Origin: Terrabacter aerolatus
GTDB lineage: Bacteria > Actinomycetota > Actinomycetes > Actinomycetales > Dermatophilaceae
Assembly (NCBI RefSeq): GCF_007991735.1
Contig: NZ_BJYX01000014.1
Coordinates: 1-64,000, forward strand
Reading direction: 5' to 3'
DNA length: 64,000 nt
The notes under the pieces are model-generated. The model searched no databases. It saw only the letters and a list, made by a program, of their open reading frames with translations, and had not been told where the DNA came from. Within the stretch, counting starts at the first letter, position 1. The number at the start of each line of letters is the position of its first letter. Both the position numbers and the translations under genes were made by a program. Shown here piece by piece: positions 1 to 64,000 of the stretch.

Positions 1-2
1 AT

Positions 3-1205
3 CTAGACCCGACTGCGGCTGCCCGGCGCGAAGCGGCGCATCAGCTCGGCGGCCACAGCGGCAGGCTCGGGCAGCTGCGCCAGCTCCGACTGGAGGCGCC
101 GCGCGGCCGCCCGCTCCGGGGCCGCCGGGTCGACGAGAGCGGTCACGGCCTCGCGGACGCTGCTGGGCGGCGCGCCGGGAAGCACGACCCGCGCGGCGCC
201 CTGCTCGACCAGGCGGTTGCCGTTCCAGAACTGGTCGGCGCCCTGCGGCACCACGACCTGGGGCAGCCCGTGCTGGACAGCGCCGAGCACCGTGCCAGAG
301 CCGCCGTGGTGCACGACGAGGTCGACGTGGCCCAGCACTGCCACCTGGTCGACGAACGGCTCGACGTGCACCGCCGGGTGCTCGTGCGCGACCTCGTCGG
401 CGAGGCCAGACCGCCCGGTCACGGCGAGCACCTCGCAACCCGCAGCGGCGACCTCGTCGGCGACCGCGAGCAGCTTCTCGTTGTCGGCGAAGACCGTCCC
501 CAGCGTCAGCAGCACCCTCGGCGGGTCGCCCGGGCGCCCTTGTCTCGTCAGCCACTCCGGCACGAGAGGGCCGGGCTCCGACCACGCGTGCGGCGCGAGG
601 TCCAGCGTCGGGAAGGGCGGCTGCGACCCGAACGACGCGTCGTGCGAGCCGGTCCCCGCCTCTCGGAGGAAGGCCGGGTGCGCCTCGAGGTAGACGTCGG
701 CCACCTGCGCCACCGAGGCCACGGGCGAGCCGTCGGTGCCGCGCAGGTCGGCGCCCCAGCGCTCGAGGGCCGCCGCATACACGCCGTCCCACCGCGGGCC
801 CCAGCCGACGACGCTGAAGAGCGCCGTCGGCGCACCGACCCGCCGCGCCGCGACGGCCCCGGCCACGTTGGTCTGCTCGACGACGACGAGGTCCGGACGC
901 CACCGCTCGACCACCGCGCAGGTCGGCTCGAGCAGGTGGGGGCTCGCCACGTCGACGAAGAGCACCCGGGCGAAGTCGTCGGTCGGCGGACGGCCCTGGG
1001 GCATCCGGGCGAACGCCTCGGCGTGCGCGTCCGCGAACCTCCAGCCCGGCTCGGCGCCGAGCGTCGTCGGCACCGGCAGCCTCCCCTCGAACTGCGATCC
1101 CGTGGCGAAGAGCACGTCTGCGCCCAGGCCCTGGAACGCCATCGCCAGGGGCACGAGCGGATAGGTGTGTCCGTGCGCCGGCAGGGCCGCGAAGAGCACC
1201 CTCAT
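3..1205 (-). CDS. GT1-family (macrolide-type) glycosyltransferase
   Basis: The 400-residue protein has the two-Rossmann GT-B layout of GT1 enzymes. The N-terminus (MRVLFAALPAHGHTYPLVPL) is the acceptor-side motif of macrolide and antibiotic glycosyltransferases. The donor-binding signature HHGGSGT is near residue 298, followed by GLPQVVVPQGADQFWNG. Such enzymes move a sugar from an NDP-sugar to a small hydrophobic acceptor. Length matches the family and both ends are in the window. No polyketide or deoxysugar genes lie beside it, so the acceptor is unknown and a detoxifying role is as likely as biosynthesis. It is transcribed in the same direction as the upstream glycosidase, 85 bases away. 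Confidence 0.9.
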   Translation of the reverse strand: MRVLFAALPAHGHTYPLVPLAMAFQGLGADVLFATGSQFEGRLPVPTTLGAEPGWRFADAHAEAFARMPQGRPPTDDFARVLFVDVASPHLLEPTCAVVERWRPDLVVVEQTNVAGAVAARRVGAPTALFSVVGWGPRWDGVYAAALERWGADLRGTDGSPVASVAQVADVYLEAHPAFLREAGTGSHDASFGSQPPFPTLDLAPHAWSEPGPLVPEWLTRQGRPGDPPRVLLTLGTVFADNEKLLAVADEVAAAGCEVLAVTGRSGLADEVAHEHPAVHVEPFVDQVAVLGHVDLVVHHGGSGTVLGAVQHGLPQVVVPQGADQFWNGNRLVEQGAARVVLPGAPPSSVREAVTALVDPAAPERAAARRLQSELAQLPEPAAVAAELMRRFAPGSRSRV

Positions 1206-1290
1206 CCACCAACGGTCCCACCGCCGCCGCGTCCGCGACGGAGAACGGGGCGACCCGCGCCGGCGCCGCTCGGCCGCCCGGCTCAGCGGG

Positions 1291-2292
1291 TCAGTGACGG
1301 AGCGGCTCGAGGACCAGGTGGTCGCCGTCCCAGCTCACGGCATACGGGTCGGTGATCTCCCCGACGAAGGCGCGGTCGCGGTCGTGGACGAACGCGAGGA
1401 ACCGCGTCTCCCCCGTCGCGCGGTCCGTGACGAACTTGCCGACGTAGAGCGACGGGTCGTCGATGACCTGGGCGCCGGCGATGTCGTAGGGCCCGAGCGG
1501 CCCCTCGGCGTCCGCGATCCAGACGCCGCCCGTCGCGCCCTCGGCCCGTGCCGCCTCCGGCATGTCGCCGACGAGGCAGTTGAAGAGCAGCACCTGCCGG
1601 CCGTCCACGACGAAGGGCTGGAGCACCTCGAGCTGGCCGAACCCCTGGCCCGGCTCGGTCAGCGGCTCGCGCAGCTCCCACGTCTCGAGGTCCGCCGACC
1701 ACGCGTGCCCGACGACGCCGCGGTCGACGGCGTCACTGCGGTCCACGACCTCGCCGTCCCCGTCGCCGTCGACGGTAGCGCCGTGGTTGGCGCGGGCCGT
1801 GATGAGCATGTGCCAGCCGTTGCCGTCGGGGTCGGCGAGCACCCACGGGTCGCGGAACGCCTCGTCGTGCCAGTGCCCGTCGGCGTACGTCTCGTACCAC
1901 CGGGCATCGGCCGACAGCACCGGCCCCGGCGCCTTGTCCCACACGTGGAGGTCGGTCGACACGGCATACCCGATCGACTGCACGTTCGCGCCCGCGTCGT
2001 TGAGCGAGGCGCCCGTGTAGAACATGAACCAGCGCCCGTCCGGGTGGCGCACGACCGACCCGGTCCACGTCGCGAGGTCGTCGAAGGCCGGCGGATCCGA
2101 GCGGACGAGGGCGTCGGTCACCCGCTCCCAGTGCACGAGGTCGGTCGACACCGCATGGCCGACCGACGCACGGTGGTGGCGGGCGTGCGGGTCACGCAGC
2201 GCGCGCGACGCGTAGAGGAAGAACAGGTGGTACCGCTCGCCGTCGTCGACGGTCCAGAAGTCCCACACCCAGGCCTCGGGGAGACGAAACAC
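1291..2292 (-). CDS. GH32-like five-bladed propeller glycoside hydrolase
   Basis: The 333-residue protein looks like a beta-fructosidase-type glycosidase of clan GH-J. Clues are an N-terminal WVWDFW (the position of the family's nucleophile Asp), the FRDPWV motif near residue 145 (RDP of GH32) and a Glu in GQLEVLQP near 225 where the acid/base is expected. Repeated strands such as VGHAVSTDLVHWE and IGYAVSTDLHVWD are typical propeller blades. There is no signal peptide, so it probably acts in the cytoplasm on imported oligosaccharide. The start is GTG, preceded by GGTGGAG. GH43 is the main alternative. It contains two copies of the CGGCATAC octamer. Confidence 0.8.
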   Translation of the reverse strand: MFRLPEAWVWDFWTVDDGERYHLFFLYASRALRDPHARHHRASVGHAVSTDLVHWERVTDALVRSDPPAFDDLATWTGSVVRHPDGRWFMFYTGASLNDAGANVQSIGYAVSTDLHVWDKAPGPVLSADARWYETYADGHWHDEAFRDPWVLADPDGNGWHMLITARANHGATVDGDGDGEVVDRSDAVDRGVVGHAWSADLETWELREPLTEPGQGFGQLEVLQPFVVDGRQVLLFNCLVGDMPEAARAEGATGGVWIADAEGPLGPYDIAGAQVIDDPSLYVGKFVTDRATGETRFLAFVHDRDRAFVGEITDPYAVSWDGDHLVLEPLRH

Positions 2293-2339
2293 GACTCCAC
2301 CCTTTCACGCCGGCGGAGGGGACTGTCGGTGGTCGCCCG

Positions 2340-2345
2340 TAGTGT
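2340..2345 (+). promoter_or_regulatory. -10 box of a probable leaderless promoter
   Basis: TAGTGT lies six bases before an ATG at 2352, with no Shine-Dalgarno sequence between. That spacing is what leaderless actinobacterial genes show. It supports 2352 as a genuine translation start and therefore bears on whether the HNH gene downstream is interrupted. Confidence 0.5.
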
Positions 2346-2351
2346 CGTTTC

Positions 2352-2609
2352 ATGGCAGGGGATACAGACGTGCTCGAGCTCCTGAGGAGCCGACTCGCCG
2401 ACATGGAGGCGCGACAGCGCTCCCGCGGCGGCACGTCTGCGCGCGATTTCTGGGAGCGCTTCGCGGGTCGTATGCCGTCACCCTCGTCCGCCTCCGACGC
2501 GTGCTCCGCGCCCGCTGGCAGCGCGGACGGGAAGGGCCGCCGGCAGGCACGTCGCGTCGCGCCCGAGACGCGACCGGTCACTGCTGGGCACGGGCCGTGG
2601 TCCGAGTAG
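2352..2609 (+). CDS. Probable N-terminal fragment of the DUF222-HNH gene
   Basis: This 85-codon frame starts with MAGDTDVLELLRSRLADMEA and ends at TAG 2607-2609. It is in the same reading frame as the HNH gene that follows. The 12 codons between this stop and the next start at 2646 are also open and protein-like (SSESLAALDPGN). The leaderless-type -10 box sits in front of this ATG, whereas the GTG at 2646 has no evident ribosome binding site. The simplest reading is one gene of about 549 codons broken by a single stop; a small separate protein is possible. Confidence 0.5.
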   Translation: MAGDTDVLELLRSRLADMEARQRSRGGTSARDFWERFAGRMPSPSSASDACSAPAGSADGKGRRQARRVAPETRPVTAGHGPWSE

Positions 2610-2645
2610 TCGAGCGAGAGCCTGGCGGCGCTCGACCCAGGCAAC

Positions 2646-4001
2646 GTGCGCCCGCTCACCGAGGCGGAGTGGCGCGAGATGGTCGATGACCCCGCCTGGA
2701 TCGAGGCCACGTCCGAGCAGGCCGTCGCGCACGACGACACGTGTGCCGACGGCGACCGGCACGAGGCGGTCGCCGTGGACGCGCTGGTCGGTTTCGACCT
2801 CGACCGGCACGCGAGCGCCGACCTCACCGCTGCCGCCGAGCGCGTCGCACGCCAGCGCCGCAACCACGAGGTCATGCTCGTCAACATCGTCTCCGAGCTC
2901 GTGGCCAGGGGCGTCGACGCTCCTGACGGACTGTCGCGGGCCGACTGGCTGCGCAGCCACGACGCCTCGCTGACGGCAGGGCAGGCGAAGTCGTTCGTGG
3001 CCGTCGGCGCCGCTTTGGCCGACCCACGCTGGTCCCGGCTGCGGCTGCTCGTCGCCACCCAGCAGGTCACCGTCGGCAACGCGGCGCAGATCGTCGACTT
3101 CGACGCTCGCACCGCGCCGGTCGCCGACCCCGACGACATGGCGACGGCCCTCGCCGACCTCACCGATCAAGCGCGGCAGCTGCGCCCTGAGGAGCTGAGC
3201 CGCCTCGTGCGCCACCACACCGAGCAGGTGCGGCCACCCCCCGACGAGGACGCCCTCGACCGCGGTCGGCGTGACGCCAGGGGGCTGTGGTTCACCCAGC
3301 CCAACGCCACCGGCATGGTCGGGCTGCGCGGGATGCTCGACCCCGAGGGCGCCGCCATCCTCAAGTCGGCCATCGACCCGCTGTCGGTGCCCAGACCCGA
3401 GAAGGACGAGCACGGCCGCACCCTCCAGCAGGACGAACGCACCCCCGCGCGGCGGCGGCTGGATGCGCTGCTCGAGATCGTCCAACGCGGCGTCGCGTCC
3501 GCCGCCGGAGTGCCCACCACCGACAAGGCCAAGGTCGTCGTCCTCATCGACCTCGACACCATGCTCTCCGACCTGCGCGACAGTGTCGGCGACGACCTCC
3601 CGAAGCCGTTCCGGCGCACGGGCTCCCGTGGTTCGGGCTCCGGCTCCACGCTGTCGGGTGACGTCCTGTCGCCCGGGGCCGTGCGACGCATGGCCTGCGA
3701 CGCGGAGATCATCCCGGTGGTGCTCGGCGGCGACAGCCAACCGCTCGACGTCGGCCGCAGCGAGCGTCTGCACACCCGAGCCCAGCGCCTGGCCATCACC
3801 GTCCGCGACCGCGAGTGCACGTGGGCCGGGTGCACCGTGCCCGCGAGCTGGTGCGACGTCCACCACACGATCCACTGGTCCCGCGGCGGCCACACGTCCG
3901 TCGACAGCGGGGCACTGCTCTGCCGCAAGCACCACACCGAGGTCCACGACCGCGATCTCGAGGCGACGGTCACCGACCGCGGCGTCACCTGGCACACCTG
4001 A
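2646..4001 (+). CDS. DUF222 / HNH endonuclease (13E12 repeat family), probably 5'-truncated
   Basis: The protein carries a DUF222 helical domain (roughly residues 55-330) and a C-terminal HNH nuclease domain. The HNH part shows CTWAGC, then CDVHHTIHWSRGGHTS, then LCRKHHTEVH, giving the zinc Cys pairs and the His-metal motif. This is the family called 13E12 repeats in mycobacteria, present in many copies per actinobacterial genome; its biological role is unsettled and mobility is suspected. The open frame continues upstream to a TAG at 2607 and resumes beyond it in the same frame, so the annotated GTG start is probably artificial and the gene may be interrupted. Confidence 0.85.
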   Translation: MRPLTEAEWREMVDDPAWIEATSEQAVAHDDTCADGDRHEAVAVDALVGFDLDRHASADLTAAAERVARQRRNHEVMLVNIVSELVARGVDAPDGLSRADWLRSHDASLTAGQAKSFVAVGAALADPRWSRLRLLVATQQVTVGNAAQIVDFDARTAPVADPDDMATALADLTDQARQLRPEELSRLVRHHTEQVRPPPDEDALDRGRRDARGLWFTQPNATGMVGLRGMLDPEGAAILKSAIDPLSVPRPEKDEHGRTLQQDERTPARRRLDALLEIVQRGVASAAGVPTTDKAKVVVLIDLDTMLSDLRDSVGDDLPKPFRRTGSRGSGSGSTLSGDVLSPGAVRRMACDAEIIPVVLGGDSQPLDVGRSERLHTRAQRLAITVRDRECTWAGCTVPASWCDVHHTIHWSRGGHTSVDSGALLCRKHHTEVHDRDLEATVTDRGVTWHT

Positions 4002-4122
4002 CTGCCCCGCCCCGCTCCCCGCCCAGGCCGGTGGGGACTGAGGCATGCCCGCTGGACGCTGGGAGCGGCATGCAGCCCCGTCGGGTACCAATGGAACGAC
4101 CCACCCCAGCCAAGGAGCCGCC

Positions 4123-4512
4123 ATGCCTCTCGTGCGCATCGACGTCATCGAAGGACGGTCCGACGAGGACCTCCGCACCCTCGCCGACACCGTCCAGGAC
4201 GTCCTCGTCGGGCACTTCGCGGCGCCGGAGCGCGACCGCTACCAGGTCATCCACGAGCACCGGCCCGGGCGGATCATCGCCCTCGACACCGGCCTCGGCT
4301 TCGAGCGCACCGACGCCGTCGTCGTCATCCAGATCACCCAGCAGGGCCGCGACGAGCAGCAGAAGAAGGCCGTCTACGCCGCGCTCGCCGCGCAGCTCGA
4401 GGCGCGCTGCGGACTGGCCCCGACCGACCTCGTCGTCTCCGTCGTCGAGAACACGCCCGCCGACTGGTCCTTCGGCGTCGGCCGGGCCCAGTTCCTCGAG
4501 GGCGACCTGTAG
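4123..4512 (+). CDS. Tautomerase-family protein
   Basis: The 129-residue protein begins MPLVRIDVIEGRS, so Pro1, the catalytic base of 4-oxalocrotonate tautomerases, becomes N-terminal once Met is removed. The length suggests a fused two-unit tautomerase (cis-CaaD/MSAD type) rather than the short 62-residue form. An AAGGAG ribosome binding site ends five bases before ATG 4123, which selects this start over an ATG 78 bases upstream. It stands alone, so the natural substrate cannot be inferred from neighbours. Confidence 0.85.
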   Translation: MPLVRIDVIEGRSDEDLRTLADTVQDVLVGHFAAPERDRYQVIHEHRPGRIIALDTGLGFERTDAVVVIQITQQGRDEQQKKAVYAALAAQLEARCGLAPTDLVVSVVENTPADWSFGVGRAQFLEGDL

Positions 4513-4649
4513 AACGACCCACCACCTGGGCAGGCCACCGGCCAGTACGGCCCTCCAGCGCTGTCGTCCGAGGCGCCCACCACGTCGTCCGGCATTCGCG
4601 GCATATCTCGCCACGACGACGGGCACTGCGGCTGACATGATCGTGAGCC

Positions 4650-7622
4650 ATGACCGCAACGGTGTGGCTCGTGCCCCACACGCACTGGGACCGTGAGTGG
4701 TACGAGCCCTTCCAGCGCTTCCGTCTGCGCCTCGTCGACCTCATGGACGACGTCGTCGCCCGGGCCGCGCGGGAGCCGGACTTCCGGTTCACCATGGACG
4801 GCCAGATGGCCGCGGTCGACGACTACCTCGAGGTGCGACCGGAGCAGACCGAGGCGGTGCGAGCGCTCGTCGCGCGCGGCCAGCTGGCCATCGGGCCGTG
4901 GCGCGTGCTCATGGACGAGTTCCTCTGCTCGGGCGAGACGATGATCCGCAACCTCGAGATGGGCTGGGCCGACGCGTCGCGCCTCGGGACGGTCATGCCG
5001 ATCGGCTACCTGCCCGACATGTTCGGCCACTGCGCGCAGATGCCGCAGCTGCTCCGGCACGTCGGCATCGAGCAGGCGGTCGTCTACCGGGGCGTACCGG
5101 CCGAGGTCGACAGCCACGAGTTCTGGTGGCGCTCCCCCGACGGCACGGGCATCCGCACCGAGTTCCTCGCCAACAGCTACGGCAACGCCGCCGACGTCTT
5201 CGGCAGCGGCGCCGCCTCCGAGCGCCTCGCGGCCCGCCTCGCCACGCAGTCGCAGTGGTACGCCGGGGACTTCCTCGCGATGTACGGCACCGACCACGCC
5301 GCTCCCCTCCCGTCGCTCATGAGCGAGGTGGCCGAGGTCGACCGCGACCCGGACGGCCCGCGGCTGCGGGTCGCCACCCTGACCGAGTACCTTGCCGAGC
5401 CGCGCCACCCGCGCGAGGCCCTGCGCGTCGTCGACGGGGAGCTGCGCAGCCACGCGCGCGCCAACATCCTGCCCGGTGTGCTCTCCGTGCGGTGGCAGCT
5501 CAAGGAGGCGATGGCCCGCACCGAGCGGCTGCTCACCCGCTACGCCGAGCCGTTCGCGGCGCTGCACCTGCAGACGCTGCCGGCGCACTACCTCGCGATG
5601 GCGTGGCGACGGGTCGTCGACTCCTCGTGCCACGACTCGGTGACCGGGTGCGGCGTCGACGAGACCGCCGTGCAGGTGCTCGCCCGCCTCCAGGAGGGGG
5701 AGCACGCGGCGCAGGCCGTGCGCGACCGGGCGCTCGTCGTTGCCGAGGTGACGAGCCCCGTCGGGTCGGTCGTCGTCGCGAATCCGCTCGCGGCAGAGCG
5801 GCACGACGTCATCGAGCTCACGCTCCCGGTGCCCGCGGACTGGGAGGCGGTCGGGTTCGAGCTGCCCGACGGCAGGGTCGTTCCCGCGCAGGAGATCTCG
5901 CGGCCCGCTGCCGAGCTGGCGCGTGAGACGGTCGCGGCCGCCGACCTGCCGCGGCTCATGCACCGGGTGCACGACCGCGAGCTGTTCGGGCTCCAGCTGA
6001 GTCGCATCGAGATCGACACGGTGGACCGCCGACTGACCTTCCACCTCGCCGACCACGGCGACCCCGACTTCGACGCCATCGCCGAGGAGGCGCGCCTGCG
6101 CCAGGCCGCAGCCGAACCGGGGGTTGATGCGGCTTGGGATGTCGTCACCGCGGACGAGCCACGGCGCCGACTCGCTGCGTCCGTCCCCGTCCCCGCCCTC
6201 GGCTGGGCCGCGCTCCGCGTCGCCGAGCTGCCCACCGACACCGACACTCGCGCCGACACCAACATCGACACCGGTATCGACACCGGTACCGCGACCGGCA
6301 CCGGCACCGGCACCGCGACTCGTACGTCATCCGAACCCGCGTCGCTCATCGCGCCGACTCCGGCGCCGGCGTCTGCGGGTGCGGGTCCTGACGCCATCGC
6401 GGGGACCGTGACGAGCGCGCCGACGACGGCGCGGTCGAGCGCGACCGGGCGGGACGGCATACGACAGGGCGAGCGGAGTCTCGACAACGGGATCGTGCAG
6501 GTCCGCGTCGACGACGACGGCACCCTGACGGTCACGGCCGGCGGGGTCACCCTGCGCGGGGTCGCGCGCCTCGTCGACGGCGGCGACCCGGGCGACTCCT
6601 ACAACTACGCGCCACCGGCGGACGACGTGCTCGTCAGCGAGCCGACACACGTCACGGTCGAGCCCGTCGGCAGCAAGGGACCGGTGCTCGGGGCGATCCG
6701 CGTCGAGCGGCGCTACGAGCTCCCCGTCACGAGTGACCTCGCCGGGCGGTCGGTCTCGACGGAGTCCAGCACGGTCACGATGCACGTCGAGCTGCGCGCC
6801 GACGAGCCCTTCGTCCGGCTGACGCTCGACTGGCAGAACGTCACGCGCGACCACCGGCTGCGCCTGCACGTCCCGACGGCAGAGCCGGCGACCGGGTCGC
6901 ACGCCCTGGGCCAGCTCGCCGTCGTCGAGCGCGGCCGCACCGCGGAGGCGGGTCCGGTCGGCGAGCACCCGCTGCCGACCTTCCCGGCCGAGCGCTTCGT
7001 CGACGCAGGGGGCGTCGCGGTCCTGCTTGGCCGCACCGTCGAGTACGAGGTGGTCGACGCCGGACCCGAGGCGGCTGGAGGCACTGAGATCGCGGTGACG
7101 GCGCTGCGGTCCATCGGCTACCTCAGCCGCAACGTGCACCCCTACCGGAGCGAGCCGGCCGGACCCCAGCTGCCGACGCCCGACGCGCAGGCACTCGGCC
7201 CCTGCCACCTCTCGGTCGCGGTCATGCCGCACCGGGGCTCGTGGGCCGAGGCCCGGGTCGCCGAGGCGACCGAGGCCTACCTCCACCCCGTCGTCGTGAC
7301 CCGTGGCGCCGGACCCACGGGAGGGCCCCTGCTCGCGCGCGAGGGGCTGGCCCTGGCCGGCGACGGGGTCGAGCTCGTCTCGCTGCGCCGTCGCGCCGAC
7401 GCCGACACGGCCGTCGAGGTGCGGGTCGTCAACCTGTCCGACCGGCCCACGGTCGCCGTCCTCGGGTCGGGCGCCGCTCCTGTCGGTGCGGGTGTCGTCG
7501 TCGACGGTCTCGGCAGACCGGGTGACCCGCTCGAGGCGACGGACGGTCGCGTGCGAGTTCCCCTGCGCCCTTGGAAGATCGCCGCGGTCAGGGTGGAGAT
7601 CGAAGCACCGCTCGGGTCGTGA
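4650..7622 (+). CDS. GH38 alpha-mannosidase
   Basis: The 990-residue protein starts MTATVWLVPHTHWDREWYEP; HTHWDREW is the zinc-binding signature of class II alpha-mannosidases. The nucleophile Asp is expected in LPDMFGHCAQMPQ near residue 124. The middle helical domain (SVRWQLKEAMARTE) and long beta-sandwich C-terminus match GH38 architecture. It hydrolyses alpha-mannosides, probably intracellularly since no signal peptide is visible. It lies next to the sugar ABC locus on the opposite strand, which may supply its substrate. A low-complexity Asp/Thr/Gly insert interrupts the region around residues 529-561. CATGAT eight bases before the ATG could be a leaderless -10. Confidence 0.92.
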   Translation: MTATVWLVPHTHWDREWYEPFQRFRLRLVDLMDDVVARAAREPDFRFTMDGQMAAVDDYLEVRPEQTEAVRALVARGQLAIGPWRVLMDEFLCSGETMIRNLEMGWADASRLGTVMPIGYLPDMFGHCAQMPQLLRHVGIEQAVVYRGVPAEVDSHEFWWRSPDGTGIRTEFLANSYGNAADVFGSGAASERLAARLATQSQWYAGDFLAMYGTDHAAPLPSLMSEVAEVDRDPDGPRLRVATLTEYLAEPRHPREALRVVDGELRSHARANILPGVLSVRWQLKEAMARTERLLTRYAEPFAALHLQTLPAHYLAMAWRRVVDSSCHDSVTGCGVDETAVQVLARLQEGEHAAQAVRDRALVVAEVTSPVGSVVVANPLAAERHDVIELTLPVPADWEAVGFELPDGRVVPAQEISRPAAELARETVAAADLPRLMHRVHDRELFGLQLSRIEIDTVDRRLTFHLADHGDPDFDAIAEEARLRQAAAEPGVDAAWDVVTADEPRRRLAASVPVPALGWAALRVAELPTDTDTRADTNIDTGIDTGTATGTGTGTATRTSSEPASLIAPTPAPASAGAGPDAIAGTVTSAPTTARSSATGRDGIRQGERSLDNGIVQVRVDDDGTLTVTAGGVTLRGVARLVDGGDPGDSYNYAPPADDVLVSEPTHVTVEPVGSKGPVLGAIRVERRYELPVTSDLAGRSVSTESSTVTMHVELRADEPFVRLTLDWQNVTRDHRLRLHVPTAEPATGSHALGQLAVVERGRTAEAGPVGEHPLPTFPAERFVDAGGVAVLLGRTVEYEVVDAGPEAAGGTEIAVTALRSIGYLSRNVHPYRSEPAGPQLPTPDAQALGPCHLSVAVMPHRGSWAEARVAEATEAYLHPVVVTRGAGPTGGPLLAREGLALAGDGVELVSLRRRADADTAVEVRVVNLSDRPTVAVLGSGAAPVGAGVVVDGLGRPGDPLEATDGRVRVPLRPWKIAAVRVEIEAPLGS
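6235..6330 (+). repeat. In-frame Thr/Asp/Gly low-complexity insert in the GH38 gene
   Basis: Repeated ACCGACAC, ATCGACACCGGT and ACCGGC units encode a run rich in DT, TG and IDTG. It falls between conserved GH38 segments and probably forms a flexible surface loop. The repeat units are short and degenerate, consistent with slippage. Confidence 0.7.
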
Positions 7623-7634
7623 CCGGGATGCCTG

Positions 7635-8918
7635 CTAGCCGCAGAGGGCGTGGACGACCCGGTCCTCGTCCTCGAGCCAGCAGGGGCCCGACCACGCCGG
7701 CAGCCGGAAGCGGTCGCCGAGGACCCGACTCCGTCCTCGACCGGACCCGCTCAGCAGCAGGCCCTCCGCGCCGACGGCGACGAACTCGTCCCCGACCCGG
7801 GCGACGACCGGCCCGTCGACCGAGCCACTGACCGCGGTCCGGCCGGCGCGCACCGCCCCGACGACGTCGTCTCCCTCGGCCAGCACCCACGTCGTCGGCG
7901 ACCCGGGGAGCCCGTCGTGCCCGTGCTGGTGGAAGTCGCTGCCACCGATCGGCACGGTCTCCGGCGTCAGGAGCCACCACGCCAGGGGCGCTCCCCACGT
8001 CGGCACCGAGGCCCACGAGGAGTGCCACACCTCCGCCACGGCCGGACGGTCGACCGGCAGCAGCCAGGCGCAGTCGGCGGCGAGCGGGTGATTGATCGAC
8101 AGCACCCCGCCGCGGCTCTCGGCCTGCGTCGCCCACGTCTCGGGCGGGCTGCGGAAGTCGACGAGCCCGACGTCGCCGATGACGTTGGCGTGCCCGACGT
8201 CGCGCGTCACCTCCTGCCCCGGCACGAGGACGATGCCGTATGCCGCCGCTGCCGCCGGCAGGTGGGCGTGGTGGCTCGTCGTGTTGTGGTCGGTGACGGC
8301 GAGGAAGTCGAGGCCCCGCGACACCGCCAGCCCGGCCAGCCCACCGACCGAGAGGGCGCCGTCGGAGTGCACGGTGTGCGAGTGGAAGTCACCGGCGAGC
8401 CAGCGCATCCCGTCCACGTCCGGCAGACGCGACGCCGGACCCGCACGACGCGCGGCCGGACGATCCACGCCCGACCGACCCTCTGCGGACGGATCGGAGG
8501 CCGCGGGAGGATCCGCAGGCTCGGCACGCCGGTGCTCGGCCACGACCGAGTCGCCGACGACCTGCACCGTGAGCTCCATCGTCACGCCGTCGGCCGGGAC
8601 CCGGTGCAGCCCGATGAGCACGCACCAGGTCCCGGCCTCGACCGCCTGGGGCACGTAGCCCGGGGTCGCCCACCCCTGCGAGACGACGACACGGCTCCGT
8701 GCCCCACCCGACCAGCCGACGTAGCCCCGAGGCCCCTCGAGGCCCAGGTCGAGCACGGAGCCCGGCCCGGCGGCATACGTCATCTGGATCTCTACCGCGC
8801 CGACCTCACGCGGCACGTCGAAGCCGACCGTGCGGATCTGGGACTCCGCGCGGTCGTCCGGACGCCAGTGCCGCGTCACGCGCAGCAGCGTCGAAGGTGA
8901 GGTGAGAGGTGAGGTCAT
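7635..8918 (-). CDS. PHP-domain metallohydrolase, CehA/McbA family
   Basis: The 427-residue protein has an N-terminal beta-rich domain of about 150 residues and a C-terminal PHP phosphoesterase domain. Metal ligands are visible in GDFHSHTVHSDGALS (near residue 176), VTDHNTTSHHAH, GQEVTRDVGHANV, LSINHPLA and GGSDFHQHGHDG. Family members hydrolyse phosphoester or carbamate bonds. It begins 13 bases after the stop of the ABC ATPase gene on the same strand, so it is the last gene of the sugar-import operon. This suggests its substrate arrives through that transporter, for example a phosphodiester-linked sugar. Confidence 0.85.
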   Translation of the reverse strand: MTSPLTSPSTLLRVTRHWRPDDRAESQIRTVGFDVPREVGAVEIQMTYAAGPGSVLDLGLEGPRGYVGWSGGARSRVVVSQGWATPGYVPQAVEAGTWCVLIGLHRVPADGVTMELTVQVVGDSVVAEHRRAEPADPPAASDPSAEGRSGVDRPAARRAGPASRLPDVDGMRWLAGDFHSHTVHSDGALSVGGLAGLAVSRGLDFLAVTDHNTTSHHAHLPAAAAAYGIVLVPGQEVTRDVGHANVIGDVGLVDFRSPPETWATQAESRGGVLSINHPLAADCAWLLPVDRPAVAEVWHSSWASVPTWGAPLAWWLLTPETVPIGGSDFHQHGHDGLPGSPTTWVLAEGDDVVGAVRAGRTAVSGSVDGPVVARVGDEFVAVGAEGLLLSGSGRGRSRVLGDRFRLPAWSGPCWLEDEDRVVHALCG

Positions 8919-8931
8919 GGTGTCCGGCCCG

Positions 8932-10011
8932 TCATGGCACGAGCAGCTCGCCGTCCTCGTCGTACACGAGCACCCGCCCCGGAACGGGCGTCACGCGGAC
9001 CGCGGCACCGGGCTCGGGCTCGGCCCCCTCGGGCACGACGGCCTGCACGCGGTGGTCGTCGTGGGTGCGGGCGGTGATGAGGACGCTGGCGCCGAGGTTC
9101 TCGCTCGTCTCGACCTCGCCCTCGAAGGTGAGCGACCCGGCCTCGTCGACCCGCGCGTACTCCGGCCGGAAGGCCACGGTGACGGCCCCGTCGCCCGAGT
9201 CGGCGCCGACCCATCCGGCCGCCACGGCGTCGACGGGTTCCCGGTCACCGACCCGCAGCTTCCCGCCGACCAGCTCGCCCGGCAGCATGTTCATCGGCGT
9301 CGAGCCGATGAAGTTCGCGACGAACGTGTTGGCCGGGCGCCGGAAGATCTCCGACGGCGTGCCGAGCTGGCGGATGCGGCCGGCCTCCATGACGGCGATC
9401 TGGTCGGCCATCGCGAGGGCCTCGCTCTGGTCGTGGGTGACGAAGACGGTCGTCACGTCGAGGTCGCGCTGGAGCCGCTTGAGGAAGGTGCGGGCCTCGA
9501 GCCGCAGGCGTGCGTCGAGGTTGGACAGCGGCTCGTCGAGGAGGAAGACGTCCGGCTGGCAGGCCATCGCCCGCGCGAGCGCGACGCGCTGCTGCTGGCC
9601 GCCGGAGAGCTCGCCGGGGCGACGGTCCATGAGGGCCGAGAGCCCGAGGCCCTCCCCGGTCTCGGCCGCCTTGGCGACGCGCTCGGTGCGACCGACCTTC
9701 TTGATGCGCAGCGGGTAGGCGATGTTGTCGGTGACGCTCATGTGCGGGAAGAGGGCGTAGTCCTGGAACACCATGGCGACGTTGCGGTCCCCGGGCGTCA
9801 GGCGCGTGACGTCCCGGTCGCCGATGTGGATCGCGCCGTCCGTCGCCTCCTCGAGGCCCGCGATGGTGCGCAGCAGCGTCGTCTTGCCGCAACCGGAGGG
9901 TCCGAGCAGGGCGAAGAAGGAGCCGTCCGCGACCGTGAGCTCGAGCCCGTCGATGGCGGTGACGTCACCCGGGTAGACCTTGCTCAGTCCGTCGATGCGA
10001 ATGCTGGCCAT
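8932..10011 (-). CDS. Sugar ABC transporter ATP-binding protein (MsmK/UgpC type)
   Basis: The 359-residue ATPase has Walker A GPSGCGKTT near residue 38, Q-loop FQDYALFPHMS, signature LSGGQQQR, Walker B DVFLLDEPLSNLDARLR and switch His in VFVTHDQSEA. A C-terminal TOBE-like regulatory region follows (VAFRPEYARV). It energises import through the two permeases upstream. The ATG shares one base with the TGA of the preceding permease gene (TGATG), so translation is coupled. Upstream in-frame codons exist but MASIRIDGLSKVYPG is the canonical N-terminus. Confidence 0.93.
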   Translation of the reverse strand: MASIRIDGLSKVYPGDVTAIDGLELTVADGSFFALLGPSGCGKTTLLRTIAGLEEATDGAIHIGDRDVTRLTPGDRNVAMVFQDYALFPHMSVTDNIAYPLRIKKVGRTERVAKAAETGEGLGLSALMDRRPGELSGGQQQRVALARAMACQPDVFLLDEPLSNLDARLRLEARTFLKRLQRDLDVTTVFVTHDQSEALAMADQIAVMEAGRIRQLGTPSEIFRRPANTFVANFIGSTPMNMLPGELVGGKLRVGDREPVDAVAAGWVGADSGDGAVTVAFRPEYARVDEAGSLTFEGEVETSENLGASVLITARTHDDHRVQAVVPEGAEPEPGAAVRVTPVPGRVLVYDEDGELLVP

Positions 10012-10925
10012 CAGCTCTTGATGCCTCCATGGAAACGGAACCCGTAGCGCCGGTTGACGAACAGGTAGAGCGCCACGACCGGCAGCGCGTAGACGAGTGA
10101 GAACGCCGAGATGAGAGGCAGATTCGCCTGCCCGCCCTCCGAGTAGAACGTGTACATGACGACGCCCGCGGGCAGCTTGGTCGGGTCGCGCAGCAGGATG
10201 TACGAGGTGAGGAAGTCGCTCCACACGTTGACGAGCGCCCAGACGGCGATCGTCGCCAGCCCCGGCCGCACGATGGGCAGCACGACGTGCCGCAGCACCT
10301 GCAGCGGCGTCGCGCCGAAGACGCGGGCGCTCTCCTCGTAGGACTTCGGGGTGGCGTCCATGAAGTCCTTGAGGATGAAGATCGCCGCCGGGAGCAGTCC
10401 ACCCGTCAGCACGAGGATGACGCCCGAGCGGTCGTCGACGAGGTTGAGCGCGAACATCAGCTGGAAGATCGGGACCATCGCCGCGGTGCCCGTGACGATC
10501 GAGCTGAGCAGCAGCAGCCCGTAGAGGATCGTGTTGCGTCCCGGGATCCGCACGCGGGAGAGGGAGTATGCCGCGAGCGCCGCCATCACGGTCACGCCGA
10601 GCATCGTGCCCACCGCGAGGTAGACGGAGTTCTTGAGCGAGGAGAAGGCGTACGGGTTCTCCGAGAGCTTGCGGAAGTTCTCGAGCGTCCAGTCGGGCCA
10701 GCTGACGTCGAGGCCCGGGTGGGAGTTGAACGGGGCCGTCACCAGCCAGAGCATGGGCAGCGCCCAGAAGGCGATGGCCGCCGCGACGAAGGCCGTGATC
10801 GCCAGGCGGCCCACGACCGACCGCGCCGACACGGGTGCCCGCAGAGATCTCGGCGCTGTCCTCGGCGCTGTCCTCGGCGCTGTCCTCGGCGCTGTCCTCG
10901 GCGCGGTCCTCCTGCCCCCGGTCAT
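10011..10925 (-). CDS. Sugar ABC transporter permease (MalG type)
   Basis: The 304-residue membrane protein has six predicted helices and the EAA coupling loop (YEESARVFGATPLQVLRHVVLP, starting near residue 203) that docks onto the ATPase. The C-terminus NRRYGFRFHGGIKS is typical of MalG-type carbohydrate permeases. Its cytoplasmic N-terminus carries five TAPR repeats encoded by 12-bp tandem units. The ATG overlaps the upstream permease stop by four bases (ATGA). Confidence 0.92.
   Translation of the reverse strand: MTGGRRTAPRTAPRTAPRTAPRTAPRSLRAPVSARSVVGRLAITAFVAAAIAFWALPMLWLVTAPFNSHPGLDVSWPDWTLENFRKLSENPYAFSSLKNSVYLAVGTMLGVTVMAALAAYSLSRVRIPGRNTILYGLLLLSSIVTGTAAMVPIFQLMFALNLVDDRSGVILVLTGGLLPAAIFILKDFMDATPKSYEESARVFGATPLQVLRHVVLPIVRPGLATIAVWALVNVWSDFLTSYILLRDPTKLPAGVVMYTFYSEGGQANLPLISAFSLVYALPVVALYLFVNRRYGFRFHGGIKS
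10849..10908 (-). repeat. 12-bp tandem repeat, five units, at the 5' end of the permease gene
   Basis: Unit CTCGGCGCTGTC on the plus strand occurs five times back to back; the last unit has one change. It encodes TAPR in the permease N-terminus. Since the unit is a multiple of three, copy changes keep the frame. Confidence 0.9.
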
Positions 10926-11803
10926 CGGCGCTCCCGGAGCAGGCGCACGTAGAAGAGGGCGATGACGAGGTTGATGACCAGCATGATGAACGAGATCGCC
11001 GATCCGTAGCCGAGCTGGCCGCCGTAGAGCGCCTTGTTGTAGATGAAGACCGGCAGCGTCTCGCTCGCGTGGTTGGGTCCGCCCGCCGTCAGCAGGTAGG
11101 GCGAGAAGTCGTTGAACGTCCAGAGGCTGATGAGCAGCGTGTTCGTCAGGACGTGCCCGCGGATGTGCGGCAGGACCACGTCACGCAGCTGCGCGAACGT
11201 GCCGGCGCCCGCGAGCCGGGCCGACTCGAGCTGTGAGGGAGGCACGGCGCCCAGGGCCGCCGAGAAGAGCAGCATCGAGAAGGCCGTGCCGCGCCAGGTG
11301 TTGAAGACGATGATCGAGGCCATCGGGTGCTCGAGGAGCCAGTCGGTGCCCGTCGTGTGGAGCAGCGCGTTGAGCGTGCCGCCGTCACCGGAGAGGTAGG
11401 CGACCCAGAGGAAGGCGACGATCGAGCTGGGCAGGATCCACGCCAGCAGGACGAGGGTCTCGACGACGCCCCGGACGAGGCGCGGCACCCCGCGCAGCGT
11501 CCAGGCGAGGGCGAAGCCGGCGACGGTCTGCCCGACGACGGCCGAGCCGAGCACGAAGAGCAGCGTCAGCCACAGCGAGTTGCGGAAGTCGGGGTCGGCG
11601 AGCGCTGCGCGGTAGTTGTCGAGGCCGACGAACTGCGGGTTGGCCGCCTGGATGCCGGTGAGCCGGTAGTCCGTCATGCCGAGGTAGACCGTCCACACGG
11701 CCGGCACGACGAGGAAGGCCGTGACGAGAAGGAGCGCCGGCGTGACGAGCCCCATCGCCCGCCGGCGCCCCAGTCCCGCCGCGTCCACCGACGTGACGGT
11801 CAC
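10922..11803 (-). CDS. Sugar ABC transporter permease (MalF type)
   Basis: The 293-residue protein has six hydrophobic helices and an EAA loop (LESARLAGAGTFAQLRDVVLP, starting near residue 193). Family knowledge places it with the MalG-type partner in the transmembrane channel. The start is GTG 11803, with GGGGAGG about nine bases upstream. Both the start codon's first base and that ribosome binding site fall inside a strong hairpin, suggesting restrained translation relative to the binding protein upstream. Confidence 0.92.
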   Translation of the reverse strand: MTVTSVDAAGLGRRRAMGLVTPALLLVTAFLVVPAVWTVYLGMTDYRLTGIQAANPQFVGLDNYRAALADPDFRNSLWLTLLFVLGSAVVGQTVAGFALAWTLRGVPRLVRGVVETLVLLAWILPSSIVAFLWVAYLSGDGGTLNALLHTTGTDWLLEHPMASIIVFNTWRGTAFSMLLFSAALGAVPPSQLESARLAGAGTFAQLRDVVLPHIRGHVLTNTLLISLWTFNDFSPYLLTAGGPNHASETLPVFIYNKALYGGQLGYGSAISFIMLVINLVIALFYVRLLRERR

Positions 11804-11840
11804 CGGGCACCCGCCTCCCCCTGCAGGGGCGGGTGCCCGG
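11803..11840 (-). promoter_or_regulatory. Intergenic stem-loop between binding-protein and permease genes
   Basis: CCGGGCACCCGCC (11803-11815) pairs perfectly with GGCGGGTGCCCGG (11828-11840), and CCTGCAGG in the loop is itself palindromic. It fills most of the 43-base gap. On the mRNA the Shine-Dalgarno sequence of the permease lies in the loop and right arm. Such structures after a binding-protein gene are known to stabilise the upstream mRNA and lower permease output. Confidence 0.75.
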
Positions 11841-11846
11841 TAGTCC

Positions 11847-13274
11847 TCACGATGACGACACCTTGTCCGCGCCGCCGACCGCCTTCTCCACCGCGGCGCC
11901 GTAGGCCTTCGCGGCCTCGTCGACGCTCTTGCCCGACACGATGTCGGCCGTGGCCTGCTGCAGCGCCTGCGAGACCTGCGGGTAGACCGCGAGACCCGGG
12001 CGGTAGTGCGTCACCGGCAGCACCTTCTGCGACACGAACGACAGGAACGGGTCGCTCGAGAGCACCTTCTCGTTGACGTCCTGGCGCGCCGTGATCTTCG
12101 CCGAGCCGTGGAGCAGGGCGTTGATGGCGTCCGGGGAGCCGATGAACTGGAGCAGCTCCCACGCCTGCTGCGGGTACTTCGTGTTGGGGTTGAGGAAGTA
12201 GCCGCCACCGCCCGACATCGAGACGTCGTTGCTGCCGCCGACGCCGCTGCCCGGCTCGCGGGCCGGGATGAACGCCCACCCGACGTCGCTGTTGCGCGAG
12301 GCCATCGGCGCGTCGCCGTTGTCGGGGTTGATGACCGAACGCCAGAAGTAGTCGCCCTCTAGGAGGATGCCGACCTTGCCCGCGGCGAAGGCGGCGAACG
12401 ACTGGTCGCGCCCCTTGGCGGCCTGCTGGAAGTTCTTGTTCTCCAGGCCCTGGTCGAGGAGCGTCTTGTAGAAGGTCAGGACGTCGCGCACGGCCTTGGT
12501 GTCGCCCTGCCACTTGCCGCCGGAGTAGATCTCGGAGCCGGCGCCGACGAGCAGCGGCAGCACGCCCTGCATGGTCGTCGCCTCGCCCATGGCCGTGCCG
12601 GCGTTGATCTGGATCGGATTGACCCCGGAGATCGCCTTGAGCTTCATGCCGGCGTCGATGATGTCCTGCCACGACTTCGGCTGCCAGTCGGCCGGCAGCC
12701 CGGCCTGGGCGAAGAGCTTCTTGTTGAAGTAGAGGACGCGGCCGTCCGTGCCAGCCGGGATGCCGTAGGTCTTGTCCTCGAACGACGCGTTGGCCTGGAC
12801 GGCCTTCGGGATCTGCGACCAGCCCTCCCACGAGGTGACGCTCGGTCCGGCGACGTCGGTGAGCGGCTTGAGGTAGCCGGCCTGGGCGAACTCGCCGACC
12901 CAGATCCCGTCGAGGGCCATGATGTCGGCCCCCGCGCGGCTCTTGAGGTCGAGGGCCACCTTCGTCTTGTACTGCTCGTCGTCGACGCCGGACGGCTGGA
13001 ACGTCACCGTGACGTTGACGCCCTTGGCCTTCTGCTGCTTCGTGAAGGTCGGGATGACGTACTTGGCGTACCAGTCGGCCTCGTCGGCGTTCTTGCCGCC
13101 GGCGATCGAGTTCGACGTGATCGTCAGCGTCACGTCCTTGGCTCCGGCGTTCTGCGAGGGACTCGTGCCGGTGGAGGAGCTGCGGTCGCAGGCCGCGGCT
13201 CCGACGAGCGCCAGGGACGTCGCGACGACGGCCAGCACACGCGTCCGGACACCGTGGGTCGAGATGGTTCTCAT
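11847..13274 (-). CDS. Sugar ABC transporter substrate-binding lipoprotein
   Basis: The 475-residue protein has a basic N-terminus, a hydrophobic stretch and a Cys at residue 29 (LVGAAAC) that would be lipidated, followed by a Ser/Thr linker. The mature part resembles family 1 extracellular solute-binding proteins (DIMALDGIWVGEFAQAGYL; YGIPAGTDGRVLYFNKKLF). It captures an oligosaccharide outside the membrane and delivers it to the permeases. AAGGAG lies eight bases before the ATG. Ligand identity is not readable; nearby alpha-mannosidase and alpha-glucosidase genes suggest an alpha-linked glycan. Confidence 0.92.
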   Translation of the reverse strand: MRTISTHGVRTRVLAVVATSLALVGAAACDRSSSTGTSPSQNAGAKDVTLTITSNSIAGGKNADEADWYAKYVIPTFTKQQKAKGVNVTVTFQPSGVDDEQYKTKVALDLKSRAGADIMALDGIWVGEFAQAGYLKPLTDVAGPSVTSWEGWSQIPKAVQANASFEDKTYGIPAGTDGRVLYFNKKLFAQAGLPADWQPKSWQDIIDAGMKLKAISGVNPIQINAGTAMGEATTMQGVLPLLVGAGSEIYSGGKWQGDTKAVRDVLTFYKTLLDQGLENKNFQQAAKGRDQSFAAFAAGKVGILLEGDYFWRSVINPDNGDAPMASRNSDVGWAFIPAREPGSGVGGSNDVSMSGGGGYFLNPNTKYPQQAWELLQFIGSPDAINALLHGSAKITARQDVNEKVLSSDPFLSFVSQKVLPVTHYRPGLAVYPQVSQALQQATADIVSGKSVDEAAKAYGAAVEKAVGGADKVSSS

Positions 13275-13336
13275 CGGGTGGGCTCCTTCTCTGGGGGTGG
13301 TGGAAGGGTCTGGCGACGTTGATCAGTGGTGCTGTC

Positions 13337-13371
13337 CAGGCGAGCAGGTCAGGCGAGCAGGTCAGGCGAGG
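13337..13371. repeat. 13-bp tandem repeat over the deoR-family stop codon
   Basis: CAGGCGAGCAGGT is repeated twice exactly and a third time in part. The TGA stop of the regulator gene (13362-13364 on the minus strand) lies at the junction of the second and third units. Confidence 0.85.
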
Positions 13372-14126
13372 AGCACGTCCGTCCCACGGGAGCGGGCGAG
13401 CTCGAGGGTCGGGTGGCCGGTGGCGGCGGTGGTGATGAGGGTCGAGACGGAGCCGAAGTCGCAGACGCGGATCGAGCCCTGCCCCGGGAACTTCGTGCGG
13501 TCGGCGAGCAGCACGACGCGGGCACTGGCCTCGAGCAGGAGCCGTTTCGTCGGCACCTCGACCGAGGTCGTGTCGAGCACCCAGCCCTGGGCGTCGATGC
13601 CGCTCGTGCCGAGGAAGACGGTCGTGGCGCGTACCCGGCGCAGGGCTTCCTCCGTCAGCGGCCCCACGAGGGAGTGGTAGGCGCGGCGCAGCGAGCCCCC
13701 GAGCAGGACGATGTCGACGGCGGGGTCTCCGCGCAGGGCGTCGAGCACGGCGAGGCTCGGGGTGATGACGGTGATCGAGCGGCCCTTCAGCTCGCGGGCC
13801 AGCGCGCCGGTCGTCGTGCCGATGTCGAGCAGGACGGTGTCGCCGTCGTGCACGAGCTCGGCCGCCCGACGCGCGATGGCCAGCTTGTCGGCGGCGGCGT
13901 CGTCGGCGACCTCCTCGTACGGCCGGTCCACCTCGACCGGACCGTCGCCGTTGGCCAGGGGCGCCGCCCCGCCGTGGACCCGGCGCACGAGCCCGGCATC
14001 GGAGAGCTCGGCGAGGTCACGCCTGATCGTGGCGGCCGAGACGCCGAGGCGCACGACGAGGTCCTGCACGGAGACGGCCCCGTCTCGTAGCTCGTCGGTG
14101 ATGGCCCGATGCCGCGCGTAACGCAC
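13362..14126 (-). CDS. DeoR/GlpR-family transcriptional regulator
   Basis: The 254-residue protein has an N-terminal HTH (RHRAITDELRDGAVSVQDLV, then SAATIRRDLAEL) and a C-terminal sugar-phosphate sensor domain with DGDTVLLDIGTTTGALA and VFLGTSGIDAQGWVLDT. DeoR regulators usually repress sugar operons and release DNA on binding a phosphorylated sugar. The start chosen is GTG 14126; the open frame continues upstream without family similarity. It heads the sugar ABC locus on the same strand, 87 bases before the binding-protein gene, and a palindromic candidate operator lies just upstream. Confidence 0.88.
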   Translation of the reverse strand: MRYARHRAITDELRDGAVSVQDLVVRLGVSAATIRRDLAELSDAGLVRRVHGGAAPLANGDGPVEVDRPYEEVADDAAADKLAIARRAAELVHDGDTVLLDIGTTTGALARELKGRSITVITPSLAVLDALRGDPAVDIVLLGGSLRRAYHSLVGPLTEEALRRVRATTVFLGTSGIDAQGWVLDTTSVEVPTKRLLLEASARVVLLADRTKFPGQGSIRVCDFGSVSTLITTAATGHPTLELARSRGTDVLLA

Positions 14127-14154
14127 ACCAGCAGGTTGGCACATCCGTGATCGA

Positions 14155-14187
14155 AAATGCGCGTTGCTGAGCAGTGAATGCGCATTT
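14155..14187. promoter_or_regulatory. Candidate operator for the DeoR-family regulator
   Basis: AAATGCGC (14155-14162) and GCGCATTT (14180-14187) form a perfect 8-bp inverted repeat separated by 17 bases. The right half also contains the palindrome AATGCGCATT. It lies in the divergent gap upstream of the regulator gene, in DNA locally richer in A/T than its surroundings, so autoregulation is the likely use. Confidence 0.6.
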
Positions 14188-14333
14188 CCGCTCCGGAGCG
14201 GGCACGTGCCGCCGACCTCGAGACGGGGGCGGGGGATGCGCGTGGGATGGACGTGGGGATGGCACCGGCATGCTCGACCGAGGATGCGGCATACGTCCGT
14301 TCCGAGGTTGTTGCCAAGGTTCGTCCATACGGT

Positions 14334-15413
14334 GTGGAGGTGAACCTGCTCCCACACCTGCCGTTGTGGACCGAACTGCTCATCTTCGTCGGGAGCGCTG
14401 CCGTCATCTGGCTCGCCGGGATCCCGCTGTCGAACTACACCGACATCCTCGCCGACCGGCTCCACCTCGGGCAGGCGCTCGGCGGCCTCATCCTGCTCGC
14501 CGTCGCCACCAACCTCCCCGAGATCGCCATCACCTACAGCGCTGCGGCGAGCGGTCACCTCGACATCGCCGTCAGCAACATCCTCGGAGGCATCGCCATC
14601 CAGACGGTCGTCCTCGTCGCGCTCGACGCGTTCGGCGTGCGGGAGCGCCGACCGCTGACCTACCAGGCGGCGAGCCTCATGCTCGTCATCGAGGGCGCCA
14701 TCGTGCTCGCCGTCCTCGTCATCGTCGTCATGGGCACCCAGCTGCCCAAGACCCTCGTCGTCGCCCGGCTGTCGCCCGACGTCGTGCTCATCGCCATCGT
14801 CTGGGTCGTCGGCCTCATGCTCACCCAGCGCGCAGGTTCGAAGCTGCCGTGGTCCAACAGCGGCGAGGCACCCGACAGCCAGGCGAAGCCACGGGGGCAC
14901 TCCAGGAAGGCACGTTCGGACGAGGCCACCCGGCGCGGCGTCAGCACCGCGAAGGTCGTCCTCGTCTTCGGCGCGGCGGCGCTGGCCACCCTCGTCGCGG
15001 GAGCCCTCGCCGAGGAGAGCGGGTCCGCGGCCGCCGACCAGGTGGGCCTCTCCGGCGCCCTCTTCGGCGCCACCGTCCTGGCCGCCGCGACGTCGCTGCC
15101 CGAACTGAGCACCGGGCTCACCGCGGTGCGGCAGGGCGACTACAAGCTCGCCTTCGGGGACATCTTCGGCGGCAACGCGTTCCTGCCCGTGCTCTTCCTG
15201 CTCGCCGTCCTCGTCTCCGGCAAGGCGGTCCTGCCCAACGCGCACGCAGCGGACATCTACCTCACCGGCCTCGCCGCGCTCCTCACGATCGTCTACATGG
15301 CCGGGCTCGTCTTCCGCCCTGCCAAGCAGCACGCACGCCTGGGCATCGACAGCATCGCGGTGCTCGCGCTCTACGTCCTCGGCGTTATAGGACTCGTCGT
15401 GCTGCCCCAGTGA
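14334..15413 (+). CDS. Sodium/calcium exchanger-family membrane protein
   Basis: The protein has about ten hydrophobic helices and the two internally repeated alpha motifs of cation/Ca2+ antiporters: GGLILLAVATNLPEIAIT in the first half and GATVLAAATSLPELSTG in the second. A hydrophilic loop (around SNSGEAPDSQAKPRGHSRKA) separates the halves. It probably exchanges a divalent cation across the membrane. The start is uncertain: GTG 14334 or 14340 gives an N-terminus just before the first helix, while an ATG at 14178 would add 52 polar residues overlapping the presumed operator. Confidence 0.8.
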   Translation: MEVNLLPHLPLWTELLIFVGSAAVIWLAGIPLSNYTDILADRLHLGQALGGLILLAVATNLPEIAITYSAAASGHLDIAVSNILGGIAIQTVVLVALDAFGVRERRPLTYQAASLMLVIEGAIVLAVLVIVVMGTQLPKTLVVARLSPDVVLIAIVWVVGLMLTQRAGSKLPWSNSGEAPDSQAKPRGHSRKARSDEATRRGVSTAKVVLVFGAAALATLVAGALAEESGSAAADQVGLSGALFGATVLAAATSLPELSTGLTAVRQGDYKLAFGDIFGGNAFLPVLFLLAVLVSGKAVLPNAHAADIYLTGLAALLTIVYMAGLVFRPAKQHARLGIDSIAVLALYVLGVIGLVVLPQ

Positions 15414-15440
15414 GAACCCAGCCGGCGCTGCCCACCCTGG

Positions 15441-16394
15441 TCACGGCGTCAGCGTGGGCGCGTCCGTCTTCGACAGCGTGATCATGGCCAGCTCGACGAG
15501 CTCGTGCTCCTCGATGCGGTGGCCCAGCTCGGCGAGCCGGGTCGCCACCTTCGCCTCGGTGTCGTCGCCGGTCAGGTCGACCGCGGCGACGAGGAAGACC
15601 TTGCCCGGACCGACGAACTCGAGGTGCAGGAAGGTCACGCGCTCGACCTCCTCGCTGCCGCTGAGGTCGTCGAACGCCTGCCGCCACAGCTCCGGCCGCA
15701 CAGCCTGGCCGACGAGGTAGTCCCGGTTGCGGCCGATGAGGAAGATCGCGACGACCCCGAGCAGCAGGCCGACGAGGATCGAGCCGAGAGCATCCCAGAT
15801 CGCGTTCCCGGTCACCTGGTGCAGGACGATGCCGAGCCCTGCGATGACGAGGCCGACGAGCGCCGCCGCGTCCTCGGCGAAGACCGCGCGCAGCGTCGGG
15901 TTCGAGGTGTTGGCGATGAACTTCAGCGGCCGCAGCCCGCGCGACCTCGCCTCGGTGCGGGTCTGCCGCGTGGCCTGCACGAACGAGACGCTCTCGAGCA
16001 CGAAGGCGATGGCGAGCACGGCATACGCCCAGGTGTAGGACGTCTCCGGCTCCTCGTGCCCGAGCACCGAGATCCCGTGCCACACCGACACGACGGCGCC
16101 CGCGCCGAAGAGGCCGAAGGCCGCGAACATCGACCAGACGTAGGCCTCGCGCCCGTAGCCGAAGGGGTGCGTCGCGTCGCGCGGCTGGGCCGCCCGGCGT
16201 TCGGCGGTCAGCAGGAAGATCTCGTTGCCGGCGTCGGCCCACGAGTGGGCGGCCTCAGCGACCATCGACGCCGACCCGGTGATGACCGCGACGACCGACT
16301 TCGCGATCGCGATGAGGGTGTTGGCCCCCAGCGCGATGAGCACGGTGGTCAGGCTCTCGCTCTTCTGGCCCTGCTCGTGCTCGGTGTCAGGCAT
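15441..16394 (-). CDS. Cation diffusion facilitator (CDF) transporter
   Basis: The 317-residue protein has six helices and a cytoplasmic C-terminal domain. Family motifs are AAHSWADAGNE in helix 2 and FAEDAAALVGLVIAGLG in helix 5, corresponding to the metal site of CDF exporters. THPFGYGREAYVWS is a conserved CDF loop. It exports a divalent metal such as Zn2+, Mn2+ or Fe2+ using proton exchange. It converges on the calcium-exchanger gene with 27 bases between stops, so two cation transporters sit tail to tail. Confidence 0.9.
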   Translation of the reverse strand: MPDTEHEQGQKSESLTTVLIALGANTLIAIAKSVVAVITGSASMVAEAAHSWADAGNEIFLLTAERRAAQPRDATHPFGYGREAYVWSMFAAFGLFGAGAVVSVWHGISVLGHEEPETSYTWAYAVLAIAFVLESVSFVQATRQTRTEARSRGLRPLKFIANTSNPTLRAVFAEDAAALVGLVIAGLGIVLHQVTGNAIWDALGSILVGLLLGVVAIFLIGRNRDYLVGQAVRPELWRQAFDDLSGSEEVERVTFLHLEFVGPGKVFLVAAVDLTGDDTEAKVATRLAELGHRIEEHELVELAMITLSKTDAPTLTP

Positions 16395-16461
16395 GCTCGT
16401 CAGTCTTCCGTTCGGGGGTCACCCGCTCAAGGGGCGCACGGCGCGCGCTCAGGGGCACCGA

Positions 16462-16488
16462 ACGGCATACCCGATGGGCGTATGCCGT
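16462..16488. repeat. Inverted pair of the CGGCATAC octamer
   Basis: ACGGCATAC (16462-16470) and GTATGCCGT (16480-16488) form perfect 9-bp arms with a 9-base spacer. The pair lies in the 241-base gap between the divergent CDF and fibronectin-repeat genes. TACGAT at 16586 is the only promoter-like box I noticed in the rest of this gap. Confidence 0.8.
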
Positions 16489-16635
16489 CACCCGGGCCGC
16501 CGACCCCGCCACCCCTTCCGCTCGGCCTCCCTGACGTGCCCCATCTTCCTTCCGCGTTCGCCGCCGCAGCGGGCCGTCGGCTGGCTACGATGCAGCCGGC
16601 CGGCACGGCGCCGGCCGCTGTCGACAGGGGAAGTC

Positions 16636-19197
16636 GTGGCCGCGCCGCACCGTCACCGCCATCTCACCGCGCGCGTCGTCGCCGGGCTCGCCGCCTCGCT
16701 CACGGTGGCCGTCGCCGCCGTGACGCTCTGGGGAGCCGCCCCGTCGAGCGCGACCCCGGCGGCGACCGTCACCGGGACGTCGACGGCCGACCCCACCACG
16801 ACGGTCACGACGCCACCGAGCGCCACGACAACCACGACCAGCACGACCAGCACGACCAACACGGCGCCGGCAACCCCGACGGACACCCCGACGGTGACCC
16901 CGAACACGACGACGCCACCGAGCGACGGCTACGTGCGGTGGACGCGGATCACTCCCAGCACGACCTCCGTCACCCTGACCTGGACGGCGTACCACGCGTC
17001 CACCTTCATGGTCCGCCGCGACGACGGCACCGGCACCCCCACCCCGACCGGCGGCACCCTCGTCTACTCCGGCACCGAGCTCCGCGCCGTCGACACGACC
17101 GTCACGGCCTGGACCCGCTACCGCTACGTGGTCTGGGCCGACGACGGAGCCGGTGGCTACCTCAGGCCCGCGGCGGCGGTCACGACGACGTCGGTCCAGA
17201 CCGTCCTCGGACTGACCGTCACGCTGACCTCGGCCTCGACGGCGACCGTCGCCTGGACGGCACCGACCGACCCCGGTGTCGCCGCCGTCGTCGTCACGCG
17301 CACGGACCCGTCGGGAGCGGTCCGGACCGTCTACTCCGGGACCGGGACCACCGTCACCGACTCCGGGCTCCTCGTCGGGCGCGGCTACTCCTACACCGCC
17401 GTGGCACAGGACGCCTCGGGCCGCTCCGGTCCCGCCGGTCTGGGCGTCGCCGTGACCCCGAAGCGCACCTGGACCACGACCGTCGCGAGCCCGTATGCCG
17501 GGTGGCCGGGAGCCCTGGCCTGCGCGACGAGCACGTGGTGCCTGGCGGTCGACAACACCGGCTCCTACCAGGTGATGTCGGGCTCGACGTGGTCGAAGGC
17601 CGTGGCCGCCTTCCCCGCGTCGCCGGACCCCGAGTGGGAACCGGTCGTCACGTCGCTGACCTGCCCCGCGGTCGGTCGCTGCTCGGCCATCAGCCTCGGG
17701 CGCGTCGTCGAGTTCAGCAACGGCGGCTGGCGGTCGGCCGGTGCGCCGTCGTCCGGCTGGACCTCGCTCGCCTGCCCGAGCACCACCTACTGCGTCGCCG
17801 TCCGGCGCGACGGCTGGTCCACGACCCGGGTGGGCACGACGTGGACCAGCCCGGCCCGCATCGGCACCCTGCGGGGCGTCGACTGGAACGACGTCTCCTG
17901 CCAGGCAGCCGCCCGCTGCTTCGCCATCGCGTCGGGCAGCTCGACCTCCAGCAGCTGGCGCGGCACCCTGACCGGCACCGCCTGGAGCACCGGCTTCCTC
18001 GCCGGCTACCAGACCGGGAGCCTGTCGAGCATCTCCTGCTCCAGCAGCACTTGCCTCGCCCTCGGTGAGGGGGTCCGCGTCATGGTGTCGGGGACGGCGT
18101 GGTCGGTCCGGTCCATGGACCCCAATCCCTCCTACGTCAGCACGAGCCAGGTCTCGTGCGCCTCGCCGACACTGTGCGTGGCCCTCAACTTCGACAGCGT
18201 CGACCGCTGGTCGGGCGGTTCCGTCGTCGAGCACTCGCGGCTGAGCGCCAACATCGGTCGGGTCCGGGCCGTGTCGTGCCCCCGCAGCGGTAGCGCGTGC
18301 TTCGCGGTCGACGACCGCGGCCGCTTCTACCGCTGGACGCCGACGTCCCACTGGGCCCTGACCGGCACGTACGTCCAGACGACCGGAGGTGTCGGTCGCG
18401 TCGGCTGCCGCACCGCGGACTCCTGCTTCTTCGTCGACCGGAACGGCTGGCTCGTCGCGTGGAACGGCGCGAGGTGGACCCGGTCGGCCAAGTACTTCAC
18501 CCAGCCCGCGACCGTCCAGTGCTCGGGGCCGGGCTTCTGCATCGCGGTCGAGAACGTCAACAAGGTCTACCGCGTCTGGTCCGGCGGGGCCTGGGGCGCC
18601 TCGAAGCCGATGCCGCTCGCCGCCGCCGACGTGTCGTGCGCGAGCCCGACCCTGTGCCTCGGGGTCGACGAGCAGGGCCGCGTCAGCCGCTTCAACGGCT
18701 CGAGCTGGTCCACCCCGGTGACAGCCCTGACCTCGCAGTGGAGCCAGGCCCCAGGGGTCTCGTGCCCCGCCGGTGGCCCGTGCATGCTCGTCGCCTCGAA
18801 CGGCACCTACCGCCAGTACTCCGGCTCGGGCCTGACGCCGACGAGGCTGCTGCCCTCGACCTTCCCGGCAGACGGCTCGCTTTTGTCGTGCGGCAGCCCG
18901 ACGATGTGCATCGCCGTCGTCGACTCCGGCGACTGGGTGCAGTGGAACGGCTCGACGTGGACGGTGCACGCCCAGGACTTCACGGCGTACCGGCTCGGCA
19001 CGCTGACGTGCATCACCGCCGACGACTGCGCGGCCACCTACGCCTACAGCAACGACGACACCCCGGTGACGTGGATCCTGGGGGCGTGGCGGACGGACGG
19101 CACGTCCTACCCTCCGGACGGGCACGGCCGGCCCGAGTGCCCGACGCTGGCGACGTGCTTCATCGGTGGCACGACGACGGTCTCCCGCTCGAGCTGA
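16636..19197 (+). CDS. Secreted protein with two FnIII-like domains and about 14 Cys-paired repeats
   Basis: The start is GTG 16636 after AGGGGAAG; an open frame further upstream overlaps the CDF gene. A signal peptide (hydrophobic run near residues 13-40) and a Thr/Pro-rich linker come first. Two fibronectin type III-like domains follow, roughly residues 95-190 and 195-275. The rest consists of about 14 units of 38-45 residues, each with a Cys pair such as SCASPTLCVALN and a later Trp-bearing SG-S-W turn. These look like propeller blades closed by disulfides. No enzyme motif, anchor or sorting signal is visible; binding or adhesion outside the cell is the best guess. Confidence 0.8.
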   Translation: MAAPHRHRHLTARVVAGLAASLTVAVAAVTLWGAAPSSATPAATVTGTSTADPTTTVTTPPSATTTTTSTTSTTNTAPATPTDTPTVTPNTTTPPSDGYVRWTRITPSTTSVTLTWTAYHASTFMVRRDDGTGTPTPTGGTLVYSGTELRAVDTTVTAWTRYRYVVWADDGAGGYLRPAAAVTTTSVQTVLGLTVTLTSASTATVAWTAPTDPGVAAVVVTRTDPSGAVRTVYSGTGTTVTDSGLLVGRGYSYTAVAQDASGRSGPAGLGVAVTPKRTWTTTVASPYAGWPGALACATSTWCLAVDNTGSYQVMSGSTWSKAVAAFPASPDPEWEPVVTSLTCPAVGRCSAISLGRVVEFSNGGWRSAGAPSSGWTSLACPSTTYCVAVRRDGWSTTRVGTTWTSPARIGTLRGVDWNDVSCQAAARCFAIASGSSTSSSWRGTLTGTAWSTGFLAGYQTGSLSSISCSSSTCLALGEGVRVMVSGTAWSVRSMDPNPSYVSTSQVSCASPTLCVALNFDSVDRWSGGSVVEHSRLSANIGRVRAVSCPRSGSACFAVDDRGRFYRWTPTSHWALTGTYVQTTGGVGRVGCRTADSCFFVDRNGWLVAWNGARWTRSAKYFTQPATVQCSGPGFCIAVENVNKVYRVWSGGAWGASKPMPLAAADVSCASPTLCLGVDEQGRVSRFNGSSWSTPVTALTSQWSQAPGVSCPAGGPCMLVASNGTYRQYSGSGLTPTRLLPSTFPADGSLLSCGSPTMCIAVVDSGDWVQWNGSTWTVHAQDFTAYRLGTLTCITADDCAATYAYSNDDTPVTWILGAWRTDGTSYPPDGHGRPECPTLATCFIGGTTTVSRSS

Positions 19198-19211
19198 GCA
19201 GGAGACCGTCG
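19175..19211. terminator. Hairpin across the stop of the secreted repeat protein
   Basis: CGACGGTCTCC (19175-19185) pairs perfectly with GGAGACCGTCG (19201-19211); the TGA stop is in the loop. It lies between two convergent genes. There is no T-run, so it may end transcription weakly or protect mRNA ends. Confidence 0.55.
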
Positions 19212-19245
19212 GACCGGCCGCCGTGGACCGGGAGGGCTTATGCCG

Positions 19246-21582
19246 TCAGGCCGCGTGGCGCACGACGTCGAAGCGGGTGCGCGCGTGGCCGGCATACCCC
19301 GGCCCCGACGTCGCGTGCTCGACCGAGACCTCGCCACCCGAACGCGTGACGACGACGGTCGTCGTGAGGCGCTGGGCCTCGGCGCCCGGCTCGTCGTGGG
19401 TCACCGTCAGACCGTCGTCCTCGACGAGCACCGACTCCCAGCGACCGTCGACGACCGGGTCGAAGACGTGCAGCTCGACCGACTCGGGGCGGTAGCCGTC
19501 GGTCGACGCCGGCGCCTCGGTCCACATCGGGATGGCCGCGCCGGCGCGGGCGAAGAGCGGGACGCGCTCTAGCGGCGTCTCGACCGTGATCCGCTGGCCG
19601 CCGGGGTGCAGCTCGCCGGTGTGCCAGTCGTACCAGTCCCCCTCGGGGAGGTAGACGGTGCGCGACGTCTGGCCCTGCTCCGTCACCGGCGCGACGAGCA
19701 GGTCGCGGCCGAAGAGGTACTCGTCGTCGAGGTCGACGACGGCCGGGTCGTGCTGGTGGTCGAGGACGAGCGGCCGCTGCACGGGCTCGCCGGTCTCGGT
19801 CGCCCGCACGAACGCCGAGTAGATGTAGGGCATGAGCCGGTAGCGCAGCCGGACCGCCTCGCGGGCGAGGTCGTGGACCTCGGGGCCGAACGACCACGGG
19901 TACTGGTCGATGTTGTCGATCTCGGAGTGGTTGCGGCAGAAGGGAGTCAGCGTCCCCATCTGCATCCAGCGCAGGAAGAGCTCCGGGTTGGTGTCACCCT
20001 GGAAGCCGCCGATGTCGGCGCCGACGAACGGCTGGCCCGACAGCCCGAAACCGCACGCCATCGGCATGCTGACCCAGAGGTGGTCCCAGCGGGCCTGGTT
20101 GTCGCCCATCCAGTTCGCCGCGTAGCGCTGGATGCCCGCGAAGCCGGCCCGCGACAGCACGAAGGTCCGGGCCTCGGGGCGTGCGGCCTTGAGGCCCTCG
20201 ATGGTGCCCATCGCCATGAGCAGGGCGTACTGGTTGTGGTAGCGCTCGTGCTTGGCCCGGCCCTTGTCGAAGAGCATCGCCTGCGGGGCGATCTCGCCGG
20301 TCGCGGGCTCGTTCATGTCGTTCCAGATGCCCGCCAGGCCGGACTCGACGTGCGTGGCGTTGAGCGCTCCCCACCACGAGCGCGCCTCGGGCGTCGCGAA
20401 GTCCGGGAAGGCGGTGTTGCCCGGCCACACCTGGCCGATGTAGGTGTCGCCGCCCTCGGTGCGACAGAAGACGTCCTGCTCCAGGCCGTCGTCGTAGACC
20501 GCGTAGCCCGGGTCGTGCTTGACGCCCGGGTCGACGATCGAGATGGTCCGGAAGCCCTGGTTGGACAGGCCCTTGAGCATGCCGGCCGGGTCGGGGAAGC
20601 GCGAGGAGTCCCACGTGAAGACGCGGTAGCCGTCCATGTAGTCGATGTCGAGCCAGATCCCGTCGCACGGGAACTCGTCGTCGCGGTAGCGCTTCGCGAT
20701 GCGCTCGACGTCGGCCTGGGTGTAGGCGTGCCAGCGGCACTGCTGGTAGCCGAGGGCCCAGATCGGGGGCAGCGTGGCGCGGCCGGTCAGCCACGTGTAG
20801 CGCTCGAGGATGCTCGCCATCGACGGTCCGGCGAAGAGGTACTCGGTCCACTGCCCACCGTGGAAGGTGACGCGGTACTCGTCGTCGTGGCTGAACTCGT
20901 ACTCCCCCCGGTAACCGTTGTCGACGAACGAGCCCACGGCAGAACCGGTCTCGGCGTCGCGCTGGTAGAAGAACGGGATCGTCACGTAGTAGGGGTCGAA
21001 CTCGACGCTCGACATGTCGGACCGGGGGTCGGCGGCGTCGAGGCCCGCGCGGAACTCCGCCGTCGCGTGCTCGTTGAGGACGTCGGTGTTCCACATCGTG
21101 AAGTCGCGACCGCGCCGGTTGTGGTGGCCACCCTTCTCGCCGAGGCCGTAGATGGCGTCGTCGCGGCCGATCCGGCGCCGGGTCGTCCACGCGTCGTTGA
21201 GCGTCGCGTACGTCCAGTAGCGCCCCTCCGGGTCCGGGACCGACTCGAGCACCACCGACCCGTCGGTGCGGTGCACGTCGACACGGAACGGGTCGAGCCA
21301 CAGCGTCACGACGAGCTCGTCCGTCACGAGCCGCCAGGCGTCCTCGCCGGGCTCGGCCCGCCACGTCACCGGCCCCTCCGGCCCGGACGCGAGCGGGTCG
21401 ACGCACACGGCATACGTCGGCTTGGGGTCGAACGACCCGCCCCGGCTCAGCTGGAGGCGCACGACGTCGGGGCGCACCGCGTCGATGCGGAGCAGCTCGC
21501 CGTGCAGCCGGGCCAGGAGCCCTCGTTCGGCCTCCTCGACGGAGTCGACACGCTCGAATCGGATGAAGTGGTCGGTCCTCAT
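19246..21582 (-). CDS. GH31 alpha-glucosidase / alpha-xylosidase
   Basis: The 778-residue protein matches GH31: an N-terminal beta-sandwich (YGLGEKGGHHNRRGRDF), a catalytic barrel with GIWLDIDYMDGYRVFTWD, the nucleophile motif GIWNDMNEP near residue 415, the acid/base Asp in NWMGDNQARWDHL and C-terminal sandwiches. It removes alpha-linked glucose or xylose from oligosaccharides. No signal peptide is visible. The ATG at 21582 follows GGGTGG at suitable spacing. It is about 6 kb from the sugar ABC operon and may act on sugars imported there. Confidence 0.93.
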   Translation of the reverse strand: MRTDHFIRFERVDSVEEAERGLLARLHGELLRIDAVRPDVVRLQLSRGGSFDPKPTYAVCVDPLASGPEGPVTWRAEPGEDAWRLVTDELVVTLWLDPFRVDVHRTDGSVVLESVPDPEGRYWTYATLNDAWTTRRRIGRDDAIYGLGEKGGHHNRRGRDFTMWNTDVLNEHATAEFRAGLDAADPRSDMSSVEFDPYYVTIPFFYQRDAETGSAVGSFVDNGYRGEYEFSHDDEYRVTFHGGQWTEYLFAGPSMASILERYTWLTGRATLPPIWALGYQQCRWHAYTQADVERIAKRYRDDEFPCDGIWLDIDYMDGYRVFTWDSSRFPDPAGMLKGLSNQGFRTISIVDPGVKHDPGYAVYDDGLEQDVFCRTEGGDTYIGQVWPGNTAFPDFATPEARSWWGALNATHVESGLAGIWNDMNEPATGEIAPQAMLFDKGRAKHERYHNQYALLMAMGTIEGLKAARPEARTFVLSRAGFAGIQRYAANWMGDNQARWDHLWVSMPMACGFGLSGQPFVGADIGGFQGDTNPELFLRWMQMGTLTPFCRNHSEIDNIDQYPWSFGPEVHDLAREAVRLRYRLMPYIYSAFVRATETGEPVQRPLVLDHQHDPAVVDLDDEYLFGRDLLVAPVTEQGQTSRTVYLPEGDWYDWHTGELHPGGQRITVETPLERVPLFARAGAAIPMWTEAPASTDGYRPESVELHVFDPVVDGRWESVLVEDDGLTVTHDEPGAEAQRLTTTVVVTRSGGEVSVEHATSGPGYAGHARTRFDVVRHAA

Positions 21583-21640
21583 GCGTCCACCCTGTCAAAG
21601 ATGGACGTCGGTGACGACCACCCGTCCGCGCTCCACCGCC

Positions 21641-23011
21641 TCAGGCGCTCGCGACCCTCGGTGGACCCACCAGGGGATGGCGCACGGCGGCGCCGGTCAC
21701 GGCCGGTGACCGCCCCGACGCGCGCAGCACGCGCACCATCGTGGTCGGGGCCAGCAGGGCCACCGGCGGGTCCTCGAGCTGGAGGACCCGGTTGAACGAC
21801 CGGGTCACGGGCAGGGAGGCGTGCGCCGCGTGGATGACGCGCAGCATGTAGCCGTTGAGCTGCGCCGTGCCGACGGGGCGCGCGCCGACGGTCTGCTGGT
21901 GGCCGAAGTCCCCGCCCACCGCGATGCGCCAGGGCGCCTCGATGATGCGGGCAGCCTTGCGGTGGAAGCGTTTCGGCAGGTCGTCGGACATGATGCCGGT
22001 CCTGGCCACGACTGCGCCGAGCGCTGCGGCCTGGAGCGCGGACGACGTCATGCCCTGCCCGTAGATCGGGTCGAAGCTGCTCGACGCGTCCCCGACGGTG
22101 ACGAGTCCGGGCGGCAGGCCCCGCACCTTCTCGTAGTGGCGGCGCCGGCTCGAGGGGAAGCGGTAGGTCTCGACGTCGGAGACCCGCTCGCAGTGCCGGA
22201 TGAGCTGGGCCACCGCAGGGGTCGACAGGGAGGCGGCGAAGCGCTCGATCTCCACGTCCGCCGTCGGGGGCACGTCGCCGTGCACGCCGGAGAGTGTCAC
22301 CTGCCACCGGTCGCCCTCGACCGGGACGACGGCGCCACCGCGGAACGTGCCCGGGTTCTCGATGCTGACGAGCAGCTTGCCCTCGAAGTCGCCGGGCGAT
22401 CGGCGCAGGAAGAAGGACGTGTAGCCGATGTCGATCCCGACCGTGGTGACGGGCGGGTCGAGCACGTGCGAGGCCGCGAGGTCGTGAGCGATGCGGGAGC
22501 TGCGCCCGGAGCAGTCGACGACGAGGTCGGCCGGCCTCGGCTCGCCGTCGACGACGACCCCGGTGACCCGACCCAGCCGCAGCGTCACGGCGCCGACGGT
22601 CGTGCCGTCCTCGATGGTCACCCCGGGCAGGGCGGCCACCCGGTGGCGCACGACGTGCTCGAGGAGCGGCCGCGTCATGCCGAGGCCCGGCCGGCCCCAG
22701 TGGCCCCGCGCCCGGTAGCCGCCGCCTTGGTGCACCCACGCCTCGCTGCCGTCGACGGGGACCGCGCCGTACGAGGTCAGCTCGGCCTCGATGCCCGGGA
22801 ACCACTCCCGCAGCCGCTCGAGGCCCGCGGACAGGAGCGCGTGCAGGTGCCGCCCCTGCGGCACGCGACCGCGCGGCCCCACCTCCTCGGGGAGGCGGTC
22901 GCGTTCGAGCACGACGACCGACTCGGCGTGGTCGGCCAGCGCCCTCGCCGTGAGCAGCCCGGCCATGCTGCCGCCCACGACGACGACCCGACCCGCGCGC
23001 CCCGCTGCCAT
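21641..23011 (-). CDS. FAD-dependent monooxygenase/oxidoreductase
   Basis: The roughly 456-residue protein opens with VVVVGGSMAGLLTARALADH, the dinucleotide-binding GxGxxG variant of flavin monooxygenases. A second FAD motif, VTVGDASSSFDPIYGQGMTS, is near residue 290. LVVDCSGRSSRIAHDL is also typical of the halogenase/hydroxylase-like group. Substrate is unknown. ATG 23011 has GAGGTGG a few bases upstream; ATG 23023 is possible but GGGGAG would touch it directly. A divergent cupin gene begins about 100 bases away. Confidence 0.85.
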   Translation of the reverse strand: MAAGRAGRVVVVGGSMAGLLTARALADHAESVVVLERDRLPEEVGPRGRVPQGRHLHALLSAGLERLREWFPGIEAELTSYGAVPVDGSEAWVHQGGGYRARGHWGRPGLGMTRPLLEHVVRHRVAALPGVTIEDGTTVGAVTLRLGRVTGVVVDGEPRPADLVVDCSGRSSRIAHDLAASHVLDPPVTTVGIDIGYTSFFLRRSPGDFEGKLLVSIENPGTFRGGAVVPVEGDRWQVTLSGVHGDVPPTADVEIERFAASLSTPAVAQLIRHCERVSDVETYRFPSSRRRHYEKVRGLPPGLVTVGDASSSFDPIYGQGMTSSALQAAALGAVVARTGIMSDDLPKRFHRKAARIIEAPWRIAVGGDFGHQQTVGARPVGTAQLNGYMLRVIHAAHASLPVTRSFNRVLQLEDPPVALLAPTTMVRVLRASGRSPAVTGAAVRHPLVGPPRVASA

Positions 23012-23114
23012 GGTCCACCTCATCTCCCCGCCGGAGACGCCCTGACGGAAACGCACTGACGTAAACGCCCCGACGGACCAGACAAGGCTAGAGCTCTCGG
23101 GGTTTGATGGGGGC

Positions 23115-23540
23115 ATGACCGAGCAGCCCGACGCGCAGGACCTCGCAGCCCAGCCGTGCACCCATGTCGCCGGTGACGAGCTGAGCCCGGCCGACCCGAC
23201 GCCCGGCATGAGCCGGCAGGTGGCCCTGCACACCGCGTCGATGTGGTCGGGCACCGTCGACACCGAGGCCGGCGCCGTCTCCGGCTGGCACCACCACGGC
23301 GACCACGACACCACCCTCTACGTCGTGTCGGGTCGGATGCGGCTCGAGTCGGGCCCCGGCGGGGAGGTCGTCGTCGAGGCTGGTCCGGGTGACTTCCTGC
23401 GCGTACCCGCGGGCGCCGTGCACCGGGAGTCCAACCCGGGTGACGGCACGTCTCGCGCCGTCATCGTCCGCTGCGGGTCGGGCACCCCGACCGTCAACGT
23501 CGACGGGCCGGCCCCGGCGACCCTGGTCGACGGCGACTGA
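23115..23540 (+). CDS. Cupin-domain protein
   Basis: The 141-residue protein is a single small beta-barrel cupin. Metal ligands are seen in GWHHHGDHDTTLYVVSG (motif 1) and in PGDFLRVPAGAVHRESNP (motif 2). Such proteins bind Fe, Mn or Zn and serve as dioxygenases, isomerases or sensors; nothing distinguishes these here. The ATG follows GATGGGGG. It may be paired with the divergent FAD enzyme. Confidence 0.85.
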   Translation: MTEQPDAQDLAAQPCTHVAGDELSPADPTPGMSRQVALHTASMWSGTVDTEAGAVSGWHHHGDHDTTLYVVSGRMRLESGPGGEVVVEAGPGDFLRVPAGAVHRESNPGDGTSRAVIVRCGSGTPTVNVDGPAPATLVDGD

Positions 23541-23573
23541 ACGGCTGCACAACGGCGCGACCTGACGGCCGAG

Positions 23574-23597
23574 CGACCCATCGACCCATCGACCCAT
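23574..23597. repeat. 8-bp tandem repeat, three units, before the SRPBCC gene
   Basis: CGACCCAT is repeated three times exactly, ending 18 bases before ATG 23616 and just before the AGGAGGG ribosome binding site. It occupies the leader of the gene. Confidence 0.85.
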
Positions 23598-23615
23598 CGA
23601 CAGGAGGGACTCGCG

Positions 23616-24005
23616 ATGCGCGCCACCATCACCGTCACGGGCGACGCCGACCCCGCGGTCGCGTGGTCGCGCTACGAGAACCTCGCCCTCTGGACGACGT
23701 GGTCGCCGCAGATCCAGGAGGTCATCGCCGCCACGCCCCGCATCTCCCCCGGCCTCAACGGGCTCGTCGTCGGTCCGCTCGGCGTCCGGGTGCCGTTCGA
23801 GGTGCTGACCGTCGACGCGGATGCCATGCAGTGGAGCTGGCACGTGCGCTTCGGTCCCGTCCACGCGACGCTCGACCACGCCGTGCGTCCCGCACCGGGC
23901 GGGTGCAGCACCGAGCTCGTCATCGACGCGCCGGCCTTCGTCGCCGTCGGCTACCGACCGCTCGCGACTCTCGCCCTCAGGCGTCTCGTCCGCTCCGACC
24001 TCTAG
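23616..24005 (+). CDS. SRPBCC-family (polyketide cyclase/START-like) protein
   Basis: The 129-residue protein has the short helix-grip pattern of SRPBCC proteins: an early YENLALWTTWSPQIQEV segment, GLNGLVVGPLGVRVPFEVL strands and a C-terminal amphipathic helix (ALRRLVRSDL). These proteins hold a hydrophobic ligand in a cavity; no catalytic residue can be assigned. AGGAGGG precedes the ATG at good spacing. Its last 29 bases overlap, on the opposite strand, the end of the next gene. Confidence 0.8.
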   Translation: MRATITVTGDADPAVAWSRYENLALWTTWSPQIQEVIAATPRISPGLNGLVVGPLGVRVPFEVLTVDADAMQWSWHVRFGPVHATLDHAVRPAPGGCSTELVIDAPAFVAVGYRPLATLALRRLVRSDL

Positions 24006-25839
24006 CGTCCGCGGCGCGGCACGTGTCGACGAGCTCGCGCAGCGCGCCGTCGACGTCGGCGGCGTGCTCGAGCGCCGTGACCTCCCGGTCGGCCCCGTGG
24101 ACGCGTATGCCGTGTGGCATCGCCGAGCTCGCGACGAGCGGCAGCGGGTCCGCCTCCGGATGGCGCAGCGACACGTCCTCGCGGTCGAACCGACCGACGT
24201 AGACGGGCTCGACCCCGCGACCGTTGCGGGTGTGCCTCACCACGACGACGTTGACGTCGTCGGTCGCCGGCGCGAGGCTGACGACCTGTTTCGCGGCGGC
24301 GAGGACGGCCGAGGCGAGGCCCGCGGCATACACGACGTTGCGCTCGCGCGCCGTCCGGGGACGCCACCCGGCACGCCCGGCCGGGCCGTCGTCCCGCTGC
24401 TCCTCGGCGACGATGCCGATGGTCGGGAAGCGCACGAGCACGGTGACGTAGTCCCGGCCGGTCACGGGGTCGGTCCCCGCGTCGAGGCACGTCACGTCGC
24501 TCGCGGAGAGGCGCAGCGCCTCGTCGACCACCGCGACGACGGTCGCCGGGTCGTGCGACCTCAGCAGCTGCCAGGCACCCGCCGCCAGCGCGGCGCGCCG
24601 CTGGGTCAGGAGCCGGCGTGCCACGTTGCTGGCGCGCACGAGCGACTCGGCGCGCTCGGCCGCGAGCGTCCTCAGCTCGGCGGACCGGGCACGCGGGAGG
24701 CCGGGAGCCGTGGCCCCGAGGGCGTCGAGCACCCGGTCGCGGATGCTCGCCTCCTCGGCACCCGAGAGCGGCACCGGCGCAGGCACCGCAGGTGGGTGGA
24801 TCGTGACGAAGCCGAGGCGGTGCAGCGACCGGAGGTCTCGTTCGACGGCCAGGGCCGCGTCGCGGTCACCGCCCCGGCGGGCGTCCAGGGCCCGGCGGGC
24901 GAGGTCGTGGATCGACAGCGGCGACTGAGCGTGGCGGTCGTCGTCGAGGCGTGGCCCGTGGAGGCGCTCCGGGTCACTCGCGCGCCCCCCGAGGAGCCGG
25001 CGCAGGCCACGGGGCCGCGCGGCGGTCACGTCCCGGCTCCCTCCGCGACCGTCGCCGCTCGATGTCGACGGATGGGCGACGAGCAGGGCCGTCGCGGCCT
25101 CGATGGCCGGCGTCATGACCTCCGCGAGCGCCGCCGCGACCGGTCCCCCGACCCGGAACTGGACCCGCAGCCCGGAGGGGTGCGCCACGAGGCGCAGGAG
25201 CGGGGACAGCCGGATCCCGGGTGCCAGCACGCCCGCGGTCTCCGACTCATCGCTGGTACCCGTCGCGACGTCGGCGGGAACCTCACCCACGAGCACCCCG
25301 GCGGACCCGTTGAGCACCGAGCCGTTGACGGCAGATCCCTCGAACGCCGCCCCGTTGATCGCTGGCCCATCGAACGCTGGCCCCTCGAGCGCAGGTCCGC
25401 TGGAGGCCCAGCCGTCGGACGCCGAGCGGGAGCTGGAGACGGCGTCGGTGTGACCGCCGGGCTCGTAGTACTCGCGCCCGGCCTTGGTCGGCGGGCGGTC
25501 GCCGGCCCCGACGACGTAGGCCGAGCCGGCCTGCCGCCCTCGCCCGGGGAAGAGCGCAGCGAGCGACACCGTGGACTGCGCGGCCACGGTGCCGACGGGG
25601 AAGGAGACCTGGCCCGTGCGGATCCGGCCGCGACCCTCGCCGCCGACCGCACGGCCATCGTGTCCGGTTGCGCCGGCGCCGTCACCGGACCCGGGGACGC
25701 GCTGCGGGGAGGCCACCGACCAGAAGGCCCAGTCGGCCGGAGGCTCGGGCCAGTCCGGCTCGGGCAGCCAGTCGGCGTGCGGCACCCACGTCGGTGGCGG
25801 CATCGGCCACCCCGGCGGCGGGTTGAATCGAATCGTCAC
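23977..25839 (-). CDS. Trp/Pro-rich N-terminal module protein of unknown function (paralog 1)
   Basis: I do not recognise this 620-residue protein. It starts GTG with TIRFNPPPGWPMPPPTWVP, a tryptophan ladder ending in DWAFW near residue 40. A long Gly/Ser linker follows, including seven degenerate five-residue units (GPALE, GPAFD, GPAIN and so on). The C-terminal half is predicted globular: RDYVTVLVRFPTIGIVAEE, RTARERNVVYAAGLASAVLA and DDVNVVVVRH, then EPVYVGRFDREDVSLR. The same blocks occur in the neighbouring gene, so this is a tandem paralog pair. No membrane segment is visible. The conserved C-terminal half could be an enzyme or ligand-binding fold. Confidence 0.8.
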   Translation of the reverse strand: MTIRFNPPPGWPMPPPTWVPHADWLPEPDWPEPPADWAFWSVASPQRVPGSGDGAGATGHDGRAVGGEGRGRIRTGQVSFPVGTVAAQSTVSLAALFPGRGRQAGSAYVVGAGDRPPTKAGREYYEPGGHTDAVSSSRSASDGWASSGPALEGPAFDGPAINGAAFEGSAVNGSVLNGSAGVLVGEVPADVATGTSDESETAGVLAPGIRLSPLLRLVAHPSGLRVQFRVGGPVAAALAEVMTPAIEAATALLVAHPSTSSGDGRGGSRDVTAARPRGLRRLLGGRASDPERLHGPRLDDDRHAQSPLSIHDLARRALDARRGGDRDAALAVERDLRSLHRLGFVTIHPPAVPAPVPLSGAEEASIRDRVLDALGATAPGLPRARSAELRTLAAERAESLVRASNVARRLLTQRRAALAAGAWQLLRSHDPATVVAVVDEALRLSASDVTCLDAGTDPVTGRDYVTVLVRFPTIGIVAEEQRDDGPAGRAGWRPRTARERNVVYAAGLASAVLAAAKQVVSLAPATDDVNVVVVRHTRNGRGVEPVYVGRFDREDVSLRHPEADPLPLVASSAMPHGIRVHGADREVTALEHAADVDGALRELVDTCRAADARGRSGRDA

Positions 25840-26039
25840 AGCACGGCCCCCTCGGCCACCCCTCATGGCCCTCCCCGCCGGGCAACGTCGCACCACGGGA
25901 TCGCGGCGGAGGGATGGTCCGGAGTCCGCGCACCCGTCGTCGCACTGTAGCGCCGCAGCCACCCCCACGGCCCCCTACCGTCGAAAGGCCACATCTGGCC
26001 CTCGCTCACCCGTCGAGAGGCCACGAAGGGGCGGTCAGG

Positions 26040-27452
26040 TCACTCGGCCGCCGCCTCGCGTTCCGTCTTGGGTGCCGGGTCGGATGCCGTGTCGGACGCC
26101 GTGGCCGGGTCGCCATGGGTGCCCCGATCGCCGACGGTCTCGCGATGGAACTCCGGGTCCGTCTCGCGATCGATCTCATCGGCGAGCTCGCTGTCGAACT
26201 CGCGGTCGATCTCATCGGCGAACTCGCTGTCGAACGTGTCGGCTCCGTCGAGGCCGGTCTCGGCGTGGCCGTCCGGTGCGGCAGCCGTCAGCGACTCGGA
26301 GTCGCCGGCCAGCAGCCCGTCGAGGGCTCCGTCGTCGAGCGCCTCGGCGCAGAGCCGGACGATGTCCATGACGTCGGCCTCGGGAGACACGGCCACGAGG
26401 TCGTGCGCCGAGCCCTCGAACTTCAGGGGTCGGACCGCCGAACCGAGCAGGAGCGGCACCGGGTCGGCGTGCGAGGGCCGCAGCGTGACGGCCTCACGGC
26501 TCAGGCTGCCGACGTAGATGGGCTCGAGGCCCTCGCCCGTCTCGAGCGGTCGGACGATGACGAGGTGCACGTCGTCGGCGGCGACGGCGACCGAGATGGC
26601 GCGTCGGGCAGCCGCGAGGGCGAACGACGCGAGGCCGCTGAGGTAGAGGGCGTTGCGCTCCGCGCGGGTGCGCCGACGCAGCATCCGGCGGCCGCTCGAC
26701 GAGAGCCCCGGCCCGCGCTCGGCGACGATGTCGGCGGACGGGTAGCGGGCGACGATGGTGACGTAGCCGCGGGCCGTGTCGGCGTCCCACCCGGCGTCGA
26801 CGCAGGTGCAGCCGCAGCCGGCGGCCTCGAACTCCGCCTCGAGCTCGGCGATGACGGCGCACCGGTCGTGACCGGAGAGCTCGTTCCACTGGTCGTCGAG
26901 CGCGGCGGCGCGATGCTGGGCGATGACGACCTGGGCGAGGTCGAGGGTTCGGCTGAAGCCGTCCGCCTCGGTCTCGGCGATCGCCTTGGCCTTGGTGCGC
27001 GCCGCGCGCTTGAACACCGACACCTGGGGCAGGGCAGCGCGGAAGGCCTTGCGCTCCAGCAGGGCCCGCTCCTTGGCGGGCATCGCCGCGGCCTCGGGAG
27101 GTTCGGGCCGACGACGCGGCGGGTGGTTCGCGAGGTGGAACGAGGTGAACGACTCCTCGATGGCGCTGAGCGCGTGCAGGTCTCCGGACGCCTGGGCCTG
27201 TCGGGCGCGGGTCTCGAGCTCGGCGAGCGTCAGGTGCTCGCCCTGGTCGGGGCCGGTGGTTCCGGAAGGGGTGCGCGCGCCGACGCCGGTGCCGACGTGC
27301 GTGCGGGCGGGGTCGTCGAGCGACGCCCGGAGCCCGGACGTGGTGGAGCTGAGCCGCACCTCGGGTGCGACCCTGAGCAGGACCTCCACCTCAGAGGTCC
27401 AGTCGACCGGCAGAGGCGAGCAGCCCGTCCAGCTCCCAGGCGCTCTCCGCAC
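26040..27452 (-). CDS. Paralog 2, C-terminal portion after a probable frameshift
   Basis: This frame encodes the domain shared with the upstream-numbered neighbour: RGYVTIVARYPSADIVAE, RRRTRAERNALYLSGLAS, DDVHLVIVRPLE and EPIYVGSLSREAVTLRPSH. Earlier, LETRARQAQASGDLHALSAI aligns with LARRALDARRGGDRDAALAV of paralog 1. It ends in an acidic tail with repeated DREFDSE-type units. The nominal GTG 27452 start has only a weak ribosome binding site. The expected N-terminal Trp-rich module lies just upstream in another frame and overlaps by 62 bases, so these are probably two pieces of one gene of about 600 codons. Confidence 0.65.
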   Translation of the reverse strand: MRRAPGSWTGCSPLPVDWTSEVEVLLRVAPEVRLSSTTSGLRASLDDPARTHVGTGVGARTPSGTTGPDQGEHLTLAELETRARQAQASGDLHALSAIEESFTSFHLANHPPRRRPEPPEAAAMPAKERALLERKAFRAALPQVSVFKRAARTKAKAIAETEADGFSRTLDLAQVVIAQHRAAALDDQWNELSGHDRCAVIAELEAEFEAAGCGCTCVDAGWDADTARGYVTIVARYPSADIVAERGPGLSSSGRRMLRRRTRAERNALYLSGLASFALAAARRAISVAVAADDVHLVIVRPLETGEGLEPIYVGSLSREAVTLRPSHADPVPLLLGSAVRPLKFEGSAHDLVAVSPEADVMDIVRLCAEALDDGALDGLLAGDSESLTAAAPDGHAETGLDGADTFDSEFADEIDREFDSELADEIDRETDPEFHRETVGDRGTHGDPATASDTASDPAPKTEREAAAE

Positions 27453-27840
27453 CCGCCCGCTGACGCGCGGGCTCGGCCACGGGGCCGGGAGACGTCGCAG
27501 CGACGAGCGAGTCCGCGCCGGCCCGGGCGCGCAGCCCGGCCAGCCAGCTCCCGCGGTCGGTGCCGTACGAGGCGGCCCCCGAGACCGGCTCCGCGACCTG
27601 CGCGGACGTCTGGAGTGAGGTCTGCGGCGAGGCGTACGTGGCTGCCGTCGAGCGGGGCGCGGTGCCGAAGCGGGGCGTGCCGGCCGTGCCCGCGTCGGGC
27701 CGACTCGGCTGCTCGACGAGCCAGAACGTCCAGCCGCGCGGGGGCGTCGGCCAGCTGGGGTCGGGCATCCAGTCGTCGTCCGGCACCCACGACGCCGACG
27801 GAACCGGCCACCCCGGAGGAGCGTTGAAGCGCACCGACAT
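27391..27840 (-). CDS. Paralog 2, N-terminal Trp/Pro-rich portion before a probable frameshift
   Basis: The frame starts ATG 27840 with MSVRFNAPPGWPVPSASWVP and ends the tryptophan ladder with GWTFW, closely matching the start of paralog 1. A linker then leads to DGLLASAGRLDL and a stop. In paralog 1 the equivalent AGVLAPGIRLSPLL continues into the globular part. Here the continuation (SEVEVLLRVAP) is found in the frame reached by skipping one base. Either a sequence error or a real frameshift is indicated. If real, the product would be a 149-residue orphan module. Confidence 0.6.
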   Translation of the reverse strand: MSVRFNAPPGWPVPSASWVPDDDWMPDPSWPTPPRGWTFWLVEQPSRPDAGTAGTPRFGTAPRSTAATYASPQTSLQTSAQVAEPVSGAASYGTDRGSWLAGLRARAGADSLVAATSPGPVAEPARQRAGAESAWELDGLLASAGRLDL

Positions 27841-28050
27841 GTCTACCCCTTTGACCCGAACCCTCACGGGACCGACCCTGACCTCGGCCCTCAGCCGCAC
27901 GCTACGACCAAAGCCGGTCAAAGTCTCCGAAATGGACAAAAACACCCCGCGCCCGCAGGTGCCCGGCGCGCACCCCCTCAGGGGCGGTTCGGGGGTGGCT
28001 CCGGGTCGACCCCGATGGGCTCGATCGCCCCCGGCCGCCACGCTGGACGC

Positions 28051-28731
28051 ATGACGACGAGCACGCTCATCCCCGCCCGCCCGGGCGGCACCGCGACGGC
28101 CGACACGGCATACGAGGCGTATGCCGTGTCGCCCACGAGTGCGACCGAGGTGGCCTCGCCGACGCGCGCCGTCGTGGATCGCGTGCCGCTGCTCGCCCTG
28201 CTCGCCCCGCTCGTGCTCTTCACGCACGGGATCGTCAGCTGGGTCGACGGGCTCGACAGCCTCGACGACACGGGTGTCCTCGGCGGCCTGGGCGGCCTCG
28301 AGGCCGCGCGTGAGGAGGGAGCGCTGTCGGTCGCAGCCGGCATCCTCCTCGTCGCCTCGGTGTCCGGGTTCGCCTGGCTGACAGTGGCGCTCGGCGCCCG
28401 GCTGCGATATCTGCCCCTGGCCCTGCCGACAGCCGTGCTGGCCGCGTTCGGCGCGGGAGCCACGGGTGCCGTCTGGGTCGGTCACGTCACCGGCCTGCTC
28501 GGCGACACCGTGCCGGCGGCGCTCTCGTCGGGTGGCGCGGTGCTCACGGGCGTGGCCCTCGCGGTCGTGCTGGTCGCTCTCGCCGTGGAGGGTCGACTGC
28601 CGGTCGGTTCGGTCGTCGTGGCGGCGGTGGCCGCGGGAGTCCTCCTGCTGCCCTGGGGTCTCGAGCCGCTGGGCGCCGTCCTCCTGCTCATCGCCTCGGG
28701 ACCGCTGACGAGGCAGCCAGAGGTGGGCTGA
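28051..28731 (+). CDS. Small multi-pass membrane protein of unknown function
   Basis: The 226-residue protein has a polar N-terminus of about 45 residues and then five or so hydrophobic helices (LLALLAPLVLFTHGIVSWVD; AGILLVASVSGFAWLTVALG; LALPTAVLAAFGAGATGAV; AVLTGVALAVVLVALAV; VVVAAVAAGVLLLPWG). No family is recognised. It is divergent from the paralog 2 gene. Codons 17-27 (DTAYEAYAVS) are encoded by a perfect 14-bp inverted repeat that would place a hairpin in the early mRNA. Confidence 0.75.
   Translation: MTTSTLIPARPGGTATADTAYEAYAVSPTSATEVASPTRAVVDRVPLLALLAPLVLFTHGIVSWVDGLDSLDDTGVLGGLGGLEAAREEGALSVAAGILLVASVSGFAWLTVALGARLRYLPLALPTAVLAAFGAGATGAVWVGHVTGLLGDTVPAALSSGGAVLTGVALAVVLVALAVEGRLPVGSVVVAAVAAGVLLLPWGLEPLGAVLLLIASGPLTRQPEVG
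28101..28131. repeat. Perfect 14-bp inverted repeat built on two CGGCATAC octamers
   Basis: CGACACGGCATACG (28101-28114) is followed by AGG and then its exact reverse complement (28118-28131). It lies inside the coding region near the start. The arms contain one octamer each, head to head. Confidence 0.95.
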
Positions 28732-28855
28732 TCCCGGGTTCGACCGAAACTGCCGAGGTCTCTCGACGAGCGAACCGGCCAGTAGCCCCCGAGGATGTCG
28801 AGGTGCGCCCGGAACGGGCGCATGCACCAGTCCCTCACACCATGGGAGCTCACAC

Positions 28856-30394
<1,539 letters not shown>

Positions 30395-30439
30395 CCGACC
30401 GGCTCTGCCTCACCGGACGCGGTGTTCGGTGTCGAGACC

Positions 30440-30455
30440 CCGTGGCACACCACGG
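30440..30455. terminator. Weak hairpin after the subtilase gene
   Basis: CCGTGG and CCACGG pair around a CACA loop and are followed by TTCCC. It lies between convergent genes (subtilase and MFS). The stem is short, so this is only a possible terminator. Confidence 0.35.
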
Positions 30456-30505
30456 TTCCCGGCACCGGACGCCGCGTTCGCGCGTTTCGGACGCGGTGGT
30501 GCAGC

Positions 30506-31810
30506 TCAGACGGGGTGGCGCACGGAACCCACCGAGCGCAGGGAGCGGACGGTGCGGGCGAGCAGGACGAGCGCGACGAGCTGGCTGACCGCCACGACGG
30601 CGACGAGCGCCGGCAGCGACCGGTCGTAGAGCCAGCCGGCCACGAGGCCGCCGGCGATCGCGAAGGCGCCCTGCACCCCGGCGAAGACGCCGTATGCCGT
30701 CGCGCGCCTCGGTGCCTCGACGACCTCCGCGACGAGTGCCTTCACCGTCGAGTCCTGCACCCCGTAGGCCAGGCCCCAGACACCGACCCCGACGAGCGAG
30801 AGCGGGACCGACCCGGCCAGCGCCAGCGGGGGCACGAGCGCCACGAGGATCGGCACGGCATACAGCACCGTGCCGCCGTAGCGGTCGTAGACGAGACCCA
30901 CCCCGAGCGCCGCGAGCGCCTCGACGGCCATGGCGCCGGCGTAGACGACGGGCACGGTGGCGACCGGGACGAGCCCGCCGACCGTCAGGTGGTAGCCGAT
31001 GATGCCGAACGTCACGAGGCCACCGGTCATGAGGCCGGCCGCGAAGGCGTAGCCGAAGAACTCGCGCGGCAACCCGGCACCGGCCGCGTCCGCGAACCAG
31101 CCGCGCAGACCGCCGCGCGCGGCCACCTCGCCCGGAACCGGTGACGTCGCCGGGCCGCCCACCGTCTCGACGTCGTAGACGGACGGGTCGGGCACCCGTG
31201 AGCGGATGACGGCCAGCAGCAGCATCGCCGCCGCCCCGGGGATCGCGAGGACGGCCATGCCCGGCCAGATGACCCCCGTCGCGGCGATGACCCCGGCGAC
31301 GAGGAGCGGCCCGGCGAAGGCACCGACCTGGTCGAGCGCCTTGTGCACGCCGAAGCCGCGGCCGCGTCCGACCGCCGACGCCACGTGGGCGAGCAGCGCC
31401 GACTTCGACGGGCTGCGGACGGCCTTGCCCGAGCGCTCGAGGAGGATGAGGACGGCGGCCACGACGAGGCCGGCACCCCCGATGAAGGGCGTCACGGCGA
31501 GCAGCGGCACGCAGACGGCGGTGAGGCCGTAGCCGGCGATCGTCAGGCCCCAGTAGCGCCCGGTCCGGTCGGCGAGCGGCCCGAAGACGAGCCGCAGCAC
31601 GAGGGCCATCGCCTCGCCGGCGCCGGTGACGAGACCGACGACGAGTGCGGACGCCCCGAGCGAGGCGAGCAGCGGGCCGTACATCGAACGCGCGCCCTCG
31701 TAGACCATGTCGGCCGCGAGGCTGACGAAGCCGAACCACCAGACGACCCGCCACGCCGACCAGCGTCCGGGGCTGCCGGTGGAGGGGGCAGCGGCAGTCG
31801 CGTCGGTCAT
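30506..31810 (-). CDS. MFS transporter
   Basis: The 434-residue protein has about twelve helices in two six-helix halves separated by a cytoplasmic loop near residues 205-240. The cytoplasmic loop 2-3 motif is present as FGPLADRTGRYWGL near residue 76, and a second-half equivalent as VYDRYGG. SGKAVRSPSKSALLAHV after helix 4 is often seen in a group of uncharacterised actinobacterial MFS exporters. Substrate is unknown. It is divergent from the pirin gene with only 49 bases between, so the two probably share regulation. Confidence 0.88.
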   Translation of the reverse strand: MTDATAAAPSTGSPGRWSAWRVVWWFGFVSLAADMVYEGARSMYGPLLASLGASALVVGLVTGAGEAMALVLRLVFGPLADRTGRYWGLTIAGYGLTAVCVPLLAVTPFIGGAGLVVAAVLILLERSGKAVRSPSKSALLAHVASAVGRGRGFGVHKALDQVGAFAGPLLVAGVIAATGVIWPGMAVLAIPGAAAMLLLAVIRSRVPDPSVYDVETVGGPATSPVPGEVAARGGLRGWFADAAGAGLPREFFGYAFAAGLMTGGLVTFGIIGYHLTVGGLVPVATVPVVYAGAMAVEALAALGVGLVYDRYGGTVLYAVPILVALVPPLALAGSVPLSLVGVGVWGLAYGVQDSTVKALVAEVVEAPRRATAYGVFAGVQGAFAIAGGLVAGWLYDRSLPALVAVVAVSQLVALVLLARTVRSLRSVGSVRHPV

Positions 31811-31847
31811 GCGGGCAAGGTAGCAACCGGATCTGCACGCCCGGGCC

Positions 31848-31853
31848 TAGCCT
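31848..31853 (+). promoter_or_regulatory. -10 box of a probable leaderless promoter for the pirin gene
   Basis: TAGCCT ends six bases before GTG 31860, and no ribosome binding site is present. This is leaderless spacing. Confidence 0.45.
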
Positions 31854-31859
31854 GATCGG

Positions 31860-32870
31860 GTGAGCAACCCCGACCGCCACCCGACCGAGGTCGTCTGCGC
31901 AGAGGACACGTCCCAGGGCTCGGCCGCGGCGCCCCCGGTCGTGCTGCCGTACCGCGAGGTGCCGCTCGGCGGTCCGCGCGCGATGCCGGTGCGCCGCAGC
32001 CTCCCCCAGCGCGAGCGCTCGCTCATCGGGGCATGGTGCTTCGTCGACCACTACGGGCCCGACGACGTGTCGCAGACCGGCGGCATGGTCGTGCCCGGCC
32101 ACCCGCACACCGGCCTGCAGACGGTGTCGTGGCTCTTCTCCGGCGAGGTCGAGCACCGCGACACGACCGGCGTGCACGCCGTCGTCCGCCCCGGCGAGCT
32201 CAACATCATGACGGCGGGGTCGGGCATCGCCCACTCGGAGTACTCGACCCCCGGGACGACGGTGCTGCACGGCGCGCAGCTGTGGGTCGCGCTGCCCGAG
32301 GCGGACCGGTTCACGGCACCGGGCTTCGAGCACTACGCGCCGCCCGTCAGCGAGGTCGACGGCGCCCGCGTCCTCGTCTTCCTCGGCTCGCTCTTCGGGC
32401 AGAGCTCGCCGGTGAGGATGTTCTCCGACCTCGTGGGCGCCGAGGTGACGCTCGCCGCCGGCACCTCGCTGACGTTCGAGGTCGACCCGGCCCACGAGCA
32501 CGGGCTGCTCTGCGACACGGGTCTCATCACCGTCGGGGACGTGACGGCCAAGCCCGGCGAGATCGCCTTCCACGCCACCGGCCCCGAGCGGATCACGGTC
32601 GAGGCAGGCCTCGACGAGCCTGCGCGCCTCCTCGTGCTCGGCGGCGCCCCCTTCGGCGAGCAGATCGTCATGTGGTGGAACTTCATCGGCCGCAGCCACG
32701 ACGAGGTCGTCGGCTTCCGCGAGGACTGGCAGCGCGAGCGCGCCTCCCGCGAGCAGGGGTCGTATGCCGTCGCGGAGCCCGGTTCGCGCTTCGGCACCTT
32801 CCCGGAGGCCTGGGACCACACCCTCCCCGCACCGGGCCTGCCCAACCTGAGGCTGCGCTCCCGCGGCTGA
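31860..32870 (+). CDS. Pirin-family protein
   Basis: The 336-residue bicupin has the pirin signature HPHTGLQTVSWLFSGEVEHRD (from residue 81), with metal-binding His, and later GSGIAHSEYS and a C-terminal pirin domain (HATGPERITVEAG; GAPFGEQIVMWWNFIG). Pirins bind iron; some oxidise flavonols such as quercetin and some act as redox sensors. The GTG start has no Shine-Dalgarno sequence and appears leaderless. It is divergent from the MFS gene. Confidence 0.9.
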   Translation: MSNPDRHPTEVVCAEDTSQGSAAAPPVVLPYREVPLGGPRAMPVRRSLPQRERSLIGAWCFVDHYGPDDVSQTGGMVVPGHPHTGLQTVSWLFSGEVEHRDTTGVHAVVRPGELNIMTAGSGIAHSEYSTPGTTVLHGAQLWVALPEADRFTAPGFEHYAPPVSEVDGARVLVFLGSLFGQSSPVRMFSDLVGAEVTLAAGTSLTFEVDPAHEHGLLCDTGLITVGDVTAKPGEIAFHATGPERITVEAGLDEPARLLVLGGAPFGEQIVMWWNFIGRSHDEVVGFREDWQRERASREQGSYAVAEPGSRFGTFPEAWDHTLPAPGLPNLRLRSRG

Positions 32871-32921
32871 CGACGTGTCGGGGTGCCCAATCGACATGGA
32901 CGAGCGCGCGCGCCGACCCCG

Positions 32922-33029
32922 TCGAGTGGGCACTTTCATGCCCCGTGTCCACAGGCACCGGGCGGGCAGCTGTGGGCAGGTCGCGACACAGTGCCCACTC
33001 GATGGGGGGAGGCCGATCGAGTGGGCGCT
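32922..33029. repeat. Three copies of an intergenic TCGAGTGGGCACT element
   Basis: TCGAGTGGGCACT (32922-32934) is followed by its exact inverse (32990-33002) and a third near-copy TCGAGTGGGCGCT (33017-33029). The second and third form a local stem (ATCGAGTGGG with CCCACTCGAT). They lie in the 207-base gap before the alcohol dehydrogenase gene. The same sequence forms the terminator stem at 42253-42288, so it is a small repeat family. Confidence 0.8.
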
Positions 33030-33077
33030 CTTGTCCAGGGTTTGGGGCCGGGCCGGTCGCAGGAGAAGGATGGGCGC

Positions 33078-34094
33078 ATGCGCGCGACGACCATCCATGC
33101 CCCCGGCGACATCCGCCTCTCCGACGTCCCCGACCCGACGATCGAGGCCCCGACCGACGCCATCGTGCGCGTGGTCGCCGGCTGCATCTGCGGCTCGGAC
33201 CTCTGGCCCTACCGCGGCGCCAACCCCATCGAGGCCGGTTCGACGATCGGCCACGAGGCCGTCGGCGTCGTCGAGGAGATCGGCGCCGACGTCCGGACCA
33301 TCAAGAAGGGCGACTTCGTCGTCATCCCCTTCGTCCACTGCGACAACACGTGCCCGCACTGCCTCGCCGGCATGACCTCGGTCTGCGACCACCAGGGCTG
33401 GACCGAGAGCGGCCAGGCCGAGCTCGTCCGCGTCAACCAGGCCGACGGCAGCCTCGTCGCCACCGACGGTCTGCCCGACGACGCCCTCATCCCCTCGCTG
33501 CTCACGCTCGCCGACGTCATGGCGACCGGCTGGCACGCCGCCGTCTCCTCGCGCGTGCGGCCCGGGGGCACCGCCGTCGTGATCGGCGACGGGGCCGTGG
33601 GCCTCTGCGGCGTCATCGCCGCCAAGGAGCTCGGTGCCGAGCGCATCGTCGCGATGTCGCGCCACGAGCCGCGTCAGGCGCTGGCCCGCGAGTTCGGCGC
33701 CACCCACGTCGTGGCCGAGCGCGACGACGCCGGCGTCGAGGCGATCATGGACCTGACCGGCGGCATCGGCGCCGACTCGGTGCTCGAGTGCGTCGGCACC
33801 GACCAGTCGATGAAGACCGCCTTCCGCATCGGGCGCCCCGGCTCGACGGTCGGCTTCGTCGGCGCCCCGCACGGCGTCGAGCTGCCGGTCCGCCAGATGT
33901 TCGTCCGCAACGTCGGCCTCGCCGGTGGCATGGCTCCCGTCCGCACCTACCTGCCCGACCTGCTGGCCCGAGTCGTCGACGGCCGCATCGACCCCGGCAA
34001 GGTCTTCGACCTGACGCTGCCCCTCGAGCAGGTCGCCGAGGGCTACCGGGCCATGGACGAGCGCCGCGCCGTCAAGGTGCTCCTGCGCCCCTGA
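33078..34094 (+). CDS. Zinc-dependent alcohol dehydrogenase (MDR family)
   Basis: The 338-residue protein has the catalytic zinc Cys in GCICGSDLWPYRG near residue 37, GHEAVGVVEEIG near 58, a structural zinc region with CDNTCPHCLAGMTSVC and an NAD(P)-binding fold (GDGAVGLCGVIAAKELG). It interconverts an alcohol and an aldehyde or ketone. AGGAGAAGG eight bases upstream selects ATG 33078. The upstream gap carries inverted intergenic repeats. Confidence 0.92.
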   Translation: MRATTIHAPGDIRLSDVPDPTIEAPTDAIVRVVAGCICGSDLWPYRGANPIEAGSTIGHEAVGVVEEIGADVRTIKKGDFVVIPFVHCDNTCPHCLAGMTSVCDHQGWTESGQAELVRVNQADGSLVATDGLPDDALIPSLLTLADVMATGWHAAVSSRVRPGGTAVVIGDGAVGLCGVIAAKELGAERIVAMSRHEPRQALAREFGATHVVAERDDAGVEAIMDLTGGIGADSVLECVGTDQSMKTAFRIGRPGSTVGFVGAPHGVELPVRQMFVRNVGLAGGMAPVRTYLPDLLARVVDGRIDPGKVFDLTLPLEQVAEGYRAMDERRAVKVLLRP

Positions 34095-34122
34095 GCGCCG
34101 CTCGGCCGCCCTCCCGCTCCAC

Positions 34123-34217
34123 CGATCGGGTATGCCGTGTGCACACCAAGCCGTGGACGTGCGGTCTCCGAATCCCGCACGTGACCCGCGAACCCGAGCA
34201 CACGGCATACCCCATCG
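34123..34217. repeat. Nested inverted repeat with two CGGCATAC octamers
   Basis: The outer arms (34123-34142 and 34198-34217) are 20 bp long and differ at one position; each holds a GTATGCCG octamer. Inside, ACGTGCGG (34157-34164) pairs with CCGCACGT (34175-34182). The structure fills the gap between the dehydrogenase stop and the hydrolase start. It could act as a terminator, a protein-binding site or a cruciform. Confidence 0.85.
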
Positions 34218-34222
34218 AGGCG

Positions 34223-34258
34223 ACCAGCAGAGCCACCAGCAGAGCCACGAGCAGAGCC
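34223..34258. repeat. 12-bp tandem repeat, three units, before the hydrolase start
   Basis: ACCAGCAGAGCC occurs twice exactly and once with one change, ending 18 bases before GTG 34277. The frame through it is open and would read TSRA repeats if translation began further upstream. Confidence 0.85.
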
Positions 34259-34276
34259 CGGAAGGCGGAGCAGCAC

Positions 34277-34954
34277 GTGACCCACGCGCGACTCATCGAC
34301 ACGGCGGCGCCCAGCGCGCCGCGGGGCGTCGCGCTCGTGCTGCACGGCGGAGCCGCTCGACGTCGCCCGATGCGGGTGAGCCCGACCCAGCTGTCGGTGC
34401 TGCGGATGCTGCCGATCGCCGCCCGCATCGCCAGCGTCGCGAAGGGCGAGCTGGCCGTGCTGCGGCTGCTCAACTCGACCCGCGGCTGGGACGCGCACCA
34501 CACGCCCGTCGACGACGTGCGCTGGGCGCTCGCCCAGGTCGCGGACCGCTTCGGCCCCGAGCTGCCGGTCGCCCTCGTCGGGCACTCGCTCGGCGGGCGC
34601 GCCGCCCTGCTCGCAGCCGCGGAGGAGCCCGTCGTCAGCGCCGTGGCGCTCAACCCCTGGGTCTATCCCACCGAGGGACGCCTCGACCTCAGCGGCCGCC
34701 GGATCCTCGTCGTGCACGGCGACGACGACCGCGTCGCCCGGCCGACGAACTCCGCCTCGGTGGCCCGTGACCTCGCCCGCACGGCCGACCGCGTCGGCTA
34801 CGTCACGGTCGAGGGGGGCAAGCACGCGATGCTGCGCCGGGGCAGGGTCTTCGACGGGCTCGCCGCCGACTTCACGGCGGCGACGCTGCTCGGCCGCCAC
34901 GCGGAGGGCGTCGTCGGGCGGGTCCTCGCGGGCGAGGACTGGGTCGACGTCTGA
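34277..34954 (+). CDS. Alpha/beta hydrolase
   Basis: The 225-residue protein has the nucleophile elbow GHSLGG near residue 100, an oxyanion-side LHGG near 22, an acid candidate in HGDDDRVA near 150 and a catalytic His in EGGKHAML near 185. This is a compact lipase/esterase-like hydrolase without a signal peptide. GTG 34277 follows GGCGGAG; the frame is open far upstream but overlaps other genes. Substrate is unknown. Confidence 0.85.
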   Translation: MTHARLIDTAAPSAPRGVALVLHGGAARRRPMRVSPTQLSVLRMLPIAARIASVAKGELAVLRLLNSTRGWDAHHTPVDDVRWALAQVADRFGPELPVALVGHSLGGRAALLAAAEEPVVSAVALNPWVYPTEGRLDLSGRRILVVHGDDDRVARPTNSASVARDLARTADRVGYVTVEGGKHAMLRRGRVFDGLAADFTAATLLGRHAEGVVGRVLAGEDWVDV

Positions 34955-35030
34955 GCCCGCCTCCCCGACGGGACGGCGCCGCACCCTTTTTGTAGGGTGG
35001 TGACCGTTAGGTCGCGCATGCGAACTTGCT

Positions 35031-35059
35031 TTGCAGACGTCCCATTGGGCCAATACAGT
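35031..35059 (+). promoter_or_regulatory. Sigma-70-like promoter for the DUF1801 gene
   Basis: TTGCAG (35031-35036) and TACAGT (35054-35059) are separated by 17 bases in an unusually A/T-rich stretch. They lie about 50 bases before the TTG start of the next gene. Confidence 0.5.
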
Positions 35060-35107
35060 CGGGTCAACCCCTCCAACGACCGGTCCGTAACTAGGTGAGG
35101 ACCTGGC

Positions 35108-35479
35108 TTGGCCCCGAGATTTGCGTCCGTCGACGACTACATCGCGTCCTACCCCGAGGAGACGCGAACCCAGCTTGCGGGTGTCCGACGTGCCATTCGC
35201 GAGGCGGCTCCGCATGCGGCCGAGAAGATCAGCTACGGCATGGCGACCTTCACCGTCGACGGCAAGCCCCTCATCTACTACGCCGGCTGGAAGAACCACG
35301 TCGGGCTCTACCCCGTGCCGACGGGTGACCGGACGTTCGAGCGGGCCATCGCGCCCTACCGGCGCGCCAAGGACACCGTGCGCTTCCCGATCAGCCGGCC
35401 CGTCCCGCTCGAGCTGATCGGGCAGATCACCGAGCTGTGCCTGCAGCGCCGCGCCGCCGCGGCCGACCAGTCGGAGTAG
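35108..35479 (+). CDS. DUF1801 (YdhG-like, frataxin-fold) protein
   Basis: The 123-residue protein matches DUF1801: FASVDDYIASYPEETRTQLA near the start, AAEKISYGMATFTVDGKPLI in the middle and YPVPTGDRTFERAIAPYRRA. The related Bacillus protein Fra (YdhG) is an iron chaperone; whether that applies here is unknown. The start is an uncommon TTG at 35108, supported by AGGTGAGG upstream and by the canonical N-terminus. Its stop codon lies in a 14-bp tandem repeat. Confidence 0.85.
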   Translation: MAPRFASVDDYIASYPEETRTQLAGVRRAIREAAPHAAEKISYGMATFTVDGKPLIYYAGWKNHVGLYPVPTGDRTFERAIAPYRRAKDTVRFPISRPVPLELIGQITELCLQRRAAAADQSE

Positions 35480-35527
35480 CGCCGTCCGAGTAGCACCGTC
35501 GGGGTAGGCCCGTCGGGGTAGCGCCAA
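35472..35527. repeat. 14-bp tandem repeat, four units, over the DUF1801 stop codon
   Basis: Four adjacent units follow the pattern CGGGGTAGCGCCGT with one to three changes each. The TAG of the first unit is the gene's stop, so each copy adds another TAG. Confidence 0.85.
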
Positions 35528-35668
35528 AGACCTGGAAAAGAATTCGGTGGAACCCCAATCCAGCGGTGGCGGTGGTGGCGAACCCCCGCGCGGAGACGGT
35601 CGACGACGACCCCCCGTCTGAAGCAGAGCAGGATGGACGGCTTGTCTCCTCGTCAAGGAGGAACACAG

Positions 35669-36448
35669 ATGCGCACCACCACCACTCGGATCGCCGGCGC
35701 CAGCCTCGCCGCAGCCGCCGCCCTGGCCCTCAGCGTCGGGCCGGCCTCCGCCGCCGACGGTTCGGTCAGCGCCAACCTCAAGCCCGTCGCCGGCAACGGC
35801 GTCATGGGCAGCGGCACGGCCATGGTCGACGTCACGGGCAACACGATCACCGTCACGATGGCCGCCACGGGACTGCTGCCCAACAGCCCGCACGCCGCGC
35901 ACATCCACTTCGGCGCCGCCGCCCGTCACGAGTGCCCCATCCTGTCGGACGACAAGAACGGCGACGGACACATCAACACGACCGAGGGCGGCCCCGCCTA
36001 CGGCGACATCGTCGTCTCGCTGACCAAGACCGGTGACACGAGCCCGAAGTCGGGCCTGGCCATCGACCGCTTCAGCACCGCCCCCGGCGGCAAGATCGCC
36101 TACCAGCGCGGCAGCATCAAGGTCTCGAGCGACGTCGCCAAGGCGATCTCGGCCGGCGAGTCCGTCGTCGTCATCCACGGTGTCGACTACAACAAGGACG
36201 GCAAGTACGACGGCAACACCAAGAGCGACCTCATGCCGTCGCTGCCGACCGAGGCCACCGACCCGGCCCTGTGTGGCGCCCTGCGCGTCGCTCCCGCCGG
36301 CGGCATGCACACCGGTGGCGGCCTGCCCACCGACACCCTCAAGAGCGGTGGCCAGAACGAGGCCCTCATGCTCGTCGGCGGCGTGGCCCTGCTCGCTGCG
36401 GCCGGCACCGGCACGTTCGCGGCACGCCGTGCCCGGGCGCGCGCCTGA
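35669..36448 (+). CDS. CHRD-domain-like secreted protein with C-terminal membrane anchor
   Basis: The 259-residue protein has a signal peptide cleaved after a GPASA motif, a domain with NSPHAAHIHFG near residue 82 and VVIHGVDYNKDGKYDG near 170 (CHRD-like), and a C-terminus of LPTDTL, a Gly/Ser spacer, a hydrophobic helix (ALMLVGGVALLAAAGTG) and a basic tail (RRARARA). That tail looks like a sortase sorting signal with LPTDT in place of LPxTG. AAGGAGG precedes the ATG. A class F sortase gene begins 26 bases downstream, so the two form an operon. Confidence 0.85.
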   Translation: MRTTTTRIAGASLAAAAALALSVGPASAADGSVSANLKPVAGNGVMGSGTAMVDVTGNTITVTMAATGLLPNSPHAAHIHFGAAARHECPILSDDKNGDGHINTTEGGPAYGDIVVSLTKTGDTSPKSGLAIDRFSTAPGGKIAYQRGSIKVSSDVAKAISAGESVVVIHGVDYNKDGKYDGNTKSDLMPSLPTEATDPALCGALRVAPAGGMHTGGGLPTDTLKSGGQNEALMLVGGVALLAAAGTGTFAARRARARA

Positions 36449-36474
36449 GCGACGCGAGCGGACGGACCGGGTCC

Positions 36475-37293
36475 ATGCCTGACGAGACGCCCGACCAGAC
36501 GCCTGAAGAGGCTTCCGGACTGACGGCCCGGCCCACGTCGGCCCCGACGGGTCGCCGCTTCACCCGCCTCAGCGCGGGTGTCGCGGCGGCCCTCGCGGCC
36601 ACGGCCGTCCTCGTCGTGGTCGGGATCGTGGCCCTCGTGCTCGGCCTGCGCGGGGCGCCGGCGACCGGGGCGCCGCAGCCCGCGGCCGCCGCCGGGTCGT
36701 CCAGCTCCACGGCACCGTCCTCGCCTGGGTCCTCGGCCAGCGCGTCGGCGTCCCCCGGTCAGGGTGGGACACCGGCCACGCCCGCACCGAAGACATCGGG
36801 CTCCTCGGACGGGAGCGGCATCGGGGACTTCCTCGAGGCCTCCGAGCCGACCTCGCTCGAGATCCCCTCGATCGGGGTGCGCTCGTCGCACTTCGTGCAG
36901 CTGAGCATCCAGCCCAACGGCACGATCTCCGTCCCCGGCACGGCCCAGGAGGTCGGTCTCTACGACGCCGGCCCCACCCCGGGCCAGCTCGGCCCCTCGG
37001 TGCTGGCGGCGCACGTCGACACCCCGTCGGGCGTGCCGGGCATCTTCCACGAGCTGCGCCGGGTCAAGGTCGGCGACGTCGTCAAGGTCTCGCGCCAGGA
37101 CGGCTCGCGTCTGACCTTCACGGTCGACCGGGTGCAGGCGTTCAAGAAGACGCAGTTCCCGACCGAGCTCGTCTACCGCGGCGACTTCACCAAGGCCGAG
37201 ATCCGGCTCGTCACGTGTGGCGGCCCGACCGACAGCCGCAACGAGTACCGCGACAACGTCGTCGTCTTCGGCCACCTCACGAGCGCCTCCTGA
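36475..37293 (+). CDS. Class F sortase
   Basis: The 272-residue protein has a cytoplasmic tail, one N-terminal helix near residues 35-60, a Ser/Pro/Gly-rich linker and a sortase domain. Catalytic His is in VLAAHVDTPSG, Cys in IRLVTCGGP and Arg in SRNEYRDNVVVFGH. Class F sortases are actinobacterial and their targets are poorly defined. Its close linkage to the CHRD protein with an LPTDT-anchor tail suggests that protein as a substrate. The ATG at 36475 is the only start giving a normal N-terminus. Confidence 0.9.
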   Translation: MPDETPDQTPEEASGLTARPTSAPTGRRFTRLSAGVAAALAATAVLVVVGIVALVLGLRGAPATGAPQPAAAAGSSSSTAPSSPGSSASASASPGQGGTPATPAPKTSGSSDGSGIGDFLEASEPTSLEIPSIGVRSSHFVQLSIQPNGTISVPGTAQEVGLYDAGPTPGQLGPSVLAAHVDTPSGVPGIFHELRRVKVGDVVKVSRQDGSRLTFTVDRVQAFKKTQFPTELVYRGDFTKAEIRLVTCGGPTDSRNEYRDNVVVFGHLTSAS

Positions 37294-37294
37294 T

Positions 37295-37345
37295 CTGCTG
37301 ACGGGAGCCACCCGGCGTTCAGCCGTGCTGGCTCCCGGTCAGCAG
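37295..37345. terminator. Terminator hairpin after the sortase gene
   Basis: CTGCTGACGGGAGCCA (37295-37310) pairs with TGGCTCCCGGTCAGCAG (37329-37345) apart from one bulged base. It begins two bases after the TGA stop. The U-run is absent, as is usual in this GC range. Confidence 0.7.
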
Positions 37346-37443
37346 GCCACCACGTCGGCAGGCCGACGAGGCAGCTCGTCGCGCGGCCTCCGCGTCCACG
37401 AAGTGGTACCCACTGAGCGTGTCCCGCGCCTACTGGCGTGTTC

Positions 37444-38292
37444 TCATTGGGCGTGCTCGAGGTCGAGACGCACGAGCAGGTGCTCGAGCGCCTCCTCGAA
37501 CTCCTCGTCCGCATGGTCCTCGCCGAGCGGTCCCCGCAGCCGCGTCACGGTCGGGTAGCGGCCCAGGTCCAGCTCGTGGTCGCGGTTCGGCAGGTCGGCG
37601 TCGCCCTCGTCGAGCGGCTCCTCGGCCGGGGACATGGCGGCGCCGTGCACGGCCGACTCGAGCAGCAGATGCCCCAACAGGAAGCTGGTGAAGGACCGGT
37701 ACGCGGCAACAGCCTGCCGGTCACTGAAACCCCGAGCCCGGAGTCCCTCGAGGAAGCCCTCGACGACTCGAAGGCTGCGCAGCGGCGGCCGCAGCCACGG
37801 CGCGGCGGGATGACGGGTCGCGACGAGCGGGAACGCCGAGGGGTGCTCGTGGGCGAGGCGACGCACGTCGTGGGCCAGGTGCTGCAGGAACGCCTGCCAC
37901 CCGTCGCCCGGTTGCAGCTGGCCCGTGGCGGGGATCTCGATCGTGCCCACGAGAGCCTCGACGACGGCCTCGAGCAGGTCCTCACGCCCGTTGACGTAGC
38001 GGTAGAGCGACATGGCCTCGACCCCGAGGCGGGCCCCGAGCCGTCGCATCGTCAGGGCCGAGACCCCATCGATGTCGATCAGCTCTACGGCGACCTCGAC
38101 GATGCGCTCGCGCGTCAGGCCCGGGCGGTGACCGTCGCTCGACTCCGCGACTCCCGGCCTCTCGCCACGTGTCGATGTGGACGCGTGGCCCGGTGCGGGC
38201 GTCGGCGGGTCCTCTGAGCCTCGTGTCGAACGGATGACAGTGCTCCTTGCTCGGCGTCCCTCCTGTCTACGCCATCGGCCGGCCCACCTCAA
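37444..38292 (-). CDS. TetR-family transcriptional regulator
   Basis: The C-terminal 210 residues are clearly TetR-like: GLTRERIVEVAVELIDIDGV, then the HTH TMRRLGARLGVEAMSLYRYV, then a ligand domain resembling TetR_C (HPSAFPLVATRH; GFLEGLRARGFSDRQAVAAY). The start is unresolved. No ATG or GTG lies in the 55 codons before the HTH; TTG 38292 is the nearest usual start but lacks a ribosome binding site. An AAGGAG seven bases before an ATC codon (near 38238) hints at a rare or mutated start. It is divergent from the MscS-like gene. Confidence 0.75.
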   Translation of the reverse strand: MRWAGRWRRQEGRRARSTVIRSTRGSEDPPTPAPGHASTSTRGERPGVAESSDGHRPGLTRERIVEVAVELIDIDGVSALTMRRLGARLGVEAMSLYRYVNGREDLLEAVVEALVGTIEIPATGQLQPGDGWQAFLQHLAHDVRRLAHEHPSAFPLVATRHPAAPWLRPPLRSLRVVEGFLEGLRARGFSDRQAVAAYRSFTSFLLGHLLLESAVHGAAMSPAEEPLDEGDADLPNRDHELDLGRYPTVTRLRGPLGEDHADEEFEEALEHLLVRLDLEHAQ

Positions 38293-38488
38293 TGGCGGGC
38301 GGTGGCGCGGTGACCCGACGGCCCGAGACGCCGGACGGCGGACGTCGCCACCCCCGCCGTCCGGCGTCTGGGGACGATCGTGCTGGGTACGGGGTTGCCC
38401 GGGTGAGGACAGCGTGCGGCGGGTCGCCCAGACCCTGCGACTGGGTATGGGGTCGGTGCTGGACTTACAACGTAAGGGAGTTACCCCC

Positions 38489-39331
38489 ATGACCGACAAC
38501 CTCAGCACCGCCCTGACCGACCTCTGGCGCTCAGTGGCCCTCTTCGTCCCCAAGTTCGTCGCGTTCCTGCTCATCCTCCTCATTGGCTGGCTGGTGGCCA
38601 AGGCCATCGGCAAGGCCGTCGACAAGGTCCTCGAGCGCGTCGGCTTCGACCGCGCGGTCGAGCGTGGAGGCATCAAGAAGGCCCTTGCCAAGAGCCAGTA
38701 CGACGCCTCCGCCATCGTCGGCAAGCTCGTCTACTACGCACTGCTCCTGTTCGTGCTGCAGCTCGCCTTCGGCGTCTTCGGCCCGAACCCGATCAGTGAC
38801 CTCATCACGGGCGTGATCGCCTTCCTCCCGAAGGTGATCGTCGCGATCATCATCATCGTCGTCGCCTCGGCCATCGCGGCCGCGGTCCGTGAGCTGATCG
38901 CCAACACCTTGGGCGGCCTGTCGTATGGCAAGGCGCTGGCCAACATCGCGAGCATCTTCATCCTCGGCCTGGGCATCATCGCCGCCCTGAACCAGGTCGG
39001 CATCGCAACAACGGTCACCACCCCGGTGCTCATCGCGGTGCTGGCGACCATCGCCGGAATTCTCATCGTTGGCGTGGGCGGCGGACTCGTGCGTCCGATG
39101 CAGTCGCGGTGGGAGCAGTACCTCGAGACGATGTCGCACGAGACGGACCGCATCAAGGCTCAGGTGCAGCAGGCTCCCGGGGTGCGCGAACAGGCCCGCG
39201 CGGCCAAGGCGCGCTACGACGAGGCCGGCCAGGACGACCTCGAGGCTCGCGCGGCGGACGATTTCTATCACGACCGCCCGGCCGTCAGCTCGACCCAGGT
39301 CATCGACTCGACGCACGACCCGCGTCACTGA
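38489..39331 (+). CDS. MscS-like / CmpX-type membrane protein with conserved TM-helix repeats
   Basis: The 280-residue protein has amphipathic TM-helix repeats of the PF05552 type: PKFVAFLLILLIGWLVAKAI near residue 20 and PKVIVAIIIIVVASAIAAAV near 112. GGLSYGKALANIASIFILGL follows. These occur in mechanosensitive-channel-like proteins that lack a full MscS beta domain. The C-terminal 70 residues are charged, probably coiled (HETDRIKAQVQQAPGVREQA). AAGGGAG precedes ATG 38489. A membrane-stress role is inferred from the family. Confidence 0.8.
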   Translation: MTDNLSTALTDLWRSVALFVPKFVAFLLILLIGWLVAKAIGKAVDKVLERVGFDRAVERGGIKKALAKSQYDASAIVGKLVYYALLLFVLQLAFGVFGPNPISDLITGVIAFLPKVIVAIIIIVVASAIAAAVRELIANTLGGLSYGKALANIASIFILGLGIIAALNQVGIATTVTTPVLIAVLATIAGILIVGVGGGLVRPMQSRWEQYLETMSHETDRIKAQVQQAPGVREQARAAKARYDEAGQDDLEARAADDFYHDRPAVSSTQVIDSTHDPRH

Positions 39332-39360
39332 CCTCATCGCAGCATCGGGGCGAACTCGCC

Positions 39361-39399
39361 CCAGTCGCCGGGACAGGCATCGCCTGTCCCGGCGACTGG
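39361..39399. terminator. Long perfect hairpin after the MscS-like gene
   Basis: CCAGTCGCCGGGACAGGC (39361-39378) and its exact reverse complement (39382-39399) form an 18-bp stem with an ATC loop. A second small hairpin (GGGGCG/CGCCCC, 39347-39362) overlaps its base. It lies 30 bases past the stop codon and is the strongest stem in the window. Confidence 0.75.
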
Positions 39400-39629
39400 C
39401 ATCTACCGACCTGGGCAGCGCGACTCGAGGCGCCCCTCAAAGGGTTGCCGACCCCTGCCGGTGGAGGCCGTTGCGCCCGCTCTCGCGGGACTGGCGCCAT
39501 ACCCGTGGGGAGCTGGCGAAGCGCAGGTCGCGGGTGTGACGCGCGTCTCATTCCGCCAAGGTAAAGCGCAGGTAAAGCCCAAGAAAGCGGACATTCAGGG
39601 CATTACCAACGCCTCGCCGTTACCGCGGC

Positions 39630-39659
39630 GTGACATTTGCCAGTTGCCTCGTCTAGTCT
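39630..39659 (+). promoter_or_regulatory. Promoter for the riboswitch-controlled CHAP gene
   Basis: GTGACA (39630-39635) and TAGTCT (39654-39659) are 18 bases apart, in DNA with lower GC than the surroundings. The box is about 60 bases upstream of the riboswitch, the expected order. The rest of 39400-39629 shows no gene. Confidence 0.5.
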
Positions 39660-39717
39660 TCCGGGAGTCCGGCCACCAGGTCGGGCTCTCGTGAGGTGGA
39701 CCGCCTAGTCCTGTCAC

Positions 39718-39900
39718 CGCCTGACGAGAGAGATCAAACCTTGTGACAGGAGCGGAGGAACCACACGTTTCTCCGGACGTCCGGCGCAACGACTTCGGAC
39801 GTCCTTGGGGTGAAGACCGCACCCGCCGCACGAGCAGCTCGTGAGGTGGTGGCAGACCGGGCACCTTTCCGCCCGAACCCGACAGCTAACTTCGTAGGCG
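39718..39900 (+). ncRNA. c-di-AMP riboswitch (ydaO/yuaA class)
   Basis: Conserved ydaO elements appear in order: GAGCGGAGGAACCAC, then CTTGGGGTGAAGACC, then CCGAACCCGACAGCTAAC followed by TTCGTAGGCG. The closing helix pairs CGCCT (39718-39722) with AGGCG (39896-39900). The variable hairpin GAGCAGCTCG lies between. This class is known to turn genes off when c-di-AMP is high and often precedes cell-wall hydrolase genes in Actinobacteria. A GGAGAGG ribosome binding site follows directly, with the CHAP gene's GTG at 39917. Confidence 0.93.
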
Positions 39901-39916
39901 CGGAGAGGCAACACGC

Positions 39917-40801
39917 GTGAACATTGAGAACACCCGCGGCCGCCACCGTGCGCCAGGCCGCCACAACCCCCTCATCGAGCTCAAGCTCCTTGCCCGCGAG
40001 TCGGCCCAGCCGGCCATGAAGGCCGGTGCCGTCGTCGCCGCCACCGGTGGCCTCGTCGCCACCTTCGCCAACCCGGCCAGCGCCGACACCCTGTCGCCCT
40101 CCTCGGGCAAGGTCGCCGCTGCGTCGGCGGACTCGGCAGCCCCCGCGGCCGTCGGTCCCGCCACCGCTGCGGCTCCCACGGCGCCGTCCGCCCTGTCGAA
40201 GATCGGCTTCGCCCCCGCGCAGCAGACCGGCGGCCAGCGTGCGACGACGTCGAAGCCCGAGGTCATCGAGGACGTCCAGGTCCAGACCCAGCGCGCCGCC
40301 GCCCAGGCTGCCGCCGCCAAGGCCGCCGCCGAGCGCAAGGCCGCTGCGGCCCGCGCCTCGCGCGACCTGACCCGCCGCACGCTGACGTCGAGCACGTCGT
40401 CGGTCAAGGCGAACGTCAACGCCTCCGTCCCGGGCGCCTCGTCCGGCATGCGCGCCTCGTCCAACTGGGCCACCGCCGGCCAGTGCACGTGGGGCGCCCT
40501 GAGCAAGTGGTACCAGTCCGAGGGCTACTACCCCGGCGGCTGGACCGGCAACGCGATGGCGTGGGCCTCGGGTGCTCGCTCCGCGGGCTACACCGTGGGC
40601 ACCGCGCCGCGCACCCGCTCGATCATCGTCATGCAGCCCGGTGTCGCCGGCTCCTCGAGCGTCGGCCACGTCGGCTGGGTCACCGGAGTCAACGGCAACC
40701 AGGTGACCATCATCGAGATGAACGCCACCGCGGGTCCGTACAACTACGACACGCGCACCGTGACCCTCAGCGGGGGCATGAGCTTCATCTACGCGCCGTG
40801 A
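39917..40801 (+). CDS. Secreted CHAP-domain peptidoglycan hydrolase-like protein
   Basis: The 294-residue protein has an N-terminal export region (GAVVAATGGLVATFANPASA, cleaved near residue 57), an Ala/Lys-rich helical spacer near 120-150 (coiled-coil like) and a C-terminal CHAP domain. The catalytic Cys is in ATAGQCTWGALSKWY near 196 and the His in SSVGHVGWVTGV near 254. CHAP enzymes cut peptidoglycan peptides or the amide link. Expression is probably controlled by the c-di-AMP riboswitch just upstream, tying wall hydrolysis to osmotic signalling. A strong terminator follows. Confidence 0.9.
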   Translation: MNIENTRGRHRAPGRHNPLIELKLLARESAQPAMKAGAVVAATGGLVATFANPASADTLSPSSGKVAAASADSAAPAAVGPATAAAPTAPSALSKIGFAPAQQTGGQRATTSKPEVIEDVQVQTQRAAAQAAAAKAAAERKAAAARASRDLTRRTLTSSTSSVKANVNASVPGASSGMRASSNWATAGQCTWGALSKWYQSEGYYPGGWTGNAMAWASGARSAGYTVGTAPRTRSIIVMQPGVAGSSSVGHVGWVTGVNGNQVTIIEMNATAGPYNYDTRTVTLSGGMSFIYAP

Positions 40802-40846
40802 CCCACGGGTCGTGACCGCGGAGCTCTCCGCGAGCTGAGCGCGTAA

Positions 40847-40878
40847 GAAGGGGAGGATGCTGCGGCATCCTCCCCTTC
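40847..40878. terminator. Terminator after the CHAP gene
   Basis: GAAGGGGAGGATGC (40847-40860) and GCATCCTCCCCTTC (40865-40878) form a perfect 14-bp stem with a TGCG loop. The remaining gap to 41146 shows no gene; it presumably holds the ene-reductase promoter, though no clear boxes stand out. Confidence 0.85.
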
Positions 40879-41146
40879 GTCATGCCCGCCGCCCCACGCC
40901 ACGACGACCCCTGATGAGCGACGACGAGCCCCAACGAGCCACGACTACCCCCACGGCGGGCGGCAGCGTCACCTCGTCGCGCTCGAAAAGGCTGCCGACG
41001 GCGTGGGATCGCCCACACGCCCAACCCTGGACAACCGGGAATGATCCTCCGCGTCGGGGCCTTGTCGCCAGGTAGTTGAAGACTCCACCGACCAGGTGGA
41101 CGCCCTCGACCCCCAGCAGTCCCCCAACACGTGAAGGAGACGGCCT

Positions 41147-42217
41147 GTGTCCACGGCCTTCGACAGCATCCGCATCGGCCGCTGGGACCTCCCCCAGCGC
41201 TTCGTCATGGCACCCCTGACGCGCAACCGCGCCGGCGAGGGCCAGGCGCCGACCGCGCTCAACGCCGAGTACTACGGCCAGCGCGCGAGCGCCGGCCTCA
41301 TCATCACCGAGGGCACCCAGCCGAGCGCCGTCGGCCAGGGCTACATGGACACCCCCGGCATGCACTCGGACGAGCAGGTCGCCGGCTGGCGCCTCGTGAC
41401 CGACGCCGTGCACGCGGGTGGCGGCCACATCGTCGTGCAGCTCATGCACGCCGGACGCATCGCCCACCCCGACAACAAGGGTGGCCTCGAGAGCGTCGCG
41501 CCGAGCGCCATCGCCGCCCCGGGCAAGATCGTGACCCCCAACGGCCAGCAGGCGTACGTCGTCCCGCGCGCTCTCGAGACCGACGAGATCCCCGCGCTCG
41601 TGGCCGAGTTCGTCCACGCCGCACGCCAGGCCGTCGCCGCCGGGATGGACGGTGTCGAGGTGCACGCCGCGAACGGCTACCTGCCGCACCAGTTCCTCGC
41701 GCCGAGCAGCAACCAGCGCTCCGACGCCTACGGCGGCTCGCCCGAGAACCGCGCGCGCCTCGTCGTCGAGATCACGACGGCCGTCGCGGAGGCCATCGGC
41801 GCCGACCGCGTCGGCATCCGCATCTCGCCGTCCCACAACATCCAGGGCGTGCTCGAGGAGGACGAGTCCGAGACCGCCGCGACCTACGAGTCGCTCATCG
41901 AGGGCATCGCGCCGCTCGGCCTGGCCTACCTCAGCATCCTCGGCGACCCGGAGTCGGACCTCGTCCGCGACCTGCGCAAGCGCTTCGGCGGACCGGTCAT
42001 CCTCAACACCGGCTTCACCAAGGTGACCGAGCTGGCCGACGTCGAGGACATCCTCGAGCGCGACCTCGGTGACGCGGTCGCCGTGGGCCGTGAGTTCCTC
42101 GCCAACCCGGACCTCGTCCGTCGCTGGCGTCAGGGTGCCCCCCTCAACGAGCCGAACTCCGACACCTTCTACGGTGGCGGCGCCGAGGGCTACACGGACT
42201 ACCCGGCCCTCCCCTGA
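41147..42217 (+). CDS. Old yellow enzyme family alkene reductase (NemA-like)
   Basis: The 356-residue flavoprotein shows the OYE pattern: FVMAPLTRNRA near residue 19, IITEGTQPSAVGQGY near 52, HIVVQLMHAGRIAH near 94 (FMN/substrate His region), DGVEVHAANGYLPHQFLAPSSN near 167 and GGSPENRARLV. It uses FMN and NAD(P)H to reduce activated C=C bonds, nitroesters or quinones. The GTG start follows GAAGGAGA. It stands alone and ends in a strong terminator. Confidence 0.93.
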   Translation: MSTAFDSIRIGRWDLPQRFVMAPLTRNRAGEGQAPTALNAEYYGQRASAGLIITEGTQPSAVGQGYMDTPGMHSDEQVAGWRLVTDAVHAGGGHIVVQLMHAGRIAHPDNKGGLESVAPSAIAAPGKIVTPNGQQAYVVPRALETDEIPALVAEFVHAARQAVAAGMDGVEVHAANGYLPHQFLAPSSNQRSDAYGGSPENRARLVVEITTAVAEAIGADRVGIRISPSHNIQGVLEEDESETAATYESLIEGIAPLGLAYLSILGDPESDLVRDLRKRFGGPVILNTGFTKVTELADVEDILERDLGDAVAVGREFLANPDLVRRWRQGAPLNEPNSDTFYGGGAEGYTDYPALP

Positions 42218-42252
42218 GACCCGGTCCCACGGCATACGACGGCCGTGACGAC

Positions 42253-42288
42253 GTGCCCACTCGACGTGACCCCACGTCGAGTGGGCAC
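42253..42288. terminator. Bidirectional terminator built from the TCGAGTGGGCAC repeat
   Basis: GTGCCCACTCGACGTG (42253-42268) and CACGTCGAGTGGGCAC (42273-42288) form a perfect 16-bp stem with an ACCC loop, followed by TTTC. It lies between the convergent ene-reductase and GNAT genes. The stem sequence recurs at 32922-33029. Confidence 0.85.
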
Positions 42289-42299
42289 TTTCGTACGCG

Positions 42300-42863
42300 T
42301 CAGGTGGGCTCGGGTGGGTCGACGCCGGGCGGCAGCGGGTCACCGAGCGGGCGCTGGACCCAGGAGACGTCGCGCGCCTGGCCGAACTTCCACCCGATGG
42401 CCCGGTAGGTGCCCACCGGCTCGAACCCCAGCGCCGCGTGCAGACGGGCGCTCGCCTCGTTGGGCTGGGTCATCCCGCCGGCCGCCATCCGGTAGCCCCG
42501 CGCCGTGAGCCGCTCGAGCAGGGCCTCGTAGAGCCGGCGCCCACCGCCGCGGCCGCGGCGATCCTGCGCCAGGTAGACCGACACCTCGCACGACCATCGG
42601 TACGCGGCGCGCTCCTTGAACGGTCCGGCATACGCGTAGCCGACGACCGCGCCGTCCTCCTCGAGGACGAGGAAGGCGTGCCGGGACTGCGCCCTGGCGA
42701 TCCGGCGCGCCATCTCGTCACCGTCCGGCGCCTCGGTCTCGAAGGTCACGGTCGTGCCGGTCACGTAGGGCGCGTAGATCGCGGCACACGCGCCTGCGTC
42801 GTCCGCCGTCGCGTCGCGGACGCGCGTCTCGGGGGTGTCGAGCGGATCAGGCAGGTCGGGCAT
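42300..42863 (-). CDS. GNAT acetyltransferase, phosphinothricin acetyltransferase-like
   Basis: The 187-residue protein has the GNAT acetyl-CoA loop QDRRGRGGGRRLYEALLERL near residue 98 and family features of the PAT/bar group: RDATADDAGACAAIYAPYV at the start, VTFETEAPD, and GMTQPNEASARLHAALGFEP. PAT enzymes acetylate glutamine-synthetase inhibitors or methionine sulfone-like compounds. The true substrate is not readable. The C-terminus is Pro-rich. Confidence 0.88.
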   Translation of the reverse strand: MPDLPDPLDTPETRVRDATADDAGACAAIYAPYVTGTTVTFETEAPDGDEMARRIARAQSRHAFLVLEEDGAVVGYAYAGPFKERAAYRWSCEVSVYLAQDRRGRGGGRRLYEALLERLTARGYRMAAGGMTQPNEASARLHAALGFEPVGTYRAIGWKFGQARDVSWVQRPLGDPLPPGVDPPEPT

Positions 42864-42942
42864 GCCGCGATGCTAGGACCCAGCCCGGGACCCTCGGCGC
42901 GACCCCCTCCCGCCCGGCCCGACGCTCGGCCACACTGGCGCC

Positions 42943-43939
42943 ATGCTCACTGCGATCCGGGCCCGTGTGCTCCCCGAGAACCAGCGCCGGACCTTCGAGG
43001 AGCTGACCGCGGACCTCGACCTCAACGAGGGTGACCTGCGCTCCAAGCGGTCGGCGTTCTGGACGATGCTCGTCCTCGCCGCCTCCATCGCCAGCGCCGG
43101 GATCATCGCCGACTCGACCGCGACCGTCATCGGCGCCATGATCATCGCGCCGCTGTCGACACCGATCATGGGCACGGCCCTGGCACTCGTGAAGCGCGAG
43201 CGCACCGGCGGCGTGAAGTTCGTCGTGCTCGGCGGTCTCATGGTCATCGCAGTCGGCGCCCTCTTCTCGCTCCTGCTGCCGAGCCCCTACGACCTGCTCG
43301 CCAACTCGCAGGTGGCGGCCCGGACGAGTCCGCGGCTCGTCGACCTGCTCGGCGCCCTGGCCACCGGGTTCGCCGGCGCGATCGCGCTGGCTCGCAAGGA
43401 CGTCGCCGCGATCCTGCCGGGGGTGGCCATCTCGATCTCGCTCGTGCCGCCGCTCTGCGTCGTCGGCATCTGCCTGGCAGGGGGCAGCGCGAGCCTGGCC
43501 TTCGGGGCGCTCGTGCTCTTCCTGTCCAACTTCCTCGCGCTCGTCTTCGCCGGCAGCCTCGTCTTCACCACCCTCGGCTACACGACGAGCATCCGCGAGG
43601 AGGGCGGCCGGCCGCGGCAGAAGGTCCGTCACGTTCGGCCTGCTCGTCCTGCTCGTCCTCGTGCCGATCGCCCTCAACTCGCTCGTCGCGCTCGCGGTCG
43701 CCGGACTGACCGAGGTCGGGCGCGACACGACCCGGACGTGGCTCGCGGCGACGCCCGGGGCCGAGGTCGTCGACATCACGAACCAGGGCTTCAGCCTCGT
43801 CATCCACGTCCGTGCGCCCGGCACCCTTCCCCCGACCACGACGCTCATGAGCGACCTCAGCGGGAGGTTGCCCGGCGGCATACCCGTGGTCCTCGAGCGG
43901 TCGGTCGGCGAGAGCGTCGACCTCGGGACGACGAGCTGA
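42943..43939 (+). pseudogene. DUF389 membrane protein, frameshifted
   Basis: The first frame (from ATG 42943) encodes about 225 residues of a DUF389 protein: RSAFWTMLVLAASIASAGII, then STATVIGAMIIAPLSTPIMG, and helices up to LVFAGSLVFTTLGYTTSIRE. After about 43620 that frame becomes Arg/Pro-rich and runs on into unrelated DNA. The expected final helix and tail (VTFGLLVLLVLVPIALNSLV, then DITNQGFSLVIHVRAP) are in the frame one base ahead, ending at 43939. One extra base around 43605-43628 explains this. It could be a sequencing error or a genuine mutation. Confidence 0.8.
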
Positions 43940-43941
43940 GC

Positions 43942-44643
43942 TCAGGCCGAGCCGTCCGCGTCCGGCGACGCAGCGTCGGTCGGCGCACCCCGTCCGGGAC
44001 CGGCGGCGAAGCGCGAGACGATGAGCGCCACGAAGGTGACGAGGAAGACCTGGCCGATGACGGCCTCGCTCGTCGACGCGAGCCGGGCCGGGTCGGTCAC
44101 CGCCGTGTAGTCGCCGTAGCCGACCGTCGAGATCGTCGTCAGGCTGAAGTACGTGTAGACCGTCGTGGACACCTGGCGTCCGAAGAAGTGGGTCGGCGTC
44201 GTGCCGTCGATGGTCTGGAAGAGCGTGGCGTAGGCGACGGCGATCTGCAGGTAGGCCGCGACGGCCCCGAGCACGGTCTGCACCCGCACCACCTGGTGCT
44301 GCAGCAGCCGCCGGCCGATGATGACGGGCAGGACGAGCGCCGCGACGAGCCACACCCCCTCGGGCTGCACGGCATCGGGCGAGATGGGCGTCGTGCCCTT
44401 CGTCGGGACGAGCAGCACGAGGTTGCTGACGACCGTGACGAGCACGAGCACGTCGAGGATGCGCCGCGCCCGACGCCGCACCGCCGACGCCCGCGCGGCG
44501 ACGACGAGCGCGACCCCGGTCACCGCGTGCGTGACGAACGAGCCCCACACGGAGCCGCGGGTGTCGACGAGCGCCTGGCTGACGATGACGGCGAGGACGA
44601 GCAGGAGCACGAGGTCGAAGCGGTCGAGCAGCCGGTTGCCCAC
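43942..44643 (-). CDS. Two-helix-pore potassium channel-like protein
   Basis: The 233-residue protein has about four hydrophobic segments before a pore module. The selectivity filter TISTVGYGDYTAV is near residue 177, flanked by pore helix and a last helix (VIGQVFLVTFVALIVSRFAA). TVGYGD is the K+ filter. It conducts K+ or acts as a sensor across the membrane; no RCK domain is attached. The start is GTG 44643. It converges on the DUF389 gene with two bases between stops. Confidence 0.88.
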   Translation of the reverse strand: MGNRLLDRFDLVLLLVLAVIVSQALVDTRGSVWGSFVTHAVTGVALVVAARASAVRRRARRILDVLVLVTVVSNLVLLVPTKGTTPISPDAVQPEGVWLVAALVLPVIIGRRLLQHQVVRVQTVLGAVAAYLQIAVAYATLFQTIDGTTPTHFFGRQVSTTVYTYFSLTTISTVGYGDYTAVTDPARLASTSEAVIGQVFLVTFVALIVSRFAAGPGRGAPTDAASPDADGSA

Positions 44644-44686
44644 CTCACCGAGGATAGGGCGGTCGACGCTCCCGCGCGGGAGGTCG

Positions 44687-45352
44687 TCAGAGCCCGCGAC
44701 GTCGCGCGACGAAGCCGTGGTCGTATGCGTGGTCGACGACCCGCTCGGCCGTCTCCTCGGGCGTCAGCCCGGAGGTGTCGAACCACCAGCCGAGCTCGCC
44801 GTAGTCCGCGCGCATCCCCGACACGAGCGCATCGTGGCCGTCGAACGCGAACTGCTCGTCGGGATGGCGCTGCTCGTTCCGGTCGCGGCACGCCTGCGAC
44901 CCGGGGTCGAGGACGACGAGCGCCAGGCCGCGCGGGGCGAGCGCCTCGACGTAGCGGTCGAGCTGGGCGCGGTCGGGCACGATCCAGTCGATGACGGGCG
45001 TGAAGCCGGCGTCGGCGATGTTCGCCGCGAGGGCGACGATGTTGTCGTTGCAGAGGCGCGTCTGGCGGGCCGCCTCGTCGGCGGGCTCGCCGAGCGCCCA
45101 GACGTGGCCGCCGACGACGAGCCGGCTGATGTCGTCACCGCGCAGGAGCGCCGACCGCTCCAGCGCCGCGGCGACGAGGCGGGTGACCGTCGTCTTGCCG
45201 GAGCCGGGGGCGCCCGTGACGAGCAGGCAGCAGCCACCCCGGTCGAGCGAACCGCCGAGCGAACCGTCGAGCGAACCGTCGAGCGAACCGCCGAGCGAAC
45301 CGCCGGGCGAACCGTCGGGAGCGCGGTGGGGCGAGGCGTCGGTCGAGGTCAT
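44687..45352 (-). CDS. P-loop nucleotide kinase-like ATPase
   Basis: The 221-residue protein has Walker A GAPGSGKTTVTRLVA near residue 47 and a kinase-like lid region (RDRNEQRHPDEQFAFDGHD). It resembles small-molecule or shikimate/zeta-type P-loop kinases. LRGDDISRLVVGG suggests a substrate-binding segment. The N-terminus has GGSL/DGSL repeats coded by 12-bp tandem units. ATG 45352 overlaps the TGA of the decayed esterase gene (ATGA). Substrate is unknown. Confidence 0.75.
   Translation of the reverse strand: MTSTDASPHRAPDGSPGGSLGGSLDGSLDGSLGGSLDRGGCCLLVTGAPGSGKTTVTRLVAAALERSALLRGDDISRLVVGGHVWALGEPADEAARQTRLCNDNIVALAANIADAGFTPVIDWIVPDRAQLDRYVEALAPRGLALVVLDPGSQACRDRNEQRHPDEQFAFDGHDALVSGMRADYGELGWWFDTSGLTPEETAERVVDHAYDHGFVARRRGL
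45242..45313 (-). repeat. 12-bp tandem repeat, six units, at the 5' end of the kinase gene
   Basis: GTCGAGCGAACC and one- or two-base variants occur six times in a row on the plus strand. They encode the GGSL/DGSL run in residues 14-37 of the kinase, ahead of its P-loop. Confidence 0.9.
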
Positions 45353-46070
45353 GCGGCACCGCCGGCGCCGGGTCGGTCGCCGTCTCGCCAGACCCACCGC
45401 AGCGCGTCGGGCAGCAGGACCCCGCCGTGGTTGGCGCTGTGGCCGCCGTCGCCGAGCACGAGCCGGATGTCATGGCCGGTCTCGGCGAGCGCCGCCGCGG
45501 TGCGGAGGTTCTCGGCGAGCCAGTTCGACTCGGGCTCGTTCCAGTTGAGGTCGCGGTGGCCGGCCTGGAGCAGGACCCGCAGCGGCTTGCGCGGCACCGT
45601 CGGCAGCAGCGCCGGGTACGGGTTGCCCCCCGGCATCTGCGCGAAGCTCGAGAGGTAGGCGACGACCCGGCGGAGACGGTCCGGCCGGTGCCACGCCGCG
45701 GTGAAGGCGCCGTTGCCGCCGCTGCTCCCGCCGCAGATGCCCCACCGGTCGGGGTCGTCGCTGATGGCGAAGCGCTCCGTCACGAGCGGCACGACCTCGT
45801 CGAGGAGGAACGTCACGTAGCGGTCGTCGAAGGCGTCGTACTCCGCGTTGCGTTCGTGCGCGCGTCGGGGTCGTACGCCGCGGGCACGTGCACCCAGACC
45901 GTCCGCGACGTCCCGGGATAGACGGCGCTGTCGTCGATCCGCAGCTCGACCGTCTGCCCCTGCGGCACCCCGTCGTGCCGGACCGAGTCCGGGCCGTGGC
46001 CGTAGACGACGTCGGTCTGGTCGACGGGCAGCGGGCGGTACGGCACACGGGTCGGCACACGGGTAGCCAT
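45349..46070 (-). pseudogene. Enterochelin-esterase-like hydrolase with internal deletion and frame change
   Basis: The 5' frame (ATG 46070) encodes the usual N-terminus: TRTV-like RTVWVHVPAAYDPDAR. The 3' frame encodes ERNAEYDAFDDRYVTFLLDE, the nucleophile elbow GICGGSSGGNGAF and a His in DGGHSANHGG. In intact relatives some 50 residues lie between these segments (including MVFQDG and GVFV motifs). Here they are missing and the frames differ, with the junction near 45845-45870. The catalytic Ser and His remain but the fold would be broken. The gene is probably inactive. Confidence 0.75.
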
Positions 46071-46191
46071 GCGCGGCAACGTACGGACCAGCACCAGGTT
46101 GGGGCAACCGCTTATCGTCCGGGCCTGACGTACGCTCGAGGTGGGGCACGGCAGGTCGTGCCCCCGACCGACGAGGAGAGGAGACCCGCGC

Positions 46192-46569
46192 ATGAGCGCC
46201 CGACGCGACACCACGGCTTCTCCCACCTCGTACCGCACGTCGTCCCGCACGTCGTCCCGTACATCCACGGGCGCCCCGTCCCGGCTCCCCGCCCTCGTGG
46301 CGAGCCTCGCCGCGACGGTCGTCGTCCTGCTGGGGTCGCTCACGAGCTCGGTCACCGACGCGAGCGCCGGGCAGGTGCTCCTGACCGCGGCTGCGGTCGG
46401 CGTGCTGACCGCCGTGCTCGCCTCGACCGCCCAGCGGGTCGTCCAGCCCCTGCCGGTGCGCACGCACCCGTCGGGCGTCTCCGGCGCGGTGCCCGCGTCG
46501 ACGGCGTACTGGTGCGCCCTCGACGCACCGAGCTGCCCCCAGCGTCCTCGAGCGCCGGGTCGGCACTGA
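46192..46569 (+). CDS. Small membrane protein, probably DUF6412, upstream of YidC
   Basis: The 125-residue protein has two hydrophobic helices (ALVASLAATVVVLLGSL and VLLTAAAVGVLTAVLAS) and a C-terminus with Cys/Pro. GAGGAGAGGAG precedes ATG 46192. In related actinobacteria a DUF6412 gene sits before this YidC paralog, which is the basis for the name. The N-terminus holds an SRTS repeat from two exact 12-bp units (46234-46257). Confidence 0.6.
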   Translation: MSARRDTTASPTSYRTSSRTSSRTSTGAPSRLPALVASLAATVVVLLGSLTSSVTDASAGQVLLTAAAVGVLTAVLASTAQRVVQPLPVRTHPSGVSGAVPASTAYWCALDAPSCPQRPRAPGRH

Positions 46570-46659
46570 CCCGTCCGCCGCACCCGCGGCGGTCGGGCCT
46601 CTGCCCCCGACCCTGTTCGAGAACTGGCCCGCACCCGGGCCGAGCCGAGGAGCTCACCC

Positions 46660-47502
46660 ATGTCCGACGTCCTGTCTGCCCTGCTGTCCCCGATCACGAA
46701 TGCCGTCGCCGTGGTCCTCGCGGCCACCCACGACGTCGCCGGCGCCGTCGGCCTCAGCCCCGGCTCGGCCGGGGCCTGGCTGCTCGCGGTGCTGCTGCTC
46801 GTCGTCGCCGTCCGCACCGTCCTGCTGCCGGTGACGATCCACGGGGTCCGTTCGTCCCACGCGCGGGCCCACGCGGCGCCCCAGCTGCGCGAGCTGCGCC
46901 AGCGGTATGCCGGCAACCGTGACCTCGAGCAGCTGGCCGCGATGCGCGCCGAGCAGAAGGCGATCCATGCCGAGCACGGCGTCTCGGGGTGGAGCCTCGC
47001 CCCGGCGCTGCTGCAGCTGCCGCTCTTCTACGCCCTCTACCGCGTCGTCGCCGACCTGACGGCCGGCCACGCGGTCGGGGCGCTCGACGCCGGGCTCGTC
47101 GCGTCGGCGTCCGCCGCTTCGATGGCCGGGCTGCACCTGACGAGCCACCTCGGCCCGACGCTCGGGTCCGACCTGCCCGCGGGACTCGTCCTGCTCGCGG
47201 CGGCCGGGGGCGCCGCGCTGCTCAGCCTGCTCACCCAGCGCTGGTTCGTGCTGCCGATGACGAACGTCGCCGACCTGCCGGAGGGGATGGCGACGGTCCA
47301 GCGGTTCGTGCCGTGGATCGGCGCGATCGGGGTGCTCGTGGCGGCGGCCGTCGTGCCGGCGGGGCTCATCGCCTACTGGCTCTTCAACAACGCGTGGACC
47401 TTCGCGCAGCAGGGGCTCGTCTGGCGGTTCGCTCCGACACCGGGCTCACCGGCGGCGGCACGACGCGAGGCGGCAGCGGCGCTCGAAGGTGCGGTGTCCT
47501 GA
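46660..47502 (+). CDS. YidC/Oxa1-family membrane protein insertase (second copy type)
   Basis: The 280-residue protein has the YidC core: helix 1 WLLAVLLLVVAVRTVLLPVT, a cytoplasmic hairpin loop (PQLRELRQRYAGNRDLEQLA; AEQKAIHAEHGVS), PALLQLPLFYALYRVV, and two C-terminal helices with PEGMATVQRFVPWIGAIGVL and AYWLFNNAWTFAQQGLV. It inserts or folds membrane proteins. The housekeeping YidC normally lies beside rpmH, so this is likely a paralog. It starts 90 bases after the small membrane protein and is probably cotranscribed. Confidence 0.88.
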   Translation: MSDVLSALLSPITNAVAVVLAATHDVAGAVGLSPGSAGAWLLAVLLLVVAVRTVLLPVTIHGVRSSHARAHAAPQLRELRQRYAGNRDLEQLAAMRAEQKAIHAEHGVSGWSLAPALLQLPLFYALYRVVADLTAGHAVGALDAGLVASASAASMAGLHLTSHLGPTLGSDLPAGLVLLAAAGGAALLSLLTQRWFVLPMTNVADLPEGMATVQRFVPWIGAIGVLVAAAVVPAGLIAYWLFNNAWTFAQQGLVWRFAPTPGSPAAARREAAAALEGAVS

Positions 47503-47529
47503 CGGCCGGGGCGGCTCCGGGCCACGCGA

Positions 47530-47599
47530 GCTCGGGGTGGCCTGCTCGGGGTGGCCTGCTCGGGGTGGCCCGCTCGGGTTGGCCTGCTCGGGGTGGGCT
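47530..47599. repeat. 14-bp tandem repeat, five units, between convergent yidC and CHAD genes
   Basis: Five adjacent units follow GCTCGGGGTGGCCT with zero to two changes. The last unit ends at the first base of the CHAD gene's stop codon. The unit is not a multiple of three, consistent with its intergenic place. Confidence 0.9.
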
Positions 47600-48522
47600 C
47601 AGAAGGTCTCCTCGAGGATCTGCAGCAGGTCGTCGATCGTGCGCCAGGCCTGGGCCTCGAGGGTGGCCATGGCGCGCTGCTCGTCCGCGTCGAGGTGGCC
47701 GAGCAGGAAGGCGGCCGCCTCACCGACGGCCTCGTCGAGCGCGAGTCGGCGCAGGGCCGCGCGGGTCATGACGGCGTCGTGGTGGTCACCGAGCGCGCCC
47801 TGGACGACCTTGGCCTGCTTGACGATCCGGCGCATCGGTTCGTCGTCGACGGGACGCGCGGTCTCGGCGGCGTAGCGCAGCCGCTTCGTCGCCTTGCGCA
47901 CCTCGTGCAGCCGGGCGGAGTGGTCGACGGCGGGCTGCTGCGCCGAGCCGCGGTCCTGCGGTGGGCCCGCGTCGCCCGACCCGTCGCCGCGGGCGGCCTC
48001 GGCCATCCGCGCGAAGCGGCGCCCCTCGCGGCGTACCCGCGTGCGGGCGACCTCGAGGGCGTCACGCTGCGCGGCGTCGGTGAGGGGAGGGTGCGTGGCG
48101 AGCTCGTCGAGCAGGATGGACAACGCGGCATAGCTCGTCGAGTCGAGGATCTCCTCCACGTCCTCGCCGGCGGCGGCCGCGTCGAGCCGCAGTCGGGCGC
48201 GCAGGCCCGCCACGGCGTCCTCGTCGATCCCGTCGAGCTCGACGCCCTCGAGGAGGCGGTCGGCGTTGTCGGTGGCGACCTCCGCGTCGCGGGACTGCCC
48301 GAGGCGGCCGGACGCGTCCTTGAGCTCGGCGCGCACCGGCTCGGTGACGGACGCGTCGAAGACCGGGCGGAACGTCGCGAGCAGCGAGCGGATGCGGCGC
48401 ATGGCCACGCGCAGGTCGTGCAGGCCGGTCGGGCCGCCGGCGCGGACGGCAGCCTCGGCCGCCCGCAGCGCGTCGCGCTGGTCGGCGAGGCGCTGGCGCA
48501 CGAGGGTCCCGGCGGACGGCAT
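47599..48522 (-). CDS. CHAD-domain protein
   Basis: The 307-residue protein is an all-helical CHAD domain: GLHDLRVAMRRIRSLLATF near residue 33 and LHEVRKATKRLRYAAETARP near 205, with the conserved His and basic residues that bind polyphosphate. No CYTH triphosphatase domain is fused. It probably binds polyphosphate granules. The ATG start lies within a GTATGCCG octamer (48518-48524 region). Confidence 0.88.
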   Translation of the reverse strand: MPSAGTLVRQRLADQRDALRAAEAAVRAGGPTGLHDLRVAMRRIRSLLATFRPVFDASVTEPVRAELKDASGRLGQSRDAEVATDNADRLLEGVELDGIDEDAVAGLRARLRLDAAAAGEDVEEILDSTSYAALSILLDELATHPPLTDAAQRDALEVARTRVRREGRRFARMAEAARGDGSGDAGPPQDRGSAQQPAVDHSARLHEVRKATKRLRYAAETARPVDDEPMRRIVKQAKVVQGALGDHHDAVMTRAALRRLALDEAVGEAAAFLLGHLDADEQRAMATLEAQAWRTIDDLLQILEETF

Positions 48523-48629
48523 ACCCCTCTATACCCGGCGGGCGAGTCGCACGTCCTCGCTTCGCCGGATCCTGTGAAGTCTGGACAAGGCCCTGCCGCA
48601 CGCAGGCGGGGAAACGTACAGTCGAAAAG

Positions 48630-49559
48630 GTGGCACGGGTCACCGCTCCCCTCGCTCCGGACACCGCCGTCGCGCCACGCGCCCGGCCGTCCCTGCGCGC
48701 GCCGGAGCCGCAGGACGAGGAGCCCGCGCCAGCCGGCCGCGGCCGGCGAATCCGGGACACCCTGGCCGTGCTCGCGCGGGTGCCACGCCGGGCCTGGTGG
48801 GGCCTGGCCGTCGCCGTCGTCATCGTCGGACTCGTCGTCGCGTATGCCGTGACGCGACCTCCCGGCCCACCCGTCCTGACGCAGCGCGACGTCGACACGA
48901 GCGTCCAGCTGGCCATCGCGAAACGGGCCGAGGCGGAGGCGGCTGCCCCGGCCGACGGGACCGTCGCCCACGCCGCCATCGAGCCGTCGCTCGTGCTCAT
49001 CCAGACCCGCGACGTCATCGGCGGGCAGCAGGCGGAGGGCAGCGGTGCCGGCGTCGTCGTCAACGCCGACGGCACCGTGCTCACCGCGCTGCACGTCGTC
49101 GACGGGGCGACGGCGATCATGGTCACCTTCTCCGACGGCACGACCTCTCCGGCGACCGTGGCCACCCGGACGCCGGCCAGCGACATCGCGACCCTCACCC
49201 CGGCACGGCTGCCCGACACCGTCGTGCCGGCCGTCATCGGTGGCAGCGTGCCGGTCGGCGCCCCCGTCTTCGCCGTCGGCCACCCGCTGGGGCTCGAGGA
49301 CTCCCTGTCCGCCGGGGTCGTGTCGGCGCTCGACCGGACCGTGCGCGTCAAGGGCGACCGCACGCTCGAGCACCTCATCCAGATCGACGCCGCGGTCAAC
49401 CCCGGCAACTCCGGCGGCCCGCTGCTCAACAAGGCCGGGCAGGTCGTCGGCATCGTCACCGGCCTGGCCAACCCCACCGACCAGAGCCTCTTCGTCGGCA
49501 TCGGCTTCGCGGTCCCCATCGCGACGGCGGCCGGGTCGGCGGGGAGCCCACCCCGCTGA
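48630..49559 (+). CDS. S1C trypsin-like serine protease, membrane-anchored
   Basis: The 309-residue protein has a cytoplasmic Pro/Arg-rich tail, one helix near residues 57-73 and a trypsin-like domain. The triad is His in VLTALHVVDG, Asp in ASDIATLTP and Ser in AAVNPGNSGGPLL. No PDZ domain is present, unlike typical HtrA. It would cleave proteins outside the membrane. TACAGT eight bases before GTG 48630 suggests a leaderless start; the penicillin-binding protein gene at 54043 has a similar TCGAAAAGGTGG context. Confidence 0.88.
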   Translation: MARVTAPLAPDTAVAPRARPSLRAPEPQDEEPAPAGRGRRIRDTLAVLARVPRRAWWGLAVAVVIVGLVVAYAVTRPPGPPVLTQRDVDTSVQLAIAKRAEAEAAAPADGTVAHAAIEPSLVLIQTRDVIGGQQAEGSGAGVVVNADGTVLTALHVVDGATAIMVTFSDGTTSPATVATRTPASDIATLTPARLPDTVVPAVIGGSVPVGAPVFAVGHPLGLEDSLSAGVVSALDRTVRVKGDRTLEHLIQIDAAVNPGNSGGPLLNKAGQVVGIVTGLANPTDQSLFVGIGFAVPIATAAGSAGSPPR

Positions 49560-49610
49560 GACCGAGCCTCCGCGCGGAGGCGAGCACCCGGCATACGCCA
49601 TCGACGAGCG

Positions 49611-49640
49611 TGACCCAGCATGACCCAGCGTGACCCAGCA
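49611..49640. repeat. 10-bp tandem repeat, three units, in the MoxR leader
   Basis: TGACCCAGCA, TGACCCAGCG and TGACCCAGCA are adjacent. They end about ten bases before the AGGAGG region of the MoxR gene and overlap potential upstream start codons. Confidence 0.85.
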
Positions 49641-49662
49641 GCTGAACGAGCAGGAGGACGGC

Positions 49663-50811
49663 ATGGACGGACAGGCACCCGCTGGTCATGAGGCGCCGCA
49701 CGGTCGCCACGCGCTCGAGCAGGCGCTCTACGAGGTGAAGCGCACGATCGTCGGGCAGGACCTGCTCGTCGAGCGGATGCTCGTCGCGCTGCTCGCCCGC
49801 GGACACCTGCTCGTCGAGGGCGTGCCGGGGCTGGCCAAGACGATGGCCGTCAAGACGCTCGCCCAGGCCATCGGTGGCGACTTCCAGCGCATCCAGTTCA
49901 CGCCCGACCTCGTGCCGGCCGACCTCGTCGGGACGCGGATCTACAACCAGAAGGACGGCGAGTTCCAGGTCTCGCTCGGGCCGGTCTTCGCCAACCTCGT
50001 GCTCGCCGACGAGATCAACCGTGCGCCGGCGAAGGTGCAGAGCGCGCTGCTCGAGGTCATGCAGGAGCGGCAGGTGACGATCGGGCGCGAGACCTATCCG
50101 GCGCCGGACCCGTTCCTCGTCATGGCGACGCAGAACCCCATCGAGTCGGAGGGGACGTATGCGCTGCCCGAGGCGCAGGTCGACCGCTTCATGCTCAAGG
50201 TCCTCATCGGATATCCCTCGGCCGCTGAGGAGTTCGTCGTCGTCGAGCGACAGATCTCGGCTGCTGCGGCGACGGTGCAGGTGCTCGACCCGGAGATGCT
50301 GCGCGGCTTCCAGCGCGAGGCGGACGCCGTCTACGTCGACCCCGCGGTGATCGAGTATGCCGTCCGGCTGGCCACCGCGACCCGGGAGCCCGCGGGCGTC
50401 GGCCGGGACGACCTGGCGCGCCTGCTGACGTACGGCGCGAGCCCGCGGGCCTCGATCAACCTCGTGCTGGCGGCGCGGGCACTCGCCTTCCTGCGGGGGC
50501 GCGACTACGCGCTGCCCGGCGACGTGCGCGACCTCGCCCGCGACGTGCTGCGCCACCGGATCGTCCTGTCCTACGAGGCCCTCGCCGAGGACCTGTCGGC
50601 GGACGACCTGCTGACCCCGATCCTCGAGGCGGTGCCGGTGCCGACGGCTCCGTTGCGCGAGCAGGAGCGCCAGGCCATGCGCGCCGGGCCGTCCGGGTCG
50701 CCCGGCCCGGTCGGGCCGGCGGCGGGGGCGTACGGCGCGGAGTCGGGCGGCATCCCTGCGGGCGGCACGGCCGGGCCGGGTGACGTGACATGGGCGCGAC
50801 CGCCCCGCTGA
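49663..50811 (+). CDS. MoxR-family AAA+ ATPase
   Basis: The 382-residue protein has Walker A GVPGLAKTMAVKTL near residue 48, Walker B LVLADEINRAPAKVQSALLE near 110 and sensor 1 MATQNPIESEGTYALPEAQ near 145. MoxR ATPases act as chaperones that load metal or assemble VWA partners. GGAGG five bases upstream supports ATG 49663. Its end overlaps the DUF58 gene by 22 bases. It leads a four-gene operon with DUF58 and two VWA proteins. Confidence 0.92.
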   Translation: MDGQAPAGHEAPHGRHALEQALYEVKRTIVGQDLLVERMLVALLARGHLLVEGVPGLAKTMAVKTLAQAIGGDFQRIQFTPDLVPADLVGTRIYNQKDGEFQVSLGPVFANLVLADEINRAPAKVQSALLEVMQERQVTIGRETYPAPDPFLVMATQNPIESEGTYALPEAQVDRFMLKVLIGYPSAAEEFVVVERQISAAAATVQVLDPEMLRGFQREADAVYVDPAVIEYAVRLATATREPAGVGRDDLARLLTYGASPRASINLVLAARALAFLRGRDYALPGDVRDLARDVLRHRIVLSYEALAEDLSADDLLTPILEAVPVPTAPLREQERQAMRAGPSGSPGPVGPAAGAYGAESGGIPAGGTAGPGDVTWARPPR

Positions 50812-51704
50812 CCGCCGAGGGCCTGCTGCGACGCCTCGAGTGGAGGGTCGTCCGGAGGCTCGACGGGCGGCTCCAGGGCGACTACCGGACGCTCTTCCGC
50901 GGGACCGGGATCGACTTCACCGACCTGCGGGAGTACGTCCCGGGCGACGACCTGCGGCACATCGAGTGGAACGTCACGGCTCGGCTCGATGAGCCCTACG
51001 TGCGCGAGTTCGTCGAGGACCGCGAGCTGACCGCGTGGCTGCTGCTCGACCACTCGGCGTCGATGGGCTTCGGTCCGGTCGACCGGCAGAAGGACCTCGT
51101 GCTCGCCGAGGTGGCGACGACCCTCGCCCACGTGCTGACCCGGGGCGGCAGCCGGGTCGGCGCGGTCGTCATGGACTCAGGGGTCGACACGGTGATCCCG
51201 CCGGCGTCGGGTCGCAACCAGGTGCTCCGGATCGCCCACCACCTGCTGGGCCGTCGGGTCTCCCGCGCCGGCACGGCGGCCCCGTCGGGGAGCGTCACGG
51301 ACCTCGGAGGGATGCTCGCGGCGGCATACGGCCTCGCGCGGCGTCGCTCGCTCGTGCTCGTGGTCTCGGACTTCATCACGACGGACGGGTGGGAGGCACC
51401 GTTGTCGCGGCTGGCCCGGTGGCACGAGGTGGTCGCGATCCAGGTCATCGACCCCCGCGAGAGCGAGCTGCCCGACGTCGGCGGGGTCTACGTCGAGGAC
51501 GCGGAGACGGGCGAGCAGATCTTCGTCGACACGAGCGACGTCGGCTTCCGGGCCCGGCTCGCGGCGGCTGCGTCGGCGCGGCAGGCGGACCTCGAGGCGC
51601 GGGCACGCAGGGCGGGCGTCGACCTCCACCCGGTGCGCACCGACGACGACCTCGTGCGCTCGCTCCTGCGGATCTCCGAGCTGCGGCGCCGGAGACGGCG
51701 ATGA
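50790..51704 (+). CDS. DUF58-domain protein
   Basis: The 304-residue protein contains the DUF58 motif GTGIDFTDLREYVPGDDLRH near residue 38 and a degenerate VWA-like region starting LLLDHSASMGF near 84. DUF58 genes nearly always follow MoxR. It overlaps the MoxR gene by 22 bases, and its stop lies in the first unit of a 15-bp tandem repeat. Confidence 0.92.
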   Translation: MGATAPLTAEGLLRRLEWRVVRRLDGRLQGDYRTLFRGTGIDFTDLREYVPGDDLRHIEWNVTARLDEPYVREFVEDRELTAWLLLDHSASMGFGPVDRQKDLVLAEVATTLAHVLTRGGSRVGAVVMDSGVDTVIPPASGRNQVLRIAHHLLGRRVSRAGTAAPSGSVTDLGGMLAAAYGLARRRSLVLVVSDFITTDGWEAPLSRLARWHEVVAIQVIDPRESELPDVGGVYVEDAETGEQIFVDTSDVGFRARLAAAASARQADLEARARRAGVDLHPVRTDDDLVRSLLRISELRRRRRR

Positions 51705-51753
51705 GGTCCCGCGCGATGAGGTCCCGCGCGATGAGGTCCCGCGCGATGAGGTG
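51700..51753. repeat. 15-bp tandem repeat at the DUF58/VWA gene junction
   Basis: GATGAGGTCCCGCGC is repeated three times exactly and begins a fourth. The TGA stop of DUF58 and the GTG start of the VWA gene (51751) are both within the array, and each unit contains a GATGAGG that could act as a weak ribosome binding site. Confidence 0.95.
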
Positions 51754-52782
51754 TCGGCCGTGAGCGGGGTCTCGTTGACGTGGCCGTGGGCGCTGGTGGC
51801 GCTGCTCGTCGTCCCGGTGCTCGTCGTCGCCTACCGCCGGGGGCTGCGGGCGCAGGAGCGGCGGCGGGCGGCGCTGGCGGCCGACGGGCTCGTGACGGCC
51901 GCGCCGGACCGGTCTCGGCGGCGCCACCTCGGGCCGGCACTGCTGCTCGCGGCGCTGACGGTCGTGCTGCTGTCGCTGACGCGGCCGGTGGCGCCCGTCG
52001 CCGAGCCGCACCGGGAGGGCACGGTCGTGCTCGCGTTCGACGTGTCGGGCAGCATGGCGGCGACGGACGTGAAGCCCTCGCGGCTCGAGGCGGCCAAGGC
52101 AGCGGCGCGGGCCTTCGTGGCGAAGCAGCCGCCGTCGGTCCGCATCGGGGTCGTCGCGTTCGGCGGGACCGGCCTCGTGACGCAGCGGCCGACGGACGAC
52201 CGGGCTGCGGTGCTGGCGGCCGTGGCCCGGCTCAAGCCGTCGGGCGACACGTCGCTGACGGACGGGATCCTCGCCGGCCTGGGCGCGATCGTCGGCAAGC
52301 CGGTCAAGCCGCCCGTCGACACGGAGAACGGGCCGGCGCCGGGCACCGGCTCGGGCTCGGGAGCGACGCAGGAGACGCCGATCGGCTACCACGGTGGGAC
52401 GGCGATCGTGCTGCTCACCGACGGCGAGGACACGACCGATGCCGGGCCGTCGGCTGCGGCCGAGCTCGCGTCGTCGGCCGGGGTGCGCATCGAGCCGATC
52501 GGGCTGGGCACGCCGGCGGGGACGACGATCCAGGTCGACGGCTTCACCGTCGCGACGGCGCTCGACGAGCCGTCGCTGCAGGCGGTGGCGCAGAGGACGG
52601 GCGGGACGTACCGGCGGGCCTCGGACGCGGCATCCCTGGCCGCGGTCTACGACGCGATCGACGTGCAGTGGACGACGCGGACCGTGCCGCACGAGGTGAC
52701 CTCGTGGCTGGCGGCGCTCGCCGGCCTGCTGCTCCTCGGCGGGGCGACGGTGTCGGTGCTGCGGCAGGGGCGGGTGGTCTGA
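51751..52782 (+). CDS. VWA-domain membrane protein (BatA-like)
   Basis: The 343-residue protein has two N-terminal helices, a VWA domain with MIDAS motif VVLAFDVSGSMAATD near residue 90 and IVLLTDGEDTTDAG near 218, and a C-terminal helix (WLAALAGLLLLGGATVSVL). The start is GTG 51751 or possibly GTG 51760. It is likely a MoxR client acting at the membrane. Confidence 0.9.
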   Translation: MSAVSGVSLTWPWALVALLVVPVLVVAYRRGLRAQERRRAALAADGLVTAAPDRSRRRHLGPALLLAALTVVLLSLTRPVAPVAEPHREGTVVLAFDVSGSMAATDVKPSRLEAAKAAARAFVAKQPPSVRIGVVAFGGTGLVTQRPTDDRAAVLAAVARLKPSGDTSLTDGILAGLGAIVGKPVKPPVDTENGPAPGTGSGSGATQETPIGYHGGTAIVLLTDGEDTTDAGPSAAAELASSAGVRIEPIGLGTPAGTTIQVDGFTVATALDEPSLQAVAQRTGGTYRRASDAASLAAVYDAIDVQWTTRTVPHEVTSWLAALAGLLLLGGATVSVLRQGRVV

Positions 52783-52783
52783 C

Positions 52784-53908
52784 GTGTCGTTCGGGGTGCC
52801 GCTCCTGCTCGTGACACTGGTCTTCGTCCCGGTGCTGCTCGGGGCCTACGTGTGGCAGCTGCGACGTCGGCGTCGGCAGGTCGTGCGGTTCTCGAACGTC
52901 GCGCTGCTGCGCGCCGCTGGAGCCGGTTCGGCGTCGTGGAAGCGGCACGTGCCGATCGCCCTGGTGCTGGGCGCGCTGGCGCTGCTCGGGCTGGCGAGCG
53001 CGCGGCCGACGGTGCGGGCGTCGGTGCCGACGTCGAGCGCGACGGTCATCGTGGCGCTGGACGTGTCGGGGTCGATGTGCGCGACGGACGTGGTGCCGAA
53101 CCGGCTCAGCGCGGCTCAGGCGGCGGTGCGGTCGTTCGTCCAGGGGCAGGCCGACGGGACGAAGGTCGGGCTCGTCGTGTTCTCCGGGTTCGCCGAGCTG
53201 GCGGTCGCGCCGACGGCCAACCGCGACGAGGTGCTGTCGGCGATCGACGCGGTGACGACCGGGCGCGGCACGACGATCGGCGCGGCCATCCTGCGGTCCA
53301 TCGACGCGATCGCCGAGCTCGACCCGAACGTCGCGCCGGCCGATGCGGTCGACGAGCCGTCGACGGACGGTCCGGGTCTGGCCCAGCCGACGCCGTCGGC
53401 CACGCCCTCTGCGGCGCCCGGTGGGTCGGGGGGCGTGTCCGGCGTCGCAGCGGACAAGGCGCCGGAGATCATCGTGCTGCTGACCGACGGCGCGAACACG
53501 CGCGGGGTGACGCCCGCCCAGGCAGCGGAGCAGGCGGCGGCGCGCGGGGTGCGCGTCTACCCCATCGGCTTCGGCACGACGCACCCGACGCAGATGGCGT
53601 GCACCCGCGACCAGTACGGCGGCTTCTCCGTGCCTCGCGTCCGAGACGCCGGCGGCATCGGCCGCGGCTCGCCGGGCGGTCGCAACTTCCTCGTCGTCGA
53701 CGTGGCCGCGCTCGAGGGTGTGGCCCGGACGACGGGCGGAAAGTACTTCGCCGCCACTGACGCCGAGGGCCTCACCAAGGTCCTGGCCGACCTGCCCAGG
53801 CACGTCACGGTGAGCGAGCAGGACGTCGACCTCAGCGCCGCGGTCGGCGTGTTCGCGGCGGTCCTCCTCCTCGGCGGGCTCGCCATCTCCCTCCGCCGCA
53901 GCACCTGA
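52784..53908 (+). CDS. VWA-domain membrane protein (BatB-like)
   Basis: The 374-residue protein repeats the architecture of the preceding gene: two N-terminal helices, MIDAS motif VIVALDVSGSMCATD near residue 88, IVLLTDGANTRG near 229, and a final helix (AVGVFAAVLLLGGLAISL). An unusual insert (MACTRDQYGGFSVPRVRDAG) lies in the last third. The GTG start is one base after the upstream TGA. Confidence 0.9.
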   Translation: MSFGVPLLLVTLVFVPVLLGAYVWQLRRRRRQVVRFSNVALLRAAGAGSASWKRHVPIALVLGALALLGLASARPTVRASVPTSSATVIVALDVSGSMCATDVVPNRLSAAQAAVRSFVQGQADGTKVGLVVFSGFAELAVAPTANRDEVLSAIDAVTTGRGTTIGAAILRSIDAIAELDPNVAPADAVDEPSTDGPGLAQPTPSATPSAAPGGSGGVSGVAADKAPEIIVLLTDGANTRGVTPAQAAEQAAARGVRVYPIGFGTTHPTQMACTRDQYGGFSVPRVRDAGGIGRGSPGGRNFLVVDVAALEGVARTTGGKYFAATDAEGLTKVLADLPRHVTVSEQDVDLSAAVGVFAAVLLLGGLAISLRRST

Positions 53909-53924
53909 GCCGCAGCACCTGGGC
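53897..53924. repeat. 14-bp tandem duplication over the second VWA stop codon
   Basis: CGCAGCACCTGAGC is followed by CGCAGCACCTGGGC. The TGA stop is inside the first unit and is changed to TGG in the second. Confidence 0.8.
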
Positions 53925-54042
53925 CGCCCTGGCGACGGGGCGCGCCGGCGCGGCGACGGCCCGAGACGCTCCGTCTGCCGGCGCAGCGAACCGCATGCCG
54001 GGCTTCAGGTAAGCCACAGAGCGGGCGCTTATCGTCGAAAAG

Positions 54043-56106
54043 GTGGTCAGAGTCCTCAGACAAGACGTCGGTACGACGGCGCGCCTCCTCGCGGCCTTCG
54101 TCGTCGCCGCGGTCGCGATCGGCGTGCTCGCGGCGGGCATCTCGGCGCCGGCCGTTGCCGGGCTCGGGCAGCTGACGACGGCCGGCGACTCGACGTTCAT
54201 GTCGCTGCCGAGCACGTTCACGGTGGCTCAGCTGACCCAGGGCTCGCGCATCCTCGCCGCCGACGGCTCGGTCATCGCCACCCCGGAGGACACCGACCGT
54301 CGCCTCGTCTCGTTGGGGCAGGTCGCGCCGATCATGCGTCAGGCGCAGGTCGCCATCGAGGACAGCCGCTTCTACACGCACGGCGCGATCGACCCCCAAG
54401 GCGTCACGCGTGCGGTGATCGAGGACCTGCGCACCGGGGCGGCCAGCGAAGGCGCCTCGACCCTGACCCAGCAGTTCGTCAAGATGACGTTGCAGGCCCA
54501 GGCCCTCACGGCCGGCAAGGACGCCGCAGCCCAGGCGGCCGTGGCCAAGACCCTGCCGCGCAAGCTCACCGAGCTGCGGTATGCCGTGGGGCTCGAGCGC
54601 ACGTGGAGCAAGGACCGCATCCTCGAGGGCTACCTCAACCTCGCCTACTACGGCGACGGCGCCTACGGCGTCGAGGCCGCCGCACGCCACTACTTCGGCG
54701 TGCACGCGAGCGCGCTCACCCTCTCCGAGGCGGCGACGTTGGCGGGTCTCGTGCAGAGCCCGAGCACGACCGACCCGGTGAACCACCTGAAGCAGGCCCA
54801 GGCCCGGCGCGACGTCGTGCTGGGCCGGATGCACGACCTCGGGGTCGTCACCACCGCCCAGTGGCAGGCGGCGCTGCACCGCCCGCTCGCCAAGGACCTG
54901 CACGTGACGTACCCGCCGGCCACGTGCGCCGCCTCTCGCTACCCCTACTTCTGCTCCTTCGTCATCAGCTGGCTGGAGGAGCAGCCGGCCCTCGGGTCGA
55001 CCCCGCAGGCCCGGCACGACCGGCTCTTCAGCGGTGGCCTGACGGTGCGCACCACCCTGGACCCGTCGGTCGAGCGGGAGGCCAACGCGGCGTTGCGCGC
55101 CGTCGCGCCGACGAACAACTCGCTCGGCGTGGCAGCCGCCGCCTACGTGACGCAGCCCGGCACCGGTGACGTGCTCGCCCTCGGCCAGGACACGGCATAC
55201 GGCACCAAGGGCGCCGGCGACACCGAGCTCAACTACTCGGTCGACACGAAGTACGGCGGGTCGCGCGGCTTCCAGTTCGGCTCCACCGCAAAGGCCTTCG
55301 CCCTGGTCACCGCCATGGCGCAGGGCCTCGGCACCCAGGCGTCGGTCGACGCGCCGGCTGCGGACAACAACAACCCGGCGACCTTCCACCCCAGTCAGTT
55401 CCCGCAGCCGTGCGGCCTCTCCGGCGACTGGAAGGTCTACAACGACGAGGCGTGGGGCGGCGGCTCGATGCCGCTCATGACCGCGACGGCGCAGTCGACG
55501 AACACGGCCTTCGTGCAGCTCGCGAGCCAGATCGGGGTCTGCGCGATCCACCAGACGATGAAGGCGTTCGGCCTGCACGATGCCAACGGCGGCCCCATCG
55601 GGACCTACCCGCCACAGGTCATCCTCGGCGCGCAGCAGGTGTCACCCCAGACCCTCGCCAACGCGTATGCCGCGATGGCCGCCGGTGGCGTGCTCTGCCA
55701 GACCCGGCCAGTCACGAGCATCACGCAGGGCAGCACGGTGCTGCTCGCCCCGAAACCGTCGTGCACCCGGGTCGCGGACGCCACCGCCGTGAGCCAGGCG
55801 ACCCAGTACCTCGAGTACAACATGACGAACGGTTCGGGCATCCTCAACCAGCTGGCCGGGCGTCCCTCCGCCGGCAAGACCGGCACGGCCGACGGCAACT
55901 CGCAGTCGTGGTTCGTCGGCTACACCCCGCAGCTCGCGACCGCCGTGTGGGTGGGCAACCCGGTCAACCAGAACCGCGCGATGTTCAACGTCTCCATGGC
56001 CGGCAAGAGCTGCACCTCGATGACCGGCGCCTGCTACGCGGCACCGATCTGGCGCCGGATCATGGATGCCGCCCTGGCCGACCAGCCGGTCGCCCCCATG
56101 CCCTGA
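54043..56106 (+). CDS. Bifunctional penicillin-binding protein (class A, GT51 plus transpeptidase)
   Basis: The 687-residue protein has an N-terminal helix near residues 15-38. The glycosyltransferase part shows QVAIEDSRFYTHGAID with catalytic Glu near 105 and GASTLTQQFVKM near 140. The transpeptidase has SxxK in FGSTAKAF near 422, SxN in QSTNTAF near 486 and KTG in AGKTGTADGN near 609. It polymerises and crosslinks peptidoglycan. Several Cys occur in the extracellular part. GTG 54043 has a context like that of the S1C protease. It is monocistronic and a TATCGT box lies upstream. Confidence 0.94.
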   Translation: MVRVLRQDVGTTARLLAAFVVAAVAIGVLAAGISAPAVAGLGQLTTAGDSTFMSLPSTFTVAQLTQGSRILAADGSVIATPEDTDRRLVSLGQVAPIMRQAQVAIEDSRFYTHGAIDPQGVTRAVIEDLRTGAASEGASTLTQQFVKMTLQAQALTAGKDAAAQAAVAKTLPRKLTELRYAVGLERTWSKDRILEGYLNLAYYGDGAYGVEAAARHYFGVHASALTLSEAATLAGLVQSPSTTDPVNHLKQAQARRDVVLGRMHDLGVVTTAQWQAALHRPLAKDLHVTYPPATCAASRYPYFCSFVISWLEEQPALGSTPQARHDRLFSGGLTVRTTLDPSVEREANAALRAVAPTNNSLGVAAAAYVTQPGTGDVLALGQDTAYGTKGAGDTELNYSVDTKYGGSRGFQFGSTAKAFALVTAMAQGLGTQASVDAPAADNNNPATFHPSQFPQPCGLSGDWKVYNDEAWGGGSMPLMTATAQSTNTAFVQLASQIGVCAIHQTMKAFGLHDANGGPIGTYPPQVILGAQQVSPQTLANAYAAMAAGGVLCQTRPVTSITQGSTVLLAPKPSCTRVADATAVSQATQYLEYNMTNGSGILNQLAGRPSAGKTGTADGNSQSWFVGYTPQLATAVWVGNPVNQNRAMFNVSMAGKSCTSMTGACYAAPIWRRIMDAALADQPVAPMP

Positions 56107-56149
56107 CCTGCGCGCCGCCAGTAGCCCACCTCTCCTGGACCAGCAGGGC

Positions 56150-57370
56150 GGGCGTCAAGCCACCAATTGAACTTGGCAGCAAGACCTCCGCCGACGGCAC
56201 TTGAGCGGCGAGGCCGCGACGCGTCCAACACACTGAGAACGACGCTCCACTCCGCCGCGTGTAGGCGTGCCTCGTTGTTGCAGGGATCTGAAGGCCAACT
56301 CCATCCGACAGAACTGAGCGCAGGCAGTTCACCTGGAGGGGTCGGATCGATCCCACCGGATCGCCGGTAGACCTGCCTCGGTAAGGGCCTTGTTCGCTCG
56401 AGAGAACGAGCAAGATCCGACCAACGGGTCGTGAGCGCTGGCGCGAGCGGCCGGGTGCGCGGCACGGATGACCGTGTGCCTCGGGTTGGTGATCAACCGC
56501 GCCTTCCTGTGAGCGGCCGCACCCCAGAGGAGGAATACGACGCGATCCGTCTTCTGGTTAAGAGCACTGATCACGGCATCCGTAAAGTCCTCCCAACCAC
56601 GACCGCGATGAGAGTTTGGACTGCCTGCTCGCACCGTGAGGGCAGCGTTGAGCAGCAGGACGCCCTGCCGAGCCCAGCCTTCGAGGTTGCCTCCATCGGG
56701 TGGCGCAACCTCCGGATCGCGCTCGAGTTCCTGAAGCACCTTGCGTAGAGATGGCGTGAGCCTCCCGTGGGCGATCGAAAAGGCGAGGCCTTGCGCCTGC
56801 CCCTCACCGTGGTAGGGGTCCTGGCCCAGGATGACCACTCGCACCATGGAATAAGGAGTCAGTTCGAATGCGCGGAAGACGTTTTCCGCGGGCGGGTACA
56901 CGGTGCCGGCCTTGCGCTCCTGAGCGACGAATTTGGTGAGTTCTGACCAGCCTCGCGAGCGCAGGACCTCACCCAGAACGACATCCCAGCCATCGGGGAG
57001 CATCAAGTCCTCCTCATCGTCAGGCAGGTACCTCAACCCAAGTCATCATCTCGCCTCCCGCGAGTACCCAGGCGAGAACCAGTACATCCCTCGCGCAACA
57101 TCCGGCCTACGCCTTCTCGGTCCCTCCAGCCGCTGTTCCTGAACGTCGTGTCATGACGTCGACGCTTGACGCCTCGGCCACACGCAACCACAACCCCGGG
57201 ACGTGGAGGGGCATCGAAGTCGACGTCTTGCGGGGAACGCGGCCCATCCGATCCGCGCGGGCACCGTGACTGCGGCACGTTCGGCACGGAATGCGAATTA
57301 CGTCCTCGACCGCGCTGCCGACTGCTAGCCTCCGCTCGGCGCTCAGGAGGGCGCCGATCACGCCGCCAAA
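56150..57370. other. Lower-GC patch containing the ung gene
   Basis: From roughly 56150 to 57370 the DNA has visibly more A/T than both flanks, and the third-position GC of the ung gene drops accordingly. No integrase, tRNA or direct repeat was found at the edges. No protein gene is supported in 56107-56328 or 57004-57388. TAGCCT at 57326 is a possible -10 box for DUF805. Confidence 0.6.
56329..57003 (-). CDS. ung: Uracil-DNA glycosylase, family 1
   Basis: The 224-residue protein has the water-activating loop VVILGQDPYHGEGQAQGLAF near residue 56, FLLWGAAAHRKA near 158 and AAHPAARASAHDP near 180 in the position of the HPSPLS leucine loop. The His is kept but PSPLS is replaced by PAARAS, a departure from the family. 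It removes uracil from DNA. GAGGAGG five bases upstream selects ATG 57003 over an earlier in-frame start. Codon use has more A/T-ending codons than neighbouring genes, suggesting transfer. Confidence 0.88.
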   Translation of the reverse strand: MLPDGWDVVLGEVLRSRGWSELTKFVAQERKAGTVYPPAENVFRAFELTPYSMVRVVILGQDPYHGEGQAQGLAFSIAHGRLTPSLRKVLQELERDPEVAPPDGGNLEGWARQGVLLLNAALTVRAGSPNSHRGRGWEDFTDAVISALNQKTDRVVFLLWGAAAHRKARLITNPRHTVIRAAHPAARASAHDPLVGSCSFSRANKALTEAGLPAIRWDRSDPSR

Positions 57371-57388
57371 CCCAGGGGTTCAACAGAC

Positions 57389-57775
57389 ATGTCTTTCGGT
57401 GAAGCTGTACGCACGGTCTACACGCAGAAGTACGCCACGTTCAGCGGTCGTGCGCGCCGGTCCGAGTACTGGTGGGTCTACCTCTTCAACACCATCGTGG
57501 CCATGGTGCTCAACGTCCTGACGGCCGCCACGCACTCGAACATCTTCCAGATCCTCGTCGGCGTCTTCGCCCTCGCGGCGATCATCCCGGGCCTGGCCGT
57601 CGCGGCTCGTCGCCTGCACGACACCGGCCGCTCCGGTTGGTGGATCCTCATCGGCCTCATCCCGCTCGTCGGCGCCATCGTCCTGCTCGTCTTCCTCGTG
57701 GGCGACAGCCAGCCCGGCCCGAACGCCTACGGCCCGCCGGTCAAGAACGTCGAGGGCTACCCCGTCACCGCCTGA
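57389..57775 (+). CDS. DUF805 membrane protein
   Basis: The 128-residue protein is a typical DUF805 protein: FSGRARRSEYWWVYLFNTIV near residue 18, then three to four helices, with VAARRLHDTGRSGWWILIGL near 71. Function is unknown. The ATG at 57389 is canonical. A strong hairpin terminator follows its stop. Confidence 0.92.
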   Translation: MSFGEAVRTVYTQKYATFSGRARRSEYWWVYLFNTIVAMVLNVLTAATHSNIFQILVGVFALAAIIPGLAVAARRLHDTGRSGWWILIGLIPLVGAIVLLVFLVGDSQPGPNAYGPPVKNVEGYPVTA

Positions 57776-57805
57776 CCCACGCATCCGACGGGTTCCTCCG
57801 TCACC

Positions 57806-57850
57806 GAGCGCCGCCTCCGACCAGCCACGTGCTGGTCAGGGGCGGCGCTC
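57806..57850. terminator. Terminator after the DUF805 gene
   Basis: GAGCGCCGCC (57806-57815) pairs with GGCGGCGCTC (57841-57850), and an inner GACCAGC pairs with GCTGGTC across a CACGT loop, with a small internal bulge. It lies between the DUF805 and YciI genes, which converge. Confidence 0.8.
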
Positions 57851-57921
57851 GCGCGTTTCCCGAACCGCTCTGGGCGATCCCGACCCTGCGCGGGACGGAC
57901 CCTCCGTCCGGGTGCGCGCCC

Positions 57922-58284
57922 TCAGTCGCCGGGCGCGTCCGGGCCGTCCGAGACCTGCCGCAGGGTCGCGACCACGGTGACCTCGGGCCAGTGCTCGGCG
58001 AACCTGCGCTGGTCGGCCACGGCGTCCTCGACGGTGTCGTACTTCATGAGCGACCACCCGCCGACGATCTCCTTGGACTCGGCATACGGCCCGTCGTGCT
58101 GGGTGACCTCACCCCGGCTCGACACGAAGTTCACCGCGTCCTCCGTCCCGTACAGCCCGCCACCGTCGAGGAACACGCCCGAGGCGGCCCGCTCGCCGAT
58201 GAAGACGTCCATCGCGTCGAACAGTGCCTGCGGCGGCGTGCCGATGCCCTCTTCCATCCTCACGAAACCCATGAAACGCGGCAT
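57922..58284 (-). CDS. YciI-family (DGPF-type) protein
   Basis: The 120-residue protein has the YciI/DGPF pattern: PRFMGFVRMEEG at the start, TQHDGPYAESKEIVGGW near residue 65 and a C-terminal ferredoxin-like strand set. ATG 58284 follows GGAGGAG. Relatives are often near ECF sigma factors or regulators; here it lies near an SDR/TetR pair. Confidence 0.85.
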   Translation of the reverse strand: MPRFMGFVRMEEGIGTPPQALFDAMDVFIGERAASGVFLDGGGLYGTEDAVNFVSSRGEVTQHDGPYAESKEIVGGWSLMKYDTVEDAVADQRRFAEHWPEVTVVATLRQVSDGPDAPGD

Positions 58285-58392
58285 GTCGATGTCTCCTCCT
58301 GGTTGGTTTGGGTCCTTCGTACTCGTACGTCGACCGGGTGGGGGGCACTTCGACACGTCTTTCGAGATTTCTTTCGCGCGTCTCCGGGGCGG

Positions 58393-59337
58393 TCAAGTGG
58401 CCGGCGCCCAGTCGGCCCGGGACGACCGGGTGTAGTGCCCGGCGTCGAGGTCCTCGAGGAGGGTCGGCCCGGTGGGCTGCCACCCCAGCAGGTCGCGGGT
58501 CGCCGCGCTCGACGCGACCGAGTCGAGGCCGATGAAGCCGCCGAGCCAGCCGAAGTGGGCAGCGGCGTCGGCCGGCTCGATAGACCTGACCGGCACGTCG
58601 AGCTGGCGCCCGATGGCCTCCGCGATGTCGCGGAAGCTCACGCCCTCCTCCGCGACACCGTGCAGCGTCGAGCCGGCCGGCGCCTGCTCCACGGCGAGGC
58701 GATAGAGCCGGGCGGCGTCCGACCGGTGCACGGCCGGCCAGCGGTTCGAGCCGTCGCCGACGTAGGCCGACACGCCCGTCTCCCTCGCCACCCCGACGAT
58801 GCTCGCCATGAAGCCCTCGTCGCCGTCGCCGTGCACGGTCGGGGCCAGGCGCACCGTCCCGGACCGCACGCCACGCCGGGCGAAGGACAGCGCGAGCTCC
58901 GCATTGAGGGCGCGGGCCGCGGGACCGACGGCGGAAGGGTCGACGTCGTGACCGTCCGCCTCCGTCCCGACCTGGCCCGGCGGGACGAGGCCCAGGACGC
59001 CGGAGGCGATGAACAACGGCTTGCCCGTCCCCTCCAGCGCCGAGCCGAGGGTCTCGATCGCCGCGCCGTCCGACGTGGCCGCGCCGGCGAAGTCGCCCGA
59101 AAAGGCGATGTCGTGCTTGAAGGCGAGGTGGATGACGCCGTCGGACGCCGAGGCGGTGGCTCCCAGCACGTCGAGGTCGTCGACGCTGCCGCGCACCACC
59201 TCCGCCCCGGCCTGCTCGAGCGCCGCAGCCGACGCGTCGGAGCGGGCGAGTCCGACGACCTCGTGGCCGTGGCCGAGGAGCTCGGGGACGACGGCGGAGC
59301 CGATCCAGCCGGAAGCCCCGGTGACGAAGATGCGCAT
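58393..59337 (-). CDS. NAD-dependent epimerase/dehydratase (extended SDR)
   Basis: The 314-residue protein begins MRIFVTGASGWIGSAVVPEL, the GxxGxxG nucleotide-binding motif. DGVIHLAFKHD near residue 80 and GVRSGTVRLAPTVHG follow. It is an atypical extended SDR without a clear YxxxK. AGGAGG six bases upstream supports ATG 59337. The divergent TetR gene and the operators between them indicate direct repression by that regulator. Confidence 0.88.
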   Translation of the reverse strand: MRIFVTGASGWIGSAVVPELLGHGHEVVGLARSDASAAALEQAGAEVVRGSVDDLDVLGATASASDGVIHLAFKHDIAFSGDFAGAATSDGAAIETLGSALEGTGKPLFIASGVLGLVPPGQVGTEADGHDVDPSAVGPAARALNAELALSFARRGVRSGTVRLAPTVHGDGDEGFMASIVGVARETGVSAYVGDGSNRWPAVHRSDAARLYRLAVEQAPAGSTLHGVAEEGVSFRDIAEAIGRQLDVPVRSIEPADAAAHFGWLGGFIGLDSVASSAATRDLLGWQPTGPTLLEDLDAGHYTRSSRADWAPAT

Positions 59338-59399
59338 GGTGATCCTCCTGATCGAGACCGACACCCCGCCGCGGGTCGCGACGAGTGATGCCGGCGTGG

Positions 59400-59455
59400 T
59401 GATGTCAGTCTGTGACATCACCACCATAACCCCTGATGTCAGTCCCTGTCATCGA
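59400..59455. promoter_or_regulatory. Paired TGATGTCA operators between the SDR and TetR genes
   Basis: Site 1 is TGATGTCA, five bases, TGACATCA (59400-59420), a perfect palindrome. Site 2 (59434-59455) starts with the same TGATGTCAGTC but its right half is imperfect (TGTCATCGA). Both lie in the divergent gap and site 2 overlaps the TetR promoter, so repression of both genes is likely. Confidence 0.75.
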
Positions 59456-59461
59456 TAGGAT
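59433..59461 (+). promoter_or_regulatory. Probable leaderless promoter of the TetR gene
   Basis: CTGATG (59433-59438) and TAGGAT (59456-59461) are 17 bases apart; the ATG at 59468 is six bases past the -10 box. The operator site 2 covers this promoter. Confidence 0.5.
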
Positions 59462-59467
59462 CGCAGC

Positions 59468-60037
59468 ATGGGTCGATGGGAGCCGGACGCACGTGGTCGC
59501 CTGATGGCGGCGGCGATCGAGCTGTCCCTCGAGCACGGCTTCGAGCAGACGACCGTCGCCGACATCGCCGCCCGCGCCGGGCTGACCGAGCGCACCTTCT
59601 ACCGGCACTACGCCGACAAGCGCGAGGTCCTCTTCGCCGGGCCCATCGACCTGCACGCACTGCTCGCGGAGTCCATTGCGGCACAGGCTGATTCGACCTC
59701 GCCGATCGACGCCGTCGCAACCGCGCTCGACAGCGTCAGCGGCCTCATGCAGCAGAACCGGGAGGGCTCGCGCCTGCGCCAGCGCGTCATCGACGCCAAC
59801 CCCATGCTGCGCGAGCGTGAGCTCATCAAGCTCGCCTCGCTCGGGGCGGCCATGGCCGACGCGCTCCGGGCCCGTGGCGTCACCGACCCCACGGCGAGCC
59901 TCACCGCCGAGGCCGGCATCGCTGCCTTCAAGGTCGGCTTCGAGACGTGGGTCAACGACGCCACCGACGCCCATGACCTCCAGCACCACGTCAGCGAGTG
60001 CTTCGACCGGCTCAAGGCCGTCACCGCCGGCCGCTGA
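59468..60037 (+). CDS. TetR-family regulator of the SDR gene
   Basis: The 189-residue protein has the TetR HTH: EHGFEQTTVADIAARAGLTE then RTFYRHYADKREVLF near residue 47. The C-terminal domain resembles the mycofactocin/AcrR-type ligand domains (MLRERELIKLASLGAAMADA). It probably binds the TGATGTCA palindromes upstream and represses itself and the divergent SDR gene. Confidence 0.9.
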   Translation: MGRWEPDARGRLMAAAIELSLEHGFEQTTVADIAARAGLTERTFYRHYADKREVLFAGPIDLHALLAESIAAQADSTSPIDAVATALDSVSGLMQQNREGSRLRQRVIDANPMLRERELIKLASLGAAMADALRARGVTDPTASLTAEAGIAAFKVGFETWVNDATDAHDLQHHVSECFDRLKAVTAGR

Positions 60038-60136
60038 GCGAACCCCCGGCCGAGCCGACCACCCACCGAGCGGCCCGCCCGACCCGGGCACGCGGCATAC
60101 GCCGTCGGTGGTGCTGACGCGGCTAGCGTGTGGCCC

Positions 60137-60598
60137 GTGACGACAGACGTGACAGCAGACGAGGCCACCGACCAGGACGCCATCCAGGGGATGGTCGACG
60201 CGTTCTTCGGGGCGTTCGTCTCGGGCCCGGGCTGCGCCGAGCGGATGGACCTGCTGCGCGGACTGCTGCTCCCGCAGGCCGTCGTCGTGCGCACGTGCGG
60301 CCTCGAGCCGGCGGTCATGGGCGTCGAGGAGTTCATCGCACCACGCGAAGCCCTCCTCACCGACGGCTCGCTGACCGACTTCCGCGAGTGGCCCGTCGAG
60401 GGACGCATCGAGGTCTTCGGCGACATCGCCCACTGGTTCGGCGCGTACGCCAAGGCGGGCACGCAGGCGGGCGAGCCGTTCACCGGGCGCGGGATGAAGA
60501 CGATCCAGCTCGTGCGGACGCCCGGCGGCTGGCGCATCAGCGCGGCCGCGTGGGACGACGAGCGCGACGGCCTGACGCTGCCGACCGACGCGGACTGA
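60137..60598 (+). CDS. SnoaL/NTF2-like protein
   Basis: The 153-residue protein has an NTF2-like fold pattern: DAIQGMVDAFFGAFVSGPG near the start, EVFGDIAHWFGAYAKAG in the middle and IQLVRTPGGWRISAAAWDDE at the end. TAGCGT seven bases before GTG 60137 suggests a leaderless transcript; GTG 60128 is an alternative start. An octamer CGGCATAC lies in its promoter region. The function is unknown. Confidence 0.8.
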   Translation: MTTDVTADEATDQDAIQGMVDAFFGAFVSGPGCAERMDLLRGLLLPQAVVVRTCGLEPAVMGVEEFIAPREALLTDGSLTDFREWPVEGRIEVFGDIAHWFGAYAKAGTQAGEPFTGRGMKTIQLVRTPGGWRISAAAWDDERDGLTLPTDAD

Positions 60599-60654
60599 GC
60601 CCACCCGACCCCGCGCGCGACCCGATCGACGCCTCGCTGCGGTTCACTGGGAGC

Positions 60655-61674
60655 GTGGCTGGGCAGCGCCTCGGGACGGCGTCCCTGACGGACGGGACGA
60701 GGGTCGCGTATGCCGTCACGGGCAGCGGGCCGTTCCTCCTCGTCGCCCCGGGGTGGCTCAGTCACCTCGAGATGGGCTGGGCCATCCCGGCCGAGCGGAT
60801 GTTCCACGAGGCGCTGTCGTCGGGACGGACCCTCGTGCGCTACGACCGCCCGGGCTGCGGCCTGTCCGGCGCCTACGACGGCCCGCGCACCATGGACCTC
60901 GAGGTCGCGACGATCGCGGCCGTCGCCGACGCGGTCGGCGCCGAGCGCTTCGACCTGCTGGGCTGGTCACTGGGGGCGGCGGCGGCGGTGCAGTGGGCGG
61001 CCGAGCGACCCGACACCGTCTCGCGACTCGTGCTCTACGGCGGCTGGCCCGCCGGGTCCGCCATCGGCGACGACGACAGCCGGCAGCACGTGCTCGGCCT
61101 GCTCGCCACGCACTGGGGCCTCGGCTCGGACCTGCTCACGGAGGTCTTCGCGCCCGACGCCGACGCGGGCACGAGGCGCACGCTCGCCCGCTACCAGCGC
61201 GCGGCCTCCTCGGCCGGGACGGCGGTCGCGCTGCTCCGGCTCGCCTACTCGCTCGACGTCACCCCGCACCTCGGGCGGGTGCGCGCGCCGACGCTCGTGC
61301 TGCACCGGCGAGGGGACCGGGCCGCACCCGCGGCCGGGGGACGCGCTCTGGCACAAGCGATCCCGGGCGCCGAGCTCGTCGAGCTCGAGGGCCGCTCGCA
61401 CCTGCCGGCCATCGGCGACGCGCAGGCGGTGGTCGATGAGGTGCGGCGCTTCCTCGGCCTGCCGACGCTGCGCCGGTCCGTCCCGACCGGTCTGACGACG
61501 CGCCAGGGCGAGGTCGCCGCGCTCGTGGCCGAGGGCCTGACGAACCGCCAGATCGCCGAGCGGCTCGACATCTCCGAGCGGTCGGCCGAGTCGCACCTGG
61601 AACGCATCCGGCTACGGCTCGGGTTCAGCTCCCGGTCTCAGGTCGCGGCCTGGTACGTCGCCCGCACCCCGTAG
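60655..61674 (+). CDS. Alpha/beta hydrolase fused to a LuxR-type DNA-binding domain
   Basis: The 339-residue protein has a hydrolase domain (YDRPGCGLSG near 64; nucleophile elbow LLGWSLGAAAAV near 102; Asp in LVLHRRGDRAAP near 220; His in LEGRSHLPAIG near 245) and a C-terminal LuxR HTH (LTTRQGEVAALVAEGLTNRQ, then ISERSAESHLERIRLRL). The fused form suggests a regulator that senses or processes an ester ligand. GTG 60655 is 56 bases after the SnoaL stop; no better start is in frame. Confidence 0.88.
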   Translation: MAGQRLGTASLTDGTRVAYAVTGSGPFLLVAPGWLSHLEMGWAIPAERMFHEALSSGRTLVRYDRPGCGLSGAYDGPRTMDLEVATIAAVADAVGAERFDLLGWSLGAAAAVQWAAERPDTVSRLVLYGGWPAGSAIGDDDSRQHVLGLLATHWGLGSDLLTEVFAPDADAGTRRTLARYQRAASSAGTAVALLRLAYSLDVTPHLGRVRAPTLVLHRRGDRAAPAAGGRALAQAIPGAELVELEGRSHLPAIGDAQAVVDEVRRFLGLPTLRRSVPTGLTTRQGEVAALVAEGLTNRQIAERLDISERSAESHLERIRLRLGFSSRSQVAAWYVARTP

Positions 61675-61682
61675 AGCCCACC

Positions 61683-61754
61683 GAAGACCCCGCGGAAGAC
61701 CCCGCGGAAGATCCAGCGCCAGACCCGCGTCAGACCCCGCGTCAGACCCCGCGC
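61683..61754. repeat. 12-bp tandem repeat, about six units, between the LuxR-hydrolase and mddA genes
   Basis: GAAGACCCCGCG occurs twice exactly, followed by GAAGATCCAGCG, CCAGACCCGCGT, CAGACCCCGCGT and CAGACCCCGCGC. The array starts nine bases after the stop at 61674. Confidence 0.85.
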
Positions 61755-61807
61755 AGTGGGGTAGTTCCACGGCTGCGGCACGGGCACCCGGTCGGCACGC
61801 TGGGCAG

Positions 61808-62599
61808 ATGACCCGACGCATCGCCTTCCTCATCGTCTCCGCCGTCGCATGGTGCGGCTTCGTCGCCGTCACCGCGTGGACGACGGCCTTCCTCGCCGGC
61901 GTGGGGCTGCCCCGCACCGTCGACGGACCCGCGCGATCGAGCACCGGGTGGGCCGTCACCGTCGACCTCGCCCTCCTGCTGCTCTTCGCCGTGCAGCACT
62001 CCGTCATGGCGCGTCGCCCGGTCAAGGCGTGGCTCCGGCGGCGGGTGCCGGCCGAGCTCGAACGCACCACCTACGTGCTCGCCACCGACGCGTGTCTCGC
62101 GCTCCTGCTGGCGCTGTGGCAACCCTGGGACCAACGGGTCTGGCAGGTCGAGGGCGTGACGGCATACGCCCTGTGGTCGCTGTGCGCGGCGGGCTGGGTG
62201 CTGGCGATCGCGGCGACCTTCGCCGTCGACCACCTCGAGCTCATCGGGCTGCGGCAGGCCGGGTGGGGCTCCCACGCGACGACGGGCGCCGACACGTCCC
62301 CGCCGCTCCGGGTCGGCGGGCTGCACGCGGTCGTCCGCCATCCGTTGATGACCGGCCTCGTGGTCGCGTTCTGGGCCACCCCGCGGATGAGCGCGCCCCA
62401 CCTGCTCTTCGCCGTCGCGGCCACCGCCTACGTCATCGTCGGGATCACCTTCGAGGAGCGCGACCTGCGCCGCACGTTCGGTCAGGACTACGAGGCGTAT
62501 GCCGCCCGCGTCCCCGCGCTCGTGCCCGGGCTGCGGCTCCGGTTGCAGCGGGGTGTGGTCGCTGGAACGGGCACCAGCGCGCGGCGCGCCCGTCCCTGA
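61808..62599 (+). CDS. mddA: Methanethiol S-methyltransferase-like (NnrU/ICMT family) membrane protein
   Basis: The 263-residue protein has about five helices and the pattern of MddA/NnrU proteins: [20 protein letters not shown] near residue 59, [20 protein letters not shown] near 92, [20 protein letters not shown] near 175 and [20 protein letters not shown] near 220. MddA methylates methanethiol to dimethyl sulfide using SAM. The function is inferred from the family. Its last 112 bases overlap the end of the P-type ATPase gene on the other strand. Confidence 0.82.
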
Positions 62600-64000
62600 G
62601 ACGTGGAGGCGTCTCCGGGGGCGCTGGGCGCGGCCGTTGTCGCGCGACGGCGGGAGCCCCAGCGCCAGAGCTCGTCGACGCCCCAGACCACGACGGGGAA
62701 GGGGAGGACGAACGCGACCTGCCACGGAGCCGGGGCGGTGGTGCCGAAGACGTCCTGCAGCGGACCCACGGTCACGAGCGCGGCCGCGAAGACCACCTCG
62801 TAGGCGATCCCCCACAGCAGCAGCCGGTTGCTCAGGACCCCCACCCGACGCAGCGACGCGTGCTGGGTGCGGGCGGCCATGGCCGTGCCGACCTGGCATG
62901 CCACGATGCCGAGGAAGCTCATCGTCGTGGCCTGCTGCCACACGTGGTGCAGGGGTCCCGAGGCCACGTCGTCGCCCAGGTGCCAGCCGCCCTGAACCAG
63001 GGTCGTGAGGAAGACGAGCATGACGAGCAGCGCCGAGACACCGCCGAGCAGACCCCACGCGCGGGCCAGCATCGGCACGTCGATGACGTTCTGCGTGCGC
63101 GTCCGGGGCGGACGGGACATCAGCCCCGGCTCGGCGCGCTCGCGGCCGAGCGCGAGAGCCGGCAGGGTCTCGGTGCCGAGGTCGATCGCCAGGATCTGCA
63201 TCACCGTCAGCGGCAAGGGGATCCGGCCCCCGGAGAGCGCGTAGACGAGGAACGGGACGACCTCGGGGGTCGCATGCGCGAAGATGTAGACGATGAACTT
63301 GCGCACGTTGTCGTAGACGCGGCGCCCCGCCTCGACGGCCGCCACGACGGAGGCGAAGTTGTCGTCGGTGAGCACCATCGTCGCGGCCTCCCTCGCCACG
63401 TCGGTACCCGACCGGCCCATGGCCACACCGATGTCGGCCCGTCGCAGCGCGGGTGCGTCGTTGACGCCGTCGCCCGTCATGGCGACGACGTGCCCCTGGT
63501 CCTGCAGGGCGTCGGCGATGCGCATCTTGTCCTCGGGCGAGCTCCTCGCGAAGATCAGCTCCTCGCCCGCCGCGAGGAGCTCGTCGAGCTCGGCCTCCGT
63601 CAGGGCGTCGAGCTCGGCACCGGTGACGACGCGCAGGCCCACCCTCCCGATGCCGACGTCCTCGGCGATGCCGCGGGCCGTCAGCCCGTGGTCGCCGGTG
63701 ACGACGAGGAGTCGTATGCCGGCCGAGTGGCAGCGCGCGACCGCGTCGGCCACCTCCGGCCGGGGCGGGTCGAGCATGGCCGCCATCCCCAGCAACGTCA
63801 GGTCGCGCTCGACCACCTCCCGGGTCAGACTCGTCGGCTCCGCGTCGTCGACGGCGCGCTCGGCCACCGCGAGCAGGCGCAGCCCCTCCTCCGCCCACGA
63901 GGACACGAGCTCATCGAACGACCGACGGTCGGCGTCGGTCAGCGGTCGCTCGTCGCCGTGGGCGCCCACGACCCGCGTGCAGCGCGCCACCAGCTCCTCC
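62488..64000 (-). CDS. Cation-transporting P-type ATPase, 3' part (truncated by window edge)
   Basis: The visible 504 residues contain the end of the nucleotide-binding domain, the hinge motif [40 protein letters not shown], and six C-terminal helices ([36 protein letters not shown]). The DKTGT phosphorylation site lies beyond the window. The pattern is that of Ca2+/Na+-type P2 ATPases. After the normal end (WRWGSRRRA) the frame reads through about 40 further residues that are antisense to mddA. Confidence 0.9.

What the first reader, a model, noticed from the sequence alone, without database searches (positions are those of the whole stretch)
1339..63720. Strongly over-represented octamer CGGCATAC, a possible genome-wide DNA signal
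I counted 41 copies on both strands (23 and 18). With about 72% GC, independent bases would give about two copies in this window. Every heptamer GGCATAC I found has the flanking C. Inside genes it is read mostly as TAT-GCC (Tyr-Ala) or GCA-TAC (Ala-Tyr), using codons otherwise rare here, so selection seems to act on DNA rather than protein. It also occurs between genes and within promoters. Three pairs form inverted repeats. Possible roles are an uptake sequence, a segregation or recombination signal, a methylation target or a regulator site. I know of no described function for it.
Basis: partly seen in the sequence, partly recalled or inferred. Interest (0 to 1): 0.8.

Follow-up and report, generated by a model that had tools for sequence, protein, structure and literature searches.

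The report
Uptake-signal-like DNA word in actinobacteria
A short DNA word is repeated thousands of times in this soil bacterium and in many of its relatives, in a pattern like the 'self' tags that a few other bacteria use to recognise their own DNA when taking it up; if that is its role, such tags exist well outside the two bacterial families where they are known.

Summary
CGGCATAC occurs 41 times in the window (0.96 expected) and 2163 times in the 4.42 Mb genome (reversed-word control 195). Nearest named relatives are Terrabacter. On 464 kb, the excess survives synonymous-codon shuffling (189 in genes against about 9); it is larger between genes. It is lineage-wide: 107 of 186 family genomes carry at least 394 copies. 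In 19 others an unrelated word, CGAAGGGGG, takes its place at similar density. Both words lie equally on both strands, are enriched between genes, form close inverted pairs, and repel copies of the same orientation within about 1 kb. CGGCATAC sites are unusually conserved between Terrabacter species. E. coli Chi sites show neither intergenic enrichment nor repulsion. RecC has no match in this genome. ComEC and secretion ATPases of the pilus family are near-universal, with or without the word. The best reading is a DNA uptake signal in dialects, kept by uptake-biased recombination: new for Gram-positive bacteria as far as my searches show. Uptake was not tested, no receptor was found, and two other over-represented words lack this layout. 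Same-orientation repulsion suggests a directional process, which orientation-blind uptake, as described for Haemophilus, does not predict.

The parts
1338..1345 (+). CGGCATAC copy
1962..1969 (+). CGGCATAC copy
2470..2477 (-). CGGCATAC copy
6455..6462 (+). CGGCATAC copy
8238..8245 (-). CGGCATAC copy
8771..8778 (+). CGGCATAC copy
10566..10573 (-). CGGCATAC copy
14287..14294 (+). CGGCATAC copy
16019..16026 (+). CGGCATAC copy
16463..16487 (.). inverted pair (+ copy 16463-16470, - copy 16480-16487) between two divergent called genes
17493..17500 (-). CGGCATAC copy
19290..19297 (+). CGGCATAC copy
21408..21415 (+). CGGCATAC copy
24105..24112 (-). CGGCATAC copy
24324..24331 (+). CGGCATAC copy
28106..28126 (.). 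inverted pair (+ copy 28106-28113, - copy 28119-28126) inside a called gene
30692..30699 (-). CGGCATAC copy
30856..30863 (+). CGGCATAC copy
32762..32769 (-). CGGCATAC copy
34130..34137 (-). CGGCATAC copy
34203..34210 (+). CGGCATAC copy
42230..42237 (+). CGGCATAC copy
42626..42633 (+). CGGCATAC copy
43876..43883 (+). CGGCATAC copy
46905..46912 (-). CGGCATAC copy
48517..48524 (+). CGGCATAC copy
48842..48849 (-). CGGCATAC copy
49589..49596 (+). CGGCATAC copy
50355..50362 (-). CGGCATAC copy
51322..51329 (+). CGGCATAC copy
54579..54586 (-). CGGCATAC copy
55193..55200 (+). CGGCATAC copy
55665..55672 (-). CGGCATAC copy
58080..58087 (+). CGGCATAC copy
60093..60100 (+). CGGCATAC copy
60708..60715 (-). 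CGGCATAC copy
62160..62167 (+). CGGCATAC copy
62497..62504 (-). CGGCATAC copy
63714..63721 (-). CGGCATAC copy

Best explanation
CGGCATAC (here often ACGGCATACG) is a DNA uptake signal of a naturally transformable lineage of actinobacteria. A surface protein of the DNA-import machine (Tad/Flp pilus, ComEA, ComEC) prefers DNA carrying the word. Fragments with it are taken up and recombined more often, so the word accumulates and is kept wherever coding allows, and cells mainly import kin DNA. Related lineages have switched to other words (dialects). Because copies of the same orientation exclude each other over about 1 kb while opposite copies do not, I infer that each copy serves the DNA on one side only, for example because entry starts beside the bound word and runs in one direction. 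Shown here: excess, codon independence, conservation, layout, lineage distribution, a second word with much the same layout, and presence of import genes. Inferred: that uptake is the process, that the lineage is competent, the receptor, and the directionality.
For: Excess and its lineage-wide spread. Codon-independent. Between genes 1.56 per kb against 0.44 in genes; between convergent genes 1.84 per kb against 0.85 between divergent ones. 16 opposite pairs within 60 bp; 13 are outside called genes, 6 of those between convergent genes, which make up 17% of the intergenic length (my reading of its table). Inverted pairs acting as terminators are described for Haemophilus and Neisseria (PMC7811141, PMC2397512, passages). 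Equal strands and no consistent bias along contigs. Sites identical in 76.5% of 562 pairwise comparisons against 40.9% for octamers of the same GC count. Bias for one orientation within genes, 243 to 104, as reported for known uptake sequences (PMC2346458, first of three parts read). Dialects: CGAAGGGGG replaces CGGCATAC in 19 of 186 genomes with intergenic enrichment, close inverted pairs and same-orientation depletion; eight dialects are known in Neisseriaceae (PMC3630211, abstract and passages). PF00437 secretion ATPases match in 34 of 34 panel genomes, lying in Tad-like clusters in the 21 loci that I looked at, and ComEC matches in 180 of 186; Flp pili with ComEA and ComEC serve transformation in Micrococcus luteus (PMC4322843, PMC6370729, passages).
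Against: No uptake or transformation data for this family were found. ComEC and Tad-like genes are as common in genomes where I detected no word, so they do not track it. No Com or Tad protein clearly stood out in the one same-genus pair with different words. Same-orientation repulsion is not expected if uptake ignores orientation, as reported for Haemophilus (PMC1939737, passages). 17 of 24 one-mismatch words occur at most 4 times, so few decayed copies are seen. Depletion from foreign DNA was not shown. CGAAGGGGG has no orientation bias in genes (96 to 94) and its alternation is weak (90 to 65 at 60-1500 bp); in G142 CGGCATAC does not alternate at 500-1500 bp (16 to 15). CGGCGTAC in G090 (not intergenic-enriched, no alternation) and CGGCATCC in G221 (neither enrichment nor repulsion nor pair excess) are over-represented words without this layout, so excess alone does not prove this kind of signal.
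Confidence: 0.5

Rival explanations
1. A directional recombination or repair signal inside the cell, Chi-like, read by AdnAB or another helicase-nuclease rather than RecBCD, on one strand at a time.
For: Same-orientation copies exclude each other while opposite ones do not, which suits a strand-read signal; Chi words differ between taxa (recalled); CGAAGGGGG is G-rich like several Chi words (recalled).
Against: RecC family PF04257 gave no match in this genome or in motif-rich G009, G041, G079, G139 and G039, though it did match the six other motif-rich panel genomes; it also matched several genomes without a detected word. On 300 kb of E. coli K-12, Chi is laid out differently: 2 of 82 copies between genes, same-orientation clustering (18 pairs against 5.8 expected at 0.5-1 kb), 34 alternating neighbours against 38.5 expected (opposite pairs under 60 bp were 0 with only 0.7 expected, so uninformative). 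AdnAB was not searched.
Confidence: 0.2
2. A mark for a DNA modification or a mismatch-repair bias, as considered for the HIP1 octamer and its methyltransferases in cyanobacteria: an enzyme recognises the word and keeps it.
For: Near-neighbour words are rare, and CGGCGTAC in genes is 14 against 57.6 expected, as if near-copies were converted; HIP1 is linked to methyltransferases (PMC4390886, start of abstract in the listing only).
Against: Does not predict close inverted pairs, enrichment between convergent genes, or orientation-specific spacing. The word is not palindromic. Methyltransferases were not searched.
Confidence: 0.13
3. A structural site for chromosome packing or segregation.
For: Dispersed and more even than random on each strand (gap CV 0.66 and 0.69).
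Against: No consistent strand bias along contigs; whole genera lack it or use another word; a site for packing gives no reason for repulsion of one orientation only.
Confidence: 0.1
4. Ordinary codon and composition bias.
For: Most copies in genes read Tyr-Ala or Ala-Tyr.
Against: Synonymous shuffling leaves 9.3 of 189; intergenic copies are 73 against 1.03 expected.
Confidence: 0.01

Closest known systems
DNA uptake sequence (DUS) of Neisseriaceae
   Same: Thousands of copies, both strands, close inverted pairs, strong conservation, dialects in related genera; the reverse complement GTATGCCGT shares seven bases (ATGCCGT) with the 12-base DUS, probably by chance.
   Different: Different phylum and cell envelope; a minor type IV pilin (ComP) reads DUS there, while the PilM family matched only 7 of 186 genomes here; uptake not tested; the words here include one with no likeness to the rest.
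Uptake signal sequence (USS) of Pasteurellaceae
   Same: 9-10 base word about once per kb, inverted pairs at gene ends, bias for one orientation in genes, more than one subtype.
   Different: Orientation reported not to matter for uptake (PMC1939737, passages); here same-orientation copies repel.
HIP1 (GCGATCGC) of cyanobacteria
   Same: Octamer in great excess across a lineage.
   Different: HIP1 is palindromic; the words here are oriented and form close inverted pairs.
Chi of RecBCD or AddAB
   Same: Oriented 5-8 base word dispersed over the genome (recalled).
   Different: Different layout in the E. coli control; RecC family not found in this genome.
Flp/Tad-pilus natural transformation of Micrococcus luteus
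   Same: ComEC and Tad-like gene sets occur in this family too.
   Different: The term 'uptake sequence' occurs in neither of two M. luteus papers that I searched for it (PMC4322843, PMC8467076).

Membership tests
DUS/USS-type uptake signal | Short word hugely over-represented across the genome on both strands | tested here: met
DUS/USS-type uptake signal | Excess not explained by codon use | tested here: met
DUS/USS-type uptake signal | Enriched between genes, close inverted pairs near gene ends | tested here: met
   12 of 13 intergenic pairs face a gene's 3' end at 17-201 bp, where about 68% would by intergenic length, so gene-end placement alone is modest evidence. for CGAAGGGGG (gene ends of its pairs not checked). 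Not met for CGGCGTAC in G090 or CGGCATCC in G221.
DUS/USS-type uptake signal | Copies conserved more than surroundings | tested here: met
   8 genomes, one locus
DUS/USS-type uptake signal | No replication-linked strand bias | tested here: met
   two contigs; origin not located
DUS/USS-type uptake signal | DNA-import machinery present | tested here: met
   present in genomes without a detected word too
DUS/USS-type uptake signal | Depleted in mobile or recently acquired DNA | tested here: inconclusive
   six gaps over 7 kb, five at 69-72% GC and one at 67%; their gene content was not scanned
DUS/USS-type uptake signal | Word increases DNA uptake or transformation | not testable with these tools
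   needs an experiment
DUS/USS-type uptake signal | Specific receptor (ComP or equivalent) | tested here: inconclusive
   one search found no clear outlier protein in one informative pair
RecBCD Chi | RecC present where the word is present | tested here: not met
   no match in 6 of 12 CGGCATAC-rich panel genomes, this one included
Chi (E. coli-like layout) | In genes, same-orientation clustering | tested here: not met
KOPS/FtsK polar signal | Strand bias along each replichore | tested here: not met
   origin not located
HIP1-type methylation-linked octamer | Palindromic word tied to a methyltransferase | tested here: not met
   the word is not palindromic (sequence); methyltransferases were not searched

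The most novel reading that the evidence does not exclude
Actinobacteria of the Terrabacter family run a dialect-based self-recognition system for DNA import, the first in Gram-positive bacteria, read directionally so that each strand needs its own evenly spaced copies; the word has switched several times, including to an unrelated sequence, creating barriers to gene exchange between genera.
Probability: 0.4. Interest if true: 0.9.

Novelty: new variant of a known kind. Interest (0 to 1): 0.8.

Why it matters
A review that I read in passages (PMC5031613) describes sequence-tagged DNA uptake in two Gram-negative families. A third, independent case in another phylum, with 126 genomes carrying one of two unrelated words (107 and 19 of 186), would give a large natural experiment on how such words arise, spread and switch, point to a new sequence-reading DNA receptor, and offer a way to transform hard-to-modify actinobacteria by adding the word to donor DNA. 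The orientation-specific spacing makes the direction of the process testable from genomes.

Tried and rejected
Presence or absence of machinery as the determinant: ComEC matches in 180 of 186 genomes, PilM in 7 of 186, and PF00437 secretion ATPases in 34 of 34 panel genomes, so none tracks the word. Receptor by divergence: in the same-genus pair with different words (G084/G086) ComEC 63%, ComEA 49%, TadA 65% and TadE 62% identity are like the same-genus, same-word pair G106/G117 (61, 49, 68, 61); TadZ at 40% is lower than in two other same-genus, same-word pairs (50 and 64%) but one pair decides nothing; TadF and Flp could not be compared there. The Tad labels are mine, from order, size and blastp clusters, not from a family search.

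Codon bias, RecBCD-Chi and a polar segregation signal: not supported. Other candidate words: CGGCATCC in G178, GGCGTACG in G014, CGCCGTAC and CGTCGTAC in G084 and CGGCGTAC in G015 pass both codon and intergenic tests on 40-100 kb. CGGCGTAC in G090 passes the codon test but is less dense between genes than in genes. CGGTCTAC in G008 is weak (10 copies). CCGCATCG in G083 is nearly confined to genes (37 of 38) and was dropped. CACCTACT in G184 is mostly a local repeat cluster. No word stood out in G154 and G161 (g47), G038 (g16), G021 (g11), and on only 20 kb each in G097 (g38) and G001 (g2); g12 and g5 could not be judged because my gene caller failed on them. In g47, G159 later showed 1336 CGGCATCC against 310 for its control, so that genus may not be uniformly word-free.

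Literature: (open-access library only; most listings cut at 6-20 titles) showed no report of this octamer as a genomic signal or of an uptake sequence in actinobacteria. Absence there is not proof.
Full report
What is there. CGGCATAC occurs 41 times in the window against 0.96 expected from dinucleotide shuffles, always with the first C. In the whole genome (4,420,518 bases, 62 contigs, unnamed) there are 1091 + 1072 copies; the word read backwards has 105 + 90. The nearest named genomes by leucyl-tRNA synthetase are Terrabacter and Terracoccus at 93-95%, so the host is most likely a Terrabacter. On 400 kb of contig C1 plus the window (266 copies) the base before the word is A in 53%, the base after it G in 61%, and 17 of the 24 one-mismatch words occur at most 4 times.

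It is a DNA-level signal. In 424 called genes of that DNA I count 189 copies; shuffling synonymous codons across genes leaves 9.3 on average (maximum 14 of 30 shuffles), and within genes 16 (maximum 25). Between genes there are 73 copies against 1.03 expected. Density on C1 is 1.56 per kb between genes and 0.44 per kb in genes. Gene calls are my own, by codon usage. CGGCGTAC, one transition away and a natural Tyr-Ala word, is avoided in the genes of C1: 14 against 57.6.

It is conserved. In an alignment of the leuS region of eight Terrabacter or close genomes (own, L047-L050, L058, L059, L095), a copy is identical in the other genome in 76.5% of 562 pairwise comparisons; for all octamers with five G or C the figure is 40.9% of 273,817, and for a set of octamers holding TAT or ATA 45.6% of 3,628. 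These comparisons are not independent, and distant flanks align poorly.

Layout. In 892 kb of the genome (478 copies) same-orientation pairs are depleted: 4 against 24.1 expected at 60-250 bp, 14 against 31.9 at 250-500, 24 against 62.9 at 500-1000, 41 against 62.8 at 1-1.5 kb. Opposite pairs are near expectation except for an excess of -+ pairs under 60 bp (12 against 3.7). Neighbours at least 60 bp apart alternate in orientation 300 times against 153, and same-strand gaps have CV 0.69 and 0.66. At 60-500 bp the alternation recurs in other CGGCATAC genomes: 21 to 3 in G142, 18 to 3 in ten 20-kb loci, 10 to 4 in four named genomes; beyond 500 bp it is not seen in G142 (16 to 15 at 500-1500). 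Of 16 opposite pairs under 60 bp, 13 lie outside called genes; 12 of these face a gene's 3' end at 17-201 bp (about 68% would by intergenic length), and 6 lie between convergent genes (17% of the intergenic length). The window's pair at 16463 lies between divergent genes and is the exception. Density is 1.84 per kb between convergent genes, 1.25 between codirectional and 0.85 between divergent ones; in genes the word is opposite to the gene in 243 and along it in 104.

Distribution. Of 186 genomes of the family, 107 (30 of 53 genera) have 394-4724 copies, 14 have 149-361 and 65 have 111 or fewer (tallied; the weakest of the 107 exceeds its control 2.5-fold, so enrichment is uneven). Of 297 genomes of the order, 273 lie outside the family and none exceeds 177 copies. 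Named loci rich in the word include Terrabacter, Terracoccus, Humibacillus xanthopallidus, Intrasporangium oryzae and Knoellia remsis; Intrasporangium flavum and one Humibacillus assembly have 1 copy in 22-23 kb.

Dialects. Scanning word-poor genomes without a target word gave CGAAGGGGG in G052. Family-wide it has 797-1939 copies in all 16 genomes of g27 and all 3 of g36, and 80 or fewer in the other 167; the same 19 have 41 or fewer CGGCATAC. On 400 kb of G064 it has 279 copies: 2.5 per kb between genes and 0.52 in genes, 3.5 between convergent genes, opposite pairs under 60 bp in excess (+- 17 against 3.0, -+ 6 against 3.1), and same-orientation depletion (5 against 24.4 at 250-500 bp, 33 against 49.0 at 500-1000). 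It has no orientation bias in genes (96 to 94) and alternates only weakly (90 to 65 at 60-1500 bp, 51 to 49 beyond). Two unrelated words thus share most of one anatomy. Variants of the first word pass codon and intergenic tests in G178 (CGGCATCC), G014 (GGCGTACG), G084 (CGCCGTAC, CGTCGTAC) and G015 (CGGCGTAC). CGGCGTAC is abundant in further genera, but in 100 kb of G090 it is less dense between genes than in genes and does not alternate, so I hold that one as uncertain. On a ComEC tree of 28 genomes five labels (G014 and G084 lumped with CGGCGTAC; 'none' counted as a label) need at least 8 changes, or 4 without the 'none' rows; the three CGAAGGGGG rows form one clade, and the two g47 rows without a word sit among CGGCATAC rows (quick tree, several open forks).

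A caution from outside the family. CGGCATCC has 839-4831 copies in 21 of 22 genomes of family f19 and 485 in the last, which is near background (large genomes of other families reach up to 1481). In 100 kb of G221 it survives codon shuffling (161 against 26.8 in genes) but shows no intergenic enrichment, no repulsion and no excess of close pairs. Excess alone therefore does not identify this kind of signal; the case for uptake rests on the combined anatomy.

Machinery. ComEC matches in 180 of 186 genomes. All 34 genomes of a panel have PF00437 secretion ATPases. This genome has three Tad-like loci by inspection, and one Tad-like cluster was recognisable at each of the 20 relatives' loci examined, with some genes missed by my caller. 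PilM matches in 7 of 186. Flp pili with ComEA and ComEC serve transformation in Micrococcus luteus (PMC4322843 and PMC6370729, passages). None of this separates word-bearing genomes from those where no word was detected.

Rivals. RecC has no match in this genome and in five other CGGCATAC-rich panel genomes, and matches in the other six, so RecBCD-Chi cannot be the general basis. E. coli Chi on 300 kb: 2 of 82 copies between genes, clustering of same-orientation copies (18 against 5.8 at 0.5-1 kb), alternation 34 against 38.5 expected. A methylation-linked or AdnAB-read word remains possible; neither enzyme was searched.

Mechanism. Uptake-biased recombination explains accumulation on both strands, conservation, tolerance-driven placement, close inverted pairs and dialects; these are described for DUS or USS (PMC2397512, PMC7811141, PMC3630211, PMC2346458; abstracts, passages or parts read). 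The repulsion of same-orientation copies only is my addition; I did not find it described in the passages read. It suggests that one copy serves one side of itself, as if entry or recombination started at the word and ran in one direction. A paper on Haemophilus reports that orientation does not matter for uptake (PMC1939737, passages), so either these bacteria differ or the process is not uptake. I put uptake at 0.5.

Noticed in passing
G221 = L244-L248 and family f19: CGGCATCC is in excess in 21 of 22 sampled genomes of another family (839-4831 copies; the last has 485), but without the intergenic and orientation layout in G221.
   Followed up: partly
G159 (genus g47): 1336 CGGCATCC against 310 for the control word, while congener G153 has 614; one species of a genus that looked word-free may use this word.
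   Followed up: no
L243 (G198, family f14), 1-20000: The palindrome GCGATCGC (the HIP1 word) is counted 30 times, both strands scanned (15 sites), in 20 kb against 4.2 expected.
   Followed up: no
L159:18439-19652 (G184): Cluster of CACCTACT repeats at 24-base and 59-base spacing in two blocks, possibly an array.
   Followed up: no
L050 against seven relatives, alignment columns 7139-7150: One site has flipped orientation: CGGCGTATGCCG in seven genomes reads CGGCATACGCCG in the eighth, so the word survives on the other strand.
   Followed up: no
own contig C1, first 400 kb: CGGCGTAC is about fourfold avoided in genes (14 against 57.6), as if consumed by or kept away from the main word.
   Followed up: partly
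G144 and G147 (genus g44): Fewer CGGCATAC (625, 836) and more CGGCGTAC (865, 1011) than congeners: possible dialect change in progress.
   Followed up: no
34-genome panel: RecC family is patchy: 20 of 34 panel genomes match.
   Followed up: no
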